From contig NC_091156.1 in NCBI RefSeq assembly GCF_040958095.1, forward strand, positions 20,814,675 to 20,878,674: a DNA stretch of 64,000 nucleotides. Direction: 5' to 3'. This DNA comes from Procambarus clarkii (lineage: Eukaryota; Arthropoda; Malacostraca; Decapoda; Cambaridae). Below are positions 1 to 64,000 of this stretch, in pieces; the first letter of the stretch is position 1, and each line of letters starts with the position of its first letter. The notes beneath the pieces are model-generated. The model saw only the letters and a program-made list of their open reading frames with translations. It did no database searches and had not been told where the DNA came from. The position numbers were made by a program, and so were the translations under genes.

Positions 1-1149
1 ACAAGCAGAGAACACATCTCGCAAAACTCCGGGTCAAGGTGTCAGTGACCCAACAGGCAGCATGACAAAGGTAAACGAGGCGACTGTCACCCTGAGACAA
101 GGGCACAGCAACGAATGAACCCGCACAAGACGGGTTGGAACCCGGAAGACACATCCAGTGGTCCACCAAGCCCCAACAGGGTTTTCCATGGCCTGTAAAT
201 GATAAAGAATAGATGCGAACACTGAAAACCCCTGCGTCGTGTACAATCACAGGGGCCTAGCAGAGGGCCACCAAATACTACCAGCAGAACTAGGCAAATG
301 AAAATAAAAATTAAAGAAAATCCACGCAAAAGTACACTGTCCCGAGAAGCAACAGGAACCGGTCACCGCGTAGGTAGCAGGCCGCGGAACACCTTGATGC
401 CCTAATCAGCACAATACCAGCCAAACAAGGGCCACAAGCTCCAGCTGGCCCTAATGGCGAGGCAAATCCCAAGCAGCAAGAACCTCTATGAGAATGGTTC
501 CTGAACGCCCCAGGGAAGATAACCCTGTCACGCAGGGGCAGTACTCACAGGGCACTTAGGGAAGGAAGCCCCTAAGCACATGCAGCTCCGGTACTGATGA
601 GGAACACCTGGCCACCGCACAACACAAAACACGGCAGTAAGCGCCACGAAGGCAATCACCGCCTAGGAAACCGAGGGCTAGAGAAGCGTCTGTCCCAGTT
701 GACATTAGCTTACGAACTGGAGTGCTGTGCAGCTGGCGTGGTGAGATCTGGGGCCCCCCCTCCCTCCCCCTTTCAGGGAGGGGAAGGCTGCGCAGACGAG
801 CAGCGCGGCAATAGTGTGTTACGTTTCCTTGTTTGCTTCTTTCCTTGGGATTGTAGGGGAGTTCTACCTCTCTGTTCAGTTTTTGTTGTTAGTTTCTTAC
901 CATGTGGGGTTTGTTTTGTTATGCCTAACCCCGGGGTGCCTAACCCCAGTCGATGGCAGATAAGGAAAACCCCCAACCACAGGGGGGTTTTCCAGGGCCA
1001 TTGCTTCCTGAAACCTCTCTGAAGAGGCCAGGTTCTGGCTCATGGTCCCTGGTAGGTCTGAACTCCATAGCTAATGCCCCGGTCTAATATACTGTAACAT
1101 ACATTAGCCCGATAAGCTCCAGGGAGCCGTAGGGGCTCCCCTCAGAAAA
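1..1149 (-). mobile_element. DIRS1-like element, copy E (5' part only)
   Basis: This is the 5' portion of a DIRS1-like retrotransposon read on the minus strand; the rest lies beyond the left window edge. It aligns almost base for base with 29460-30717 of copy C. It contains the conserved leader with a GTGAGT splice-donor-like motif on the minus strand (543-548). It ends in the 5' inverted terminal repeat (about 725-1149), recognised by the closing block ...GGAGCCGTAGGGGCTCCCC-TCAGAAAA. No coding frame is supported here; the open frames are low-complexity shadows. It abuts the 3' tail of the LINE that follows. Confidence 0.8.
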
Positions 1150-1438
1150 CCAAGGGGTTGAAATTGAAATTGAAATTGAAATAAGTTTATTGAGGTAAAA
1201 TACACACAAAGGGATGAGGTAGCTCAAGCTATTCTCACCCCGTTCAGTACAACGTGTTAGTACATACATAGACACACATCACAAACAATAAACCTGTTAC
1301 CAAACATTCTGAGAGATAAACATGCACATTTCCTCCTTCACAAGTAGTATGGTATCAGACGTACACACAAATACTTTTATGACCTAGTTATACTGTATAG
1401 ACAATTTGCAAGAGACATGCAGATAATTCAACAAAATA

Positions 1439-2989
1439 TTACAGTCTTGGTGCAAAATTCTTATATCTCTCAAGAATATCATCAACCTTTCCTTTGTGAC
1501 ACATCCAGGCTATTTGCTCAGGAACAGTCCTTATCTCAGTGTTTCTATATACATTAATCAACGGACAATCAAGAACATAATGGGCAAGGGTGTGAGACCT
1601 TAACATACCACATAGTTTACACTTCGTGTCATTATCATGAACACCTATCCCATATTCCCAGTAATATTTGTACCCAAGCCTGAGCCGCATATACACAGAG
1701 TCACTCCAAGCATTTCTCCTTTTACCATAAGTGAAATGGGTGTTTTGACTTGCATACATGTAGTGTTGCATGGTTTGACTACTCTCATACATTATCTCTC
1801 TCCTCTCCACTCCTGCCTGTGCCTGAATATTTCTGATTTTGCTTCTTATTTGTCTCATTGTGAATTCACATTCAATGTCAACTTGTGGTTTTGATGTGGC
1901 ACGTTTGGCCAAGTCATCCGCCACCTCGTTGAGCACTATTCCAACATGAGATGGAATCCACATGAATTTCACACTATGACCTTTCAGCTGTATCTCAGTT
2001 ATTCTTCTCTTACAATCCTCAACTATAGACATGAAGACTGGGTTTCGACTGTTTAAGGACTCCAGTGCTCCTCGGCTATCGACAAATACAAAAACATTTT
2101 TGTCGTTATGACGTACTTCCTCCAAACACGCCAGAATGGCCTGCAGTTCAGCTTGTGTGGATGATATATAATTACTAAGCCGGAGTTCAATTATCCTGTC
2201 CACAGTCCCAAACTCCGAATATTCCCTTATTAGGACACCACACCCTGCCCTGCCATCCTCCGCCACCGACCCATCGCAATATACATGTAAACTGTTGCCT
2301 CTTGGTAACCGAGATATCATGCTTCCATACAAACACCGTAATTGTCCCGGTTCATGATGAATCTTTTTCACCTTGAGGGGTACAATTTCGACGTCTATTT
2401 TCTGTACTTTCCAGGGAGCAGACATATTACACTGTCGAGAGGGTTTACAGCAGTCAAGTACATCGTATTCCCTGAGGTCATGAGCTAATCCCCTCGTGTA
2501 GCATGTCTCCCTCAGTTTCCTGGAAGTGTGTACGTCACTCAAGAAGGTCTGAACGCTCTCAAACAGCTTATCCCCTCCTTTTCTCCGCATGAAACGAATA
2601 GCTACTCTAGTGTTAATGTCACGGACTCTATCACACACACTCTGTAAATTTAATTCCATTCTCATTATTTCAATCGTTGCATTTCTTTGACATCCAAGAA
2701 TAATCCTCATAGCCTCGTTCTGTATCAGCTCTATTTTTTGAATTCTGCCTTGGCCTGTGTAAGACAAAACGGGTGCTGCGTAGTCTATCAGGGACCGAAC
2801 AGTGCTTATGTATAACATCCGTAAGATAGGTACCCCAACACCTTTACCAGAAAAAGCCAGTGCTTTTAGAGGATGCAGACGGGCTTTACATAAGGTGCTG
2901 ATATGATTTATTTCAGCATTTTTACTCTCACATGTGTATCCAACATACATGCCCAGATACTTGTACTTCTGAACACGGCTCAGTTCCAC
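1439..2989 (-). pseudogene. LINE RT thumb, RNase H and C-terminal Cys/His region
   Basis: This frame continues the RT after the frameshift. Residues 1-120 resemble the RT thumb (RVQKYKYLGMYVGYT near the start). An RNase H domain follows, with visible acidic residues in VYCDGSV, STQAELQAIL and FVDSRGAL and the MWIPSHVG motif. The C-terminus has a C-x2-C...H...C cluster (CKLCGMLRSH ... LDCPL) typical of I-like elements. It is a retrotransposon domain, not a host gene. The matching C-terminus recurs at 35735-36171. Confidence 0.85.
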
Positions 2990-2994
2990 ACCAT

Positions 2995-3803
2995 TTAAAG
3001 TGTTATATTTCTTCGTTTCCTATACTCATATTTGGTTTTATCTGCATTTATAACTAAGCCTAACTTGTGACAGGTTGTACCAAGTATGTTAAGAGCAGTT
3101 TGAATTTTGTTCCCGGAAGTGCCTTGTATAAGAATGTCATCAGCATATATGATCGTCGTGACCCCTGGAGGATACATCTCTGATGCTAATCTGTTCATTA
3201 ATACATTGAATAAGGTGGGACTTAATACTCCCCCTTGTGGGGTACCTAATTGAAACCTCCGTTCCTCAGACATATATCCCTGATAGTACACCTGACCTTT
3301 TCTGCCCTGTAGATAATCCCCTATCCAGTGTAGCAATCTCCCTGTTATTCCCAGATTGGCTAATTCGCATAAGATTACTTCCCCATTGGCTTTATCAAAT
3401 GCTCCTTGTAGATCAACAAAAACTCTACAATTGTCATCCATATTAGACAAACACTTTAAGAGACAATTCGCAGTACTTTTGCCTTTGATAAAACCAAAGA
3501 GATTACTGGACATGTTATCACCTACAAGGTAGAGTAGCCTATTTAACAAAATCCTTTCCATCATTTTACAAAAGCAGGATATTAAGGAGACAGGTCTGTA
3601 GCCTCCATTTGACTTAGGGATAGGAATGATGACAGCCTCTTTCCATTTTCTTGGTAACTTTCCCTCTCTATAACTCATATTAAACAAATCAAGTAAGGGA
3701 CTAGGTTTCATACCGGCTAAATAATTAAGAATGTCATACGTTACTCCATCTTTCCCGGGAGCAGTAGAGCTGCCACTTTTTATAACATCCAGTAGCTCAT
3801 CGT
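2995..3803 (-). pseudogene. LINE reverse transcriptase domain (decayed)
   Basis: Reverse transcriptase of the I/R1-like LINE. RT block 0/1 is readable from 3803 (a SSTAPGKDGVTYD-type block), followed by YRPVSLISCFCK, the LGTPQGGVLSPTLFN block and the catalytic IYADDILI box. The methionine at 3711 lies inside the domain and is not the true start. One frameshift near 3000-3040 separates this frame from the RNase H frame, so the copy is a pseudogene. The YADD motif itself is intact. Confidence 0.85.
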
Positions 3804-4734
3804 GAGGGGTTTAGACAGGCCAAGTCCAGAATGAACCTCAGATCCGAACACACTCCCATTTTCGGAACTGGAAACAGGTGGGAAACCCACCTGAGGGACA
3901 GGGTCGTTTCGACCACCCCAAGTGCACCCACTCCAAGATGTCCTCACAGAGCGCAGGAGAAGATGCCTGCCCCACGAACCCCGAACCCCCCAAAAGGAGG
4001 ATGAGCCATCCAACACCACTGCAGGCCAGAAGAAACAACCAGAAACACCCACAAATCATGGGACCAGGAGTGAGCAAACTGAGCCAGCCTCCCCCCCCCC
4101 CATTGCTCCATCAACGGGGCAAACCGAGAATGGGTCAACACCCTTAACAAGAACCCAAACAACGCACAGAGCGATCACTGCACCGACCAGATGCCGGTGG
4201 GTCCGAAGGAAGCCACGGCGGGCCAGTGGTGCCGGCTCCCAAGCTGGCACCACTGACCCACCACAACCGGAGGAACCCAGAACTTTGGCACGACTCCTCC
4301 GGGAATGACACCCCCCCATCCCGCCCAGAGAACCAACAAATCTGACATAGGGCAACAGCTAGTAGAAGCCGTTTGCAGATACGTACTGCATAACCTCAGA
4401 ATCCACAAACAGCAGCAAACAAAAAGGTGACAAAAATCTAAGAGACAGAGTCCAAGAGAGTCCAAGATTTAAAAGAATGAGCGAGCACAACCTGCCTGCA
4501 CATGAGGTGGGAAGCAAAGAACAGACACTGCCTCCTTCAGAATCAGCGCATACAACTTTCAGCAAGACAGCCAACGCTTGAACCGCCGAGACAAGCGCAC
4601 CAGACAAAGGCCCGGAACCCCAGCACCTCCACATCCTCATCAAGCCATTCCAAAGCGGGGAAAAGAAACGCAAAGCCGAAGCCAAGTGCCCCCGGGCACA
4701 CAAATCCTCAGCTACCAGGATTGGGACCCGACAG

Positions 4735-4990
4735 ATGAGTGGACAGCACTCGGGATTCATAATCCTAAGATTCCAGGTTCAATCCTTGGTGGAGGCGGAA
4801 ACAAATAGACAGTGTTTTTTTTTTTCCACCCTGATGCTCTGTTCACCAGCAGTAAATAGGTACCTGGGAGTTAGACAGCTGCTATGGGCTGCTTTCTGGG
4901 GGTATGTAACAAAAAGGAGGCCTGGTCGAGGACCAGGCCATGGGATAGCTAGGCCCCGAAATCATCTCTAGATGACCTCAAGATAACCAG
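4735..4990 (+). mobile_element. tRNA-derived SINE
   Basis: A SINE inserted in DIRS copy F. It starts with a degenerate tRNA-like head whose B-box-like segment is GGTTCAATCC. The conserved core follows (CAGCAGTAAATAGGTACCTG, then the CCTGGTCGAGGACCAGGCC hairpin). It ends in the CCCCGAAATCATCTC-type tail with short GATGACCTCAAGATAA repeats. The same core recurs at 5557, 40576, 59128 and 62684-63035. Confidence 0.75.
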
Positions 4991-5556
4991 GGATGCCAAA
5001 AGGAGGGGAACCTGCACATGGAGCTACACCTGATCAATATCCTTAGGAAGAACAGGGGCGAACAAGCACGCATTGAGGTGCTCCAACTTGCCCCCCCCCC
5101 CAGGTAAACCTGAACCACAGTAGAAGTTTCCCGCCTCTCAAGCATGCGGGTCGGACAAAATGAATGCCACGCCCCCAATGAAAAGAAAGGACAGTCTGCT
5201 AACCAGGATGACTCCGGTAACTCGTAACGCACCCAATAAGGGAAAACCAACCCCAGAAATGGGGTTTCAAATGAAAACCCCAGCTGACCCCAAGGGCGGG
5301 CAATCACCGAGCATCAAAAGATCCCTATGGAGTTACACTGTAGTTCCCGAACGACTTGTGGAAGGCAACCCCAAACCGCAAGGGCAGTACGTTCTTACAG
5401 GGCACCTAGAAAAGGTGGCCCTAGGCGCATGCAGCCCCAGTACTCTGTGAATTACTCCTGGCTCACACAGCAGAACACCACCACAAAGGTACGGCATTGC
5501 TCAGAGATAGAAGCCAGAGTCGAACAACTGCCACGCAACACATCACATCCAGAGGG

Positions 5557-5745
5557 GCCTCGTAGCCTGGTGGATAGCGCGCAGGACTCGTAATTCTGTG
5601 GCATGGGTTCGATTCCCGCACGAGGCAGAAACAAATGGGCAAAGTTTCTTTCACCCTAAGTGCCCCTGTTACCTAGCAGTAAATAGGTACCTGGGAGTTA
5701 GTCAGCTGTCACGGGCTGCTTCCTGGGGTGTGTGTGTGTGGTGTG
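5557..5745 (+). mobile_element. tRNA-derived SINE with well-preserved tRNA-like head
   Basis: Positions 5557-5626 fold as a tRNA-like structure. The acceptor stem GCCTCGT/ACGAGGC is a perfect 7 bp, the anticodon arm CAGGA-CTCGTAA-TTCTG would give anticodon CGT (Thr-like), and the B box is GGTTCGATTCC. The SINE core follows directly (CCTGTTACCTAGCAGTAAAT, then TCAGCTGTCACGGGCTGC). Because the core follows without a break and no CCA-adjacent terminator is seen, this is a SINE head and not a functional tRNA gene. Confidence 0.8.
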
Positions 5746-5880
5746 GGAAAAAAAAAAAAAAAAATAGTAGTTAGTAAACAGTTGATTGTCAGTTGAGAGG
5801 CGGGCCGAAAGAGCAAAGCTCAACCCCCGCAAAAACACAACTAGTAAACACAACTAGTAAACACAACTAGTAAACACATC
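5746..5880 (+). repeat. A-run, SINE tail fragment and short tandem repeat
   Basis: Contains an A-run of about 18 (5748-5764), a piece of a second SINE tail (GTTGAGAGGCGGG...GAGC...CTCAACCCCCGC) also seen near 20815 and 28165, and about three copies of a 14-bp unit (AACACAACTAGTAA) at 5830-5878. Confidence 0.55.
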
Positions 5881-6304
5881 AGCCTCAGAACTGGGGTTGG
5901 ATGGCCGGCGCGAAGGGTCTAGGGCTACCCCTTCCCTCTCCTAGAGAGGGGGAAGCTGTGCAGACAGCGGCACGGTGGCGGTCCTGACGTTGTGCTTCTT
6001 TGTTTTCAGATTGTGGAGCAATTTTTCTGTAGCAATTTTAACCAGGTGGAGTTTGTTTTGAGACGTCTACCTTTCTGGGTTCTTAACCCGGTAGATGGCA
6101 CACATAGAGTGCTTCCAACCACATGAGGGTTTCTATAGGCCATTGCTCCTTGTGCCTCTCTTAAAAGGGGAAGGGGGGGACAGGTTCTGACTCGTGGTCC
6201 CTGGTAGGCTAGAACTCCAATTGAATTAACTGATGCCACAGTCTAATACATACATATCAGTCTGGTATAGCTCCATGGAGCCGGAGGGGCTCTCCACAGA
6301 AAAC

Positions 6305-6987
6305 CCACTGCATTACAAAATAATGAAGAATTAAGCTGTACATCAGCAGCTCCATTTTTGTTCCTAGTAGGTCATTCACTTCACTTAGGTGGTTATAAAT
6401 GGTTCTCATTGCCAAAGAGAGAGAAAGCCTTTTAGTTTCTAAATCAGTTATTAGCCAGACTCAATGGTGTTAAAGTGACTGACTGACTGACAGACAGGCA
6501 AGGACATCATCAACTTTATTTATTCATATTTATTTACCCTTCAAATTACAGTCAATCAGTTTTATCATACTGTGTATTAATCATTAGTTACGGTAATGAA
6601 ACACGATCACTCAAGCTGAAAAATTTAGGTTATGCAATGACACTGGTGACCTTTTGCAAAGCCCTTCTCTCTATTAAGTTTTTTAAATTTATTCATATAC
6701 AGTATTTATTTTCTCATTCATATACTGTAAATTTTCATAGACCATGTGTCAAATTTATACAGTTGCAGTTATGTGGCACAAGATGAAAACAAAGGCAGAT
6801 TTGAGACAGAAGCATTTAGCAAACAGCATTGTACTTCTTGTAAATAGAGAGCTAAATAAATAAATAGAAATATGTATAGGTACTACAAATGTTATTTTTC
6901 AAATTTTTAATATTATGCAAAATTAATGTGACTGTCACACACTTCCTTTACATGTGAAATAAGATCACAATAATATGACATATCTAC
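6305..6987. other. AT-rich VPS50 intron sequence
   Basis: No coding frame or recognisable repeat was seen. By position it is part of the intron downstream of the VPS50 exon at 6988-7148. A short (GACT)n-type run lies near 6476-6493. Confidence 0.5.
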
Positions 6988-7148
6988 CTGGCTCCAAAGA
7001 ATGTGAATACACTGTAGAGGTAGTAGTCAAACAGATGGCTAAGGCAAATCATCACATCAAAAGCTATGGGTTGTAATAATCTCATCATCTGGATGTACTT
7101 GCCAATAAGTCTCAAGATGGTTAAAGTTGTGTTGGTCACAATTGGTGT
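6988..7148 (-). CDS. VPS50: VPS50 (syndetin) coding exon, C-terminal half
   Basis: A 161-bp internal exon read on the minus strand, encoding [18 protein letters not shown] followed by a segment ending [14 protein letters not shown]. It is recognisable as the conserved stretch of VPS50 that follows the acidic VPEELKRD segment. The acceptor is TTTACTTCCAG immediately before 7148 and the donor is CAG/GTAGAT after 6988. It starts in phase 0, matching the phase-0 end of the exon at 12672-12916, so the two are probably adjacent in the mRNA. No later exon was found to the left, so the remaining third of the protein should lie outside the window. Confidence 0.85.
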
Positions 7149-7253
7149 CTGGAAGTAAATGTAGTGTGAAAATTCATGGGCCATGCAAAATATTACATGT
7201 TTATCTATACAGTATCTGTAAAATAGATACTTGGGGCTAGCCTCATTAAACTT

Positions 7254-7675
7254 TGCAGGGTGACCTTTGGGTGTTAGGGGACTGTCATAAACTCAATTTC
7301 AAAAGAGGACACTATGGGAAACTTAGAAAATTCTTTAATGAGTTTAATTGGACAGACTTGTTGCTAGGCAAGGAAGTAAATGAGATGAATGCCAAATTTT
7401 GCAAAATATACAATGAAGGTACGCAAGGATTCATACCAAAACAGAGATGCAGGACCAGAAAACATTGGTTCAACAGAAATTGTAAGAGGGCCAGGGAAGA
7501 AAAGACAAGAAAACAGGTTCAATATAGGAAGAGGCCTATTCCGCAACCATACCAGTACTACAAGCAAGCAAGAAACAATTACACAGCAGTGGGAAGCGAT
7601 GCAGAAAAGAACTTTTGAAAAAGATATAGTGGACAAATGTAAAACAGATCCAGGCTCAGATCCAGATCACCAATA
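7254..7675 (+). mobile_element. CR1-like LINE fragment (linker before RT)
   Basis: This fragment is similar in sequence to 16330-16690 of LINE copy 2 on the same strand. It encodes GKLRKFFNEFNWTDLLLGKE and the following basic stretch between endonuclease and RT. It is truncated at both ends and carries frameshifts. It lies just upstream (in VPS50 sense) of the exon at 6988-7148. Confidence 0.75.
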
Positions 7676-8868
7676 AGAACAAGAGTGCATTAACTAAATA
7701 AAAAATACTCTAAAAAGTGGGAAAGGAATGATAAACTTTCAACTACCCGGCAGTCATATGCAAAGAGTGGGTAACAACAAACAACAACTGTGGGATGGTA
7801 CGCCACATATGGAACGCCACCTTGGCAGCCGGTTGAGGCAACTCAAACTGTAGAGCAAAATTCTTGCCAAAAATATAAAAAATGTAACCGCTGATCTGAG
7901 AGGAGGGAAGAGAAGGGGTACCAAAAGCACTGGAAAATAACGTGCAATAAATGTATGATTAATCAAATGAAAAAATTGTTATATTAATATACTAATACAG
8001 TATAGTATATTGCATAAAGAAGTTATATTATGGGGTTCAGATATCACGCATAAAGAAGTTGTCAGGCTGCCAACTCCATGTATGGAGCGTATGGCTCCAC
8101 ATGTAGAGTACATTTTTCTGCTCCACATATGGAGCTGTAGCTATATGTATGGCTATATGAAACCACTTAGGAGTCATATGTAGCTATATGAAGCCATGTA
8201 TGGAACATTGAGCCACGTGATACGAACAGATGACTCCAGCAGTCACGTGATGCAAGACAATGCCTCCAATATTCTACACATCTCTCTATCACTAGCTATG
8301 AAACTGCCTTTATAACCACATTCTTATAAGTTCCAGAAAATGAATCCACAAGATTATATTGTGAAGGAACATGAGGTCGTTTCATGATGCGTAGATGCAG
8401 GAAACAATGGCCAAGTGCTGTGTCTCTCTACCTCATGCTGTGAATATAATAACTTGCATTGTGTTCACTGATATCTGAAAATTGTACATAGTCTTTGTCA
8501 GTCAGGATCATCTATGATACTATCAATGCAAAATAATTTAAGTTACCTATTTCATTCATCATTACTAAGGGGCCCCTAGCTACACCCGTGAGCTGCTCCT
8601 GCATTCACCAGCCTTGGTCGCTCTCTATGTACTGAGGCTCTCACAGCCAGTACAGATGCTGACAATTTTTTGTCAAGATGGCGTCTGTTTACTGGAATCC
8701 TGAGGCATAGGATGTGAGCTCCGTGTAGTTGCCGGAGTTTTGAATCTCTCCATGCACTTAGAAGTGCCATATGATGCTCTGTGCACCCCCGATCGGACAC
8801 CTTAAGGCACGCTGCGCAGTGCAGTGGTTGAATGAGGTTGTTAGTGTGAAACATTCCATCCTAGAGAG
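7676..8868. other. AT-rich intron with short palindromic subrepeats; unclassified repeat at 8570-8868
   Basis: No host exon was seen. Around 7795-8230 there are repeated short blocks built on CCACATATGG / CTCCATATGT. From 8570 to 8868 the minus strand has an open stretch (SDRGCTEHHMALLSAWRDSK...) that looks like decayed transposon sequence, but I cannot assign it to a family. Confidence 0.4.
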
Positions 8869-8962
8869 CACTAGTGTCTTGAAAAGCATCACTAGTGGTA
8901 TGGATTTCCTTGTTTGAAATGTTCTTGTTATCCAGCCTGTCATTTTTCTTACAGTTGCAACA
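8869..8962 (-). mobile_element. LINE RT thumb fragment
   Basis: The minus strand encodes GWITRTFQTRKSIPLVMLFK and LVLSRMECF, matching GWITRTSKSRDPITMVVLFK of the LINE fragment at 33725-34436. It is only about 30 codons long and truncated on both sides. Confidence 0.65.
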
Positions 8963-9330
8963 GCTCTTTTAGGCCAATAAGACTTCTATGACTGATGTAG
9001 CTGAGTATTAGGAAATAATAGAAGCAACATAGCTTCAGAGAGGTACGAAGGGATTTACCAGAAAAGTTTTTGATATATTATTTTCCCAAAAATATTTGTG
9101 TTATGAATTAGATTTTTGGTGGTCCAAAAATAAATCTGGTTCTGGGGCACAAATGGTAAAATTATACACATTTTTGCAGTGCATCCTGCTCGTAAATTGA
9201 GGACTCCCTGTACTATAATAGAAGTAAACCCGTCATCTATTTCATGTTGGCATTCGCAAATTACTTATTTTCTAAACTGTAAACACAGTAGTTACTGCTT
9301 TCACAATTTATATGTATGTACTTTTTCTGT

Positions 9331-9406
9331 AACATAATGGTAGTATAGAGTATATTGTAAATAAACTGCAAAATATTTACAATACACCCTATACTACCTA
9401 TTATGT
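9331..9406. repeat. Long imperfect hairpin
   Basis: Two arms of about 32 bp (9331-9362 and 9374-9406), starting AACATAATGGTAGTATAG and ending CTATACTACCTATTATGTT, are reverse complements with few mismatches and an 11-nt loop. It is probably a small foldback or MITE remnant. It lies directly beside the 3' end of DIRS copy A. Confidence 0.7.
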
Positions 9407-9944
9407 TAAATAAAAAAACAACGTTGAATGTAATGAAACGCCATTTTCTGGGTGAGTCCCAGAGGCACCCCGGAGCTTACTAGGCTGATATGCTAATGTC
9501 AGACTTTGGCATCAGTCATGTGTATGGAGTTCTGTGGGCCTACCGGGGACCATGAGCCAGAACCTGGCCCCATCAGAGAGGCATGGGGAGCAATGGCCTA
9601 TAGACACCCCCCGTGTGGTTGGAAGTATTCTATGTCTGCCATCTACCGGATCAGGCACCCAGAAAGGTAAGCATCCCAAAACAAACCCCTATTCTGGTGA
9701 AAATATTGCTACCAAAAAGTCGAACAAGTGGATAGAACTCCCCCTAAAAGAAACGAGCAAACGGGCATGACGTCACACATCGCCGCGCCGCTGTCTACGC
9801 AGCTCCCCCCTCCCCCGAGAGGGGAAAGGGGAAGCCCCAGACCCCCTACGCCGGCTATCTACCCATCAGTTCTGAGGCTGGATGTCAAAACACATCAAAA
9901 CTACCGACCGGAGGAAGGGAGGGATGCTGGGGGAGTCTCCGGGT

Positions 9945-10025
9945 CTCGCCCAGAAAATGGCATTTCATTACATTCAACACTGGTTTTCAATCTGGGGGGA
10001 GCCCCTTTGGCTCCCCGGAGCTAAC
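9945..10025 (-). repeat. DIRS internal complementary region (copy A)
   Basis: The first half is the reverse complement of the extended 3' end (CCCAGAAAATGGCATTTCAT onward). The second half resembles the 5' terminus read inward (CTGGGGGGAGCCCCTTTGGC). A short insertion (CAATC) separates them. Confidence 0.75.
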
Positions 10026-10184
10026 TAACCACAGAGGAAAACATAGGGACTTACCCGGGAGGCGGTTGCTGCTCACTCCTCAATTCGAAGTCGACACAAC
10101 TGGCTACAGCCGCTGACCCAAAGCAGCACAGGAACGACGAGGCCCATTGACTTTCACTAGGTAACGAGCAGCCAGGACCCCATT

Positions 10185-11040
10185 CAACCACTAAAAGCCC
10201 CGTGCCTGAATGTCAGCCCAGGACATGTTGCCAACGACGGCAGCAAGAGCAGCGAACTTTCGAATGTCATGGGCACGGGGATAGACTGCAGGCTGGCTAG
10301 CCTTAATAACTCTGTGGACGACCTGGGAGACCCACACCCATGTTCAGGGAAGAAGGGAAACTGGATCAACCCAAAGAGTGTCCCATGGACACAGAAGCTG
10401 TGGCGTGCAAATAATGGTGAAGAGCCTCAACCGGACACAAAACATAATGCACCCCCGGCCTGACCAACCAAGCATCAATAACCCAGAGACCCCTCCGGAA
10501 AGCGGCAGTTTCATTCTTCGCAAGAAAAGAAGGAGACGGCTGCAAATGAACAAAGCCATCATGAATATCGAAGGAGCAGAAACCTCAACGCCGAAGGAGA
10601 GCATGAAGCTCCCCAACCTGACCCCTAGAGGCTAATGCCAACAGAAAAAGAGCCTTGGAGAAACAATCCTGAACCGAAGGGGCCACAACAAACCGAGGAG
10701 AAGAAAGAAAAGAGAGCCCTTTGTCCAAAGACCAAGACAGCTCAGGCGGCGCATGAGCAGGCCGGAGGTAAAACAACGCATGAGACAGCTTGTAAAACGG
10801 CGCAGAAACAACATCAATACCAAACGCATGCTGAAGGGGTTCCACCAGCGCCACACGATACAAGGCGACAGTGTTAGGCATAAGGTGACGGTCCTGGAAC
10901 AACCAAGAGAGAAAGGACAATACCCGAACAGAAAGCGAAGCACAACAACGAAGACGTAAAAAGAACCAAAAGGACCGCCAGGAGAATTCATACTGCCACC
11001 GAGATGAAGCCCGCAGGTGGGACACCAACAAAGACACCAC
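10185..11040 (-). pseudogene. DIRS tyrosine recombinase (copy A)
   Basis: A decayed tyrosine recombinase. The N-terminal part reads LRASSRWQYEFSWRSF and later NTVALYRVALVEPLQ. The central block is LALASRGQVGELHAL, where the usual catalytic arginine of the ASGxRVSEL block appears as Q. Further on, in another frame, YPRAHDIRKFAALAA keeps the H-x-x-R pair. Several frameshifts break the frame. In the family this enzyme integrates a circular DNA intermediate. Confidence 0.75.
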
Positions 11041-11203
11041 CTGATCACCATATAGATGATGATAAACCTGATAGAGATGATGATGATGATTTGTTTATAA
11101 ACCAGAGTAAAAAAGACCATACACGAAGACTCGAGGTGAAGTTCGAACCAGCCACATGACACACCAGACCGATCTGTTGGAAGAGGCGGAGCCACGGGAA
11201 ATC

Positions 11204-11510
11204 CTAAAGGTTCGGACACCGTGCAAGCAGCGCCTGAAACCACAGCTGGGCCGGCCACCACGGGGCCAAGAGGACTAGTATTCCCTGGTAGGTCTCCAAG
11301 CGAGTTAGGACCTGGAGCAACAGCTGAAGCTGGGGAAAGAGGTACAGGAATCCCCACCTCGACCAGTCCTGCCGAAAGACATCGACACCGATGGTCTCGC
11401 AATCGGGCAAGGGCACCACATACAGGGGTAGGCGCCGCAAATAAGCCGACGTGAAGAGGTTCACCGCGAGTGCGAGCAACCCTCGAACTCGCACAAAGCA
11501 AGGGGGGACT
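11204..11510 (-). pseudogene. DIRS region after RNase H (copy A)
   Basis: The minus strand reads VNLFTSAYLRRLPLYVVPLP, then DWSRWGFLYLFP and LAPWWPAQLWFQALL. This is the conserved segment that follows RNase H in DIRS-like pol frames and ends with a WPxQxWF block. The RNase H catalytic part itself is missing. Confidence 0.7.
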
Positions 11511-12671
11511 CCGGGGACACATCCATCGGACCCATGCGCCCCCTAGAGGTTTCCCAGGGTCCTGAGCGCCTAATGGAAACTCACACCCAGGTAATCCCAG
11601 GCAGGGATAAGCTAACCGGCACCCAAAACTACCAAACAACTGTCTAAAGCTGAACCCCATGGACGTGTACTCTCATGGGGACCTAGCAGGGGGAGGCACC
11701 ATCAGAAGAGAACCGTGCACAGGTCAGGCACAAAAAAAAAGGGGGAAGCAAGGCAGACCCCCCTATATGGCAAAAACAAAAAGAAAAACAAAACCCCACA
11801 AGAGGACAACGTACCACAAAGAACAAAGCCAGCCACTGTAAGTGGTGAAAACAAGCTGCACAGTACCCTGCACCCCACCAGTGCAAACTGCCTCTTACCC
11901 TAAGGTAAACCAGGAAGACAAAACCCCTAAGCACCCAAAGGGCAGCCGAAAACCGAGCAGTATTACGACCTTGCAGAGGCAGACCCCGAGGAACTTTTAG
12001 AAGGTAGCCCCAAGCTCCAAGGGCAGTACTTACAGGGCACCTAGGGACGAGAACCCTAGGCGCATGCAGCCCAAGTACTGTAGAATAACTCCTGGCTCCC
12101 GCACCCCTGGAAGACAGCCACCACACTCAAAGCACAGTGTTGGAAATGCTAAAGTCAAGCACACGACCTCCACCTCTAACATCAGCCTGAGAGCTGACGG
12201 GTGGATATCCGGCATTGGGGGGGTCTGGGGCTTCCCCTTCCCCCTCCCGGAGAGGAGGGACCTGCCCAGACAGCGGCGCGGCGACATGTGACATCATGCT
12301 TATTTGCTCGTTTCTTTTAGGGGAGTTCTATCCAATTGTTCGGCTTTTGGTAGCAATATTTTCACCAAAATAGGGGTTTGTTTTGGGATGCTTATCTTTC
12401 TGGGTACCTAACTGGGTCGATGGCAGACATAGAATGCTTCCAACTACACGGGAGGGGGGTGTCTATAGGCCATTGCTCCCCATGCCTCTCTGAGGGGGCC
12501 AGGTTCTGGCTCATGGTCCCCGGTAGGCCCACAGAACTCCATACACATGACTGATGCCAAAGTCTGACATTAGCATATCAGCCTAGTAAGCTCCAGGGAG
12601 CCGAAGGGGCTCCCCCCCAGAAAATACATACATTATAAACTTATTTTAATTACATAAACGTTTGATCGTAC

Positions 12672-12916
12672 CTTGCCATGATCTAATTTCCGCTTTGGGT
12701 GTGGCTGGGGAGGTTCTCCAGTTTGTTCATCAACAAAATCTCTCTTTAGCTCCTCTGGGACATCATCATCACTGTCGTCATCACTCAGAGTCAAGGGATC
12801 ACTTGCCTCTCCATTTGCCATAATGTCTTCTTCTATAGTTTCTTCAGCTGCTATATCAAATGGGGAGCTCTCTCTACTGAATAAGTCAAACACATCCTTT
12901 CTCTCTATATTGCTTC
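12672..12916 (-). CDS. VPS50: VPS50 (syndetin) coding exon with acidic segment
   Basis: A 245-bp exon read on the minus strand. It encodes ERKDVFDLFSRESSPFDIAA, an acidic stretch and DDDVPEELKRDFVDEQTG, a signature of VPS50. The acceptor is TTATTTACAG before 12916, leaving two bases to complete a codon. The donor is CAAG/GTACGA after 12672, in phase 0. An alternative acceptor four bases further in (GAAG/CAAT) would fit a different donor of the preceding exon. It lies only about 53 bp from the end of DIRS copy A. Confidence 0.85.
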
Positions 12917-13166
12917 CTGTAAATAATAAAATAGTTTTTAAATTAAGTACAATGTAGTTCAAATGCTTACGAGTGATCGAGGGAGGCATCCTTGTTCTCT
13001 TATCCCACCATACTTAATGATACAAATACCTTGTATAATAAAAATACTTGATAGTCTTAAGGGGAACTAGTCCTACCATAACTGCAGTGTGGTGCTCCCC
13101 GAGTAACACTGACAATGAAAGCACACAACACACACAGACGTGCGCGCGCGCACACACACACACATC

Positions 13167-14569
13167 ACCTGATCTTTCAGGCATCCCTGTGTACAGGAAT
13201 CGTAGCAGACGTGTGGAAACAGGCTAACATAGTTCCAATCTACAAAAGTGGCAGCAGGGAAGACCCCCTCAATTATAGACCTGTATCATTGACAAGTGTA
13301 ATAGTGAAAGTATTGGAAAAGCTAATCAAAACTAAATGGGTAGAACACCTGGAGAGAAATGATATAATATCAGACAGACAGTATGGTTTTCGATCAGGAA
13401 GATCCTGTGTATCGAATTTACTCAGTTTCTATGATCGGGCCACAGAGATATTACAGGAAAGAGATGGCTGGGTTGACTGCATCTATCTGGACCTAAAAAA
13501 GGCTTTCGACAGAGTTCCACATAAGAGGTTGTTCTGGAAACTGGAAAATATTGGAGGGGTGACAGGTAAGCTTCTATCATGGATGAAAAATTTTCTGACT
13601 GATAGAAAAATGAGGGCAGTAATCAGAGGCAATGTATCGGAATGGAGAAATGTCACAAGTGGAGTACCACAGGGTTCAGTTCTTGCACCAGTGATGTTTA
13701 TTGTGTACATAAATGATCTACCAGTTGGTATACAGAATTATATGAACATGTTTGCTGATGATGCTAAGATAATAGGAAGGATAAGAAATTTAGATGATTG
13801 TCATGCCCTTCAAGAAGACCTGGACAAAATTAGTATATGGAGCACCACTTGGCAAATGGAATTTAATGTTAATAAATGTCATGTTATGGAATGTGGAATA
13901 GGAGAACATAGACCCCACACAACCTATATATTATGTGAGAAATCTTTAAAGAATTCTGATAAAGAAAGAGATCTAGGAGTGGTTCTAGATAGAAAACTAT
14001 CACCTGAGGACCACATAAAGAATATTGTGCAAGGAGCCTATGCAATGCTTTCTAACTTCAGAATTGCATTTAAATACATGGATGGCGATATACTAAAGAA
14101 ATTGTTCATGACTTTTGTTAGGCCAAAGCTAGAATATGCAGCTGTTGTGTGGTGCCCATATCTTAAGAAGCACATCAACAAACTGGAAAAGGTGCAAAGA
14201 CATGCTACTAAGTGGCTCCCAGAACTGAAGGGCAAGAGCTACGAGGAGAGGTTAGAAGCATTAAATATGCCAAAACTAGAAGACAGAAGAAAGAGAGGTG
14301 ATATGATCACTACGTACAAAATAGTAACAGGAATTGATAAAATCGACAGGGAAGACTTCCTGAGACCTGGAACTTCAAGAACAAGAGGTCATAGATTTAA
14401 ACTAGCTAAACACAGATGCCGAAGAAATATAAGAAAATTCACCTTCGCAAATAGAGTGGTAGACGGTTGGAACAAGTTAAGTGAGAAGGTGGTGGAGGCC
14501 AAGACCGTCAGTAGTTTCAAAGCGTTATATGACAAAGAGTGCTGGGAAGACGGGACACCACGAGCGTAG
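13167..14569 (+). pseudogene. CR1-like LINE reverse transcriptase (uninterrupted C-terminal 465 codons)
   Basis: This is the longest uninterrupted LINE frame in the window. It has YRPVSLTSVIVKVLEKLI, the catalytic-block DLKKAFDRVPHKRL, the SGVPQGSVLAPVMFIVYIND block and the FADDAKIIG catalytic box, followed by the thumb and a C-terminal RTRGHRFKL domain ending KECWEDGTPRA. No RNase H follows, consistent with CR1/jockey-type elements. Upstream codons come from the flanking microsatellite, so the apparent start at 13115 is not genuine. Endonuclease and ORF1 are absent. Confidence 0.85.
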
Positions 14570-14612
14570 CTCTCATCCTGTAACTACACTTAGGTAATTA
14601 CACTTAGGTAAT
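13167..14612 (+). mobile_element. CR1-like LINE copy 1 (5' truncated)
   Basis: A 5'-truncated CR1-like LINE on the plus strand. It begins within the RT at the same point as 17020 of copy 2, directly after a (GC)(CA)n microsatellite (13140-13162). It ends with the family 3' tail TAGCTCTCATCCTGTAACTA followed by two repeats of ACTTAGGTAATTAC. LINE copy 2 starts immediately afterwards. It lies antisense in the VPS50 intron. Confidence 0.85.
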
Positions 14613-14736
14613 TACACACAATGGAGCTCTTAGGAGTGAGCTTTGCACTCTAAAAGGGAGTATTCTTCAGCAAGGTAAGATTATTACTGCATTAACAGAC
14701 AAGGTAACAAATCAGGAGGAGCAAATCAAGGAACTA

Positions 14737-15534
14737 GTGAAAGAAAATGAGGCATGGAAAGTGAAGTGTGGTGACTTTGAAGAAATAAACAAGAAAATAG
14801 ACTCATATGGTGAACAACTCCAAGCAAGCCTAAGGGCTAACATAGAGTTAGGTAAGGATCTCCAACTGGAAACTTCACTGACAACTCACATAGAGGAGGT
14901 GAATAAAGAACTAGAAAAGTATAAAGAAGAAATAAAAGCGACATATGCTCAAGTTGTAAAAGAGAAAGAGACTATCAAAGAAGTGTGTTCGGAAGTCAAA
15001 ACCAGAAATGACCAACAAGAAGCAGAAATTAGGCAAGCAATTAGGAAAGAACTGGTTACCAACAGTAAACTGGTACAAAACACTGCAGATAGAACTAAGT
15101 CCATAATCATTTTTGGATGTTTAGAGCAGGAAATTTCATCTAGGGTGGACCGAGCGGCAGAAGAGATGAAAATCATAGAGAAAATAGGTTTAGGAGAAGG
15201 CTCAAAGGAAAATGTCAGTGATTTTATAAGAATTGGAAAATATGAGAAAGAAAAGAACCGCCCCTTAAGGGTGACGTTTAATGGAGTGAAAAACATGATG
15301 GATGTGCTGAGAAATGCCAGGAAATTGCAGAGTGATGAGGTTGGCAAACTTTGGTCAATAAGACAAGACCTCTCCAAGGAAGACAGAGAAAAGCTGAAAA
15401 TGAACCTAATTGAGGCAAAACGTCTAAATGGGGATAGAAATGAAGAAGACAGAAATTCTTTTTTTTTTTACAAAGTGACAGGGACTGGAAAGCTTGTGAA
15501 ATGGTACATAAAAACAAAGCAACAAGATCAGTAG
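14737..15534 (+). pseudogene. LINE ORF1 (coiled coil plus nucleic-acid-binding-like domain)
   Basis: 265 codons from the first methionine; the same frame is open from about 14680. Residues 1-110 are rich in E, K and Q and look like a coiled coil. The C-terminal half (KSIIIFGCLEQE ... RPLRVTFNGVKNMMDVLRNA) resembles the RNA-binding part of LINE ORF1 proteins. A T9 run near 15460 is a likely slippage site. It overlaps the endonuclease frame by 34 bp. Confidence 0.75.
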
Positions 15535-16370
15535 TGGAAGGGGGAGTAAAGAGCAAAGGAAAAGGGAACATGTTCCTAAAAATTGTATATACCAACATAG
15601 ATGGAGTGAGGTCAAAAACTTTGGAGTTGCAAGATATAATTCAACTTAGGGTCCCAGATATTGTTGCATTATCAGAGACGAAACTTGAAGGAAATATAAT
15701 AAATGAAGTCATATTCCCAAGAGGCTATTCAGTTTGGAGACGTGACAGGAAAACTAGGAAGGGAGGAGGAGTGGCTGTACTGGTGAAAAAACACCTGAAG
15801 GTAAGAGAGTTAATATTTGAAAACCCTCGAGATATTGACATAATGGCATTGCAGGTCTGGAATCAGGATGATAAGATGATAATTTTAAATGCCTACAGCC
15901 CACCAGCAAGCAACACTTGGACAAAGGAAGAACTGGATGACAAACGAGAGGGCCTCATAATGGTCACGAGAGATATTATTGTACAAGCAGATAAAGATAA
16001 ATCACGACTGTTGATACTGGGGGACTTCAACTTTAAAGCAATAGACTGGGAGGCCTATGAAGCAAGAACGGAGGACTTTTGGACATGCAGATTTGTGAAC
16101 CTCATTCTGGAGACATTCTTGTATCAACACATAAAGCAGGCCACAAGAATGAGGGAAGGAGATGTACCGTCAGTACTGGATCTAGTATTCACCAGGAAAG
16201 AAGAAGAGATATTTGACATCCAGTACCTTCCTCCCTTGGAAAAGAGTGATCATGTCCTGTTAGACATTGATTATGATTTAAGATATCATCTAGAAGAAAA
16301 TGGGGAAATTGAAACAGTTGATAAACTCGATTTAAGGAGGTCACTATGGGGAACTTCGAAATTTTTTTAA
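15501..16370 (+). pseudogene. LINE apurinic-like endonuclease domain
   Basis: This frame encodes an endonuclease/exonuclease/phosphatase fold. Visible motifs are YTNIDGVRSKTLELQ, VALSETKL (catalytic E), GGVAVLVKK, ILNAYSPP, LILGDFNFKAIDW and a closing SDHVLLDIDY (catalytic SDH). The first methionine codons belong to the overlap with ORF1. The frame ends at a frameshift in a T7 run (16361-16367), after which the linker continues in another frame. It nicks target DNA for target-primed reverse transcription. Confidence 0.85.
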
Positions 16371-16389
16371 TGAGTGTAATTGGACAGAA

Positions 16390-18143
16390 TTGTTACTAGG
16401 CAGGGAAGTAAATGAAATGTATGCCAAATTTTTAAAAATATACGAGGAAGGCACACAAACATTCATACCAAAACAGAGAGGCAGGGCCAGAAAACAGGAT
16501 TGGTTCGACAGAAATTGTGAGAGGGCCAGAGACCAAAAGACACAAAAATGGAATCAGTATAGGAAGAGGCCAAACCCCCAAACATACCAGCGATACAAAG
16601 ATGCGAGAAACAACTATACAACAGTAAGGAGAGAGGCAGAAAGAAATTTTGAAAAAGGGATAGCGGATAAATGTAAAACAGAACCGGGCCTATTCTACAA
16701 ATTCATAAACAACAAATTGCAGGTAAAGGATAATATCCAGAGGTTGAAAATGGAAAACAGATTCACAGAAAATGAAAAGGAAATGTGTGAAACATTAAAT
16801 GAAAAGTTCCAAAGTGTGTTTGTACAAAATGAAATCTTCAGGGAACCAGACACGATAAGAATTCCAGAGAACAACATAGAGCGGATAGAGGTGTCTAGAG
16901 ATGAAGTGGAAAATATGCTAAAGGAGCTCAGTAAGAACAAAGCAGCTGGCCCAGATGGAGTTTCACCATGGGTTCTGAGAGAATGTGCATCTGAGCTCAG
17001 CATTCCACTTCACCTGATCTTTCAGGTATCCCTGTGTACTCCTGTGTACAGGAGTCGTAGCAGACATGTGGAAAAAGGCTAACATAGTTCCAATCTACAA
17101 AAGTGGCAGCAGGGAAGACCCCCTCAATTATAGACCTGTATCATTGACAAGTGTAATAGTGAAAGTATTGGAAAAAATAATAAAAAGTAAATGGGTAGAA
17201 CACCTGGAGAGAAATGATACAATAACAGACAGACAGTATGGTTTTCAATCAGGAAGATTCTGTGTATCGAATTTACTCAGTTTCTATGATCAAGCCACAG
17301 AGATTTTACAGGAAACAGATGGTTGGGTTGACCGCATCTATCTGGACCTAAAGAAGGCTTTTGGCAGAGTTCCACATAAGAGGTTGTTCTGGAAACTGGA
17401 AAATATTGGAGGGGTGACAGGTAAGCTTCTAACATGGATGAAAAATTTTCTGACTGACAGAAAAATGAGAGCAGTAATCAAAGGCAATGTATCAGACTGG
17501 AAAAATGTCACAAGTGGAGTACCACAGGGTTCAGTTCTTGCACCAGTGATGTTTATTGTTTACATAAATGATCTACCAGTTGGTATACAGAACATGAACA
17601 AGTTTGCTGATGATGCCAAGATAATAGGAAGGATAAGAAACTTAGATGATTGTCATGCCCTTCAAGAAGACCTGGACAAAATAAGTATATGAAGCACCAC
17701 CTGGCAAATGGAATTTAATGTTAATAAATGCCATGTTATGGAATGCGGAATAGGAGAACACAGACCCCTCACAACCTATAAATTATGTGAGAAGTCTTTA
17801 AAGAATTTTCATAAAGAAAGATCTAGGGGTGGTTCTAGATAGAAAACTATCACCTGAGGACCACATAAAGAACGTTGTGCGAGGAGCCTATGCCACGTTT
17901 TCTAATTTCAGGATTGCTTTTAAATACATGGATGGCGAAATACTAAAGAAATTGTTCACGACTTTTGTTAGGCCAAAGCTAGAATATGCAGCGGTTGTGT
18001 GGTGCCCATATTTTAAGAAGCACATCAACAAACTGGAAAAGGTGCAAAGACATGCTTCTAAGTGGCTCCCAGAACTGAAGGGCAAGAGCTACGAGGAGAG
18101 GTTAGAGGCATTAAATATGCCAAAACTAGAAGACAGAAGAAAA
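16390..18143 (+). pseudogene. LINE copy 2 reverse transcriptase (broken)
   Basis: The RT is broken into three frames. A duplicated block CCTGTGTACT near 17029-17050 shifts the frame relative to copy 1. A TGG to TGA change stops it at 17690. A 2-bp deletion near 17818 shifts it again. RT blocks remain readable: AAGPDGVSPWVLRE, YRPVSLTSVIVKVLEK, SGVPQGSVLAPVMFIVYIND and KFADDAKIIG. DLKKAFGRVPHKRL has G in place of the catalytic-block D seen in copy 1. Confidence 0.85.
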
Positions 18144-18173
18144 AACCAGCGTTGAATGTAATGAAACGCCATT

Positions 18174-18598
18174 TTCTGGGTGAGACCCGGAGGCTCCCCG
18201 GAGCTTTACCGGCTGATATGCTAATGTCAGACTTTGGCATCAGTCATGTGTATGGAGTTCTAGGGCCTACCGGGGACCACGAGCCAGAACCTGGCCCCCT
18301 CAGAGAGGCAAGGGGAGCAATGGCCTATAGAAACCCCCGTGTGGTTGGAAGCATTCTATGCCTGCCATCGACCGGGTCAAGCATCCAGAAAGGTAAGCAT
18401 TCCAAAACAAACCCCTATTCTGGTGAAAATTGCTACCTAAGCCGAACTAGTGAATAGAACTCTTCAACAGAAAACAAGGAAACTAGTATGACATCATACG
18501 TCACTGCGCCGCTGTCTGCGCAGCTCCCCCCTCCCCGGGAGGGGGAAGGGGGAGCCCCAGACCTCCCACGCCGGCTATCCACCCATCAGTTCTGAGGC
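18174..18598 (-). repeat. DIRS copy B 3' inverted terminal repeat
   Basis: Matches the reverse complement of 23622-24045 with only scattered differences. The outermost 20 bp differ (GTGAGACCCGGAGGC here versus GGGGAGCCCCGTCGGC at the other end), as expected if each end is templated separately by the ICR. Confidence 0.9.
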
Positions 18599-18644
18599 TG
18601 GATGTCAAAACACGCGAAAAACGCCGACCGGAGGGAGGGAGGGT

Positions 18645-18745
18645 TGCCGGGGAGCCTCCGGGTCTCACCCAGAAAATGGCGTTTCATTACATTCAACGCT
18701 GGTTTTCTGGGGGGAGCCCCGTCGGCTGCCCGGAGCTAACTACCC
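18645..18745 (-). repeat. DIRS internal complementary region (copy B)
   Basis: Positions about 18652-18703 are an exact-looking reverse complement of the element's extended 3' end, including GGAGCCTCCGGGTCTCACCC. Positions about 18704-18740 match the 5' terminus read inward (TTTTCTGGGGGGAGCCCCGT). The two halves abut, as in DIRS1, where the ICR templates completion of the ends and circle formation. Confidence 0.9.
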
Positions 18746-18899
18746 ACAGAGGAAGGTCAAAGGGACAAAACCGGGAGGCGGACACCACGCACCCCCCGAG
18801 GAGGCGAGACAACCGGCAGCAAACGCCAACCCAAGGCGCCACAGCCCCGAAAATCCCGGGAACAACACGAGAACCACGAGCAGCAAGGCCCCTGCACGA

Positions 18900-19725
18900 A
18901 CACCAAAAATCCATGCCCGACTGACTGCAAGGCCACGTCGCCCAGACGGCAGCGAGAGCAGCGAAGCCACGAACGCCACAGGCATGAGGGAAGAACACAG
19001 GCAGCTTAGCCGCAAGAACACAGCTGACCACCCGGGACACCATCACCCGCGAACCGGGAAGAACAGAACCGGATCAACGCAAAACGCGCTCCGGACCCAA
19101 ACGCCGTGGCACGCAAACAACAGCGGAGGGCCGCCACTGAACACAAAAACGACACACCCCCAGCCCGACCAACGAAGCACCAACAAACCCTGGACCCCTC
19201 CAGAATGCAGCAGCCCCACCCCGCGCCAGAAAAGATGGAGACTGCTGCCATCAAACAACCAAAACGCTAAAACCGAAGGAGCAAGAAAACTCAGCGAACC
19301 GACCCCCAGAGGCAAAGGCCCAAAGGAAAGAGCCGACGAAAAAACACACCGGAACCGAAGGGGCACTACCAACCGAGGAGAAGACAGAGCACGCTGACCA
19401 GAGACCAGGATGGTGCAAGCGGCGCACGAACAGGCCGGAGGTGAAATGACGCACAAGACAGCTGACTAACGGTGCAGAAGCAACACCAAGACCGAAAGCA
19501 AGCTGAAGCGGCTCCGCCTGCGCCGCACGAAAAGAGGCGACAGTATGTGGCAAGACGACTGCCCCCAACCCCCACTAGAAAACCAAGCCGAGAGTAAACC
19601 AAGCTAACAAGAGGAACCACCTAAGAAGGGACAGGAAAAGGAAGGACCGCCAAAATACCCCATACTGCCGCCAAGAGAAGCACGCAGGTGGGACACCTAC
19701 CACGAAGCCACCCGACCACCAACCG
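18900..19725 (-). pseudogene. DIRS tyrosine recombinase (copy B)
   Basis: A broken recombinase. Minus-strand pieces include SWRQYGVFWRSFLF, AQAEPLQLAFGLGV, FASGGRFAEF (catalytic arginine kept) and FFPHACGVRGFAALAA. In the last, the histidine of the family H-D-V-R block appears as C while the arginine remains. Frameshifts separate the pieces. Confidence 0.65.
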
Positions 19726-20099
19726 GAGGCAAGACCACGAGGTAGAACATAAGCAGCCCCGACAAGTCCCTCCCGAGCCCAGGAAAAAGGCGGAGCCGCG
19801 AGAAGATCTCGGGCGCGACCACCGAGACCCAGGCGGCACAAGGAGATGGAACGTCTGCCGAACAGAAAAACTCCCCGAAGCATGCAAGCCCGCCAGGAGT
19901 TTAGAAACGACGGGTCCGACGCGAGACATCGCAAGAACCCCCCCCAAAAAAAAAAAAACAACAACAACCGGCAGGGCAAGCTAGGAAAACCAAAGAAGGC
20001 GGAAGGGTCGCCGCCAGAACAGGACCCGAACCAAGGGGCACGAACAACTGCAACAGACCGAGACAAGCACATCACAGGACACAGGCTGACCAACGCCTA

Positions 20100-21555
20100 A
20101 GAACACACGCAGAACATCCCTGCTGCAGAGGAGGCAGGAAGAAAGAGCAGAAGCACAAAAAAAAAAAAAAAACAGGAGAACAACCAAGGGTGGACAATCA
20201 GGCAGGGACAAAAACCCCACGCAATCTCCAGGCACAAAACGGCAGCAAAGTGCCACTCCACAACCGGACACAGGAACAAGGACACGCCACCGTGAAACAC
20301 GGTACCAATGCACACGTGCAGCAGCAGCAACAGGCACCACTGCAACATGCAACATGTAAATAGCAACTCCCCTCTGCAAAGGCAGAGAACGGAGCAGGCA
20401 GACCCCAGACAGGGCCAACGGAGACACGACAAAACCCTGCAGGTCCAGAAACCTGCACCAGGCGACCGACGGCGGAGAAACCCCGCTCGATACCTGCTGG
20501 ATGAGGTACTGGGAGCTCTTTTACACCTCAAGCCCGGCCCAAGGTCAGGCCAGACCGGCCAGAGGATGGCCCACCAGGCAGCTGCTAGGAGCAGGCCACC
20601 GGCCCACATACCCCCACAACCAGGACGGGCCGGAACTGCCATACGAAAACAGGCCAGTGCGCCCTGGAAGCCCACGGACGAACCAGCAAGAAGGCTTATG
20701 CTCGCAAGTAGGTTGTGTAACAAGCACAGACCACTGATGGTAATACAGTGTTCCCCAAAAGTGCCAATAGCACCACTGCACTCCACTGGTACTATCCCGC
20801 AAGTTCTACCAGATAGGCGAGACCCAAGAGCCAGAGCTCAAATCCTGCAAGCACAGCCAGGAGCCTCACCAGGTGAGTACAGAACCAACCCTACAACCCC
20901 CACACCTCACAACATTAAAAAAGGAGGGTCCCCTGAATGACTCCAGCATGGGTTGGACATGCACATGAGGGGGACAGGGAGGGTTGAAAAAGGGACAGTC
21001 ACTGGTGTGCGAACGGTCTCAGTCGTACAAAAATATACCTAAATAAAGACAGGTATATAAACACCGCCGCATCCAGCGCCCGGCCAAAAGACGCCAGACC
21101 GCAGAAACTCACCTGGCGAATGGTGGCTCGAACTTGACACAACTCAACCGTGCCCAGAAGAACTTGGGAGCACCGCCAGGTGAAGACGCCAGAGCTGGAC
21201 CCTGCCGGACCCGCAGGAGAATAGGGAGAGGCGAAGGAGGCGGTCCACACCCATGACACAGGGAAAACCGCGGTGTCCTCCCCACAACTGGGAACCAGGA
21301 TACCCCCGGCGCGAAGGGGCACATACCGCAGCCAGGGAGAAGAACGAGAGGCGAAGCACTGTAGCAAAAAGGGCGCAAAACCCCAGCACTGAAACACCGC
21401 CCAGACCAAAACAAACTCCACGGCGCACGCGCATAACACGCTGGCCGAACCGCACACCCTCCCTGCGGGAAGGCGCCAGCCAGGACTATTGCACGAGAAA
21501 AGGAGCCAAAAGAGGAAGCAGGAACAATAAAACCGGCCAAAGAAGCAAAGAGCCC
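20100..21555. other. GC-rich DIRS copy B interior, no gene recognised
   Basis: Open frames exist on both strands but have low-complexity, non-protein-like composition, and I recognise no domain. A SINE tail fragment (AGAGCCAGAGCTCAAATCC ... CACCAGGTGAGTAC) lies at about 20815-20880. An A-run lies at 20157-20172. The region may be the decayed gag-like ORF of the element. Confidence 0.45.
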
Positions 21556-21580
21556 AAAAAAAAAAAAAAAAAGGAACCCA

Positions 21581-21955
21581 ACCGGGCGACAAGTAGCCCA
21601 ACCGGGCGACAAGTAGCCCAACCGGGCGGCAAGTAGCCCAACCGGGCGACAAGTAGCCCAACCGGGCGACAAGTAGCCCAACCGGGCGACAAGTAGCCCA
21701 ACCGGGCGACAAGTAGCCCAACAGGGCGACAAGTAGCCCAACAGGGCGACAAGTAGCCCAACAGGGCGACAAGTAGCCCAACAGGGCGACAAGTAGCCCA
21801 ACAGGGCGACAAGTAGCCCAACAGGGCGACAAGTAGCCCAACAGGGCGACAAGTAGCCCAACAGGGCGACAAGTAGCCCAACAGGGCGACAAGTAGCCCA
21901 ACAGGGCGACAAGTAGCCCAACAGGGCGACAAGTAGCCCAACAGGGCGACAAGTA
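21581..21955. repeat. 20-bp minisatellite, 19 copies
   Basis: Nineteen consecutive units of ACCGGGCGACAAGTAGCCCA or ACAGGGCGACAAGTAGCCCA. The first seven (21581-21720) carry ACCGGG (the third unit has GGCGGC) and the last twelve (21721-21955) carry ACAGGG. An A16 run precedes it (21557-21572). The unit has no stop in any minus-strand frame, so all three frames read through as 20-residue repeats; these are not taken as genes. Confidence 0.95.
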
Positions 21956-22899
21956 CTAGGAGCCGACAGACGTTCCAATAATGCGGGAAGTAGCGAAAAA
22001 CCTTCCCGTACCCTCAAGAACACAGAAGCCAACACTAGTCCCGAAGGCACACGAAGGCGCAGGCGCACCCGAGATCAGAAGTCACGCAGAACCCCATCGA
22101 ACGGGGAAACATGACAAAAACACCGTCCCAAAAAGCGGGGGAGGAAACATCCACCCCCAGGACGGAACCAACCGACTCAAAGGCCAAGGAACCGAGCCCG
22201 GGGAGGGGCCGACGTCCAACAGCACGTACGGCGAGTGGGGAGGAAAGACCCCACTCCGCGTAACCACAAGCCCCGCCTAGAGGGGGATAAAAACCCCCAC
22301 GGGGTCTAACGGGGCCAAGGCCCCCCCAAGTCAGCCCCTCCCCAGCCCCGGGAACCTACACGACAGGCCCCGGGGCCGAGCCGTTCCCCCAAAGCCCCGG
22401 CCGTACCAGAAAACCGGGGCAGCCGTGAAAACACTAAGGAAGGAAGCCCACTGGCAGACTCATACAACACGGCTGGAGGAACAGGCCCAAATGCCCCCGT
22501 CACCACCCCGGAAGGGGAATTCCCCGAGACTGCCCGAGTCTCAACACCACCAAACACCCCGCCCTGAACCTACAGACGGTAAGGAACCGGATGCAGGCAG
22601 GAAGGGTGAACCAGGGGAAAGACAAGGGGGCGTGGATGGAACCGAAGCAACCAACACCCCCAAGTCCCAAAACGAACTACAACGGGGCAGCCCCGGGGCT
22701 CCCGGGGAGGAAACCACGAGAACGTTGCCACCACCAAGGCTCAAGTGCAACGCCCCTGCTGCCCGCACCTGCTTTGTTAGCACAACTGGGTAACCGAGCC
22801 ACAACGAGCAACCAAACTCGCAGGACACCGGGTCGAAGGGGTCACTGACCCCACAGGCAGCAGATGGAGGCAAAACAGAGAGTCACCCAGAGACAAAAG

Positions 22900-23620
22900 G
22901 TGAGAGCAACCCTCAAACTCGCTGGAAGCGAGGGGGGGGGCTCTGGGGTCACATCCATCGGACCCGCGCGCCCCCAGGGGTTTCCCAGGGTCCCGAGCGT
23001 TTACTTTAAGAGGACTCGCGCTCAGGTAATCCCAGGCAGGGTACTGCTAACCGGCACCCAAGCTACCAAACAACTTTCTAAGAGCTGAACCCCCGGGACG
23101 TGTACACTCACGGGGACCTAGCAGGGGGTACCACCAGAAATACTCAGAACACAAGGGACACCAGGGGCAAGAACGAAGGCAGACCCCCCCCCACCAGGTA
23201 TATAAACAAAAGAAAAAGAAAACCCCGCAAGAGGACAGCGTACCCAAGCGGAACAGAGCCGGCCGCTATGATTGGTAAAGACAAGCTGCACAGTACCCCG
23301 CGCCCCACCAGTGCAAACACTGCCCCTTACTCTAAGGTGAACAAGGGAGACAGAACACCCGAGCACACAAAGAGCGGCCGAAAACCAAGCAGTAAACGGC
23401 CAAGCAGGGGCAGGACTCAAGGAACTTGTGGAAGGTGGCCCCAAGCCCCAAGGGCAGTACTTACAGGGCACCTAGGGAAGGGAACCCTAGGCGCATGCAG
23501 CCCGAGTACTGAAGAATCACTCCCGGCTCACGCACCACCTAGAAAACAGACACCACACTCTAGGTACAGTGCTGAAACAACCACTGGAGCCGGAGCACAT
23601 AACCATTGCCTATAGCATCA
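22900..23620 (-). mobile_element. DIRS copy B 5' leader
   Basis: This GC-rich leader is shared with copies A (11480-12190), D (34465-34960) and F. It holds the donor-like GTAAGT on the minus strand at 23459-23464, followed by GCAGT-type sequence. No coding domain was recognised. It may contain the 5' UTR and start of the first ORF. Confidence 0.6.
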
Positions 23621-23621
23621 G

Positions 23622-24045
23622 CCGAAGAACTGATGGGTGGATAGCCGGCGTGGGAGGTCTGGGGCTCCCCCTTCCCCCTCCCGGGGAGGGGGGAGCTGCG
23701 CAGACAGCGGCGCGGTGACGTATGACGTCATACTAGTTTCCTTGTTTTCTGTTGAAGAGTTCTATTCACTAGTTCGGCTTAGGTAGCAATTTTCACCAGA
23801 ATAGGGGTTTGTTTTGGAATGCTTACCTTTCTGGATGCTTGACCCGGTCGATGGCAGACATAGAATGCTTCCAACCACACGGGGGTTTCTATAGGCCATT
23901 GCTCCCCTTGCCTCTCTGAGGGGGCCAGGTTCTGGCTCGTGGTCCCCGGTAGGCCCTAGAACTCCATACACATGACTGATGCCAAAGTCTGACATTAGCA
24001 TATCAGCCGGTAAAGCTCCGGGGAGCCGACGGGGCTCCCCCCAGA
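23622..24045 (-). repeat. DIRS copy B 5' inverted terminal repeat
   Basis: Partner of 18174-18598. It contains TATGACGTCATA, a palindrome with a CRE-like TGACGTCA core (about 23722-23733). If the repeat carries the element's promoter, as terminal repeats of DIRS elements do, this is a candidate activator site. Confidence 0.85.
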
Positions 24046-24355
24046 AAGAGGCGATATAATCACTACGTACAAAATAGTAACAGGAATTGATAAAATCGAT
24101 AGGGAAGATTTCCCGAGACCTGGAACTTCAAGAACAAGAGGTCATAGATTTAAACTATCTAAACACAGATGCTGAAGAAATAAGAAAATTCACTTTCGCA
24201 AACAGAGTGGTAGACGGTTGCAACAGGTTAGGTGAGAAGATGGTGGAGGCCAAGACTGTCAGTAGTTTCAAAGCGTTATATGACAAAGAGTGCTGGGAAG
24301 ACGGGACACCACAAGCGTAGCTCTCATTCTGTAACTACACTTAGGTAATTACACA
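24046..24355 (+). mobile_element. CR1-like LINE copy 2, 3' segment
   Basis: Resumes the C-terminal RT domain exactly where 18143 stopped (GAGGCGATATAATCACTACG) and runs through the RTRGHRFKL-like block and the KECWEDGTPQA end to the tail ACTTAGGTAATTACACAC. An in-frame TGA at about 24172 replaces a CGA of copy 1. LINE copy 3 starts at once. Confidence 0.9.
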
Positions 24356-24515
24356 CAAAGTGGCCAGAAAGAATGAAGCATTAGGAGAAATGGTTAAAGA
24401 AGCATTAATCAGACAAGTAGACATCAGACAAGAAATTAGAAAGGAACCGACATCCATATCTGAACTGGTACAAAACACAGTTGATAGAAGCTCCTGATAA
24501 TTTTGCTTGCAAAGA
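24356..24515 (+). mobile_element. CR1-like LINE copy 3, first piece (ORF1)
   Basis: Encodes EIRKEPTSISELVQNTVDRS, aligning with the ORF1 piece ELVTNSKLVQNTADRTKS of copy 2. It begins inside ORF1 (5' truncated) and is interrupted at 24515 by DIRS copy C. Confidence 0.75.
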
Positions 24516-25029
24516 AAACCAGCGTTGAATGTAATGAAACGCCATTTTCTGGGTGAGCCCCGGAGGCTCCCTGGAGCTTATCGGGCTAATGTGTGTTATG
24601 TTAGACCGGGACATTAGCTAAGGAGTTCAGACCTACCAGGGACCAGCGCCAGAACCTGGCCCCTTCAGAGAGGTTTCAGGGAGCAATGGCCCTGGAAAAC
24701 CCCATATGGTTGGGGGTTTTCCTTATCTGCCATCGACCGGGGTTAGGCACCCAGAAAGGTAGGCGTAACAAAACAAACCCCACATGGTAAGACACTACAA
24801 CAAAAACCGAACAGAGAGGTAGAAAACTCCCTACAATCCCAAGGAAACAAGCAAACAAGCAAACATCACACTTTATTGCCGCGCCGATCGTCCGCGCAGC
24901 CCTCCCCACCCCGGGAGGGGGAGGGGGGAGCCCCGGACCTACCGCGCCGGCTGCCAAGCTCCAGTTCGGAAGCTAAGCCTCAACCAACGCGAAAAAACCG
25001 CCGACCGGTGGGAGGGAGGGTTTCCAGGG

Positions 25030-25115
25030 AGCCTCCGGGGCTCACCCAGAAAATGGCGTTTCATTACATTCAACGCTGGTTTTCTGTGGGGAGCCCCTAC
25101 GGCTCCCTGGAGCTT
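25030..25115 (-). repeat. DIRS internal complementary region (copy C)
   Basis: The first half reverse-complements this copy's own 3' end (GGAGCCTCCGGGGCTCACCC). The second half matches this copy's own 5' end (TTTTCTGTGGGGAGCCCCTA). Both halves carry copy-C-specific bases that differ from copy B. Confidence 0.9.
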
Positions 25116-25299
25116 CATACCCAAAGAGAAGGAAAAGAAAGGGCTAACCCGGGAGGCGGCCGCCACAAACTCTGCAACGCAAAGCCAAGACAACCGGTCG
25201 CAAACCTGCGACCCAAGGCAACAAGAACGCCCAAGAACAGACATACACATGGATGGGCGGCCAAAAACCTGTGCGACCCACAATTCCCTGCACCCGAAA

Positions 25300-25970
25300 T
25301 GAGCCCGAGACGTCACCAACACAGCAGCAATTGCTGTAAACGTCTGAACAGCACGGGCGCAAAGACAGACCGCAGTAAGAAGGAAAACACTGCGGACGAC
25401 CCGGGAGACCCGAGCCCTGAAAACAGGGAACGAAGGAACCGGATCAACCCCAGCGCATCCCCAGGCACGGTACGCCGGCAACAGCAAAAAGCACAACTGG
25501 ACAACACAGGACGCACCCCCCGGCCAAACCAAACAAGTACCAATACCCCAAGAACCCCTCCGGAAAGCAGCCGTCTCGACCGTCGCCAGGACAGAGAAAG
25601 GCTGCACACCAATAAAGCTACCACCAGTACCAAAGAGGAGGAAACTGAAACCGAAGGGGCTACCACAAACTGAGGGGAAGAGAAGAAGGCACCCTGAACA
25701 AGGACCAGGATGGCTCAGGCGACTCATGAGCAGGCCGGAGGGGAAACAAAACGCGAGAAGACGTAATAAACGTCATACAGTCTCCAAGACGAAGCTCGCA
25801 GGTGGGACACCGGCAACAAAGCCACCTGAACACCATAGAGATGGCGATACCTGCGTCAAAATACCAGACGCGAAGAGCCAAAGAGAAGGCCGAACCAGTC
25901 ACGGACAGGACCGATTCGGCCTGCCGAAAGAGGCGAAGCCTCAGGAAAAACGCCCCGGGTACGGACACCT
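25300..25970 (-). pseudogene. DIRS tyrosine recombinase (copy C, heavily decayed)
   Basis: By position between ICR and RNase H this is the recombinase. Fragments such as LRPAHESPEPSWSL (about 25700) and ARAVQTFTAIAAVL (about 25340, the degraded H-x-x-R block) are recognisable. No frame is intact. Confidence 0.55.
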
Positions 25971-25971
25971 A

Positions 25972-26590
25972 TCAAGCAGCGTCTGAAAAGAAGGCCGGGC
26001 CGGCCACAGTGGAACCATAAGGACTGTTCTCGTGGGAATGGGCTGCAACTGAGCCAGAACCCGAAGCAACAGCTGGACCGGGAGAAGAGGTACAGGTACC
26101 CCCCACCTCGACCAGGCCTGCCGAAAGCCTCCACCGTGAAGTCCTCGCAGGTGGGAAGGGCGCCACAAAACGGGCGACGCCTAGACCACGCCGACCCGAA
26201 GACGTCCATGGCCAGGAGTCCAGAAGCCCAACAGAGCCAACAAAACGAATCGGCGACGACTGGCCAACCCACGAAGAGGAATGAACCGAGACAGCTGTCC
26301 ACCAGGACGCAGGACACACCCCGGACACGAGCCACACGGTTAACCAAACCCCCTGTGGTTCCGGCAAGAACCACCAGAGAACAGTCGAAACAGAGCTGAA
26401 CGGTAGAGTACCTAGTGACCCAAACCCTCCGAAGCGCAAACCAGACAGCCATGAACACCTGAACCGGGCTGTGAGCCCGACGGACAGACAGACTCCATCA
26501 ACCTCGGCCGACCTGGTGAGCACAGGTCACAAAGCCCCAGCCGAGAGACGACCCGTCCGTGAACACATCGAGCGAAGGCTCGGGGAGCCG
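25972..26590 (-). pseudogene. DIRS RNase H and downstream segment (copy C)
   Basis: Starts with SLDVFTDGSSLGWGFVT, the RNase H entry with its catalytic D. Frame-shifted remnants of the rest follow (for example WPARPSFQTLLDRCP near 25990, the WPxQxWF-type block). It is a pseudogene. Confidence 0.7.
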
Positions 26591-27770
26591 CCAAGGCACG
26601 GAACCCCGAAAACCCCAAAGAGGAAGCTGGTGACGCAGCACCAACACCAGATCCCCAGAGGAACCCAAGGAATGCAAGAGGCGGAAGTGGAGTCTCCGTA
26701 GGAACCAACCGACGCCGGAGCCAAACCCGACTCCGCGGGTAGACAAGCACGCCGAAGTGCAAACTCCCGCACAACCGCCCAAGCAACCGCTGAGCAACCC
26801 GGGACCCCCTCCTGAACAGCCAAAGGCGGGACCACAGCCACAGTAACACTTCTGGAGGGAAGATAATGAGGGGCCCAAGAGCCTGAAACAAGGCCCAGGT
26901 CCGAACCCGGGACGGAACAGAAGGTAAAACCTCCAGATCACCAGGAAACCAAACCCAGCGATCTGGAAAGAACCATCCCCTGGCGAGCAGACAAGCGGAC
27001 TGACTGGGAGCCCACTCCAGCCAGTCGTCGAGGTAGGCCAGACACCGAATCTCAGACGCAGACAGGGCACTAAGATCCGGTAAAGATGCAAAGAGTATAC
27101 AAAGTGCCCTTCACAAAATAGGGAATGCAATAAAAACAGCAAACCTGAAGCCCCACCACCAAAGCATTGTATGACAATCATATGAAGACATATTATGACA
27201 TATGACAATCATTATACGACAATATGACAATTATAATCAAAGCATGATATGACAGTGCTGGGAAGACGGGACACCACGAGAGTAGCTCTCATCCTGTAAC
27301 TACACTTAGGTAAGTACACATAGGTAATTACCAACCGTGCTAGCCCCAGAAAAACTGGAGAGGAATGTGCCAAGAAGTGACCTGGAGGTCCAGGTCCACC
27401 ATCCATGCACCCGGCCCTAACAGAATCCGAACAGGAGACAACAGTCCTCCGAGCAGGGCAGAGGATCCAGGGCGCAGACGGAAGTAGTCCAGAAGAACTG
27501 CAGACTGGAAAAGCTCATGACTGCAAAGAGCAGACGGGAAGCCCAGAAGGATGGGGCGGAACGACCACGCCCCACGCACCCACGAAGAGGAAATGAAGCG
27601 CAGGGAAGAAGCCCACCCCGCCAGCTCTGAACCCCCCCCAAGGGGGAGAAGCCGTCCTCCGACGCCAGCAGAGGCCGGAAGACAACCCAAAGCGCCCACC
27701 AACAGCGGGACCAAGCGAGAGGCAACAGAGCAAGCTGCTCCCCCAGCGCCCAGTCAACAGAGAAGGGAAC
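26590..27770 (-). pseudogene. DIRS reverse transcriptase (copy C, decayed)
   Basis: The minus strand carries WMVDLDLQVTSWHIPLQF near 27360, a decayed version of the DIRS block SLDxxDAYxHVPI. Downstream are FRPGFGPGPCFRLLGP-type thumb remnants, shared in another frame with copy D (PGSDLAGSYLGILDRFL). A LINE tail (27238-27331) sits inside it. No intact catalytic DD box was found. Confidence 0.6.
27238..27331 (+). mobile_element. CR1-like LINE 3' tail fragment
   Basis: Repeats the last 95 bp of the LINE family (GTGCTGGGAAGACGGGACAC, then TAGCTCTCATCCTGTAACTA and ACTTAGGTAAGTACACATAG). It is inserted in DIRS copy C. Short ATGACAATCAT-type repeats lie just upstream (27155-27235). Confidence 0.8.
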
Positions 27771-27794
27771 AGAACCCCTTCAGAAAGAAAAAGT

Positions 27795-27997
27795 ACACAA
27801 CCGAAGTCATGAGGAGAGACTACGGGAATGAAACCACACTTCGCTGGAAGAGGAAGTGAGGGGAGACCTGATCACCACATACAAGATACCCAAGGGAATT
27901 GACAGGGTTGAGAAGGACAGGATATGTAACACAAGGGGCACACGCACTAGGGGACACAGGTGGAAACTGAGTACCCAAAAGAGCCACAGATAGAATT

Positions 27998-27998
<1 letters not shown>
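27795..27998 (+). mobile_element. LINE C-terminal fragment
   Basis: Encodes MRRDYGNETTLRWKRK, a frameshift, then ITTYKIPKGIDRVEKDR and TRGTRTRGHRWKL, the C-terminal domain of a CR1-like LINE distinct from copies 1-3. It ends at a T-run. Confidence 0.7.

Positions 27999-27999
<1 letters not shown>

Positions 28000-28043
<44 letters not shown>
28000..28043. repeat. T44 homopolymer
   Basis: Forty-four consecutive T between a LINE fragment and SINE-like sequence. It may be the poly(A) tail of a minus-strand retroposed element; its length is likely to be unstable in assemblies. Confidence 0.95.
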
Positions 28044-28044
<1 letters not shown>

Positions 28045-28159
28045 AGTGTCAGAATGGGAACGGGAAAGCACCAAGAAGTAATGTGGCGACTCCTCACACA
28101 AGTAACGAGGCTGACCCCCATACAATGTCACATGTAGACATGACAGAGCCCAACAGGCA

Positions 28160-28243
28160 CAGGAACCGATACACCTGTTGACGGACGGTTGAGAGGCAGG
28201 ACCAAGGAGCCAGAGCTCAACCCCCACAAGCACAACTAGGTGA
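28160..28243 (+). mobile_element. SINE tail fragment (second type)
   Basis: Contains GTTGAGAGGCAGGACCAAGG and CAGAGCTCAACCCCCACAAG, then CACAACTAGGTGAG. The same block occurs at 5785-5830 and, more diverged, at 20815-20880. The head is not resolved. Confidence 0.5.
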
Positions 28244-28299
28244 GGACATATATTGTAAAAGCACAAGCCGCCGACTAGTGGCAAAGAGCACTACGCCGG

Positions 28300-30290
28300 C
28301 CAGGCAAAGAAGGCACAAAACTGCATCAAAAGGCCCACCTCGACAGCAAAACCACAAAGTCCCAGCACAACCACAACATGTGCCAAGACCCAAAAAGCTC
28401 AGCCTGCAAGCCAGGAAGACCCCGGAACCCCAAAAGGCCGAACCGGGTCACACGAGGAAACAAAGTCCCCTGAACCCACAAAAGGGGGCCCAAGAGGAAG
28501 AAACCTCCAGAACGAAACCAAGGAACCCAAAGGAACCCAGAATCGAACCAGGGGGAGCCCAAACCACCACATATGCCGGCGGAAAACACCACTAAAAGGC
28601 AAAGCACAGACCCCAGCAGAACGCCCTGGGAAAACGGTCCCAACAGACCGAAAACCGAGGGGCAAGGTGTGGGAGCAAGCATACCAGCCAGGGGCACTGA
28701 GCCTAAACCCAGAGGCTCAGACCCCAAATCAACACCCAAACGTTCCCAGAGGAACAGGCAACGGCAAGAAAACACCAGAAAAACAAAGAAACGACAACAG
28801 GAGAACAAAAACCCTGCAAATTTTTTGAAAACTCACCAGAGACGCTCGCTCGCACACCCAGACGCATGTAAACAAACCGCAACGCCGCCCTGGTGGCCAC
28901 GCCGGGAAACCGGCAGACGAAAATGGCCGCCAGCAGGGGCTGTGACTGACGCTTAATACACAAAAACACGCCAGCAAATGTGGGAAGCTAGCAGACTGGA
29001 AGGGCGAAAAACGACGCCCAACAGCAGAAAAACCCCTGAAGGGGCAAAACCGCCCCAGAACTGCTAGTAGGCAACCCCCACAGCCCCGGGAACCAACAAC
29101 AGAGGCCCCGGGGCAGAGCCGTCCTCCAAGCCCTCCGCCCTGAAAGAAAAGCAAGAGCCCACGGGAAAGGCAACAAGAAAGGGCCGCTGGTAAGACCCAG
29201 AAGCCTTGGCAGGAGGCACAGGCTCAAACCTCCGTCCCCAACCCGAACGGGGCATCCCCCGAAAACCGCCCGAGTCTCTGCCGCAACTGAACCCCGCCCC
29301 GACCCAGAAACACGCAGACGGTCCGGAGCCGGGAACATGGAGAGAAAGGGGCGAGCAGCACCTAACCAAACGGGGCGGCCACGGGGCATTCGAGTGGGAA
29401 ACCAACCTAGCATGTTGCAGCAACCTAACCTAGCTTGCAACACGGATGCCGCCTGTACTCTGAACAGTAATAACATCAGGAGAGTACTGGAGAACAAGCA
29501 GAGAATCACTCGCAAGACTCCGGGTCAAGGTGTCAGTGACCCAACAGGCAGCATGACGGAGGTAAAAATGACGACTGTCACCCGGAGACAAGGGAACAGC
29601 AACCAACGATCCCGTACAAGACGGGTTGGAACCCGGAAGACACATGCAATGGTCCCCCGAGCCCAGACAGGGGTTTCCAGGGCCCGTAGGGTAACAACTA
29701 CGGGAAGCCCGGGCAAGGTGTTGCTAACCGGTTAAGAAACCCAAACATAACAAGAGGGTAGATTATAGCACTGAAAACCCCCGAGACGTGTACAAGCACG
29801 GGGGCCTAGCAGAGGGCCGCCAAACACTACCAGTGGAACTATAACCACCTTAGGCAGACCCCCACCAGGCAAGAAAAAGAAAAACAAAAGAAAAACCCCG
29901 CAAAAGTACACCGTCTCCAGAGGCAACAGAAACCGGCCGCCGCTGAGGTGGCAGGCTGCGCAACACCTTGACGCCCTAACCAGCACAATACCAATCCCTA
30001 CCCAGGGCCAAACAAGGGCCCCAAGCCCCAGCTGGCCCCAAGGGCGAGGCAAATGCCGAGCAGCAAGAACCTCTACGGGAATGGTTCCCGAACGCCCCAG
30101 GGAAGATAACCCTGTAACGCAAGGGCAGTACTCACAGGGCGCTTAGGGAAGTCAGCCACTAAGCACATGCAGCCCCGGCACTGATGAAGTACTCCTGGCC
30201 ACCGCACACCACAACACACGGCAGTGAACGCCACACAAGGCAAACACCGCCTAGGAAACTGAGGCCAGAGAAGCGTCAATCCCGGTTGAC
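28300..30290 (-). mobile_element. DIRS copy C 5' region, no domain recognised
   Basis: This GC-rich stretch should hold the first, gag-like ORF of the element. I see no clear domain in the minus-strand frames. The part from 29460 onward is the leader shared with copy E. Confidence 0.5.
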
Positions 30291-30717
30291 ATTAGCGAAC
30301 GAACTGGAGCTTGGCAGCCGGCGCGGTAGGTCCGGGGCTCCCCCCTCCCGGGGTGGGGAGGGCTGCGCGGACGATCGGCGCGGCAGTAAAGTGTGATGTT
30401 TGCTTGTTTGCTTGTTTCCTTGGGATTGTAGGGAGTTTTCTACCTCTCTGTTCGGTTTTTGTTGTAGTGTCTTACCATGTGGGGTTTGTTTTGTTACGCC
30501 TACCTTTCTGGGTGCCTAACCCCGGTCGATGGCAGATAAGGAAAACCCCCAACCATATGGGGTTTTCCAGGGCCATTGCTCCCTGAAACCTCTCTGAAGG
30601 GGCCAGGTTCTGGCGCTGGTCCCTGGTAGGTCTGAACTCCTTAGCTAATGTCCCGGTCTAACATAACACACATTAGCCCGATAAGCTCCAGGGAGCCGTA
30701 GGGGCTCCCCACAGAAA

Positions 30718-30835
30718 AGGAAATAACAGCAGAAGTAAACATTATAGATACAATTGTTGGGTTAGTAAAAGGCCTTATAGCAAAAGACAATGACTGTGAT
30801 TACAGAAGAATTGGAAGGTACAAATATTTTAAAAA
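30718..30835 (+). mobile_element. CR1-like LINE copy 3, second piece
   Basis: Continues ORF1 of LINE copy 3 after DIRS copy C: EITAEVNIIDTIVGLVKGLI ... YRRIGRYKY aligns with EISSRVDRAAEEM ... FIRIGKYEK of copy 2. It is cut again after 118 bp by DIRS copy D. The rest of this LINE was not found beyond 35380. Confidence 0.75.
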
Positions 30836-31324
30836 CCAGCATCGAATGTAATGAAACGCCATCAAACGCCCCGGAACTATCCAGGCCGATATTGCTAATA
30901 TTAGACCTTAGACCTTGGCCTCAGTCAGTGTGAATGGAGTTCTTAGGCCTACCAGGGATCACGAGCCAGAACCTGGCCCCCTCAGAGAGGCATGGGGAGC
31001 AATGGCCTATAGAAGCCCCCATGTGGTTGGAAACATTCTATGTCTACCATCGACCGGGTTAGGCACCCAGAAAGACAAGCATCCCAAAACAAACCACTAT
31101 TCTGGTTAAGAAATTGCTACCGAGAGCCAAAGTAGTGGACAAAACTTCCCAAACAAAAGCGAGCAAACAAGCCTGATGTCACCACATCGCAGTCTGCACA
31201 ATTTCCCCCAACCCGGGAGGGGGTAGGGGGAGCCTCAGACCCCTCGTGCCGGCTACCCAAGACCCTAGTTCTGAGGCTGGATATCAAAAACACACGAAAA
31301 ACTGCTGACCGGAGGGAGGAAGGG

Positions 31325-31410
31325 TTGTCGTGGAGCCTCCGGGTCTCACCCAGAAAATGGCGTTTCATTACATTCAACACTGGTTTTCTGGGGGAAGCCC
31401 CTTCAGCTTC
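31325..31410 (-). repeat. DIRS internal complementary region (copy D)
   Basis: GGAGCCTCCGGGTCTCACCC and the GTTTCATTACATTCAACACT block, then TTTTCTGGGGGAAGCCCC read inward. The 3' terminus of this copy no longer matches its ICR fully because of the local deletion. Confidence 0.85.
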
Positions 31411-31461
31411 CCGGAGCTATTGCCAAAAGACGAAAACAAGAGGGACTTACCCGGGAGGAAG

Positions 31462-32434
31462 TCATTGCTCGCTCCTCAACGTGAAGCCAAGACAACTACC
31501 TGCAACTGCCAATCCAAATCGACACAGGTCCGACGAGGCCCCAGGAACATTAACTAAGTAACATGCAGCCAGGACCCTGCCCAACCGCCAAAAACCCCAC
31601 ATCTGAATGTCAGCCCAAGACATGTTGCCGAAGACGGCAGTAAGAGCCGCCAACTTACAAACGTAGTGGGCATGGGGATAGACCACAGGCTGGCTGGACC
31701 GAATAACCGTGAGGACGACCTGAGAGATCTGCACTCTGGAACAGGGACGAAGGAAAACCGAATCAATCCAAAGCGCGTCTCCGGACATGGAAGTCATGGG
31801 GTGTAAATAATGGCAGAGAACCGCAACCGGACAACATGTGATGCACCCCTGGCCTGACCACGCATGAATCAAAAACCCAAGGACCCCTCCGGAAAGCAGT
31901 CGTCTCATTCTTCACGAGAAAAAGAGGAGACGGCTGCAAGCGAATAAACCTATCACGAGGACCAAGAGAGCAGAAACCCCTGCGCCGGAAGCGAGCATGA
32001 AGCTCCCCCGACCTGACCCCGAGAAGCCAATGCCAAGAAGAAAAGAGCCTTGGAAAAGCAGTCCTGAACCAAAGGGGCTACAACAAACCGAGGAGAAGAG
32101 AGAAAAGAAAGCACCCAATCCAAGGACAGAAACAGCTCAAGCGGAGCATGAGCAGGCCGTTGGTGAAACAATGCACGAAATAGCTTGCGAAATGGTACAG
32201 AAGTAACATCAGTACTGAAAGCAAGAAGTAGCGGCTCTGCCAACACCGCACAATACGAGGTGACAGTATTTGGCATAAGATGATGGTCCTGAAACAACCA
32301 CGAGAGAAAGGACAAGACAACCTTAACTGAGAGCAAAGAACACCTACGAAGAGAAAGAAACGAAAGGACCACCAGGAAACTTCATATTGCCGCCGAGACG
32401 AAGCCCGCAGGTAGGACACCATCAAGGACGCCAC
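31462..32434 (-). pseudogene. DIRS tyrosine recombinase (copy D)
   Basis: Frames 32078-32434, 31953-32372 and 31462-31908 together cover the recombinase. Visible motifs are LRASSRRQYEVSWWSF, NTVTSYCAVLAEPLL, FLALASRGQVGG, and VYPHAHYVCKLAALTAVFGN. The family catalytic arginine of the ASGxR block reads Q, and the arginine of the H-x-x-R block reads C. At least two frameshifts are present. Confidence 0.75.
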
Positions 32435-32711
32435 CTGAGCACCATACAGATGGTGCTAGACTCGAGTCAAAAAGACCAAACACGAAGGCTCGAGAAGAAG
32501 ATCGAACCAGCCACGTGACAAATTGGACCGATCTGCTGAAAGAGGCGGAGCTACGGGAAAACCTCCGGGTTCGGAAACTGACCAAGCAGCACCTGAAACC
32601 AAGGCTGGGCCGGCCACCATGGGACCAAGAAGACTACTCTTCCCTGGTAAGTCTCCAAGCGAGCCAGGACCAACAGCTGAACTGGGGGGAAGAAGTACAG
32701 GAACCCTAACC

Positions 32712-33725
32712 TCAATCAGTCTTGCCGAAAAACATCGACCCCGACGGCGTCACTGTCGAGGAAGGGCGCCACATACGCCCTTCCCATACATTACATAGGT
32801 GACGCCTCGACCCTGCTGACATGAAGAAGTCCACATCCAGGCGTCCGAAAGTCTGGCAGAGCCAACTGAAGGAGTCAGCGTCGACCAACCATTCCATGGA
32901 CATGGGAATGAACCGAGACAGGCCATTCGCCAGAACGTTGGACACCCAACACATGTGAACCGCCAGGAGAGCCAAACCATGAGAACTCAGCAGACAAATC
33001 ACCCGAAGCAACCAGCCCCAAAGAGCCAAGGACCGCAGAGAACCCCCACGGTTCAGACAATAAACCACCAGGGAGCAGTCTGAATGGAACCAGATTGTCG
33101 ATCCGCGGGGAACCCGAATCCTCCAAAGAGAATACCACACCACCGCAAACTTCTGAACTGTGCTACGGGCTCGACAGAAGGACGGACCCCACTGCTCCTG
33201 GCCGACCTGTTGAGCACTGGTCACAAAGCCCCAGCCCAGAGACAACGTATCTGTGAACACATCGAGTGAGGGCTCGGATAGGCCCCAAGGTATTGAACCC
33301 TGAAAAACCTGAAGAGGAAGCCGGTGATGCAGCAACCGACGCAAGGCCCCCGGCGGCTGAACCAAGCAATCGCGAGAGAGGCAAAAGGGACGTCCCCAAA
33401 GAAACCAGAACAGCCGACGAAGCCAAACCCGACCTGGCAGGTAGACCATCACGGCAAAGTTCAGGCTCCCATACAAAACCTTGAGCAACCGCCGAGTGAC
33501 CCGGGAGCCCCCAGAAACTGGCAAAGGCAGGACCGCAGCCGAAGGAAAAACTCTGGAGGGAGAGACAAGGAAGCGGTCCAAGATTCCCAAATAAGACCCA
33601 GCCAAATCCGAACCTGGGAGGGGACCAAATGGGACTTCCTCCAGTTCACCAAGAACTCGAACCCGGCGAACTTGGAAAGAACCAAGAACTCCCTCTATTT
33701 CTGCAATCTCTCCTGCTCTGAAGGG
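32712..33725 (-). pseudogene. DIRS RT end, RNase H and downstream segment (copy D)
   Basis: The longest DIRS pol frame in the window. It begins with FGPLPGSDLAGSYLGILDRF (RT end). RNase H follows with SLDVFTDTLSLGWGFVT, FHSDCSLVVYCLNRGG and a VLANGLSRF motif, then GRLDVDFFMSAGSRRHL. Catalytic acidic positions in the TD and SD motifs are visible. The open frame is fused upstream to LINE codons (to 33908). The RT catalytic box lay in the deleted part. Confidence 0.8.
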
Positions 33726-34436
33726 GAAAGTGAGTACTGAGCAGTACTCAAGACGGGACAGCACCAGTGATTTGAAGAGTACAACCATTGTGATAGGATC
33801 CCTGGATTTGGAAGTTCTTGTAATCCATCCTATCACTTTTCCGGCTGTCGCAATATTTTCTTGGTTACGCTCCCTAAATGTTAGGTCGTCAGACATCATT
33901 ATTCCCAAAATCCTTTACACGTTGCTTTCCTACTATGGGAAAATTTGATTGCGTTTTGTACCCTGCATTATGTTTAAGGTTCTCATTTTTACTGTATCCG
34001 AGTACCTGGAATTTATCACTGTTAAACATAATGTTATTTTCTGCTGCCCAGTCAAAAACTTGATTAATATTTGTTTGTAGTTTTTCAATGTCTTCAGCAG
34101 AGGTAATTTTCATGCTGATTTTTGTGTCATCTGTAAAGGATGATTCAAAGCTGTGCCTTGTATTTGAGTCTATATCTGATATGAGAATAAGGAAAAGCAA
34201 TGGTGCAAGGACTGTACCCCGAGGTACAGAGCTTTTAACTGTGCTTGGACTATTTCATATGGCTGACTGTTACTCTTTGTGTTCTGTTCGACTAAAAACT
34301 GTGTATCCAACATACTACTTTACCAGTTTTTCCCATTGTCCTCATTTTGTGTGCTATCGCTCCATGGTCACATTCATCAAATGCCTTTGCGAAATCTGTG
34401 TATACCACATCTGCGTTCTACTTTCCTTCTAATGCC
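33725..34436 (-). mobile_element. LINE RT fragment inside DIRS copy D
   Basis: The minus strand reads FDKCDHGAIAHK-like sequence at the right, then VPRGTVLAPLLFLILISDID, a decayed catalytic region SSFTDDTKISMKI, the WAAENNIMFNSDKFQVLGY block and GWITRTSKSRDPITMVVLFK. It is a CR1/jockey-type RT fragment from a family other than LINE copies 1-3. Both ends are truncated inside the RT, so this is not a simple target-primed insertion. Confidence 0.75.
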
Positions 34437-35394
34437 TCAGTACCACCAGGACAGAGAATTGTATGCTATTTACACCAGGGGGGGGGCAAAAACCAAAGGC
34501 AGAATCCCCCTACCAGGCAGGAAAACAAAAAGAAAAAGAAAAAGAAAACCCCGCAAGAGGACAGCGTACCCAGGTGGATCAGAGCTGGCTGCTATGATAG
34601 GTGATAACTAGCTGCGCAGTAATTGCGCAAAGTACTGTTGCTAACTGCCTCTTACTCTAAGGTGAACAAAGATGCCAGAACACTGCAGCACACAAAGGGC
34701 GGCCGAAAGCCGAGCAGCAAACAACCAAGCAGAGGCAGAAACCAAGAACTTGTGGAAGGAGGCCCCAAGCCCCAAGAGCAGTACTTACTGGGCACCTAGG
34801 GAAGGTAACCCTAGACGCATGCAGCCCAAGTACTGAAGAATTACTCTGGCTCATGCATCCCTAAGAAGACAGCCACCACACCACACAGACACAGAGCTGA
34901 GAACCAATTCATGAGCCAGAGCACACGACTTTTGCCTAGTGCATCAGCCTCAGAACTGGGGGTTTTGGGTAGCCGGCGCGAGTTCTTGGGCTCCCCCTTC
35001 CTTTTCCTGGCTAGGGGGAAGCTGCGCAGATGGCGGTGCGGCGACGTGGTGACATGCTCATTTGCTCGTATTTGTTTGTGGAGTTCTGTCCACTAGTTTG
35101 ACTCTCGGTAGCAATTTCTTAACCTGAATAGGGGTTTGTTTTGGGATCCTTACCTTTCTGGGTGTCTGACCCAGTTGATGGCAGACAGAGTGCTTCCAAT
35201 CACACGGGGGTTTCTATAGTCCATTGCTTCTCGTGCCTCTCTGCGGGGGCCAGGTTCTGGCTCGTGGTCCCCGGTAGGCCTAAGCCATTCACACTGACTA
35301 ATGCCAAAGTCTAATATTAGCAATATCAGCCTAGATAGCTCCAGGGAGCCCAAGGGGCTCCCCTGGAGCTGGAGCTGGGGGGAGCCCAGAAAAA

Positions 35395-35640
35395 AACTGC
35401 TGAATATACTGTTTTGAAGTGCCCCTTTCTGGTAAGGCTTCAGTGGCTCCCTGAAACTAGCTTACAGACAATGTTCTTCTGAAATGAGTCACATCAACCC
35501 TAGAAGTCCTGTATAGCTTGCTGGGGACCAGAGCCAGAACCTGGCCAACTTACAAAGTCACAGTAAGCAGGGAACTGTAACCAAGAAAACATCCAGAAAA
35601 TAAGTGAAGCAATACAGACAACTGCAAGGTTCACAGAAAA
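35395..35640. mobile_element. Diverged DIRS terminal repeat
   Basis: Resembles the DIRS terminal repeat: TTCTGGTAAGGCTTCAGTGG, CTCCCTGAAACTAGCTT, and the GGGGACCAGAGCCAGAACCT block present in every copy. It is much more diverged than copies A-D and therefore probably older. Confidence 0.6.
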
Positions 35641-35734
35641 GAAATCACAAACAGCCAAACATTTCTGCAAAGGATTCACTCCAAAACTAGGTCAAACTCG
35701 TTTTAGTTATGGCTGGCCACCAACATTATTATTA

Positions 35735-36520
35735 TTAACATCTTTATTGACAAAATTAATTACAATTTTGCCTAATCTGAGAATTTAAATTAAGTCTTAT
35801 TAAAGTGAGGATAATGCTGGTATTCACTGTCACAGAGGACCGAGGGTCATACACAAGACAATAAGTCTAAACTGTAGGCCGAAGCACAGTATATATCATG
35901 GGATACAATCAATATTTTAATGTATGAATATGTGAAAACAACTTTCTATTGTGCACTGCCACACAAGGGCAGGGACAGGTTCATAAGCTTAGAAGTAATA
36001 TACATAAAAATTGTTCTTCATTCTTTAAAATGGACAAGCAAATTTTGGATAAATTGTTAGGATGTCGTCCAGAACACCTGAATCAATGAAATAGTTACAC
36101 AGTTAGTGGTACAAGAGGCCAGGAGGTCTAAAGCCTTTTACGGTTTCACATTCAACAATATAGTGTTCCAGTGAATGCATTAAAGATTATATGGAATGTA
36201 ATTTTTGCCAATGATGATAATAACTATTGTATAAAATTTGTGTGGATCCCATCCCATGTTAGAGTTGGAAAACATGACTTTGTAGATCGATTGGCCAATG
36301 AGGCTTGCAGGAAAGAAAACATTGATTATGACTTTGGACTATCTAATGCAATTATTAGAAACATACAAATTAAAGAAATTAATTCAGATTTAGAAGAACT
36401 AAGAAATGTCCAGAGACCTGAAAGCTGCAGTATTAAAAGCTATAACAACTTTTGTAATATCAGGTATTTGTATGGTCAGCACAGTAACCAGATCAGGCAA
36501 TGTGATACAGTCATTGGCCA
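35735..36520 (-). mobile_element. I/R1-like LINE with inverted 5' segment (twin-primed)
   Basis: The 3' part (35735-36170) is minus sense and encodes HYIVECETVKGFRPPGLL and DDILTIYPKFA, the same C-terminus as DDILERYKNFAPRL of the LINE at 1439. The adjacent 36171-36520 is plus sense and encodes the preceding RNase H part (VWIPSHVRVGKHDFVDRLAN). The inverted piece ends (CDTVI) close to where the 3' piece begins. Confidence 0.7.
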
Positions 36521-36661
36521 CCAACAGGTGGCAGCAGCACCACTTGGAGCTCCTGACTTCCACCTCATCATATTCTCTGTCTGGAGCTCAAAGACCATGA
36601 ATTAATGCCCATGTTAAGGGAGAGGGGAGAAAACATGGAGCCACCAAGGCCCTATCAGAAA

Positions 36662-37424
36662 GAAAGGTTTCATTACATTCAACCCTGGTTTTCTGATGGA
36701 GTTGAACAGTGGCTCCTTGCATCTAACAGAGGAAAAAACGGAACATATCAAGAAGGAGGATAGCAAAAACAACACTTAGGAAGATAAAATGTTAGGACAG
36801 GAATCTTGACCCAGGGCAGCACAAGCCTGATGAGGACCAAGAACATCGACCAGGTATCATGTTGCTACAACCCTTTTAGACCTCCAAAATCCCTGAGCCT
36901 GAATAGCAGCCCATGACATTGGCTGCCATTTGGACAAAGCTGCATACAGTATTTGTGAACATCGCAGACCTGAAAGTAGACTGCAGGCTGGCTAAACTAA
37001 ATGACACTGCAGACAACCAGGGATCAATGAACCTTGGAACAGAGAACCAAAAAAATTGGGTCAACAAACAGTGCATTCACTGAAGCAGAATGGGAGATGC
37101 ACAAATAGCGACAAACCATCGCAACCTGACAACAAACGATACACCCCTGGCCAGATAAACCTTCCATCAACGATCAAGAGATACCTCTGGAAGCAAACCC
37201 TATCATTCTTCATAAGACTACAAAACCCTTAAAAGTTTCAGTACCAGAAGCAAGGCATGGGAAGGGTGAATAAGACATCCGTACAATGAAAGCAGACAGA
37301 CAATATGAGCAGCAGCAAAAAGCGCACCAGCAGAAACACCAGCTGCTCTAATTCCCATAACCACAATAATGAGATGGGCCAACTTAGTGACAACCACACT
37401 AACACCAAACCTTAACACAAAAAA
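36662..37424 (-). mobile_element. DIRS1-like remnant G1
   Basis: Begins with an ICR-like block (GGTTTCATTACATTCAACCC, then TGGTTTTCTGATGGAG). It continues into a decayed recombinase; on the minus strand, FWFSVPRFIDPWLSAVSF echoes the WVDPVSLVPC region of other copies. It ends where G2 begins. Confidence 0.6.
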
Positions 37425-38248
37425 CCAACGTTAAGTGTAGTGAAATGCCAATTTCTGGGTGAGCCCTAGTAGCTCTTTGAGGATTTGATAGTGTGTCATA
37501 CTACTAGGTCCCCTTAGTCATGGAGTTCTATTAGCCTACTAGGGACCAGAGCCAGAACCTGGGCCCCCTTACAGAGGCACAGAGAATGGTGGCATTTATG
37601 CATCCACAGGGAAAGGCACCCAGAAAGTCAGCAAGACAAAAACCACTGTTGGCATGAAACATGACTACAGCCTCAAGAATCACCTAAAGAACTCCCCAAA
37701 CTATGAAAGCAATAACAAATTAATTAAACTAGCACCAACTTGTTCACCCCTCTTCCCCCATTCGTTTGGGGAGACAAGAGAGGCAATCTAAGGTCAGCTG
37801 GCTATTCCACCCTCAGTTCTATGATGATGCAAACCTCCCAATGACCAGGAGTATATTGCTGCTTCCTGAAACCAACTACCCACAGAGAAGGCACAAAAGG
37901 GCACTTACCAGGGAGGAGGAAGCACCACAGGTGTCAAGACTAAGTGAAGACTCTTGGCCGCAATACACAACCCAAAGCCACATGAGGGCACTGGGGTCCA
38001 AGAGACTGACAAGATTTTGGGCCGCCAGAACCCTGTTTAACCACCAAAACCCTCACCCCTTAATATCAGCCCAGGAAATATTCATGAAGACAATCAAAAG
38101 AGCAGCATATTTCCAAACAACATGGGCACAAGGATAGATGGCATGCTAACTAGACTTAATGACACTGTGAACAACCGAAGGCAAGCCTTAGAACAGGGAA
38201 CCAAGGCAACAGGATCAACCCACAAAGAATCCACCGAGGAAGCAACCT
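37425..38248 (-). mobile_element. DIRS1-like remnant G2
   Basis: Starts with a diverged 3' end (CCAACGTTAAGTGTAGTGAAATGCC...TTTCTGGGTGAGCCC) and terminal repeat, followed by CAACTACCCACAGAG and the CTTACCAGGGAGGAGG block found just inside the ICR of copies A-D, then a recombinase remnant. It is cut at 38248 by a MITE. Confidence 0.65.
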
Positions 38249-38599
38249 GTCCTCTTAAAAAGAACGTAGTTTTTGGCCGTTTGCCCGTATGGCCTAATAT
38301 GGGTGTAATTTGAAAATGAACAAAAAAAAAAAATGAAAATAAATTTGGGATTTTTTTCAACGACAGTAAGTTAAGGGTCCTCTGATAGGTTAGGTGGCAG
38401 GAAATTCTCATAAAGTTTCAAAACGGTATGAAAAACGTTAATTGAAAGTTTCCTCTTCTAAGCTTGCCGAGTAAGCCGGACGACTCAAACAGAAAACGGA
38501 ACAGTACATCACTTTTGTGAGTCGATTTCATTTCAAATTACGTCCAAATTTGGCCATAGCGTGCATACGAGCCAAAAGTGACGTTATTTTTAAGAGGAC
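38249..38599. mobile_element. MITE with long terminal inverted repeats
   Basis: 351 bp with terminal inverted repeats of about 65 bp. The left end starts GTCCTCTTAAAAAGAACGT and the right end finishes TTATTTTTAAGAGGAC. Inner matched blocks include TTTTTGGC and GTAATTTGAAAAT / ATTTCAAATTAC. There is no coding capacity. The family is not recognised and no target duplication is clear. Confidence 0.75.
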
Positions 38600-38636
38600 G
38601 GGTTGGAGGAAGAACCAGTGGCACAAAGAGCTGCCA

Positions 38637-38684
38637 GTGGATACAACACATGTCCAGTGGCAGCTAGACATGTGTTGTGTCCAG
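38637..38684. repeat. Short stem-loop
   Basis: ACAACACATGTC and GACATGTGTTGT are perfect complements; the stem extends to 16 bp with one mismatch, with a 12-nt loop. The origin is unknown. Confidence 0.6.
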
Positions 38685-38859
38685 CTTAAAGTGCCTTATT
38701 CTTGATGTACCATCAATCACTTGTTGGGGTTCTGCCTCCCTTGGAAGCAGTCGGGTAAGATGGAGATGTTGCCTACTGTTGGTTGGGGGTAGGTACTTGG
38801 ACAAGTCTGATTCTAGGGCTAATACGTTCCTGATGCAAGTTCCTTTCCTGCTTCACATC

Positions 38860-40040
38860 GCAACTACAGTATGAATAGCAAAAGGATGTTTCTGCTCAGG
38901 GTTTGCTCCTTTACCACCACAATGAGGGAGCAAACAATGACTCGTTTTGCTGGCATCTGGTCCCACAATGTGTGTGCTTTCTGGGTTGTTTCCTGTGGCC
39001 TGCAGTGGAGCTGGTTGGTTCCTCTCCCATTTTCGAGGTCGGGCCTTGTTGGTCAGTACTACTCCCCAGCACTGTCAGATTATTCCATGTTGGTTGGGCT
39101 CTGGTTTGGTAAATGTCACCATGTTCCTTTGATGGGTCAAGGTTGTTATAAGCCCCGAGTAAGACTAAGCAAATCTACATTACTTCCTTCAGGGGTGAAC
39201 AGCTTTACCCCCTGTCCAACTTTCCTCATGACCCGTTGGCCCAAATTTGTTTGCTAATACAGGCTGGAGATTGGATGGTGTCCCTGGACTTCAAGGATGC
39301 TTATTGTCATGTCCCTATACATCACTAATTCAGGACTGACTAGGTTTTGTTGTGGGGTATCAGGCTTATCACTTCAGTGTTCTACTCTTTTCTTTGACTC
39401 TGGTGCCCCTGTGAGTTTACCCAGTTAACAAAGGTCATTGTGGCCCAAGCTTCATCTCTTAGGGGTTAATGTGTTGACATATCTCAATGACTGGTTGGTG
39501 TAAGCTCCCAGACAGTCCACGTATCACCTGGCTAGGGATCTGGTTCTTTCTCAGCTCACCATGTTCAAGATCCTGGTGAACTGGAGATAGTCCCAGTTAT
39601 TTCTGTCCCAGATTTGGATTTAGCTAGGCTTCATTTAGGACTTCCTGTCAGTTTCTCTATCTCTGCCCCAAGTGGCTTCGCTCTGCCTGCATCTTCATTG
39701 CATGCTGGTGTTGAACTAGCTTCAGATGGACTCACCAGTTGGTCAAGCAGTTGTGAGGGAGCCTGAAGTTTACCTGTGTTGTCTTCCTGGGCAGGGTTCA
39801 GCTCCAGGCATTGTATCTGTTTCTCCAGTTCCACCCATTTTATTGCTCTTGGGACAGGTGGGTTTGGGCCCTGCCCTCCTTTCATCACCTCTTACTTCAC
39901 CGGCTTCCCATTCAGGCTTTTCAAGGTTCAGTCCTGTGGTCCCAACTTTCCCCATTGCTTGATGTGTTCATGGACGCCTCATCTCTGGGTTGGGGTTTTA
40001 TGACCATCACTCGCCAGGCCACCCAGGGTAAATAGTTGAG
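38860..40040 (+). mobile_element. DIRS1-like remnant H (plus strand)
   Basis: A DIRS pol remnant in the opposite orientation to the other large copies. Plus-strand frames read FLWPAVELVGSSPIF, then SLDFKDAYCHVPIHH near 39275 (RT block), GVNVLTYLNDWLV near 39463 (the YLDDWL box with the first D changed to N), and DVFMDASSLGWGFMTI near 39960 (RNase H entry). Frameshifts and stops are frequent. No terminal repeat was seen at either end. Confidence 0.75.
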
Positions 40041-40575
40041 ACCCATTCCTTTGGGCGTACAGCATGTTGCACGAGTTTGTAGTAGTGTGTTCTCATCAGA
40101 ACTGCTCAGTGGTTCAACCACTGCATAAAGATGTAGATAGTTATATATAACTTGTGTATAGAGTGAGTAATAAAAGCAAAAACTGTATTTCAGGTTATCC
40201 AAAGAATATAATATTATGCATATATTAGTGACAACGATATTTTTGTGTATGTCAATGTTCTGTAAAATTTATTTAAATTATTTCTCAAATAAAAACACTA
40301 TTGCATAACTGAAACAGTAGTTATATTAAAAAAAAAAAACAGAATCACAAAGAAGTGAGTTGCACAACAATTTCCTTTAAGCAGTGCCAGGAACAGATTA
40401 ACATGCAACAGATATACTTTACAGTATACTGTACAGGTTTGTATATTGTACTTAAACCCTGTTTTTGTCAATTATGTGTACATAAATCCAGTTATTCAGC
40501 ACAAACACTGCTTTGTGTAAACCAGTAAGTGGACCAACGAACATAAAAACATTCAAGGTGAATAAGAGTCCTTGA
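40041..40575. other. AT-rich VPS50 intron, nothing recognised
   Basis: No frame, tandem repeat or known transposon block was seen, apart from an A13 run near 40328. Confidence 0.5.
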
Positions 40576-40760
40576 TTATCTTGAGTCTTAACATGATTTC
40601 GGGGTCTTATGAGTCTCGAGTCTTATGATGATTTACTGCTAGGTGAACAGGGGCATCTGGGTGACAAACTATTTGTTTCCGCCTCCGCCGGGGATCAAAC
40701 CCGGAACCTCAGAACTATTAATCCCAAGCACTGTCCAATCAGCCGTCAGGCCCTCTGATC
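40576..40760 (-). mobile_element. tRNA-derived SINE
   Basis: On the minus strand: a tRNA-like head at about 40681-40756 with B-box GGGTTTGATCC, then the CAGTAAATCATC-type core and a degraded CCCGAAATCATGTT tail. It belongs to the same family as the SINE at 59128. Confidence 0.7.
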
Positions 40761-41547
40761 CTGTTCTCCTGCAACACTCATCACACTCCTGTTGTGTCAA
40801 TGACCCGGCTTCCTCTAAGCTCATGAAGCCAGAAGTCGCAGATACTGTACTGGTATTTGTTCTGAATTTTTTTTTCATGTAAAGTATCATTCAATAAGAA
40901 CATTTTTCTTTTTTAATAATTAATATGGGCTGAGTGAATTTTTATGATAGTCATATCAAGAGGGTTAGTAATAAACTGGTGTTGTGCATATAAAATTTAT
41001 AATCAATGGAAGTAGTAATAGCTTTATTTTTTGGAATTTGCTTGGTTTAGGTCCCACAAGGTAGGTGATGAGGGATTATAAAATATTCTGGCTACAGCTT
41101 CTCAGCTAAATCACATAAACCATCACCGATGTTCCCAACTGGCCCCCTCGAGCTGGTCATTTTGACAAAGTATTATTGCTGTACAGAATGGTACATAAAT
41201 ATTAAATATATATTTAAAGGTGTATTCAAACAACTGGGGAAGGTGGGAAGGTTAGTCATTAGCCAAGGGGGTCCTCAATAGAAATAACAGGCTCACCCAA
41301 AAAAGCCAAAAGCTGAGAAATACAAGACATGCAATTTTTTGAATCTGCTAGATGGAAACTGAAATTTGTATCAAAATTTTGGTTACTGTATAGCTTTCTA
41401 GATACTAGTGAAAAGTACATTCCAAGTTCCTGTGTTAATTTTTAATGAAAATGTTGATAAAATATAGTACTGTACGTAATTACTAACGAATATTAATTAT
41501 ATTCTTTTTAACGCACTCAGGCTAGTTGACACACGGTAGCCACTCAC
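40761..41547. other. VPS50 intron next to exon 1, nothing recognised
   Basis: AT-rich sequence without coding frames or recognised repeats. By position it is the start of the large intron after VPS50 exon 1. Confidence 0.5.
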
Positions 41548-41559
41548 CTGATTTTTTAC

Positions 41560-43131
41560 TTGGATGAGGAGCTTGGGGTAGAAATTCGTGTAAAATTCAT
41601 ATCCTTTCCTTTGAGGAATCTGTACTCCATTAACTGGTATATGGAAAATGCAGATTTTACAGGGCATGCTTCCCACCCTTCATTTTCCAAAAACATATGG
41701 AGCTCCTCCATTCTTGCTCTATGATGATTGCGAAAGTAATTAATGGATTGTTTCTTGATAGGACTCACGAAGTGTTTCAGATTTGCTACCACAGAAAGAT
41801 TCACCAACATCAATCAGTTTGTTAATGACATCTAATATTCTCAGAAAGTCATCAAATTTGAAATGAGACAGATCCGATGCTAAAATAAAAGTCCGCACTT
41901 TAGCTTGAACGTCTTGCCATATTCTGTACAGTCCGTGCTCTAATTTCTGCTTGGCATATTTCCTAGATGTAGCTACCTCAGCATCTGCCTCAGCTTCACT
42001 TGAGATGTCATCTTTGGCCACTTTCACATTGTTCTCGTGCCACTTTATGATACTTCTATAGCTTTTTAAAACATTCCACATGCACTTACTTAAATCTAAA
42101 AGACACGGAAGAAAACTCTCCTCATTTACGTACTTGCATAGATCAGAGTACTGCAGTTTGGAAAAAGATGACCCTGACCCAGTGTTACTGCCTCCACCGC
42201 TGTTGTATAGCTCCACATATCCAAGGACAATGGTAAAAGCAGAGTTATGAATGTGTGAGGTCAAATGCATATGTAACTGGTCCATTAGGGTCTGCGTCTT
42301 CCCCAGGAGACCATAGGCAATTTGAAGCTTCTCGTAATTTGCTTCATTAAAATTAGCTGCAACTCTTGCTAAAGCAACATCGAGTTGTTCCTCGGCACCT
42401 TCCAAGGTGTCCTGCAGTTTTGTGCTCAACTCTGATATACAGGTAAAGTGCTTGAATGTTGCGGCAGCTTTCTGACACTCCAGCAACAATTGTATTGCTC
42501 CTGGATAGTCCTCTGCTTTTAGCAAGCTCTGGAGTTGCACATCAGTCATCTGTAAAGTTCTTATCATTCGTAGAGATCTGATAACACTTGCAATTTTCTG
42601 TCGTTTGCTATAATTGGCAAGAATACCTAAGCTTGCAGAAGTGAACTGACTTCTACCTAGGGCTAGCTTTTTGCGGCCCTCGACACACAAGCCTACTCCT
42701 TTAATTACTTCCGTCTGTAACTCAGTCACTCTTTCCATTTCTTTACTACACTGCCCCTGCTTCTGCATGATGAGGTCAGACACCCGCCGCGACACAATCG
42801 CATGCTGCTTGCGTAGGCGTGACCTCATCCCATTAATAATATGAACATCAGCAATATCCGGAAATTTTTGCAGCTCGTGCTCACCCACATCTACATTGTC
42901 ACTCTCAAAATACAACGCTTCAATACTGTCAATGACAGCCTGCTCAGCCTCTCGGGTGAGAATGTGATCATTGAGGAGACAGGCTTTTCTCTGGAGCTGA
43001 GCTGTCACCGCCGTCCGTCCCTCAAACTCGTCTGACGTTACAAATTCTGCCGCCTGCACGGGTAACGACGGCACCTTAAGTGATATCTTTTGCTTATCAA
43101 TGAAAGACATAAGCTTTTCTTTGATATCCAT
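41560..43131 (-). CDS. VPS50: VPS50 (syndetin) large first coding exon
   Basis: Encodes the N-terminal half of VPS50, the subunit that distinguishes the EARP tethering complex (with VPS51, VPS52 and VPS53) and acts in endosomal recycling and, in invertebrates, dense-core vesicle maturation. Recognised by [97 protein letters not shown] and [11 protein letters not shown]. The start at 43131 (ACAATGG context) gives [10 protein letters not shown]; a frame open to 43212 is probably 5' UTR. At 41757-41763 one extra base shifts the frame, and homology continues in the next frame ([20 protein letters not shown]). Possible donors are GTAAAA after 41560 (keeps frame) or GTGAGT after 41548 (passes an in-frame TAA). 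About 525 codons without an intron. Confidence 0.9.
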
Positions 43132-43794
43132 TGTGATTTGACATGAAAAGGGTCGAACTGGGAAATATTGTGACACATCCAACGTGATCAGCTGTTTGAC
43201 GTAAACAAACAATATTACTGACTTTGACTAATGCCAATAATATACATGCATTTCATCATTTATATTATATAATTTAAAATATTATATTATTTATATGGTA
43301 ATTTGCATGTGAAAATGTGTATATAGAAATATATACATATTAAAATAACTTATCTTAAATGTTCTTAATAACTAAAATAATGCTTATTTTATTCAACATT
43401 TATACGTAAGAATAAGTATTGTATAATTATTTCGTAGGCATCACTCAGTAGCAATATTATTGATAAAGAACCAACGTCCAGGAGCCCGCTGGAGGCAGCT
43501 GCTCCAAACTCCACCAATGGGGAGACACGTGGACCACCTCCACGTTCCAACAATATATCTCCGTCGTTGGAATATTAACATGAAAATGCAATACTCCTAA
43601 CAATAATATACAATTTAATAAACTAACAATATTGCGCTCAATTTATAAGTAGATGAGAGTTTAAGTTCGGTGTTTTTAATACGTTAATATTCGTTTTCGT
43701 TGACTATGCGCACCCGTCGGGAAGTTAAGGGTGAGCTGTCAGTCGGTGTTGGAGCTGTGAGAGAGGAAGGTCGTTGTTGTGGTCACTCGTCGCT
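43132..43794. promoter_or_regulatory. Shared divergent promoter region of VPS50 and SSR4
   Basis: 663 bp lie between the two start codons. A CCAAT box is at 43514-43518. An arthropod-type initiator TCAGTC at 43739-43744, 51 bp before the SSR4 ATG, could mark its start site; GGTCG at 43769 matches a DPE but at +29 rather than +28. No TATA box is evident at the right distance. Transcription starts were not tested. Confidence 0.5.
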
Positions 43795-44147
43795 ATGAAG
43801 GCTTTCCTCGCTCTATTGGCTCTTATGGTGGCAGCCGCTGCTGGTGAGTCTATTGAATGGCGGATTTAAGGAAAACGTTACAAATTGTATGGTATAATTT
43901 AAGTTCATTAAGTTATTTATAACAGCCCTGGAGACCAAATATTTATTTCTAGCCGGGGAGACATACCATGGTAGGTTGTGATATTAATTTGTCATGTAGT
44001 GAGGCCCCATGAACCTTGATCCCTATGTCTCGACGCCGCGTGTGCTCGAGGCCCACCTCGCTGGCACCTGCCCGAGGCTCACCTCGCTGGCACCTGCCCG
44101 AGGCCCACTTCGCTGGCACCTGCCCGAGGCCCACTTCGCTGGCACCT

Positions 44148-44221
<74 letters not shown>

Positions 44222-47200
44222 TATACATATATATACATATATATACATATATATACATATATATACATATATATACATATATATACATATATACATATAT
44301 ATACATACATATATACATACATATACATACATATACATATATACATACATATACATACATATACATACATATACATACATATACATATATATACATATAT
44401 ATACATATATGCACTCTTGCAAAATGCCGTAGTTTCTAAATGTCACTTTAAAATTGCTAATAATTTTCTAAATCTCTTTAATAATTCAAATTATATTATT
44501 CATAAATGTTAACTTCTCATTAAGTTTTAAGTATTACCCCATTAAACTTGTAAATATTTCTCCTAATTATGTATGTTATGCCTGAAACAGTGTGTATTAG
44601 TGGCTTTATGTAACCATTTCTTGCCTCTGAATTCTCTACTATATCGTGTATCAAATGTATGTACTTGATATAAAATAAAATATTATTATAGACTGATCAT
44701 GTATCCCCCTTGACTCCTGTCTCGAGAGAATTTAAGTTTAGTTATACTGTAATTTGTTTCCTGGGGGACAGGCAGCCTGTGTATGTTTATACGTTAGGCT
44801 AGGGTATCGAGGTATCCTCCCGCTTCTCCAGGTCGAACTACTTGCCTTCCTCGAGATGCAACTTCACAATAGTTGACTAATTCCCAAGTACCCAATTTCT
44901 GCTAGGTGAAAGGAAACATGCCTAACCATTTCTGACCTGCTCAGGATTTGAGCCCGGGATTCTTAATTGTAAGTTTAAAACCAAACCAAGTGTACTAGCG
45001 AGACTTTGTAGTTCACCTACCCTGTCTTAACTTATCATACATTGAATGCTTTTGAGAGGATTTGTCCATTCTCTAATATAGTGACCAAAATTTAACAGCT
45101 GAGTGAGGCTTTACCAGAGCAAAATTTTATTGAAGGATAATGTTTGTTTCTATTGCCAATGCTTCTTTATATAATTCAGAAGTATCCTATTTGCTATATT
45201 TTGTCCATACATACTCAATTAGTTAGGTTTTAAATGATTCAGATGAATGTGGGTGGATGTATTATTATACAGTATCTAGGTTTTTATATTAAACATAATC
45301 AGTATGGCTTTGGTTCCCAAAATTACAGTACAGTATTAAATATTACCTCGACTGCAAATTTTTCAGGCGAAACCTGCACAGGAGCGCAGGTAGAAGCAGT
45401 GGGCTTTACTTCCCAGGATGCCACCATTGTAACAAAGATTGCATACATTGCTGATTTCACCCTCTCATGTTCTAATGGTGCAAAAGTGAGTTTCATCGTT
45501 GATGTCTTAGTGTGTGGGGAGGAGGGAAAGGAAGTTGTGATGTATTGGTTTCCCTAAAAATATAATTGATAGGTGCATTAAATTAATGGTAGATTGCATT
45601 TGTGTGGGTCAGATGCCAGTCTATTCGTACTCAAAATTACTACCTAGAGTAATCGCATATTTGTCATGTACGTATATATTATTGTCCAAGGAGTACAGTA
45701 CTTGTAAAGACAACAGACAAAAGCATACTTTTTCTTCAGAAATATAACAAAATTGCTGCATGCACAAATTTTGTGCATCTTTAATGTATTGGGGTACTGT
45801 AACTTTTTAGTCACTGATATTATATTTTAAGGCTAAAACCTTTGCCATTTTGACCCATGAAGTGTATGCTCATTTGAAAGCAATTCTTGGATAATATATT
45901 TTGTACCGGATTGTGCAATGGCAGTATGATACTGTGTAATGTGTGTTATTTAGCTGAAGATGGAACAATTTTTGATTTGTTTGCAGAACCTTAAGGAATG
46001 AAAACGCTTTCTTTAGTACCTTAGTATTTATACCATTGATAATTCCCTCCCTCAATTCACTAATCATCAATCATCCCGCCTCCCTCTTGCTTGCTTGTCC
46101 GGATTCCTTCTTAGTTCAGTTGTATTGTTCACAATTGATTTTATTTTTGGCAACGGGGGGGGGGGGTGAGGTGGTCATCCACCTCCTTACCAAATAGTAT
46201 GGTTCTAAAAGGAAGTTAATTGAAAGTAAATTATTTAATGTTTAAATTTGAGTTGCATTGGTGATATAATGAGTACATTTTGTCATCTGTAATGATTATT
46301 AAAAAAAATTATTCCATATTTAAATTTCTCGAGAGATAATTTAATTGTCTTTAATAAGCAAATTGTGTTCCTTTTTAGGATATTGCTATAATTAAAAAGT
46401 ATATTGTTAAACAAAGTACTGTACTGTATTTCAGTTTTAAGTAAGAATATTTGTCTTCCAGGACATTTCTCTGTATGCTGAAACTGTTGATGGCATCGTT
46501 GGAGTTGCTCGCTCAGTTGATGGTGTCAAGTACCAAGTAAGAAGTGCTGCTTTTACTGTACTAGTACAATTCACTAAAGCCATTTTTTCAATTTGCCATT
46601 TTAGACCTCATCGTCCTTTAGTGGGATTTTTACCAGAGAATTACTACTTGTATTTACAAACATTTTGCCTATTTTTGGCCATTTATCACAAAAGGATTGT
46701 GAGTTTACTTGATAAATTACAGAACATATCTTGATTTTGGAGGTTCCATTGTATATGCAGTACTGTATATATATATAAAATATTTTTAATATTTGTTTAA
46801 AAATATAAATTGTTCAATATTTAAACTTTTGACAATATGGATTATGCTAAATAGAAGTATGCATGTAGTCTCAGTTCAGTTAAACATGGGTGATAAGTCT
46901 GCCATTATTTTTGTTTATACAGTGGCACACAGGATTTTACCTCTGGTTTTTAAAAAGAAAAATCCGGATTCCATGGAAAACTTAATAAAATTAGGATCGT
47001 TGGTTCATCATGTAAAATAATTTTCATCAAATTGTATTTTTTTCTGTGAGGAGCCCCATCGGCTCCCTAAAGCTATCCAAACTGATATGTGCTATATTAG
47101 TTTGGGGTCATCAGTCACAAGTTATGTCTACCAGGAACCACGAACTAGAACTTGGTCCCCTCAGAGAGGCGCAGGGAGCAATAGCCTATGAGCACTTTAT

Positions 47201-50200
47201 ATTTAAAGTAAGTCATAATTGCCATCAATTGGGAAAGGACCTAGAAAGGTAGGTAGGCAAATCAAAACAGACCAGGTTTCCCTGTGCCAATCTGTGTCTG
47301 GTTACCCTGTGCAATCTACATCCCAAAAGATCAAAATAACTTCCCTAGAAAGAAACCAAACAAGCAACCCCATATGCGACTAGCATTTCCGCTCGTTAGC
47401 ATTATATGTAGGAGGGCGAGTGGTAACCGGCAACCCACCGTACCAGTTTTTGAACGATGTAAAACTGCCAGGCCGGAGGGAGGGAGAGGGGGAAGTGTCG
47501 GGAAGCCTCTGGGGGCTCAACTGACGCCCTCCAAGTAAATAAATGGAAAATCTGGACTAGGACCAAAACTATATAATCTGAATTTTTCCCCTGTACTATA
47601 CTATAGTTTGTCATTTTAAGGTTAGAAATTAATCATTTTTGTTTTATTTTTAGTTCTTTCTCTGTGAAACTTGAATTCTTGATTTAAGAAAGTATTATCA
47701 CTTGCACAGTCCGGCGTGCGCACCCCAGCCCACCCTATGGTCGGCCTGGTGTTTCCCATGAGCGTGCCCCCTCACTAAAATGTGTGTACTCTTTCAGTTT
47801 TATCACCTCAATTTTCGTGCTACGTCATTCATTTTGATATCAAATTGTTTACAATAGAATTCTCTAAAGAGGGATATGCATATACGTTAAAAAAAAAAAC
47901 AGGCGCGCTACCCATGGCAAACCAGAAAATCTGCCGAGCATTACCCCGTGAGTGAGCACCCATGCACTCACCTACAACACCTGTACCAAAATGTGTATAC
48001 TCTTTTTGCAGTTTTCACACCTCGATTTTCATGCTTCGTTGTTCATATTGGTATTATCAAATTGTTCGCAATAGAATTCTCTAAAGGGGTATGTGCATAG
48101 GTCAAAAAGCCCAGCGTGCCACCTACAACAAACCCGAAAATCGTTCGAGCGTTAACCGTGAACGTGCAACTGCACCAAAATGTGTATACTCTTTTCAGTT
48201 TTCTCACCTCAATTTTCATGCTACTTCATTCATTTTTGTATCAAATTGTTCATAATCTAAAGGTGTGCATTTTAAAACTAATCCTGTAATGGTCAGGGAA
48301 AAAATGGAATTTTAACAAATATTTACATTTTGGACGCAACATGCGTCCCCGCCAGACTTCTGTAGAGTTATTTATGGACGCAATATCCATCCCTGCCCAC
48401 CAAAAGTATTAAATAGATAAATATGAAAGGCAAGTTTTACCAAATGCATCAAAATGATAATTTCACCATCCTGCAATGTTGATTAAGACATCTGGCCCTC
48501 GGGACAGGAGCTAAGGGTTTGCCGTTTGGCAGCTGTAGAGGAAAACTACATCTGAGCATCCTGTTCAAGAATTGTCTAAAATTATGAATCGTAATGATTG
48601 ATAGTAAATTTTTAGAGATGTGAATAGAAAATAAATAGAAAACCACTCTTTAAAATATAATAGCTGGGAAAAGTTGGGTAGATTTCATTTAACATTAAAA
48701 AACACAATATACAGTATTGCAATGTTCATTTTGTGTATTTGATATTTAGTGGAAATATATTTAGCCTGGTATGCAGTTTTGGGGGCATATTTTCTCTTGT
48801 AAATTTTTGTAAATACTGGAGACGTAAATATATTTTTACTTAATGACGCCACTAGAAAAAGCAGGTCATGTTCCTACTGAAGATGTACCAAAAATATGTA
48901 CAGCAGCAAAAGGGTTCAATTTTATTTTTATTAAATTTTATGGCCATTATAACTTATAATGATCAACAAGATGTCTTTAGTTTTAATTCAACTTGTGTTA
49001 ATTGAGGATATAACTTTTTAGGTAAGCTGGGTTGAGGATGCAGCCACTGCAGCATCTGGTGAGCGCCCCATCAAGCTCTATGATGAGCAAGGTTATGCTG
49101 CTCTCAGGAAGGTAAACTAACTTATGCGGTCACATCAAAGATTTCTTCTAACTTGTCTATTAAAAGAAGCATAATTGGTTTTCAAGAAGTGTGAATATTT
49201 GTGCACAAAATTAATAAACCATTGTGTATCATCATCAAACCATCATAAATTGTGTAGTTAAAAAATAGAAGCAACAAGTGTGTTACAATGTGGTATAATT
49301 AATTTATTTAAGTAGCTGATAGGAAAGCTTTAAGGAAAGTGTACAGATTAATCTATTTTTGGCTAGTTAAAATAATCATCATAGACCTGGCACAGTGCAG
49401 TATTTAGTGGAAAGGCATCAAGAAAATAGAGGCATAATATATTTGACTTGCACTGTGTGCCCGCCAAACACACACCCAAACTACGACGTTGGTACAACGT
49501 TCAAACAAGTTTTAACACTTCCTAACCAGTTATAACAACCAATATAGCAAGTTGTAACAACGTTCTAATACGTCATAAATGCGTTATGCCAAGATGTAAC
49601 AACTTTATTACAAGTTGTAACAAGCGGAAAATGGAGACAGTTTCGGTTTGTGTTTCCCGGGTGTTCCTCGCTGAAATCCTCTGTGAATCTGGATGATATG
49701 TAGGAACCTTTGAATAGTTCTATAACAGATAGTGCTGCATAGCTATCCTGACTTGGCACTCTTTAGATAATAATTTGCATTAAAGTAGGTGAATGGTGAA
49801 ATTATATTTTTCTAGCAGTCTGTATAGTAAAACTGACAGCACTGAGTGTGTCATGAGTGGTCACTGGGATATAAATGGGTATTTTTGTTATAAAATACCT
49901 CAGAATTACCTCTAAATTACTCAAGAAATGTGGTGAAGATCAGTGTAACAGGGAAGAAACTTCCAAATAATTGTCTACGGTGTGATGCACCCTCACTATG
50001 TCCACGGGATAAAAATACACATTGGTAAAAATCTTACTTACTAACAAAACCCCCTACAATCATAACAATGATCTTGCCTCTTGACATTTACTTTAAGATC
50101 CAATACTCCCATTTTGATAGAAGCAAGGATTTACACCCACAATATGCTAGGCAAGAATTAACACTGGATGAAAGAAACTACAGTAAGCAAACAAACATTA

Positions 50201-51973
50201 AACTGCATGTACACCAGTACACCATCCTCTTGCAGTTCACTATCTAAATATGGAAATACAATTATTGAACTGTAAATTGCATCTAATATTTATAAAGTAA
50301 ACATAGAAACACGGTGGCAGATACAACAAAAAAAATAGAGGAAAATCATACAGGCAGAATTGATGAATCCTCACTCACAGGCAGTGAAGACCCAATAGAA
50401 TGTGCTCGTCTCTCCAGGCAGTGTTCTGTAAAAAGCTCATACTATAACCGCCAGTGTTTTCTAATGTATTATGCCCAAACACTTGAGAAAACATTCTATA
50501 AAATAACTAACCTTCTAGCTGCTTACTACTTAGTCAAGCACCAAGTTCAAATTCATAAATACAACCAGTAGTTTACATATTAAATACTTTATCATACTAC
50601 CAGCAGCTCTACACCAGTAGCACTCGACTGCCAACCTCTGTACTTTTTTTTTTTTTTGTAATTTCGTTGTTCTTATAAACAGACCCCCCTAGTTATTAGT
50701 GTAAAAAAGCAGTCGCAAATATACCTTTATATTCGATAAATTCTTTATAGTGTCTTGCTCGTGTACATATCTTTCAAAATTCTGTATACCTTTTTTAGGC
50801 TCAACGAGGGAACGAGGACACATCAACTGTACAAGCAATTGCTACCATCAATCTTTATCATCCAGTAAGTACAAGTGGTTGTAACCAGCTTTTGTATGAA
50901 GCATTTTCTGGGGAAGGGGGGCAAGTGGCTTCCTGAAGCTATATACAGTCCTGAGATGGTTCCCATCTACCTGGTCACATAACTGGGATGTGCCTACCAG
51001 ACCCCCTCACAGATGCGCAGGGAACTGTGACATTTTGCTACTTCATCGGGGAAGGCACCCAGAAAGTCGGCAGTCAGAACTAACCTTTGCTTGGTTTAAA
51101 AAGAGGCCAAAGCCTCAATATCTGCCTAATGCATCCCCCCCCCCCCATTAGGCAGATTTTGAGGATTTTTCAAGATATGATTGAATCTCTTGAAACTAGT
51201 TTGAACTTATTCACCCCGCCGCCTCCAATCATTTTTGGGGAAGGGGCTTGCCACATCCCAGGGTCTTGAGCTGTCAGTGTTTATGCTGATGAAGTTAGGG
51301 CCACCTAACTGCTGTAGTGGTTTCTGGGTCACCTCCCTTTCATGCAGGCTCCACTAAAGTCGCATGAACCTGGCTTGTAGATTGATTGGAGCTGCTTGTG
51401 CTTAGGGTTACCTTCCCATTAAGTTTCTTAGTGCTGCCCTTCCATTTCCAGGGTTATCTTCTCTGAAGTGTTAGAAGTTGGTCCCTTACAGGTCCTCCTC
51501 ACTTGTGGTGGTCCTTGCCCAGGGTGAGCCATGGGTTTTGCGACTTCTGTCCTAACCCAGGTCAGGTGCGACTTTGGCTGCCAGGGTGTATTGGTGGTAC
51601 GTGGGCTTCCTTCATCGCACTGAGGTCAGCTTTCACAGCACTGTAACCCAGGCTGTGTCAGTTTTTAGGTCCAGAAAGCATCTCTGGTGTCTAGTTGTTT
51701 TGCTTGATCCTTGCAGCTATACACCGAGATGGGAACGATCTTGGTGTATAGCTGCAAGGAGCCACTGGGGCTCTCTCAAAAATTGACATTTCATTACATT
51801 CAATGCTTTTTTTTTTTTTTTGCCTTTGTACCGGTACAGATTTTTCATACATACTCTTTCTATTTCAGGGTGCTTACCGAGGCCCTTGGGTCCAATCAGA
51901 GACCATGGCTATTGTTGCTGCTATCTTCATATACTATTATGCTCTCACACAAAAGACTAGGCTAATGGCTTAG
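43795..51973 (+). CDS. SSR4: SSR4, translocon-associated protein subunit delta (TRAP-delta), six coding exons
   Basis: TRAP-delta is a subunit of the ER translocon-associated complex that assists co-translational import. Coding exons: 43795-43843, 45367-45485, 46462-46536, 49022-49111, 50799-50864 and 51869-51973, all with GT/AG borders; together 504 bp, 167 residues plus TAG. Residues 1-17 ([17 protein letters not shown]) are a signal peptide. C20 and C51 match the conserved luminal cysteine pair. Exons 3-5 give the luminal beta domain ([38 protein letters not shown]). Residues 145-160 ([14 protein letters not shown]) form the membrane helix, followed by a short basic tail. Length is close to the human 173. 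The frame is intact, so it is probably functional. Assignment is by recognition. Confidence 0.93.
44047..44150. repeat. 26-bp minisatellite, four copies
   Basis: Unit GAGGCCCACCTCGCTGGCAC CTGCCC, four copies with C/T variants, in SSR4 intron 1, directly before a TA-rich microsatellite. Confidence 0.85.
44151..44410. repeat. Compound (TA)n and (ATACATAT)n microsatellite
   Basis: About 65 bp of pure TA, followed by ATATATAC/ATACAT blocks of changing period to 44410. Open frames here (IYIYI-type) are artefacts of the repeat. Confidence 0.95.
44808..45150 (-). mobile_element. Degenerate SINE and small LINE fragment in SSR4 intron 1
   Basis: 44808-45000 holds an old tRNA-type SINE on the minus strand (B-box-like CCGGGCTCAAATCC on the minus strand, CAGCAGAAATTGG-type core). 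45060-45150 (GTGACCAAAATTTAACAGCT) resembles part of the LINE fragment at 52900-52970. Confidence 0.45.
45486..46461 (+). other. SSR4: SSR4 intron 2
   Basis: GT-AG intron of 976 bp, AT-rich, with a G-run near 46156. Nothing else recognised. Confidence 0.8.
47040..47530 (+). mobile_element. SSR4: DIRS-derived short element (terminal repeat only) in SSR4 intron 3
   Basis: Starts TTTCTGTGAGGAGCCCCATC (5'-end type) and passes through the terminal repeat (CTACCAGGAACCACGAACTA, CCCCTCAGAGAGGC). It finishes with GCCGGAGGGAGGGAGAGGG and GGGAAGCCTCTGGGGGCTCA, the bases just before the ICR midpoint of full copies. There is no coding part, about 490 bp. Confidence 0.7.
47775..48275. repeat. Three-copy tandem repeat of about 200 bp in SSR4 intron 3
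   Basis: Copies start at about 47777, 47989 and 48177 with AAAATGTGT(G/A)TACTC, TTTTCA(C/G)...CACCTCAATTTTC and ATCAAATTGTT blocks. Parts between copies share AAAATC(T/G)...CGAGC. The last copy is shorter. Confidence 0.75.
48276..49021 (+). other. SSR4: SSR4 intron 3, distal part
   Basis: AT-rich with no recognised element. Two similar blocks (TTTGGACGCAACATGCGTCC and TATGGACGCAATATCCATCC) lie at 48332-48390. Confidence 0.5.
49112..50798 (+). other. SSR4: SSR4 intron 4 with AAGTTGTAACAAC-type repeat
   Basis: A 1.69-kb intron. At 49480-49625 short direct repeats of (C)AAGTTGTAACAAC, GTTATAACAACC and AGATGTAACAAC recur, an interspersed repeat I cannot classify. A T-run lies at 50646-50658. 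The rest is AT-rich and unremarkable. Confidence 0.5.
50893..51806 (+). mobile_element. SSR4: Internally deleted DIRS1-like element in SSR4 intron 5
   Basis: The 5' end at 50893 (TTCTGGGGAAGGGGGGCAAG) is followed by terminal-repeat blocks (CTACCAG, CCCTCACAGATGCGCAGG, GGCACCCAGAAAG). The 3' end at about 51806 is GGCTCTCTCAAAAATTGACA then TTTCATTACATTCAATGC, the 3' extension seen in all copies. About 910 bp, plus orientation, same sense as SSR4, no coding frame. It occupies nearly the whole intron. Confidence 0.75.
51709..51759. repeat. 22-bp hairpin in SSR4 intron 5
   Basis: CCTTGCAGCTATACACCGAGAT and ATCTTGGTGTATAGCTGCAAGG are complementary with one mismatch around a 7-nt loop (GGGAACG). 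Confidence 0.85.
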
Positions 51974-52118
51974 GTTGTAAAAAAAATGTTATATAAATGA
52001 TGTGAATAATCTTTATTTCTAGATCATGTTCTAGTAAGGATGTGTGTGAATGGGATGTATGATTTAAAGATATTTTGTACGTAAATATAAACATTGTTGT
52101 GAGATATGTTGAGATGGT

Positions 52119-52124
52119 AATAAA
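52119..52124 (+). terminator. SSR4: SSR4 poly(A) signal (AATAAA)
   Basis: AATAAA lies 146 bp after the SSR4 stop codon and is followed by a T-rich stretch (AAAGTTTTCTTTTGATGTT), which fits a cleavage and polyadenylation site. Confidence 0.65.
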
Positions 52125-52149
52125 TTCTCATATTAAACACTAAAGTTTT

Positions 52150-52559
52150 CTTTTGATGTTCCCAAGTACTGCACAAATGTGAGTGAAGCTGGTTGACACT
52201 AGGCATTTCAATTGAGGTACAGACTGGTGAGGGCAAGCTGGGAAATGTCATACTGAAGGATCTTTTGTTACCTATATCTTGCATGAATAGTGGAAATCTT
52301 CTTGATTTTGAGAGCATGCTACACTTTCCAATTTCAGAAAAGTGTAACATAGGTTCCTCGCACTTCTTTGTGGTCCTAAGGTGACAGTTTTCCATCTAGA
52401 ACAGCCCCTAAATCTCTCTCTCTCTCTGAATGTTTTGAAAGTTTTCTCACATAATTTCTAGATTGTGTATGTGGCCTGTTTTCTCCTATTCCTCATAACC
52501 AGTATGTGACATTTATTTACATTTAAGGTGATGAGGCCGCTCCTATTTATATCCACCCA
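52150..52559. other. Intergenic, nothing recognised
   Basis: No supported frame; a short (CT)n run lies near 52413-52427. Confidence 0.45.
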
Positions 52560-52975
52560 ATCTCATTCATATATATATGTCTAACCTACGAATTAAACAA
52601 TCGAGGGATCCTTCTTCTATTATGTTATGCGGTAATTGGTTCCACAAATCAACAGCCCTATTACCGAACAAGTATTTACCCAGGTCTTTCCTAGATCTAA
52701 ACTTATCCAATTTATACTCATTGTTTCATGTTCTGTCTTGTGTTAATACTTTTAATACCCTATTAATATTCCCTTTATGTCCATTCATCCACTTGCTCAT
52801 CTCTATCATGTCATTCATAAATCTTCGCCTTTTTAGAGAATGTAATTTAGCTTTTGTCAATCTTTCTTTCTTCGAGGCGTTCTAGTGAATTTATATCCAT
52901 TCTATAGTATGCTGACCAAAACTGTACAGCATAATCTAAATTGAGTCTAACCAGAGCAAGATACAGCTAAACACT
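52560..52975 (-). mobile_element. CR1-like LINE C-terminal fragment
   Basis: The minus strand reads LYLALVRLNLDYAVQFWSAY, then SLERLEERK and KRRRFMNDMIEMSKWMNGHK, and KYLFGNRAVDLWNQLP, the RT thumb and C-terminal domain of a CR1/jockey-type LINE. The 3' tail is not clear. Confidence 0.75.
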
Positions 52976-52992
52976 ATATATATACAGCTATA

Positions 52993-52993
52993 C

Positions 52994-53074
<81 letters not shown>
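52993..53074. repeat. (TA)n microsatellite
   Basis: About 80 bp of TA repeat between a LINE fragment and a SINE; it may represent the expanded tail of the minus-strand SINE. Confidence 0.9.
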
Positions 53075-53078
<4 letters not shown>

Positions 53079-53099
53079 ACACACACATGCACGCACGCG

Positions 53100-53310
53100 C
53101 GTTAGGCTTATATCCAGGCAACCCCATGGTCGAGCTACTGACCCTCCCCAGGATGCAACTCCACAACAAGCAGATCAACTCCTGGGTACTTATTTACTGC
53201 TAGGTGAACAGGATTATTAGGTAATAAATGCACGCAACCATTTCAGTCCCGCCCATAGTTCGAACTTGGAATTCCCGAGTGTAAGTCGGAAACAAACCCA
53301 ACTGGGGTTT
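53100..53310 (-). mobile_element. tRNA-type SINE
   Basis: On the minus strand, a head with B-box-like AGTTCGAACTATGG-type sequence is followed by the CAGCAGTAAATAAGTACCCA core. It is more diverged than the SINEs at 59128 and 62793. Confidence 0.6.
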
Positions 53311-54479
53311 AGCGGCTGCTCTTTTTGCGGTGTCTTGTGCTGGGTTTTCCTTGGCGGGACCTCATAAATAAACTTGTGGAACTTTATTCATTATCAGTGC
53401 TACATATCCTTCCCGGCTTTGTGCCTTTTTTTGATAATTACTTCAACCCGTCCTCACACTAGGCTGTTTATTGCAGTGGCCGTTCTACCCAGACACACTC
53501 ATCCGATTTTAAATTAAAACATTTTCACGCATCCGAGCAGACCGTCGTTGTCACCAATATTATTAATCACACCGCACCCGTGCCCCTCTCGGGAGTCACG
53601 AGAAAAAATATTTGTATAAAATCCATTTATTATCCGATCAACTTGGGAATAGTTTACAAATGTTTGCCATGAAATTTACGTTTTCTCTTATAGCCGAACA
53701 GCTTATTAAAGAGAACGTCGTGGCAGTGAATCATCGTGGTAAAACAATTGTATTATTGACACGACGAGTATAATCGACGTAGTTTTTATATATGTTGCCG
53801 GTCGAACGCATCCTTATGTGACCTTTAATACTTATGTTCTTATAGAACATTCTATTGCGAGCACATTGGTACAAAAATAAAATACATCGACAAAGTCAGG
53901 ACAGTGAATTGAATATACACTTTTCAAAGCGAGGTTCGCCGATATGCCGCCGCGGGTAACACTTCGGCCACTTCCCACACTGTTTTGGGTGGGCTACGAC
54001 ATTGAATCTATATTTATATGCATATGTCCGTGTAGAGAATTTTATTGCGATTCCAATGATACCACAGTTAGCGATGTAGGACAACTGTAGGCTTCGCAAC
54101 CATTAAGAGAGTGGAAACATTTTGTTGCTGTTTGGCGCTCTCGGCGAGTGATCTGAATAGTTTTTTATTTGGTGCTGATAGTCCTTATGCTTTGGCGGCA
54201 TTTTATAGGTATGTTCTTATAGACAATTTTATTGCGAACACAGTGATACCAAATTTAAATACGTGCGACTTCAATTATTGTCAGGACAGTCAAAAGAGTG
54301 TACACTTTTTCGGTCTTACCGCGTAGGCGCGCGAACCGCCGAAAGCGCTTAGGGCAAAGCGCATTTTTTTTTTGAACGCCGAGAGCGCGAAAGTGTTAAA
54401 AATTGGTTTGTTGTATATAAATAAATAAAATTTTTATGTATAATATTTATGTATAGTTAGGTGTATGTTAGATTAGATG

Positions 54480-54638
54480 TTTAGGTTCTGTTGGCGATTA
54501 TTTGTGTTTGAAGTACTGTACGTGGGTGAAGTATTTGTAGCAATCCATCCTCAGAGCGAGTCCATTCCATCCAGCAGTCGATCCCACAGACACATCAATT
54601 TTAACATACTGCTCATTCAAAACTACTTTTCTCAATTA

Positions 54639-54687
<49 letters not shown>

Positions 54688-54966
54688 TAGCATATTGTGC
54701 ACATTTAGGCACTGGTTAGGTTAGATGCTTATGTTCTGTTGCCGATTACTTGTATTTATAGCATGGGTGAAGTATTTCAACCTGTCCTTGAACCAAGTCT
54801 GTTCTATCCAGAGGTCGACCCCCAAAGATGCATTCATCAATTTTAGCATTGTTCATTCAAAATGGAACTTTGCCGAAATATAAATGAATATTGTTTATGT
54901 TAGCAGATTGTGCATATTTAGGCATTGGTTAGGTTAGGTGTTTTAGTTCTGTTGGCGATTATTTGT
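54480..54966 (+). repeat. Two direct copies of a ~240-bp unit with (ATT)n
   Basis: Both copies start near TTCTGTTG(G/C)CGATTA, pass CCAGTCGATCCC/GAGGTCGACCCC and the CATTCAAAA block, and end with TTTAGGCA(C/T)TGGTTAGGTTAG. The first contains an (ATT)n run of about 45 bp (54638-54683). A reversed third copy lies at about 56870-57070. Confidence 0.65.
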
Positions 54967-55970
54967 ACAGGGGTACCTCGGTTTACGAATATAATCCCAT
55001 TCCTGGAGGCGGTTCGTAAACCGAAGCGAATTTCCCCATAAGAAATCATGGGAAATGAATTAATCCGTTCCTGACTCCCAAAAAATTAACTTTAAAGTAA
55101 ATTTTATACTTAATTCACCCAAATTTTCTCTACAAAAGTATGTACAAGTTATTACTTTCCTTTACTGGTGACTCCTGTTGGCGTATGGAAGACGGTGAGG
55201 AGGAGAGGCGTTACTGTTTGGAAGGGGAGTTCACTTCCATTATAACATCAGGCAGTGAGGACTTCTCTGGGGTGCATTCTCTGGCACGTTTTGCCTGCAT
55301 ATCACTAGGACCTGCTTCTGGCTCACTGCATGATTTTCTCATTAGAAATCATTCAATTGAAGATTGTTTTCCCTTTGCAACACTTTTCTGTAGTGAGACG
55401 TCACATTGTCATTAATAAGATCAATGCAACGGCCTGCTACAGCTTTATCTGGGTGATTCTTTTCAGCAAAACTTTACAGTTCTTCCCATACTGCACACAT
55501 TTTCTTAATGAGGAAGGGACATCCTCTACTGCCTCCTCCTCCCTTGAAGATATGTTGTACTACCTACCTAGTTCAACAACATGTATACCATTTTCATGTT
55601 CATGAATGATCTCTTGTTTTTCCTCTATGGTCATTCTCACTTGTGTTTTCTTGCCTTGAACCTTACCACTGGCTTTCTTGAGACCCATGGCGAGATATAT
55701 AAAAACTTTTATGTTCAAATAGCCAAAAATCTGAAAAAAATGTAAATCTTTGCAAAGAATTCAGGAGGGATAGTCACTTGGCAGGAGGCACTGGTAAACT
55801 GAGGCGCGATCACCATATGCTACCTCGTGCTAGGTCGGCCATACGCATATCAACAAACTCATATCCCGAGGTAAAGTTTGTAACCAGATTCAAATTTATC
55901 AAAGAAATCGGGCTCGTAACCCAAAAAATTCATAAAGCTGGGCATTCGTAAACCGAATACCACTGTATTT
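54967..55970 (-). mobile_element. Internally deleted Tigger/pogo-like DNA transposon
   Basis: Terminal inverted repeats CAGGGGTACCTCGGTTTACG (left) and CGTAAACCGAATACCACTG (right), flanked by TA on both sides, as in Tc1/mariner superfamily elements. On the minus strand from 55690, GKKTQVRMTIEEKQEIIHEH encodes a CENP-B/psq-like helix-turn-helix start. Further on, HPDKAVAGRCIDLIND-type sequence spread over frameshifts (about 55410-55460) resembles the Tigger C-terminus. The catalytic core is deleted. Confidence 0.75.
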
Positions 55971-55989
55971 GTAGTACGTGGGAGAAGCA

Positions 55990-56880
55990 TTTACAGCACT
56001 AGTTCGAATAAAAGTTGTCAGCGAAGCACTTGTTCTGGAAGTGTTCAGACGTCATCACTTTAGTCGTGTGTAAACCGTTTTTCATTCATGAACATGGGGT
56101 TTGGCGGATGCATGGAATAAACTTTGGGTCTTTGTTTGGAGGACCGGCTGAGCATTTACATCGTTATGGTTCAAACAAGTCGTCAGCGAAGCACTTGCTC
56201 TGAAAGTGTTCGGACGTTATGAGTTGTGAAACGTGTGTAAACCGCTTTTCATTCATAAATGGGGTTTGGGGGCTGGATTAACAAGCTTGGATCTTTGTAT
56301 GCAAGGATGGGGTGATTTATTCATTATTGTTTCAGTGATTCAAACACTATGGGGATAAAAGTTTCAGTCCGTGCTCGCATACAAATATCCAATCTCGTTT
56401 ATCCAGCCGCCAAACCCCCTGTTTATGAATAAAAAGTTGTTTACACAAGACTCGCAACTGATGACGTCGAACACGTCCAGAACAAGTGCTTCGCTCACGT
56501 CCTCTTCGAACTACCTACCCGCCCTCCAAACAAGACCCAAAAGTGATTCCATGCACCCACCAAACCCCTGTTTATGAATGAAAAATGGTTTACACACGAC
56601 TCAAACCTGATTTCGTTCGAGAACTTCTGGAACAAATGCTTCACTGACGAATTTTGTTCAAACCACAACGCTGTAAATGCAGCCCGTCCTCCAAACAAGG
56701 ATCCAAAAGTGATTCCATGCACCCGCCAAACCCCCTGTTTATGAATGAAAAGCAGTTTACACACGACTCACAACTGCTGACGTTCGAACATATCCGGAAC
56801 AAGTGCTTCACTGACGAATTTTGTTCGAATCACAACGCTATAAATGCTTCACCCACGTACTACAAATACAAATAATCGCC
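55990..56880. repeat. Inverted cluster of ~160-bp units
   Basis: Five or so units carry GCGAAGCACTTGTTCTGGAA, the GTGTGTAAACCG(C/T)TTTTCATTCAT block and GGGGTTTGG(C/G)GG. Those at 55995-56330 run forward and those at 56395-56880 run reversed, giving a large palindrome around 56340-56390. They form the inner arms of the foldback-like element. Confidence 0.7.
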
Positions 56881-57108
56881 AACAGAACCTAAACACCTAA
56901 CCTAACCTATCCTATGCCTATATATACACAATATGTTAATATATTATAATATTAATTTATACCTGAGAAAATTCTCATTTTGAATGAACAGCATGTTAAA
57001 ATTTATGAATGCGTCTGTGGGGTTGACCTGAATGTAATGGACTTGAGTCGAGGACGGGCGGACAGCCACTGCTTTAGGCAGCCTAGTGTGAGGACGGGTT
57101 GAAAAGTT

Positions 57109-57509
57109 TATTAATAAATTAAATTATATATTATATACGTTTGAATGTATAATAAGGGTAATTAACAAAGGTGAAAGTTTTACCCTGGGTAAAATAACTT
57201 GATAACATTAACGTTATACATTAATAACAATGCACTGTAACTTCTTGAATTAAAAACTTGAAGTTAACATTGTGAGATTAACCTTGCATATTAAAGTTGG
57301 TAAGTGTAACAAGGGTAAATTTAATGTATAACTTTCAGAGAGTAAGTAACAATGGGGAATTACGTTGGTGAAAGTGTTACCTTGGTTAAAATAACTGTGT
57401 AATACAGTAACATAGTATGATGTTACTGTCGGGTGGGGTGTGCGGCGGAGCCCCCCCAAACGCCAGGCCACAGAAGGCGAGGCCGGCTTGTGCAACAACC
57501 TGTCCTGAT
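57109..57509. other. Intergenic AT-rich sequence
   Basis: No coding support. Imperfect repeats of AATAACTTGA / GGTGAAAGTTTTACC / GGTAAGTGTAACAAGGG occur at 57155-57400. Confidence 0.45.
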
Positions 57510-57740
57510 ATTCAATTTCTTTCTTTATTATGCACCCAATACCCAGCCCGTGGGAGATGGTGTAAAGGCCTGATAGAGCGTCGCATTTTGACGCGTACTT
57601 TACCCAAGGCCAAATTAAAATTGTCGTATTAGAAGATGGTAGCAATTCAATTTGTCTTTATTATGCACCCCATACCCATCCCGTGAGCTGTGGTAGAAAG
57701 GGTTACAGAGGTATATAATTGGTCGGGCACTGATTTACAA
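57510..57740 (-). mobile_element. Two LINE 3' end remnants
   Basis: TTTATTATGCACCCAATACCC (57521) and TTTATTATGCACCCCATACC (57655) repeat the start of the LINE 3' end at 59715, including the GTGGTAGAAAGGGTTACAGA continuation. Both are minus-sense truncated copies. Confidence 0.65.
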
Positions 57741-57755
57741 CTTGTTAAAAGGGAG

Positions 57756-57836
57756 TATAGGCGCCGTACGCTACGTCCCGGCGCCTATAGTCCGTGGACC
57801 GGGGTAATGTTACTCTCCCAAGGGAAGTAACATTAC
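57756..57836. repeat. Two adjacent perfect hairpins
   Basis: TATAGGCGCCG/CGGCGCCTATA (57756-57789) and GTAATGTTACT/AGTAACATTAC (57804-57836), each with an 11-bp perfect stem and a loop of 11-12 nt. Confidence 0.85.
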
Positions 57837-58044
57837 ATGTGAGATGTAATGTAGCATGTGAGAGCTATACCTGCTGCATCTGCGACGCGCGCCGCCCCTG
57901 GCCTGTCCTGTCAGTGTCCTGTGAGGGAGGCTGCTCGTTGGGAAGACGGACTCCCAAACATTTGCGGTAGGATAGATCTTCTCGAATCAGCAGGACGATC
58001 TCGTTATTGTTGTTGTTATAGATTCAGCTACATGGAACAAGTTC

Positions 58045-58157
58045 CAAGTAGCACGGGCTATGGTGAGCCCGTAATAGACTTACCTGGCACAAGAGCGGGG
58101 CAAGTAGCACGGGCTATAGTGCGCCCGAAGTGGGCTTACCTGGCACAGAAGCGGTGC
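58045..58157. repeat. Direct repeat of ~56 bp, two copies
   Basis: CAAGTAGCACGGGCTAT(G/A)GTG(A/C)GCCCG ... CTTACCTGGCACA(A/G)(G)AGCGG, twice. Each copy holds an ACGGGCTATNGTNNGCCCG dyad. Confidence 0.75.
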
Positions 58158-58224
58158 TGAATCTGGTGAGAGAATTCAACTAGATCTTCTCGAATCGTCC
58201 CCATGTTTATCTGATTTTAATGCC

Positions 58225-58420
58225 GTAGCACAGTAATCTGCGTGGTCGGCTAACAACCGACTTGAGCACGTTTCCTTTCACCTGGTGCCTCCATCTGTTT
58301 ACCTACTAGTGAGCAGGTACACTCATACCTCATAGTCAATCCTTCCCGGCCAGGATACGAACCCCGGCCAAATCGCTCGCGAAGCGCGGGGACCGTGTCT
58401 TAATACCACCACCCCACGAA
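58225..58420 (-). mobile_element. tRNA-derived SINE (different head)
   Basis: On the minus strand, a tRNA-like head with GGGTTCGTATCC B box (about 58365), preceded by CCGCGCTTCGCGAGCGATTT, then a core with ACTAGTAGGTAAACAG. The head differs from the Thr-like SINEs. Confidence 0.65.
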
Positions 58421-58842
58421 GACTGCATAACGTATATATAACAGTTTGGATTGATATACCCTGTAACCTCTGATATACGTACACACTAGGATGGCAGCAC
58501 AATGTTTTGTAGGTAAGAGTGTTAAATTAACAGTCAAATGAAGGTGAATCCGGGACTGTGGTCTCTCCTACAAGGTCGACACGAGTCACCTGGCAAGTTG
58601 CCAGTAAAACCCACTTGAGCTGCTCCTCGCCCAGAGGCTAATATATCATTTCATAACAAATACATATCTTAACAAAATGGTTAATATACGATCGGGAAAT
58701 GCATGATACCTCTCGGTATAATTGTTAACGTGGTGGAAAATCGGAGTGCGCCATTGGGTAATTGGCGGTGACTGGCAGGAGGGTGTGAGAATGACAGGGG
58801 GCGGCCAGGCCAGTCTGTGCTCACCACCAACACTCCCACACC
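58421..58842. other. Intergenic, nothing recognised
   Basis: No supported feature. Confidence 0.4.
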
Positions 58843-58973
58843 GCGCTCCTGCTGTTATCTGAGTGACGCTCCTGCTGTTACCTGAGTGACGCTCTTGGTG
58901 TTACCTGAGTGACGCTCTTGGTGTTACCTGAGTGACGCGCTTGGTGTTACCTAAGTGACGCTTCTGGTGTTAC
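58843..58973. repeat. 23-bp minisatellite, about 5.6 copies
   Basis: Unit GTGACGCTCTTGGTGTTACC TGA with variants (CTCCTGCTG, CGCTTGGTG, CTTCTGGTG). Confidence 0.85.
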
Positions 58974-59127
58974 CACCACCACCCGTCCCGCCAATCACTA
59001 TTCATTAAGGCTTCAACGACCGATCAAGTCTGTGAAAGTAAGTACAGAAATACCAAAAACTAAGCACTCACGATCTATAGAAAATAATAATAATAGTCAT
59101 ATTTTATTTACGAGAAGTTACAACGGG

Positions 59128-59380
59128 GAGCCGGTCGGGCGAGCGGACAGCACGCTGGACTTGTGATCCTGTGGTCCTGGGTTCGATCCCAGGCGCCGGT
59201 GAGAAACAATAGGCAGAGTTTCTTTTATCCTATGCCCCTGTTACCTAGCAGTAAAATAGGTACCTGGGTGTTATATAGTCAGCTGTCACGGGCTGCTTCC
59301 TGGGGGTGGAGGCCTGGTCGAGGACCGGGCCGCGGGACACTTAAAAGTCCCGAAATCATCTCAAGATAACCTCAAAATAT
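59128..59380 (+). mobile_element. tRNA-derived SINE, well preserved
   Basis: The tRNA-like head at 59128-59201 has GGTCGGGCGAGCGGACAGCA (A-box region), an anticodon-like loop CTTGTGA and B box GGTTCGATCCC. The core follows (CCTGTTACCTAGCAGTAAAA, CTGTCACGGGCTGCTTCCTG, CCTGGTCGAGGACCGGGCC) and a tail of CCCGAAATCATCTCAAGATA. It is nearly the same as 62793-63035. Confidence 0.85.
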
Positions 59381-59699
59381 GGGTTGGTGAGGTTACATTA
59401 GTGATATTATTCTTGCCAAGCCACTAACACGCATAGCGTTTCGGGCAAGTCCTTAATATAGTCCAAGCAAGTCCAATCTAATAAGATGAAAAGGTACATT
59501 GTAACAAGGTTTTACATCAACAATATAAATTGACAGAGGTGATTACACTGGTAGAGATTAAGTACTTAATTATTCTTAAATACTAATATTGGGGAAGTGG
59601 GTAGTACAAGATACAGTCTTGAGTTTGAAGCACACGGTAGGAAACTATGAGGATGAAATTAGGTACTTTTTTGGTTTAATTTTTGAAAAGGGGATGGTT
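59381..59699. other. Intergenic, nothing recognised
   Basis: AT-rich with no supported feature. Confidence 0.4.
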
Positions 59700-60870
59700 A
59701 GTTAGTTTAGTTCATTTATTATGCACCCCATACCCATCTTGTGGGCGGTAGTGGAAAGGGTTACAGAGGCACATAATGGGCTCAGGGTCTGAACCCCACA
59801 ATTCATTTAGCTAAGCAAGTTACAATCTTGATGAGCTAGTTACAAAATTCAATACACATCGTCACATCCACAATGATCTCGAGACCGACCACAAGTACAG
59901 TTTCTAAATTAAGCAACTGACATATGTGGAGAGCTAGTGTCACAATTTATATGTTTGTCCTGCACACCGCCCCCCCCATCCAGTGGGCATTTACAATCAC
60001 TTAGCCTACTATTATCAAACGAAACTATTTGGCTAAGGTTTCTGGTAGCAGATAATTTTGAATGAAATATTTACACATCTCTGGAATATTTGTTATAGAA
60101 TTGTTTCTGAATTCACGTATCTATGAATTGAATTTATAGTGACGGAGTGTGCGAATAATTTTGTTGACACAGTTTACATTAGGTCAGGTCTGCATCATCA
60201 GATAATGACAATTCCCAGAGATACTTTCAACCGAGTCTAAGCCGAGCAGTAGTAACATCTAGAAGTCTGCTGATTTTATTGGATGAACCATAGCTGTGTG
60301 GCTCCTCTTGCATGATAGTATGATGATAGATGGAATTACTGGTGTCAATTTCACTTTGCCTCAGATCTACAAGATCTTGTTGAAGTTCTTGGTGTACTAT
60401 TCCTCTCAGACTGCTTATTGACAATCCAAGGTTATACTCAATTTCTCCTTTAAAGGCAGATTCTTTGGCTAACTCATCAGCTCTATAGTTTCATTTATAG
60501 ACCAACATGAAATGGCGTCCACATGAAATGGACTCTGTTACCATCATTAATTTTATTGCATTTGTGTCTAGCTTTAGACACGAGCATGTTACAGTTATGT
60601 CTTAAAGAGTTGAGAGCCATTAATGATGATAACGAGTCACTTACAATTAATAATGTATCAAGTTTGGAGACTTGTACACATTGCAGGGCAAGAATCAAGG
60701 CAAATAGTTCGGTCTGAAGGGTAGAGGCCCAGTTGCTCATACGGACTCCCCACTCAAAATATAAGCCATCGCCCATTGTCAGGACAACTGCACTTCCAGC
60801 TGCACCCGTGGTGCGGTGTAGGGAACCATCAGTGTATATGATTTGAGAGAAAATGTTCTGTGGACAGAGC
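59700..60870 (-). mobile_element. I/R1-like LINE 3' part (RNase H and 3' UTR)
   Basis: The minus strand from about 60870 reads IIYTDGSLHRTTGAAGSAVV, ASTLQTELFALILALQCVQV, LLIVSDSLSSLMALNS and VHFMWTPFHVGL, an RNase H with its acidic residues. A C-terminal stretch (SSLRGIVHQELQQDLVDLRQ) and a 3' UTR ending in GGGTATGGGGTGCATAATAA near 59715 follow. Frameshifts are present and the RT is missing. Confidence 0.75.
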
Positions 60871-62683
60871 ATCAATCTACACAGTCTGCACATCCTCCCA
60901 CCGACGCTGCCTACTCTGCAATGGCCCGCACACTGCACTTTCACCTGACTGTCTCCACCGGCAGGAGGAAATAAAAAAGATGATGACAACACCTAACCAA
61001 CGTCCGCCTTCCCGACCTTGCCCGAGAACTCACCTGGGGAAGCTACTGCTGCCTCACCACCACTTGGTCCATCACCTCCGCAGCCCTCACTACCACCAAC
61101 CAAGCCTGTAGTTACCACCAATAACACCCTCCTACCGGTACTTCTACTCCTCGCCGACAAATTGGAGGGTAAAAACGCCAACTTATACGTTCACACCATT
61201 AACCGGGTGATCACTGGAAATGAACTACCGACGGTGCCGGTACTAGGTGACCTTCCAGCTCCTCCAACTGCGGTCGGCCCGGCGTCCGACCCCTCAACAG
61301 GCCCCATAACCACGTCCGATAACAGGGACGCCACCCACACTGGCTGCCTGTGCCAACGAAGACATCACATCCGAAGACGGACCACCAAAAACTCCCACAA
61401 CAAACACCAGGAAGCTCTCCAGAGCCACCACCAACGTCGAAGACGAGAACGAAGAGGACGATGATCTCATCAACAGATTATGGGTGACAAGAACTCGACC
61501 ATTCTCTTGGAATAGTGCAATTATAGTTCTCATTCCAAAACCCAAAGACCCAGGAAATCCAAGACCCATTTCATTAACAAACTGTCTGGCCAAAACTGCA
61601 GAAAGAATGGCTCTTAATCGAATTAACTGGAAAGCCAATCCACTGCATCAAAATATGTTGGCATACAGAAAAGGTGTTGAAACCACAGAATGCCTTACCT
61701 CCCTCCTGGATCAAATAATTGACAAACCTGGAATCCTTATTTTTCTAGACGTAGAAAAAGCCTTCGAACTAACCAGTGTTCCAGCTACACTGTGGTGCCT
61801 GGTAGATAAGGGAATCAGAGGGCACGCTCTTGCCTTTTCCAAAGGAAGCCTGCTTAACCGAGAAGCTACAGTCAAATTCCAAGGAAAAACATCCTTCTCA
61901 AAGAGGCTGGAAAATGGGACTCCGCAGGGAGGAATACTAAGCCCCTTCCTCTTCAACTATCTCATGGAACAATTCATGAAGCTCAAATTACCAAAAATCA
62001 AACTGATTAACTTTGCAGACGACTTTGTGGTCATCATCAATGGCAAAGGCGCCAGGAACCATGCACACAAATGCCTAGATATCAGCAGGGAAGCGGAACG
62101 CATAGTAGTGAAAATAAACAGCAATAAAACCAAAGCAATGGCCGTTAAAATGAGAACTTAAGACATCAGACTCACAATACAAGGACACGAAATTGAGTGG
62201 GTTACCTCCTTTCAATACCTTGGACTTATAATAGACAGCCAGTTGAAATTCATTCAAGAAATTGAATATCTTCGGCAACGTTGTAAAGCCAGAAACTCAG
62301 CTTTGCGCTCCCTGACAAGTCTTAGAGAGGGTGCTCTCTACCAGTATTCAAAATGTACTACGTTCAAGCAGTTAGGTCACTCATTGACTATGGTGCTCCT
62401 GCTCTTACATCCCTCAGTGATAACCAATGGGAGAAACTAGAAGTGTCTCAAAATGATGCCCTCAGAACAATGCTGGGAGCACCTATATGGACGCGTTGAG
62501 AGAATCTAAGAATGGAAACCAACTTACCAACATTAAAAAACAGGATCAAACAAAGAATAGCCACCATAACAGCAAAACTTGTTAGAAGCACCGCCAGACT
62601 GTCAATCAAAGATAGCATACATAGATCGCTTCACAGAAACCTTCAATATAAAACAAGTGCATGGACGGAGTAAAGCAGTATTT

Positions 62684-62790
62684 TAGCAGTAAAATAGGTA
62701 CCTGGGTGTTAGTCAGCTGTCACGGGCTGCTTCCTGGGGGTGGAGGCCTGGTCGAGGACCGGGCCGCGGGGAGGGTTTCTTAAGGTTTCT
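62684..62790 (+). mobile_element. SINE core fragment (first arm of inverted pair)
   Basis: Contains only the SINE core from TAGCAGTAAAATAGGTACCT to CGGGCCGCGGGGA, without a tRNA head, inside the LINE RT thumb region. Confidence 0.85.
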
Positions 62791-62792
62791 TG

Positions 62793-63035
62793 AGATGATT
62801 TCGGGGCTTTAGTGTCCCCGCGGCCCGGTCCTCGACCAGGCCTCCATCCCCAGGAAGCAGCCCGTGACAGCTGACTAACACCCAGGTACCTATTTACTGC
62901 TAGGTAACAGGGGCATAGGGTGAAAGAAACTCTGCCCATTGTTTCTCGCCGGCGCCCGGGATCGAACCCGGGACCACAGGATCACAAGTCCAGTGTGCTG
63001 TCCGCTCGGCCGACCGGCTCCCTCCGAACGACACA
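62793..63035 (-). mobile_element. tRNA-derived SINE, minus strand (second arm)
   Basis: A full SINE read on the minus strand: tRNA-like head 62950-63030 with B box GGGTTCGATCCC, core, and tail TCGGGGC...CTCAAGAAACC. Its core pairs with 62684-62772. Confidence 0.85.
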
Positions 63036-63606
63036 AAAGCCCCAAAATCACCTCAAAATACCTCAAGATAACGGATAATCTGGTCAAGATTCTAGAGAAA
63101 GTGGACTTGAAATGGACCATTAAAAACAAAAGAGGAAGACTACATCAACACTTTCGGCAGCCTCCTCCATGGAAAGAATCGTGACTAAAGATAATCATTG
63201 AAGCATTTAAAAATCAGCATGTGACTCGCAGAGGCTCAGAGCAGTCATATATAACAAATGGAAACCATCTCAAGACTTACAACCACTCACATCTTCACAG
63301 ATGGATCAGTTAATCAAGAAAGAGGTTCTGCTGGGGCAGCAGTTTGCACTAACAACTATAATGCTTACTGGAGCATGAACAGTGGGTGCTCAACATTGCA
63401 AACAGAATTATATGCACTGAAGGAGGCCATAAATTATACAGTTAAGAAAAATTTACATGATGTCATCATTCATACCGACTCCAAATCTTCGCTCCAGCCA
63501 TTGTTATCCATCCAGCACAGAGATAATATAAAACTCATCACAGAAATCCAACATATAGGAAAAGAAGCTCACAATCTAGGGCTGTCAATCACCCAAAATT
63601 GGATAC

Positions 63607-64000
63607 TGTTATGATCCCAGGTAGCCGAAAAACGAGTCTCCCCTTTGAGAATTATTCTATCAAGCCTGACCTGACTAGGAGGTCGGAAATACAGACATGA
63701 AGATTCATATGTAAAAATAATTGGGTAAATTTTACACGGAGTTTAAGATTATGGGCAGTGAATAAGAAAACAGATAAATGACTGGTTAGGAGATGTGGAT
63801 AATTTGCTGGAGGCGTGAGGCTCGCTTCTGGAGGGCTTTGACCTCACTTGACCGCCAAACATCGCAGGGGGAAGCCGCGCTCCGTTCGAGCTCCCGTCAG
63901 CAAGGAACCCCTAGTGATATATCTCCGAGAAGAGAAGTGTGCAGACGTGCCAGCTGTGGAACTGAGCTGGGAACGCTGTGGTCTAAAGTCCTGGACGGCG
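63607..64000. mobile_element. Possible LTR start (extends beyond window)
   Basis: LINE RNase H stops abruptly after NWI, and new sequence begins TGTTATGATCCCAGG, a TG start as in LTR retrotransposons. No second LTR, primer-binding site or coding frame is in the window, so the class is a guess. Confidence 0.35.

Follow-up and report, generated by a model that had tools for sequence, protein, structure and literature searches.

The locus and its elements

The window, i.e., the whole 64,000-nucleotide stretch of Procambarus clarkii DNA analysed, contains four DIRS1-like elements (copies A to D) together with LINE sequences, older DIRS remains and an exon of a host gene. The internal complementary region of these elements is abbreviated as ICR. 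Nine matches to crustacean neurohormones, five of which lie on C37, are consistent with a decapod host.

9415-12622, minus strand: DIRS1-like copy A, an old relic with kinship to the coding family (L028 type)
9926-10029, minus strand: ICR of copy A, decayed
13161-14603, plus strand: 3' part of a LINE, the paralogue showing the empty target of B
17006-18142, plus strand: LINE flank of B, low-coordinate side, resuming at 24047-24354
18142-24047, minus strand: DIRS1-like copy B, of a young high-copy family, without a pol match, inserted in a LINE
18647-18750, minus strand: ICR of copy B
24047-24354, plus strand: LINE flank of B, high-coordinate side
24513-30720, minus strand: DIRS1-like copy C, of a second young high-copy family, gag and pol frameshifted
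25024-25127, minus strand: ICR of copy C
30832-35396, minus strand: DIRS1-like copy D, an old relic, interrupted by a foreign reverse transcriptase (RT) fragment
31327-31430, minus strand: ICR of copy D
35390-37216, minus strand: older DIRS remains with a probable 3' terminus abutting the 5' end of D, an ICR at 36634-36695 and recombinase pieces to 37216
41740-43212, minus strand: host gene exon with a Vps54_N domain, probably syndetin (profile match 8.5e-86)

A first, sequence-only reading of this DNA had described four DIRS1-like copies with inverted ends, and arms were indeed found in all of A, B, C and D. In self-comparison, the arms of B (18178-18600/23619-24041) are 98% identical over 423 nt, those of C (24552-24921/30341-30710) 99% over 370 nt and those of A (9450-9612/12454-12616) 95% over 163 nt, followed in A by a further 111-nt block of 90% identity, while the arms of D share 80% across 420 aligned positions. 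The inverted relation between 18174-18598 and 23622-24045 is present. The ICR lies just inside the 3' repeat, as had been proposed, at 557-573 nt from the 3' end in all four copies. The 3' end, said to be about 27 bp longer than the 5' end, exceeds it in genomic relatives by 28 alignment columns plus a terminal T-run. This four-copy architecture is real: in the 4.03-Gb genome, a 43-nt module of right extension and ICR is matched with no more than three mismatches at 19,181 places and its reversed control at none, which excludes chance.

Some points of the first reading were modified. It located the copies, but their limits extend into A-runs, and the 5' end of D lies 10-17 bp further out. The orientation had to be corrected, the elements belonging to the minus strand, so that their 3' ends are at low coordinates. 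The count of four holds for A-D, but there are more DIRS relics than four within the window. A consensus of A-D would mix families, because the four copies do not form one family. The placement in one intron region fared better: the cluster probably lies inside the syndetin gene, in the sense orientation of this gene, since it is bracketed by the Vps54_N exon and by Syndetin_C matches, all four of which in the genome are at C7:20790910-20809735 (minus strand), beyond the low end of the window.

All four copies are defective. Copy A has lost the RT-motif region and its recombinase is broken; only the end of pol is left, with the last 118 pol residues, which presumably resemble the DIRS methyltransferase domain, retained at 75%. 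No pol match was found in copy B or in the 3' halves of three of its relatives, and pol is partial in C and D. In a Pfam search of ten single window frames, no DIRS domain, the DIRS RT included, was above the cut-off. Copy D has altered outer ends and contains a foreign insert with RVT_1 at 33892-34254 (Pfam), which is LINE-like by eye; the A-run 35390-35396 is common to its 5' end and the adjoining sequence. That D might have LINE ORF1 sequence on either side was considered and rejected, because its high-coordinate side resembles an older DIRS 3' end, scoring 39 against at most 27 in 1000 shuffles. A 20-bp minisatellite was observed in the interior of B, and C carries a captured antisense LINE tail.

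Coding family and class assignment

Relatives of 6.4 kb occur in the genome, and one of them (L028) has open gag, pol and recombinase frames. Its pol and recombinase frames overlap (3264-5525 and 3683-6520), as in about half of known DIRS1-like elements. The L028 RT is of the Ty3 type (RVT_1, 2.5e-17); the best PDB match is a Ty3-family RT, 4ol8 (1.4e-8). For the recombinase, integrase profiles matched no more than weakly (phrog_1 at 1.1e-4 and, short of its cut-off, PF13495 at 9.6e-4) and no PDB sequence matched; the recombinase half folded from one sequence gave a poor model, with a mean pLDDT of 41. RNase H was under the cut-off (PF17917, E 0.052), no methyltransferase profile matched after it in Pfam or NCBIfam, and NCBIfam gave no match at all.

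The ICR halves of the copies are complementary to both ends and meet at a T/A-run junction. When local scores were compared, the 3' end paired best with its own ICR in L028, B and C (57, 60 and 62), and so did the 5' end in L028, C and A (29, 32 and 28); the 5' end of B scored 29 with its own ICR and 31 with that of L028. The 3' end of A scored lowest with its own ICR (39; five ICRs compared) and the ends of D were low with all ICRs (8-10 and 23-27); these poor matches of A and D reflect decay. In relatives and window copies, the right extension is complementary only to the ICR, and its 25-nt core does not differ among L028, B and C.

The DIRS1-like class named by the first reading is supported by the structure, which combines inverted terminal repeats (ITRs), a right extension and an ICR pairing with the two ends, and has no split direct repeats. 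Nothing was found in favour of the Ngaro or PAT type, and the probability that the elements belong there is negligible, because self-comparison revealed inverted and not split direct repeats, the minisatellite of B being the only direct repeat within any copy.

Insertion sites

Comparison of B with the LINE paralogue (93-94% identical) showed that no length was gained or lost at insertion: the A-runs of 6 and 3 bases flanking B add up to a junction of 4 bases and a target stretch of 5, the latter being AAAGA in the paralogue. The flanks of C form one frame, LINE ORF1-like by eye, of which tblastn covers only 24357-24491. In 18 relatives (of 20 fetched), the inferred target was a T-run of at least 5 bases in 16, a bookkeeping that presumes insertion without target duplication; bases in such runs make up 1.8% of the sampled flank.

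Two apparently non-coding families

Inner-ITR substitutions amount to 31/389 (8%) in A and 60/389 (15%) in D, against a divergence of about 1% in B and C. By this measure, B and C are young, whereas A and D are old relics, close to an abundant family that is coding. Each of the B and C families occupies at least 40 places at 99-100% identity over 751 bp, own copy included, with 3182 and 2130 first-look candidates, respectively. The sample beyond the window copies consisted of five 5' halves and three 3' halves of the B family and of five C-family portions, each spanning roughly the first 3.75 kb.

Most frameshifts relative to L028 are common to every examined copy, the window copy included in the counts: 14 of 16 in the gag region of B (six copies), 9 of 12 in its recombinase region (four copies), 7 of 8 in the gag region of C and 6 of 7 in its pol region (six copies each). 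In the copies examined, this indicates that coding was lost before the families spread. Coding controls had 0-2 frameshifts in 15-17 copies, though at 98-99% identity to L028 few indels are expected anyway. Gaps relative to L028 were counted over aligned bases: A had 0 per 358 in pol and 4 per 988 in the recombinase, and D had 2 per 1223 in pol and 6 per 995 in the recombinase. At comparable divergence, the counts for B were 30 per 894 and 25 per 970, and those for C 6-18 per block of 273-720. Amino-acid identity exceeded random placement in the recombinase region of B (z 3.3) and the pol region of C (z 4.1), which we interpret as shared coding ancestry, but not in gag of B (1.4) or C (1.2) or in the C recombinase (0.7).

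The possibility that the long open frames of B are genes was rejected: the sense strand has only 10.5% A, and such frames are reachable by shuffling. Dinucleotide shuffles attained the longest observed frame in 7/200 cases for B, 24/200 for C and 0/200 for L028; Pfam found nothing in six long open frames.

The coding regions of B and C are related to the L028 family but degenerate, as would also be expected had both elements been coding at insertion and decayed since. We give little credence to this explanation, because in either family the examined copies have most frameshifts in common, although their identity to B or C is 96-99% and the ITR divergence of these two elements is about 1%. Segmental duplication or satellite-like spread, which would explain why the copies are so numerous and so similar, seems very improbable, as the listed copies are distributed over many contigs, the 5' flanks of six B-family loci have no plus-strand match in 15 pairs, the T-run ends of these loci are like those found in the coding family, and B interrupts a LINE with the target length unchanged. 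B and C are thus probably non-autonomous families moved in trans. More specifically, we consider it likely that they are two independent families of about 6 kb, parasitic on a coding DIRS family, and that they retain only ITRs, extension, ICR and T-run junction and were amplified in trans. The extension and ICR shared with the coding family and, for B, the T-run targets are suggestive of such mobilisation.

Proposed templating of the terminal repeats

When the two ITRs were compared across 18 relatives, a fixed difference between left and right (70% rule) was found in 7 of the outer 18 columns, three of these stemming from a one-base length difference, and in none of the next 418 columns. Such differences are thus restricted to the outer ITR covered by the ICR. 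In six inner columns, one copy carries the same variant left and right, which makes 21 cells; in permutations the mean was 7.5 and the maximum 16, and 0 of 10,000 reached 21. These columns had, however, been picked for their variants, and two linked columns in the same eight copies contribute 16 of the 21 cells. A few variants present on one side (columns 254 and 389, some indels) are common to two or three copies. The outer and inner patterns together fit rebuilding of the ends from the ICR and the opposite ITR.

Inverted repeats are able to convert each other, and the 21 concerted cells alone would equally fit chromosomal gene conversion, rather than replication, keeping the ITRs alike. This account is nevertheless rather unlikely, because the ITRs of A and D have diverged by 8 and 15%, which indicates that the likeness arises at copying, and because in 6 of the 18 relatives the two ITRs show 0 substitutions across 404-411 sites, which is what newly made copies should look like.

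Proposed mechanism

In our opinion, the locus is very probably a pile of DIRS1-like elements in one host gene, representing a coding family and two non-autonomous families, with ends rebuilt from the ICR and the opposite ITR. The structure, the target exchange at B, the concerted ITR variants and the frameshifts shared by examined copies were observed directly; we infer an RNA intermediate, a joined-end or circular intermediate and enzyme supply in trans. The elements would have inserted at T/A-runs, partly into LINE copies, within the host gene. Copying would proceed via RNA, the ends missing from the transcript being restored, the outermost part from the ICR and the inner part from the opposite ITR; the joined 3'-TTT-5' ends would then enter a T-run by conservative recombination, without target duplication. 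A and D would be dead relatives of a coding family still recent in the genome. B and C would have lost coding capacity before amplification, their enzymes probably being supplied by the coding family, with which they have the extension and ICR in common. A 2020 paper reportedly found linear single-stranded cDNA intermediates, which bears on the circular one.

Comparison with known elements

TOC1 of Chlamydomonas, an element of the DIRS order that is not known to encode an RT, is a related case but has PAT-type split direct repeats. DIRS1-like elements such as XtDIRS3, AcDIRS2, DIRS1-2 and DpuDIRS3, described by Piednoel et al. in 2011 (PMC3266345), have, like ours, an ITR with a divergent outer and a conserved inner part, a right extension (mostly 24-50 nt there), left and right ICR parts that share a 3-bp circular junction by overlap (in some elements TTT/AAA), insertion that leaves the target unduplicated and an RT near Ty3. 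In both anatomy and mode of insertion our elements thus agree with published ones, and the class is already known. In contrast, the inner ITR covers about 411-418 positions here and 31-304 bp in the 28 elements of Table 3 of that paper, and apparently non-coding elements like B and C have no description in the sections of it consulted. Dictyostelium DIRS-1, as outlined in the relevant part of PMC5633606, has the same terminal plan, an ICR, a proposed circle and build-up at existing copies; it differs in host, and here the junction is a T-run and the inner ITR is longer than in the DIRS1-2 entry of PMC3266345.

The DIRS1-like families called Alvi (PMC2685390) belong to the same superfamily, come from decapods and are many per host, but the portion of that paper used here deals with pol PCR fragments and gives no decapod element termini. 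Xenopus DIRS families (PMC9210276) share TTT ends, ITR and ICR with ours. Their ITRs are about 120 bp; 36 of 75 X. tropicalis families are degenerate in repeats or ORFs, and the passages drawn on describe degeneration, not amplified non-coding families. Phrase searches of open-access papers found no report of such families.

Significance

The model of DIRS end restoration dates from 1985 and, according to the pertinent part of the 2017 review PMC5633606, still lacks full experimental proof. Where a genome offers thousands of termini, families that have diverged and copies so young that their ITRs are identical, templating becomes readable from the inheritance of variants. If the two non-coding families are what we propose, the RT and recombinase of DIRS elements in this group would act on the RNA and DNA of other elements, and the terminal module would be enough for recognition.

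Structure and Location of the Copies

Four DIRS1-like copies with inverted arms, proposed in the sequence-only reading, were all found on the minus strand (arms of A, B and C by self-comparison of the window), and further DIRS relics absent from that reading occur on both strands:

9415–12622 (−), copy A; arms in blocks at 95% and 90% identity
18142–24047 (−), copy B; arms of 423 nt, 98% identity
24513–30720 (−), copy C; arms of 370 nt, 99% identity
30832–35396 (−), copy D; arms at 80% identity
1–1149, DIRS relic
3804–6303, DIRS relic
37421–38224, DIRS relic
38901–40032 (+), DIRS relic
47041–47189, DIRS relic
51746–51813, DIRS relic
41740–43212, Vps54_N exon (profile match)
C7:20790910–20809735, the four Syndetin_C matches of the genome, past the low end of the window

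The intron location, also proposed, can be kept only as probable: since the cluster is bracketed by the Vps54_N exon and the genome's four Syndetin_C matches, it probably lies inside the syndetin gene, in the sense orientation of the latter.

A-runs absorb both limits of every copy, and the limit of D extends to 35389–35396. The internal complementary region (ICR), expected near the 3′ repeat, is indeed present in all four, 557–573 nt inside the 3′ end, in the order 3′ end, T-run, 5′ end. This anatomy is the same as that of DIRS1-like elements in Piednoel 2011 (PMC3266345), whose Table 3 gives inner inverted terminal repeats (ITRs) of up to 304 bp; those found here are longer.

Each of the four copies is defective. 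In A, pol is reduced to its end, a pol match is absent from B in comparison with L028 (a coding relative elsewhere in the genome), C carries frameshifts, and D contains a foreign RT fragment. B also includes a 20-bp minisatellite (21491–22035) with 19 units and 8–13 in five relatives, and a captured antisense LINE 3′ tail was seen in 6 of 6 copies of the C family (about 27237–27331 and L051–L055). An imperfect 96-bp palindrome at the low-coordinate flank of A (9322–9416) is perhaps a small inverted-repeat transposon.

Insertion and Maintenance of Ends

Intermediates of DIRS elements are reportedly linear and single-stranded, according to the title of a 2020 paper. B interrupts a LINE, and the LINE paralogue at 13161–14603 serves as the empty site. 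The A-runs flanking B (6 and 3) together equal the 4-base junction, as in the ICR, plus a target of five bases, for which the paralogue has AAAGA; therefore target length was neither gained nor lost. Among 18 of the 20 fetched relatives (L025, a stretch without a 3′ end, and the tandem L032 were omitted), the inferred target T-run was at least five in 16, and the 3′ side also had at least six T in 16; 1.8% of bases of the sampled flank fall in T-runs of five or more. The T counts at B, 3 and 6, are the commonest pattern (5/18). By eye, L026, L031 and L034 (3 of the 18 coding-type copies) apparently have one repeat as site, at two neighbouring T-runs.

At 35380–35480, the 5′ end of D directly adjoins the apparent 3′ terminus of another, older DIRS element (ICR region 36620–36700), in what looks like a head-to-tail junction at a common A-run. 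In L032, one of the 20 fetched loci, two coding-type elements are joined head to tail, a 3′ end being followed by TTTT and a true 5′ ITR, at about 820–1010 of the reverse complement.

By a 70% rule, fixed left/right ITR differences in 18 relatives occupied seven columns, all in the outer 18, which lie within the ICR-covered part, three of them due to a single-base length difference, and none was found in the next 418 columns. Variants in both ITRs of one copy filled 21 cells of six inner columns (permutation mean 7.5, maximum 16), columns that were picked because they held such variants; two linked columns, in one and the same set of eight copies, account for 16 of the cells. A few single-sided variants were common to two or three copies, and the sole informative column in four copies of the B family was also concerted. 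Inner ITRs differed by 31/389 substitutions in A and 60/389 in D, the old copies, by 5/395 in B and 4/395 in C, the young ones, and by none in 6 of 18 relatives. Since these six lack substitutions while A and D have diverged, ITR likeness arises at copying.

The own ICR was the best match of the 3′ end in L028, B and C and of the 5′ end in L028, C and A; the B 5′ end matched the L028 ICR slightly better, the own ICR was the worst match of the A 3′ end, and the ends of D matched poorly every ICR compared. The pattern in the young families is consistent with the model in the literature, whereby outer ends would be templated by the ICR and the remainder by the opposite ITR.

Abundance and Apparently Non-Coding Families

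In the 4.03-Gb assembly, the 43-nt module shared by the right-end extension and the ICR was found, with up to three mismatches, at 9,632 + 9,549 places (control, 0). At least 24 neighbouring pairs, counted manually among the matches listed, were 516–526 bases apart in opposite orientation, as expected for ICR plus 3′ end, so the genome likely holds several thousand elements. The recombinase of A gave 22,523 first-look candidates, and all 150 scored ones matched. L028 has open frames, stop to stop, of 615 (gag), 753 (pol; RVT_1 match at 2.5e-17) and 945 codons (recombinase). Among 17 other fetched relatives tested, 16 had the recombinase half in a single stop-free frame, and the same was true of pol in nine, across 731 residues or more.

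Segments of 751 bp from B and from C each occur, own included, in at least 40 places at 99–100% identity (3182 and 2130 candidates); additional copies read were 96–99% identical to B and 97.6–98.6% to C. Most frameshifting indels relative to L028 were common to every examined copy:

B gag, 14/16 (6 copies)
B recombinase, 9/12 (4 copies)
C gag, 7/8 (6 copies)
C pol, 6/7 (6 copies)

Close coding relatives (15 to 17 copies) had 0–2 frameshifts, but their sequences hardly differ from that of L028; A and D, about as distant from it as B and C, are a fairer yardstick. Against L028, A had 0 indels in 358 aligned bases of pol and D had 2 in 1223; in the recombinase, A had 4 in 988 and D had 6 in 995. 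The corresponding counts were 30 per 894 (gag) and 25 per 970 (recombinase) in B and 6–18 per block of 273–720 in C. No match was found among six B-family 5′ flanks (15 pairs). The shared frameshifts mean that, in the copies seen, coding loss preceded spread.

Amino-acid identity to L028, relative to random placement of the same substitutions, was raised in D and A (pol, z 3.8 and 2.4; recombinase, z 4.4 and 6.3), in C pol (z 4.1) and, less strongly, in B recombinase (z 3.3). It was not beyond random in the gag of B and C (z 1.4 and 1.2) or in C recombinase (z 0.7).

Phrase searches of the open literature yielded no report of non-autonomous or defective DIRS elements, nor do the available parts of PMC8498967, PMC9210276 and PMC12477816 describe a non-autonomous DIRS1-like family. 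As the search covered open literature, with subscription papers and Repbase outside its scope, such families may be considered new provisionally. The 25-nt extension core is identical between the L028-type family and B and C, and the T-run pattern of B is the same as in that family. In our opinion, the L028-type family would be the natural supplier of enzymes for the B and C families.
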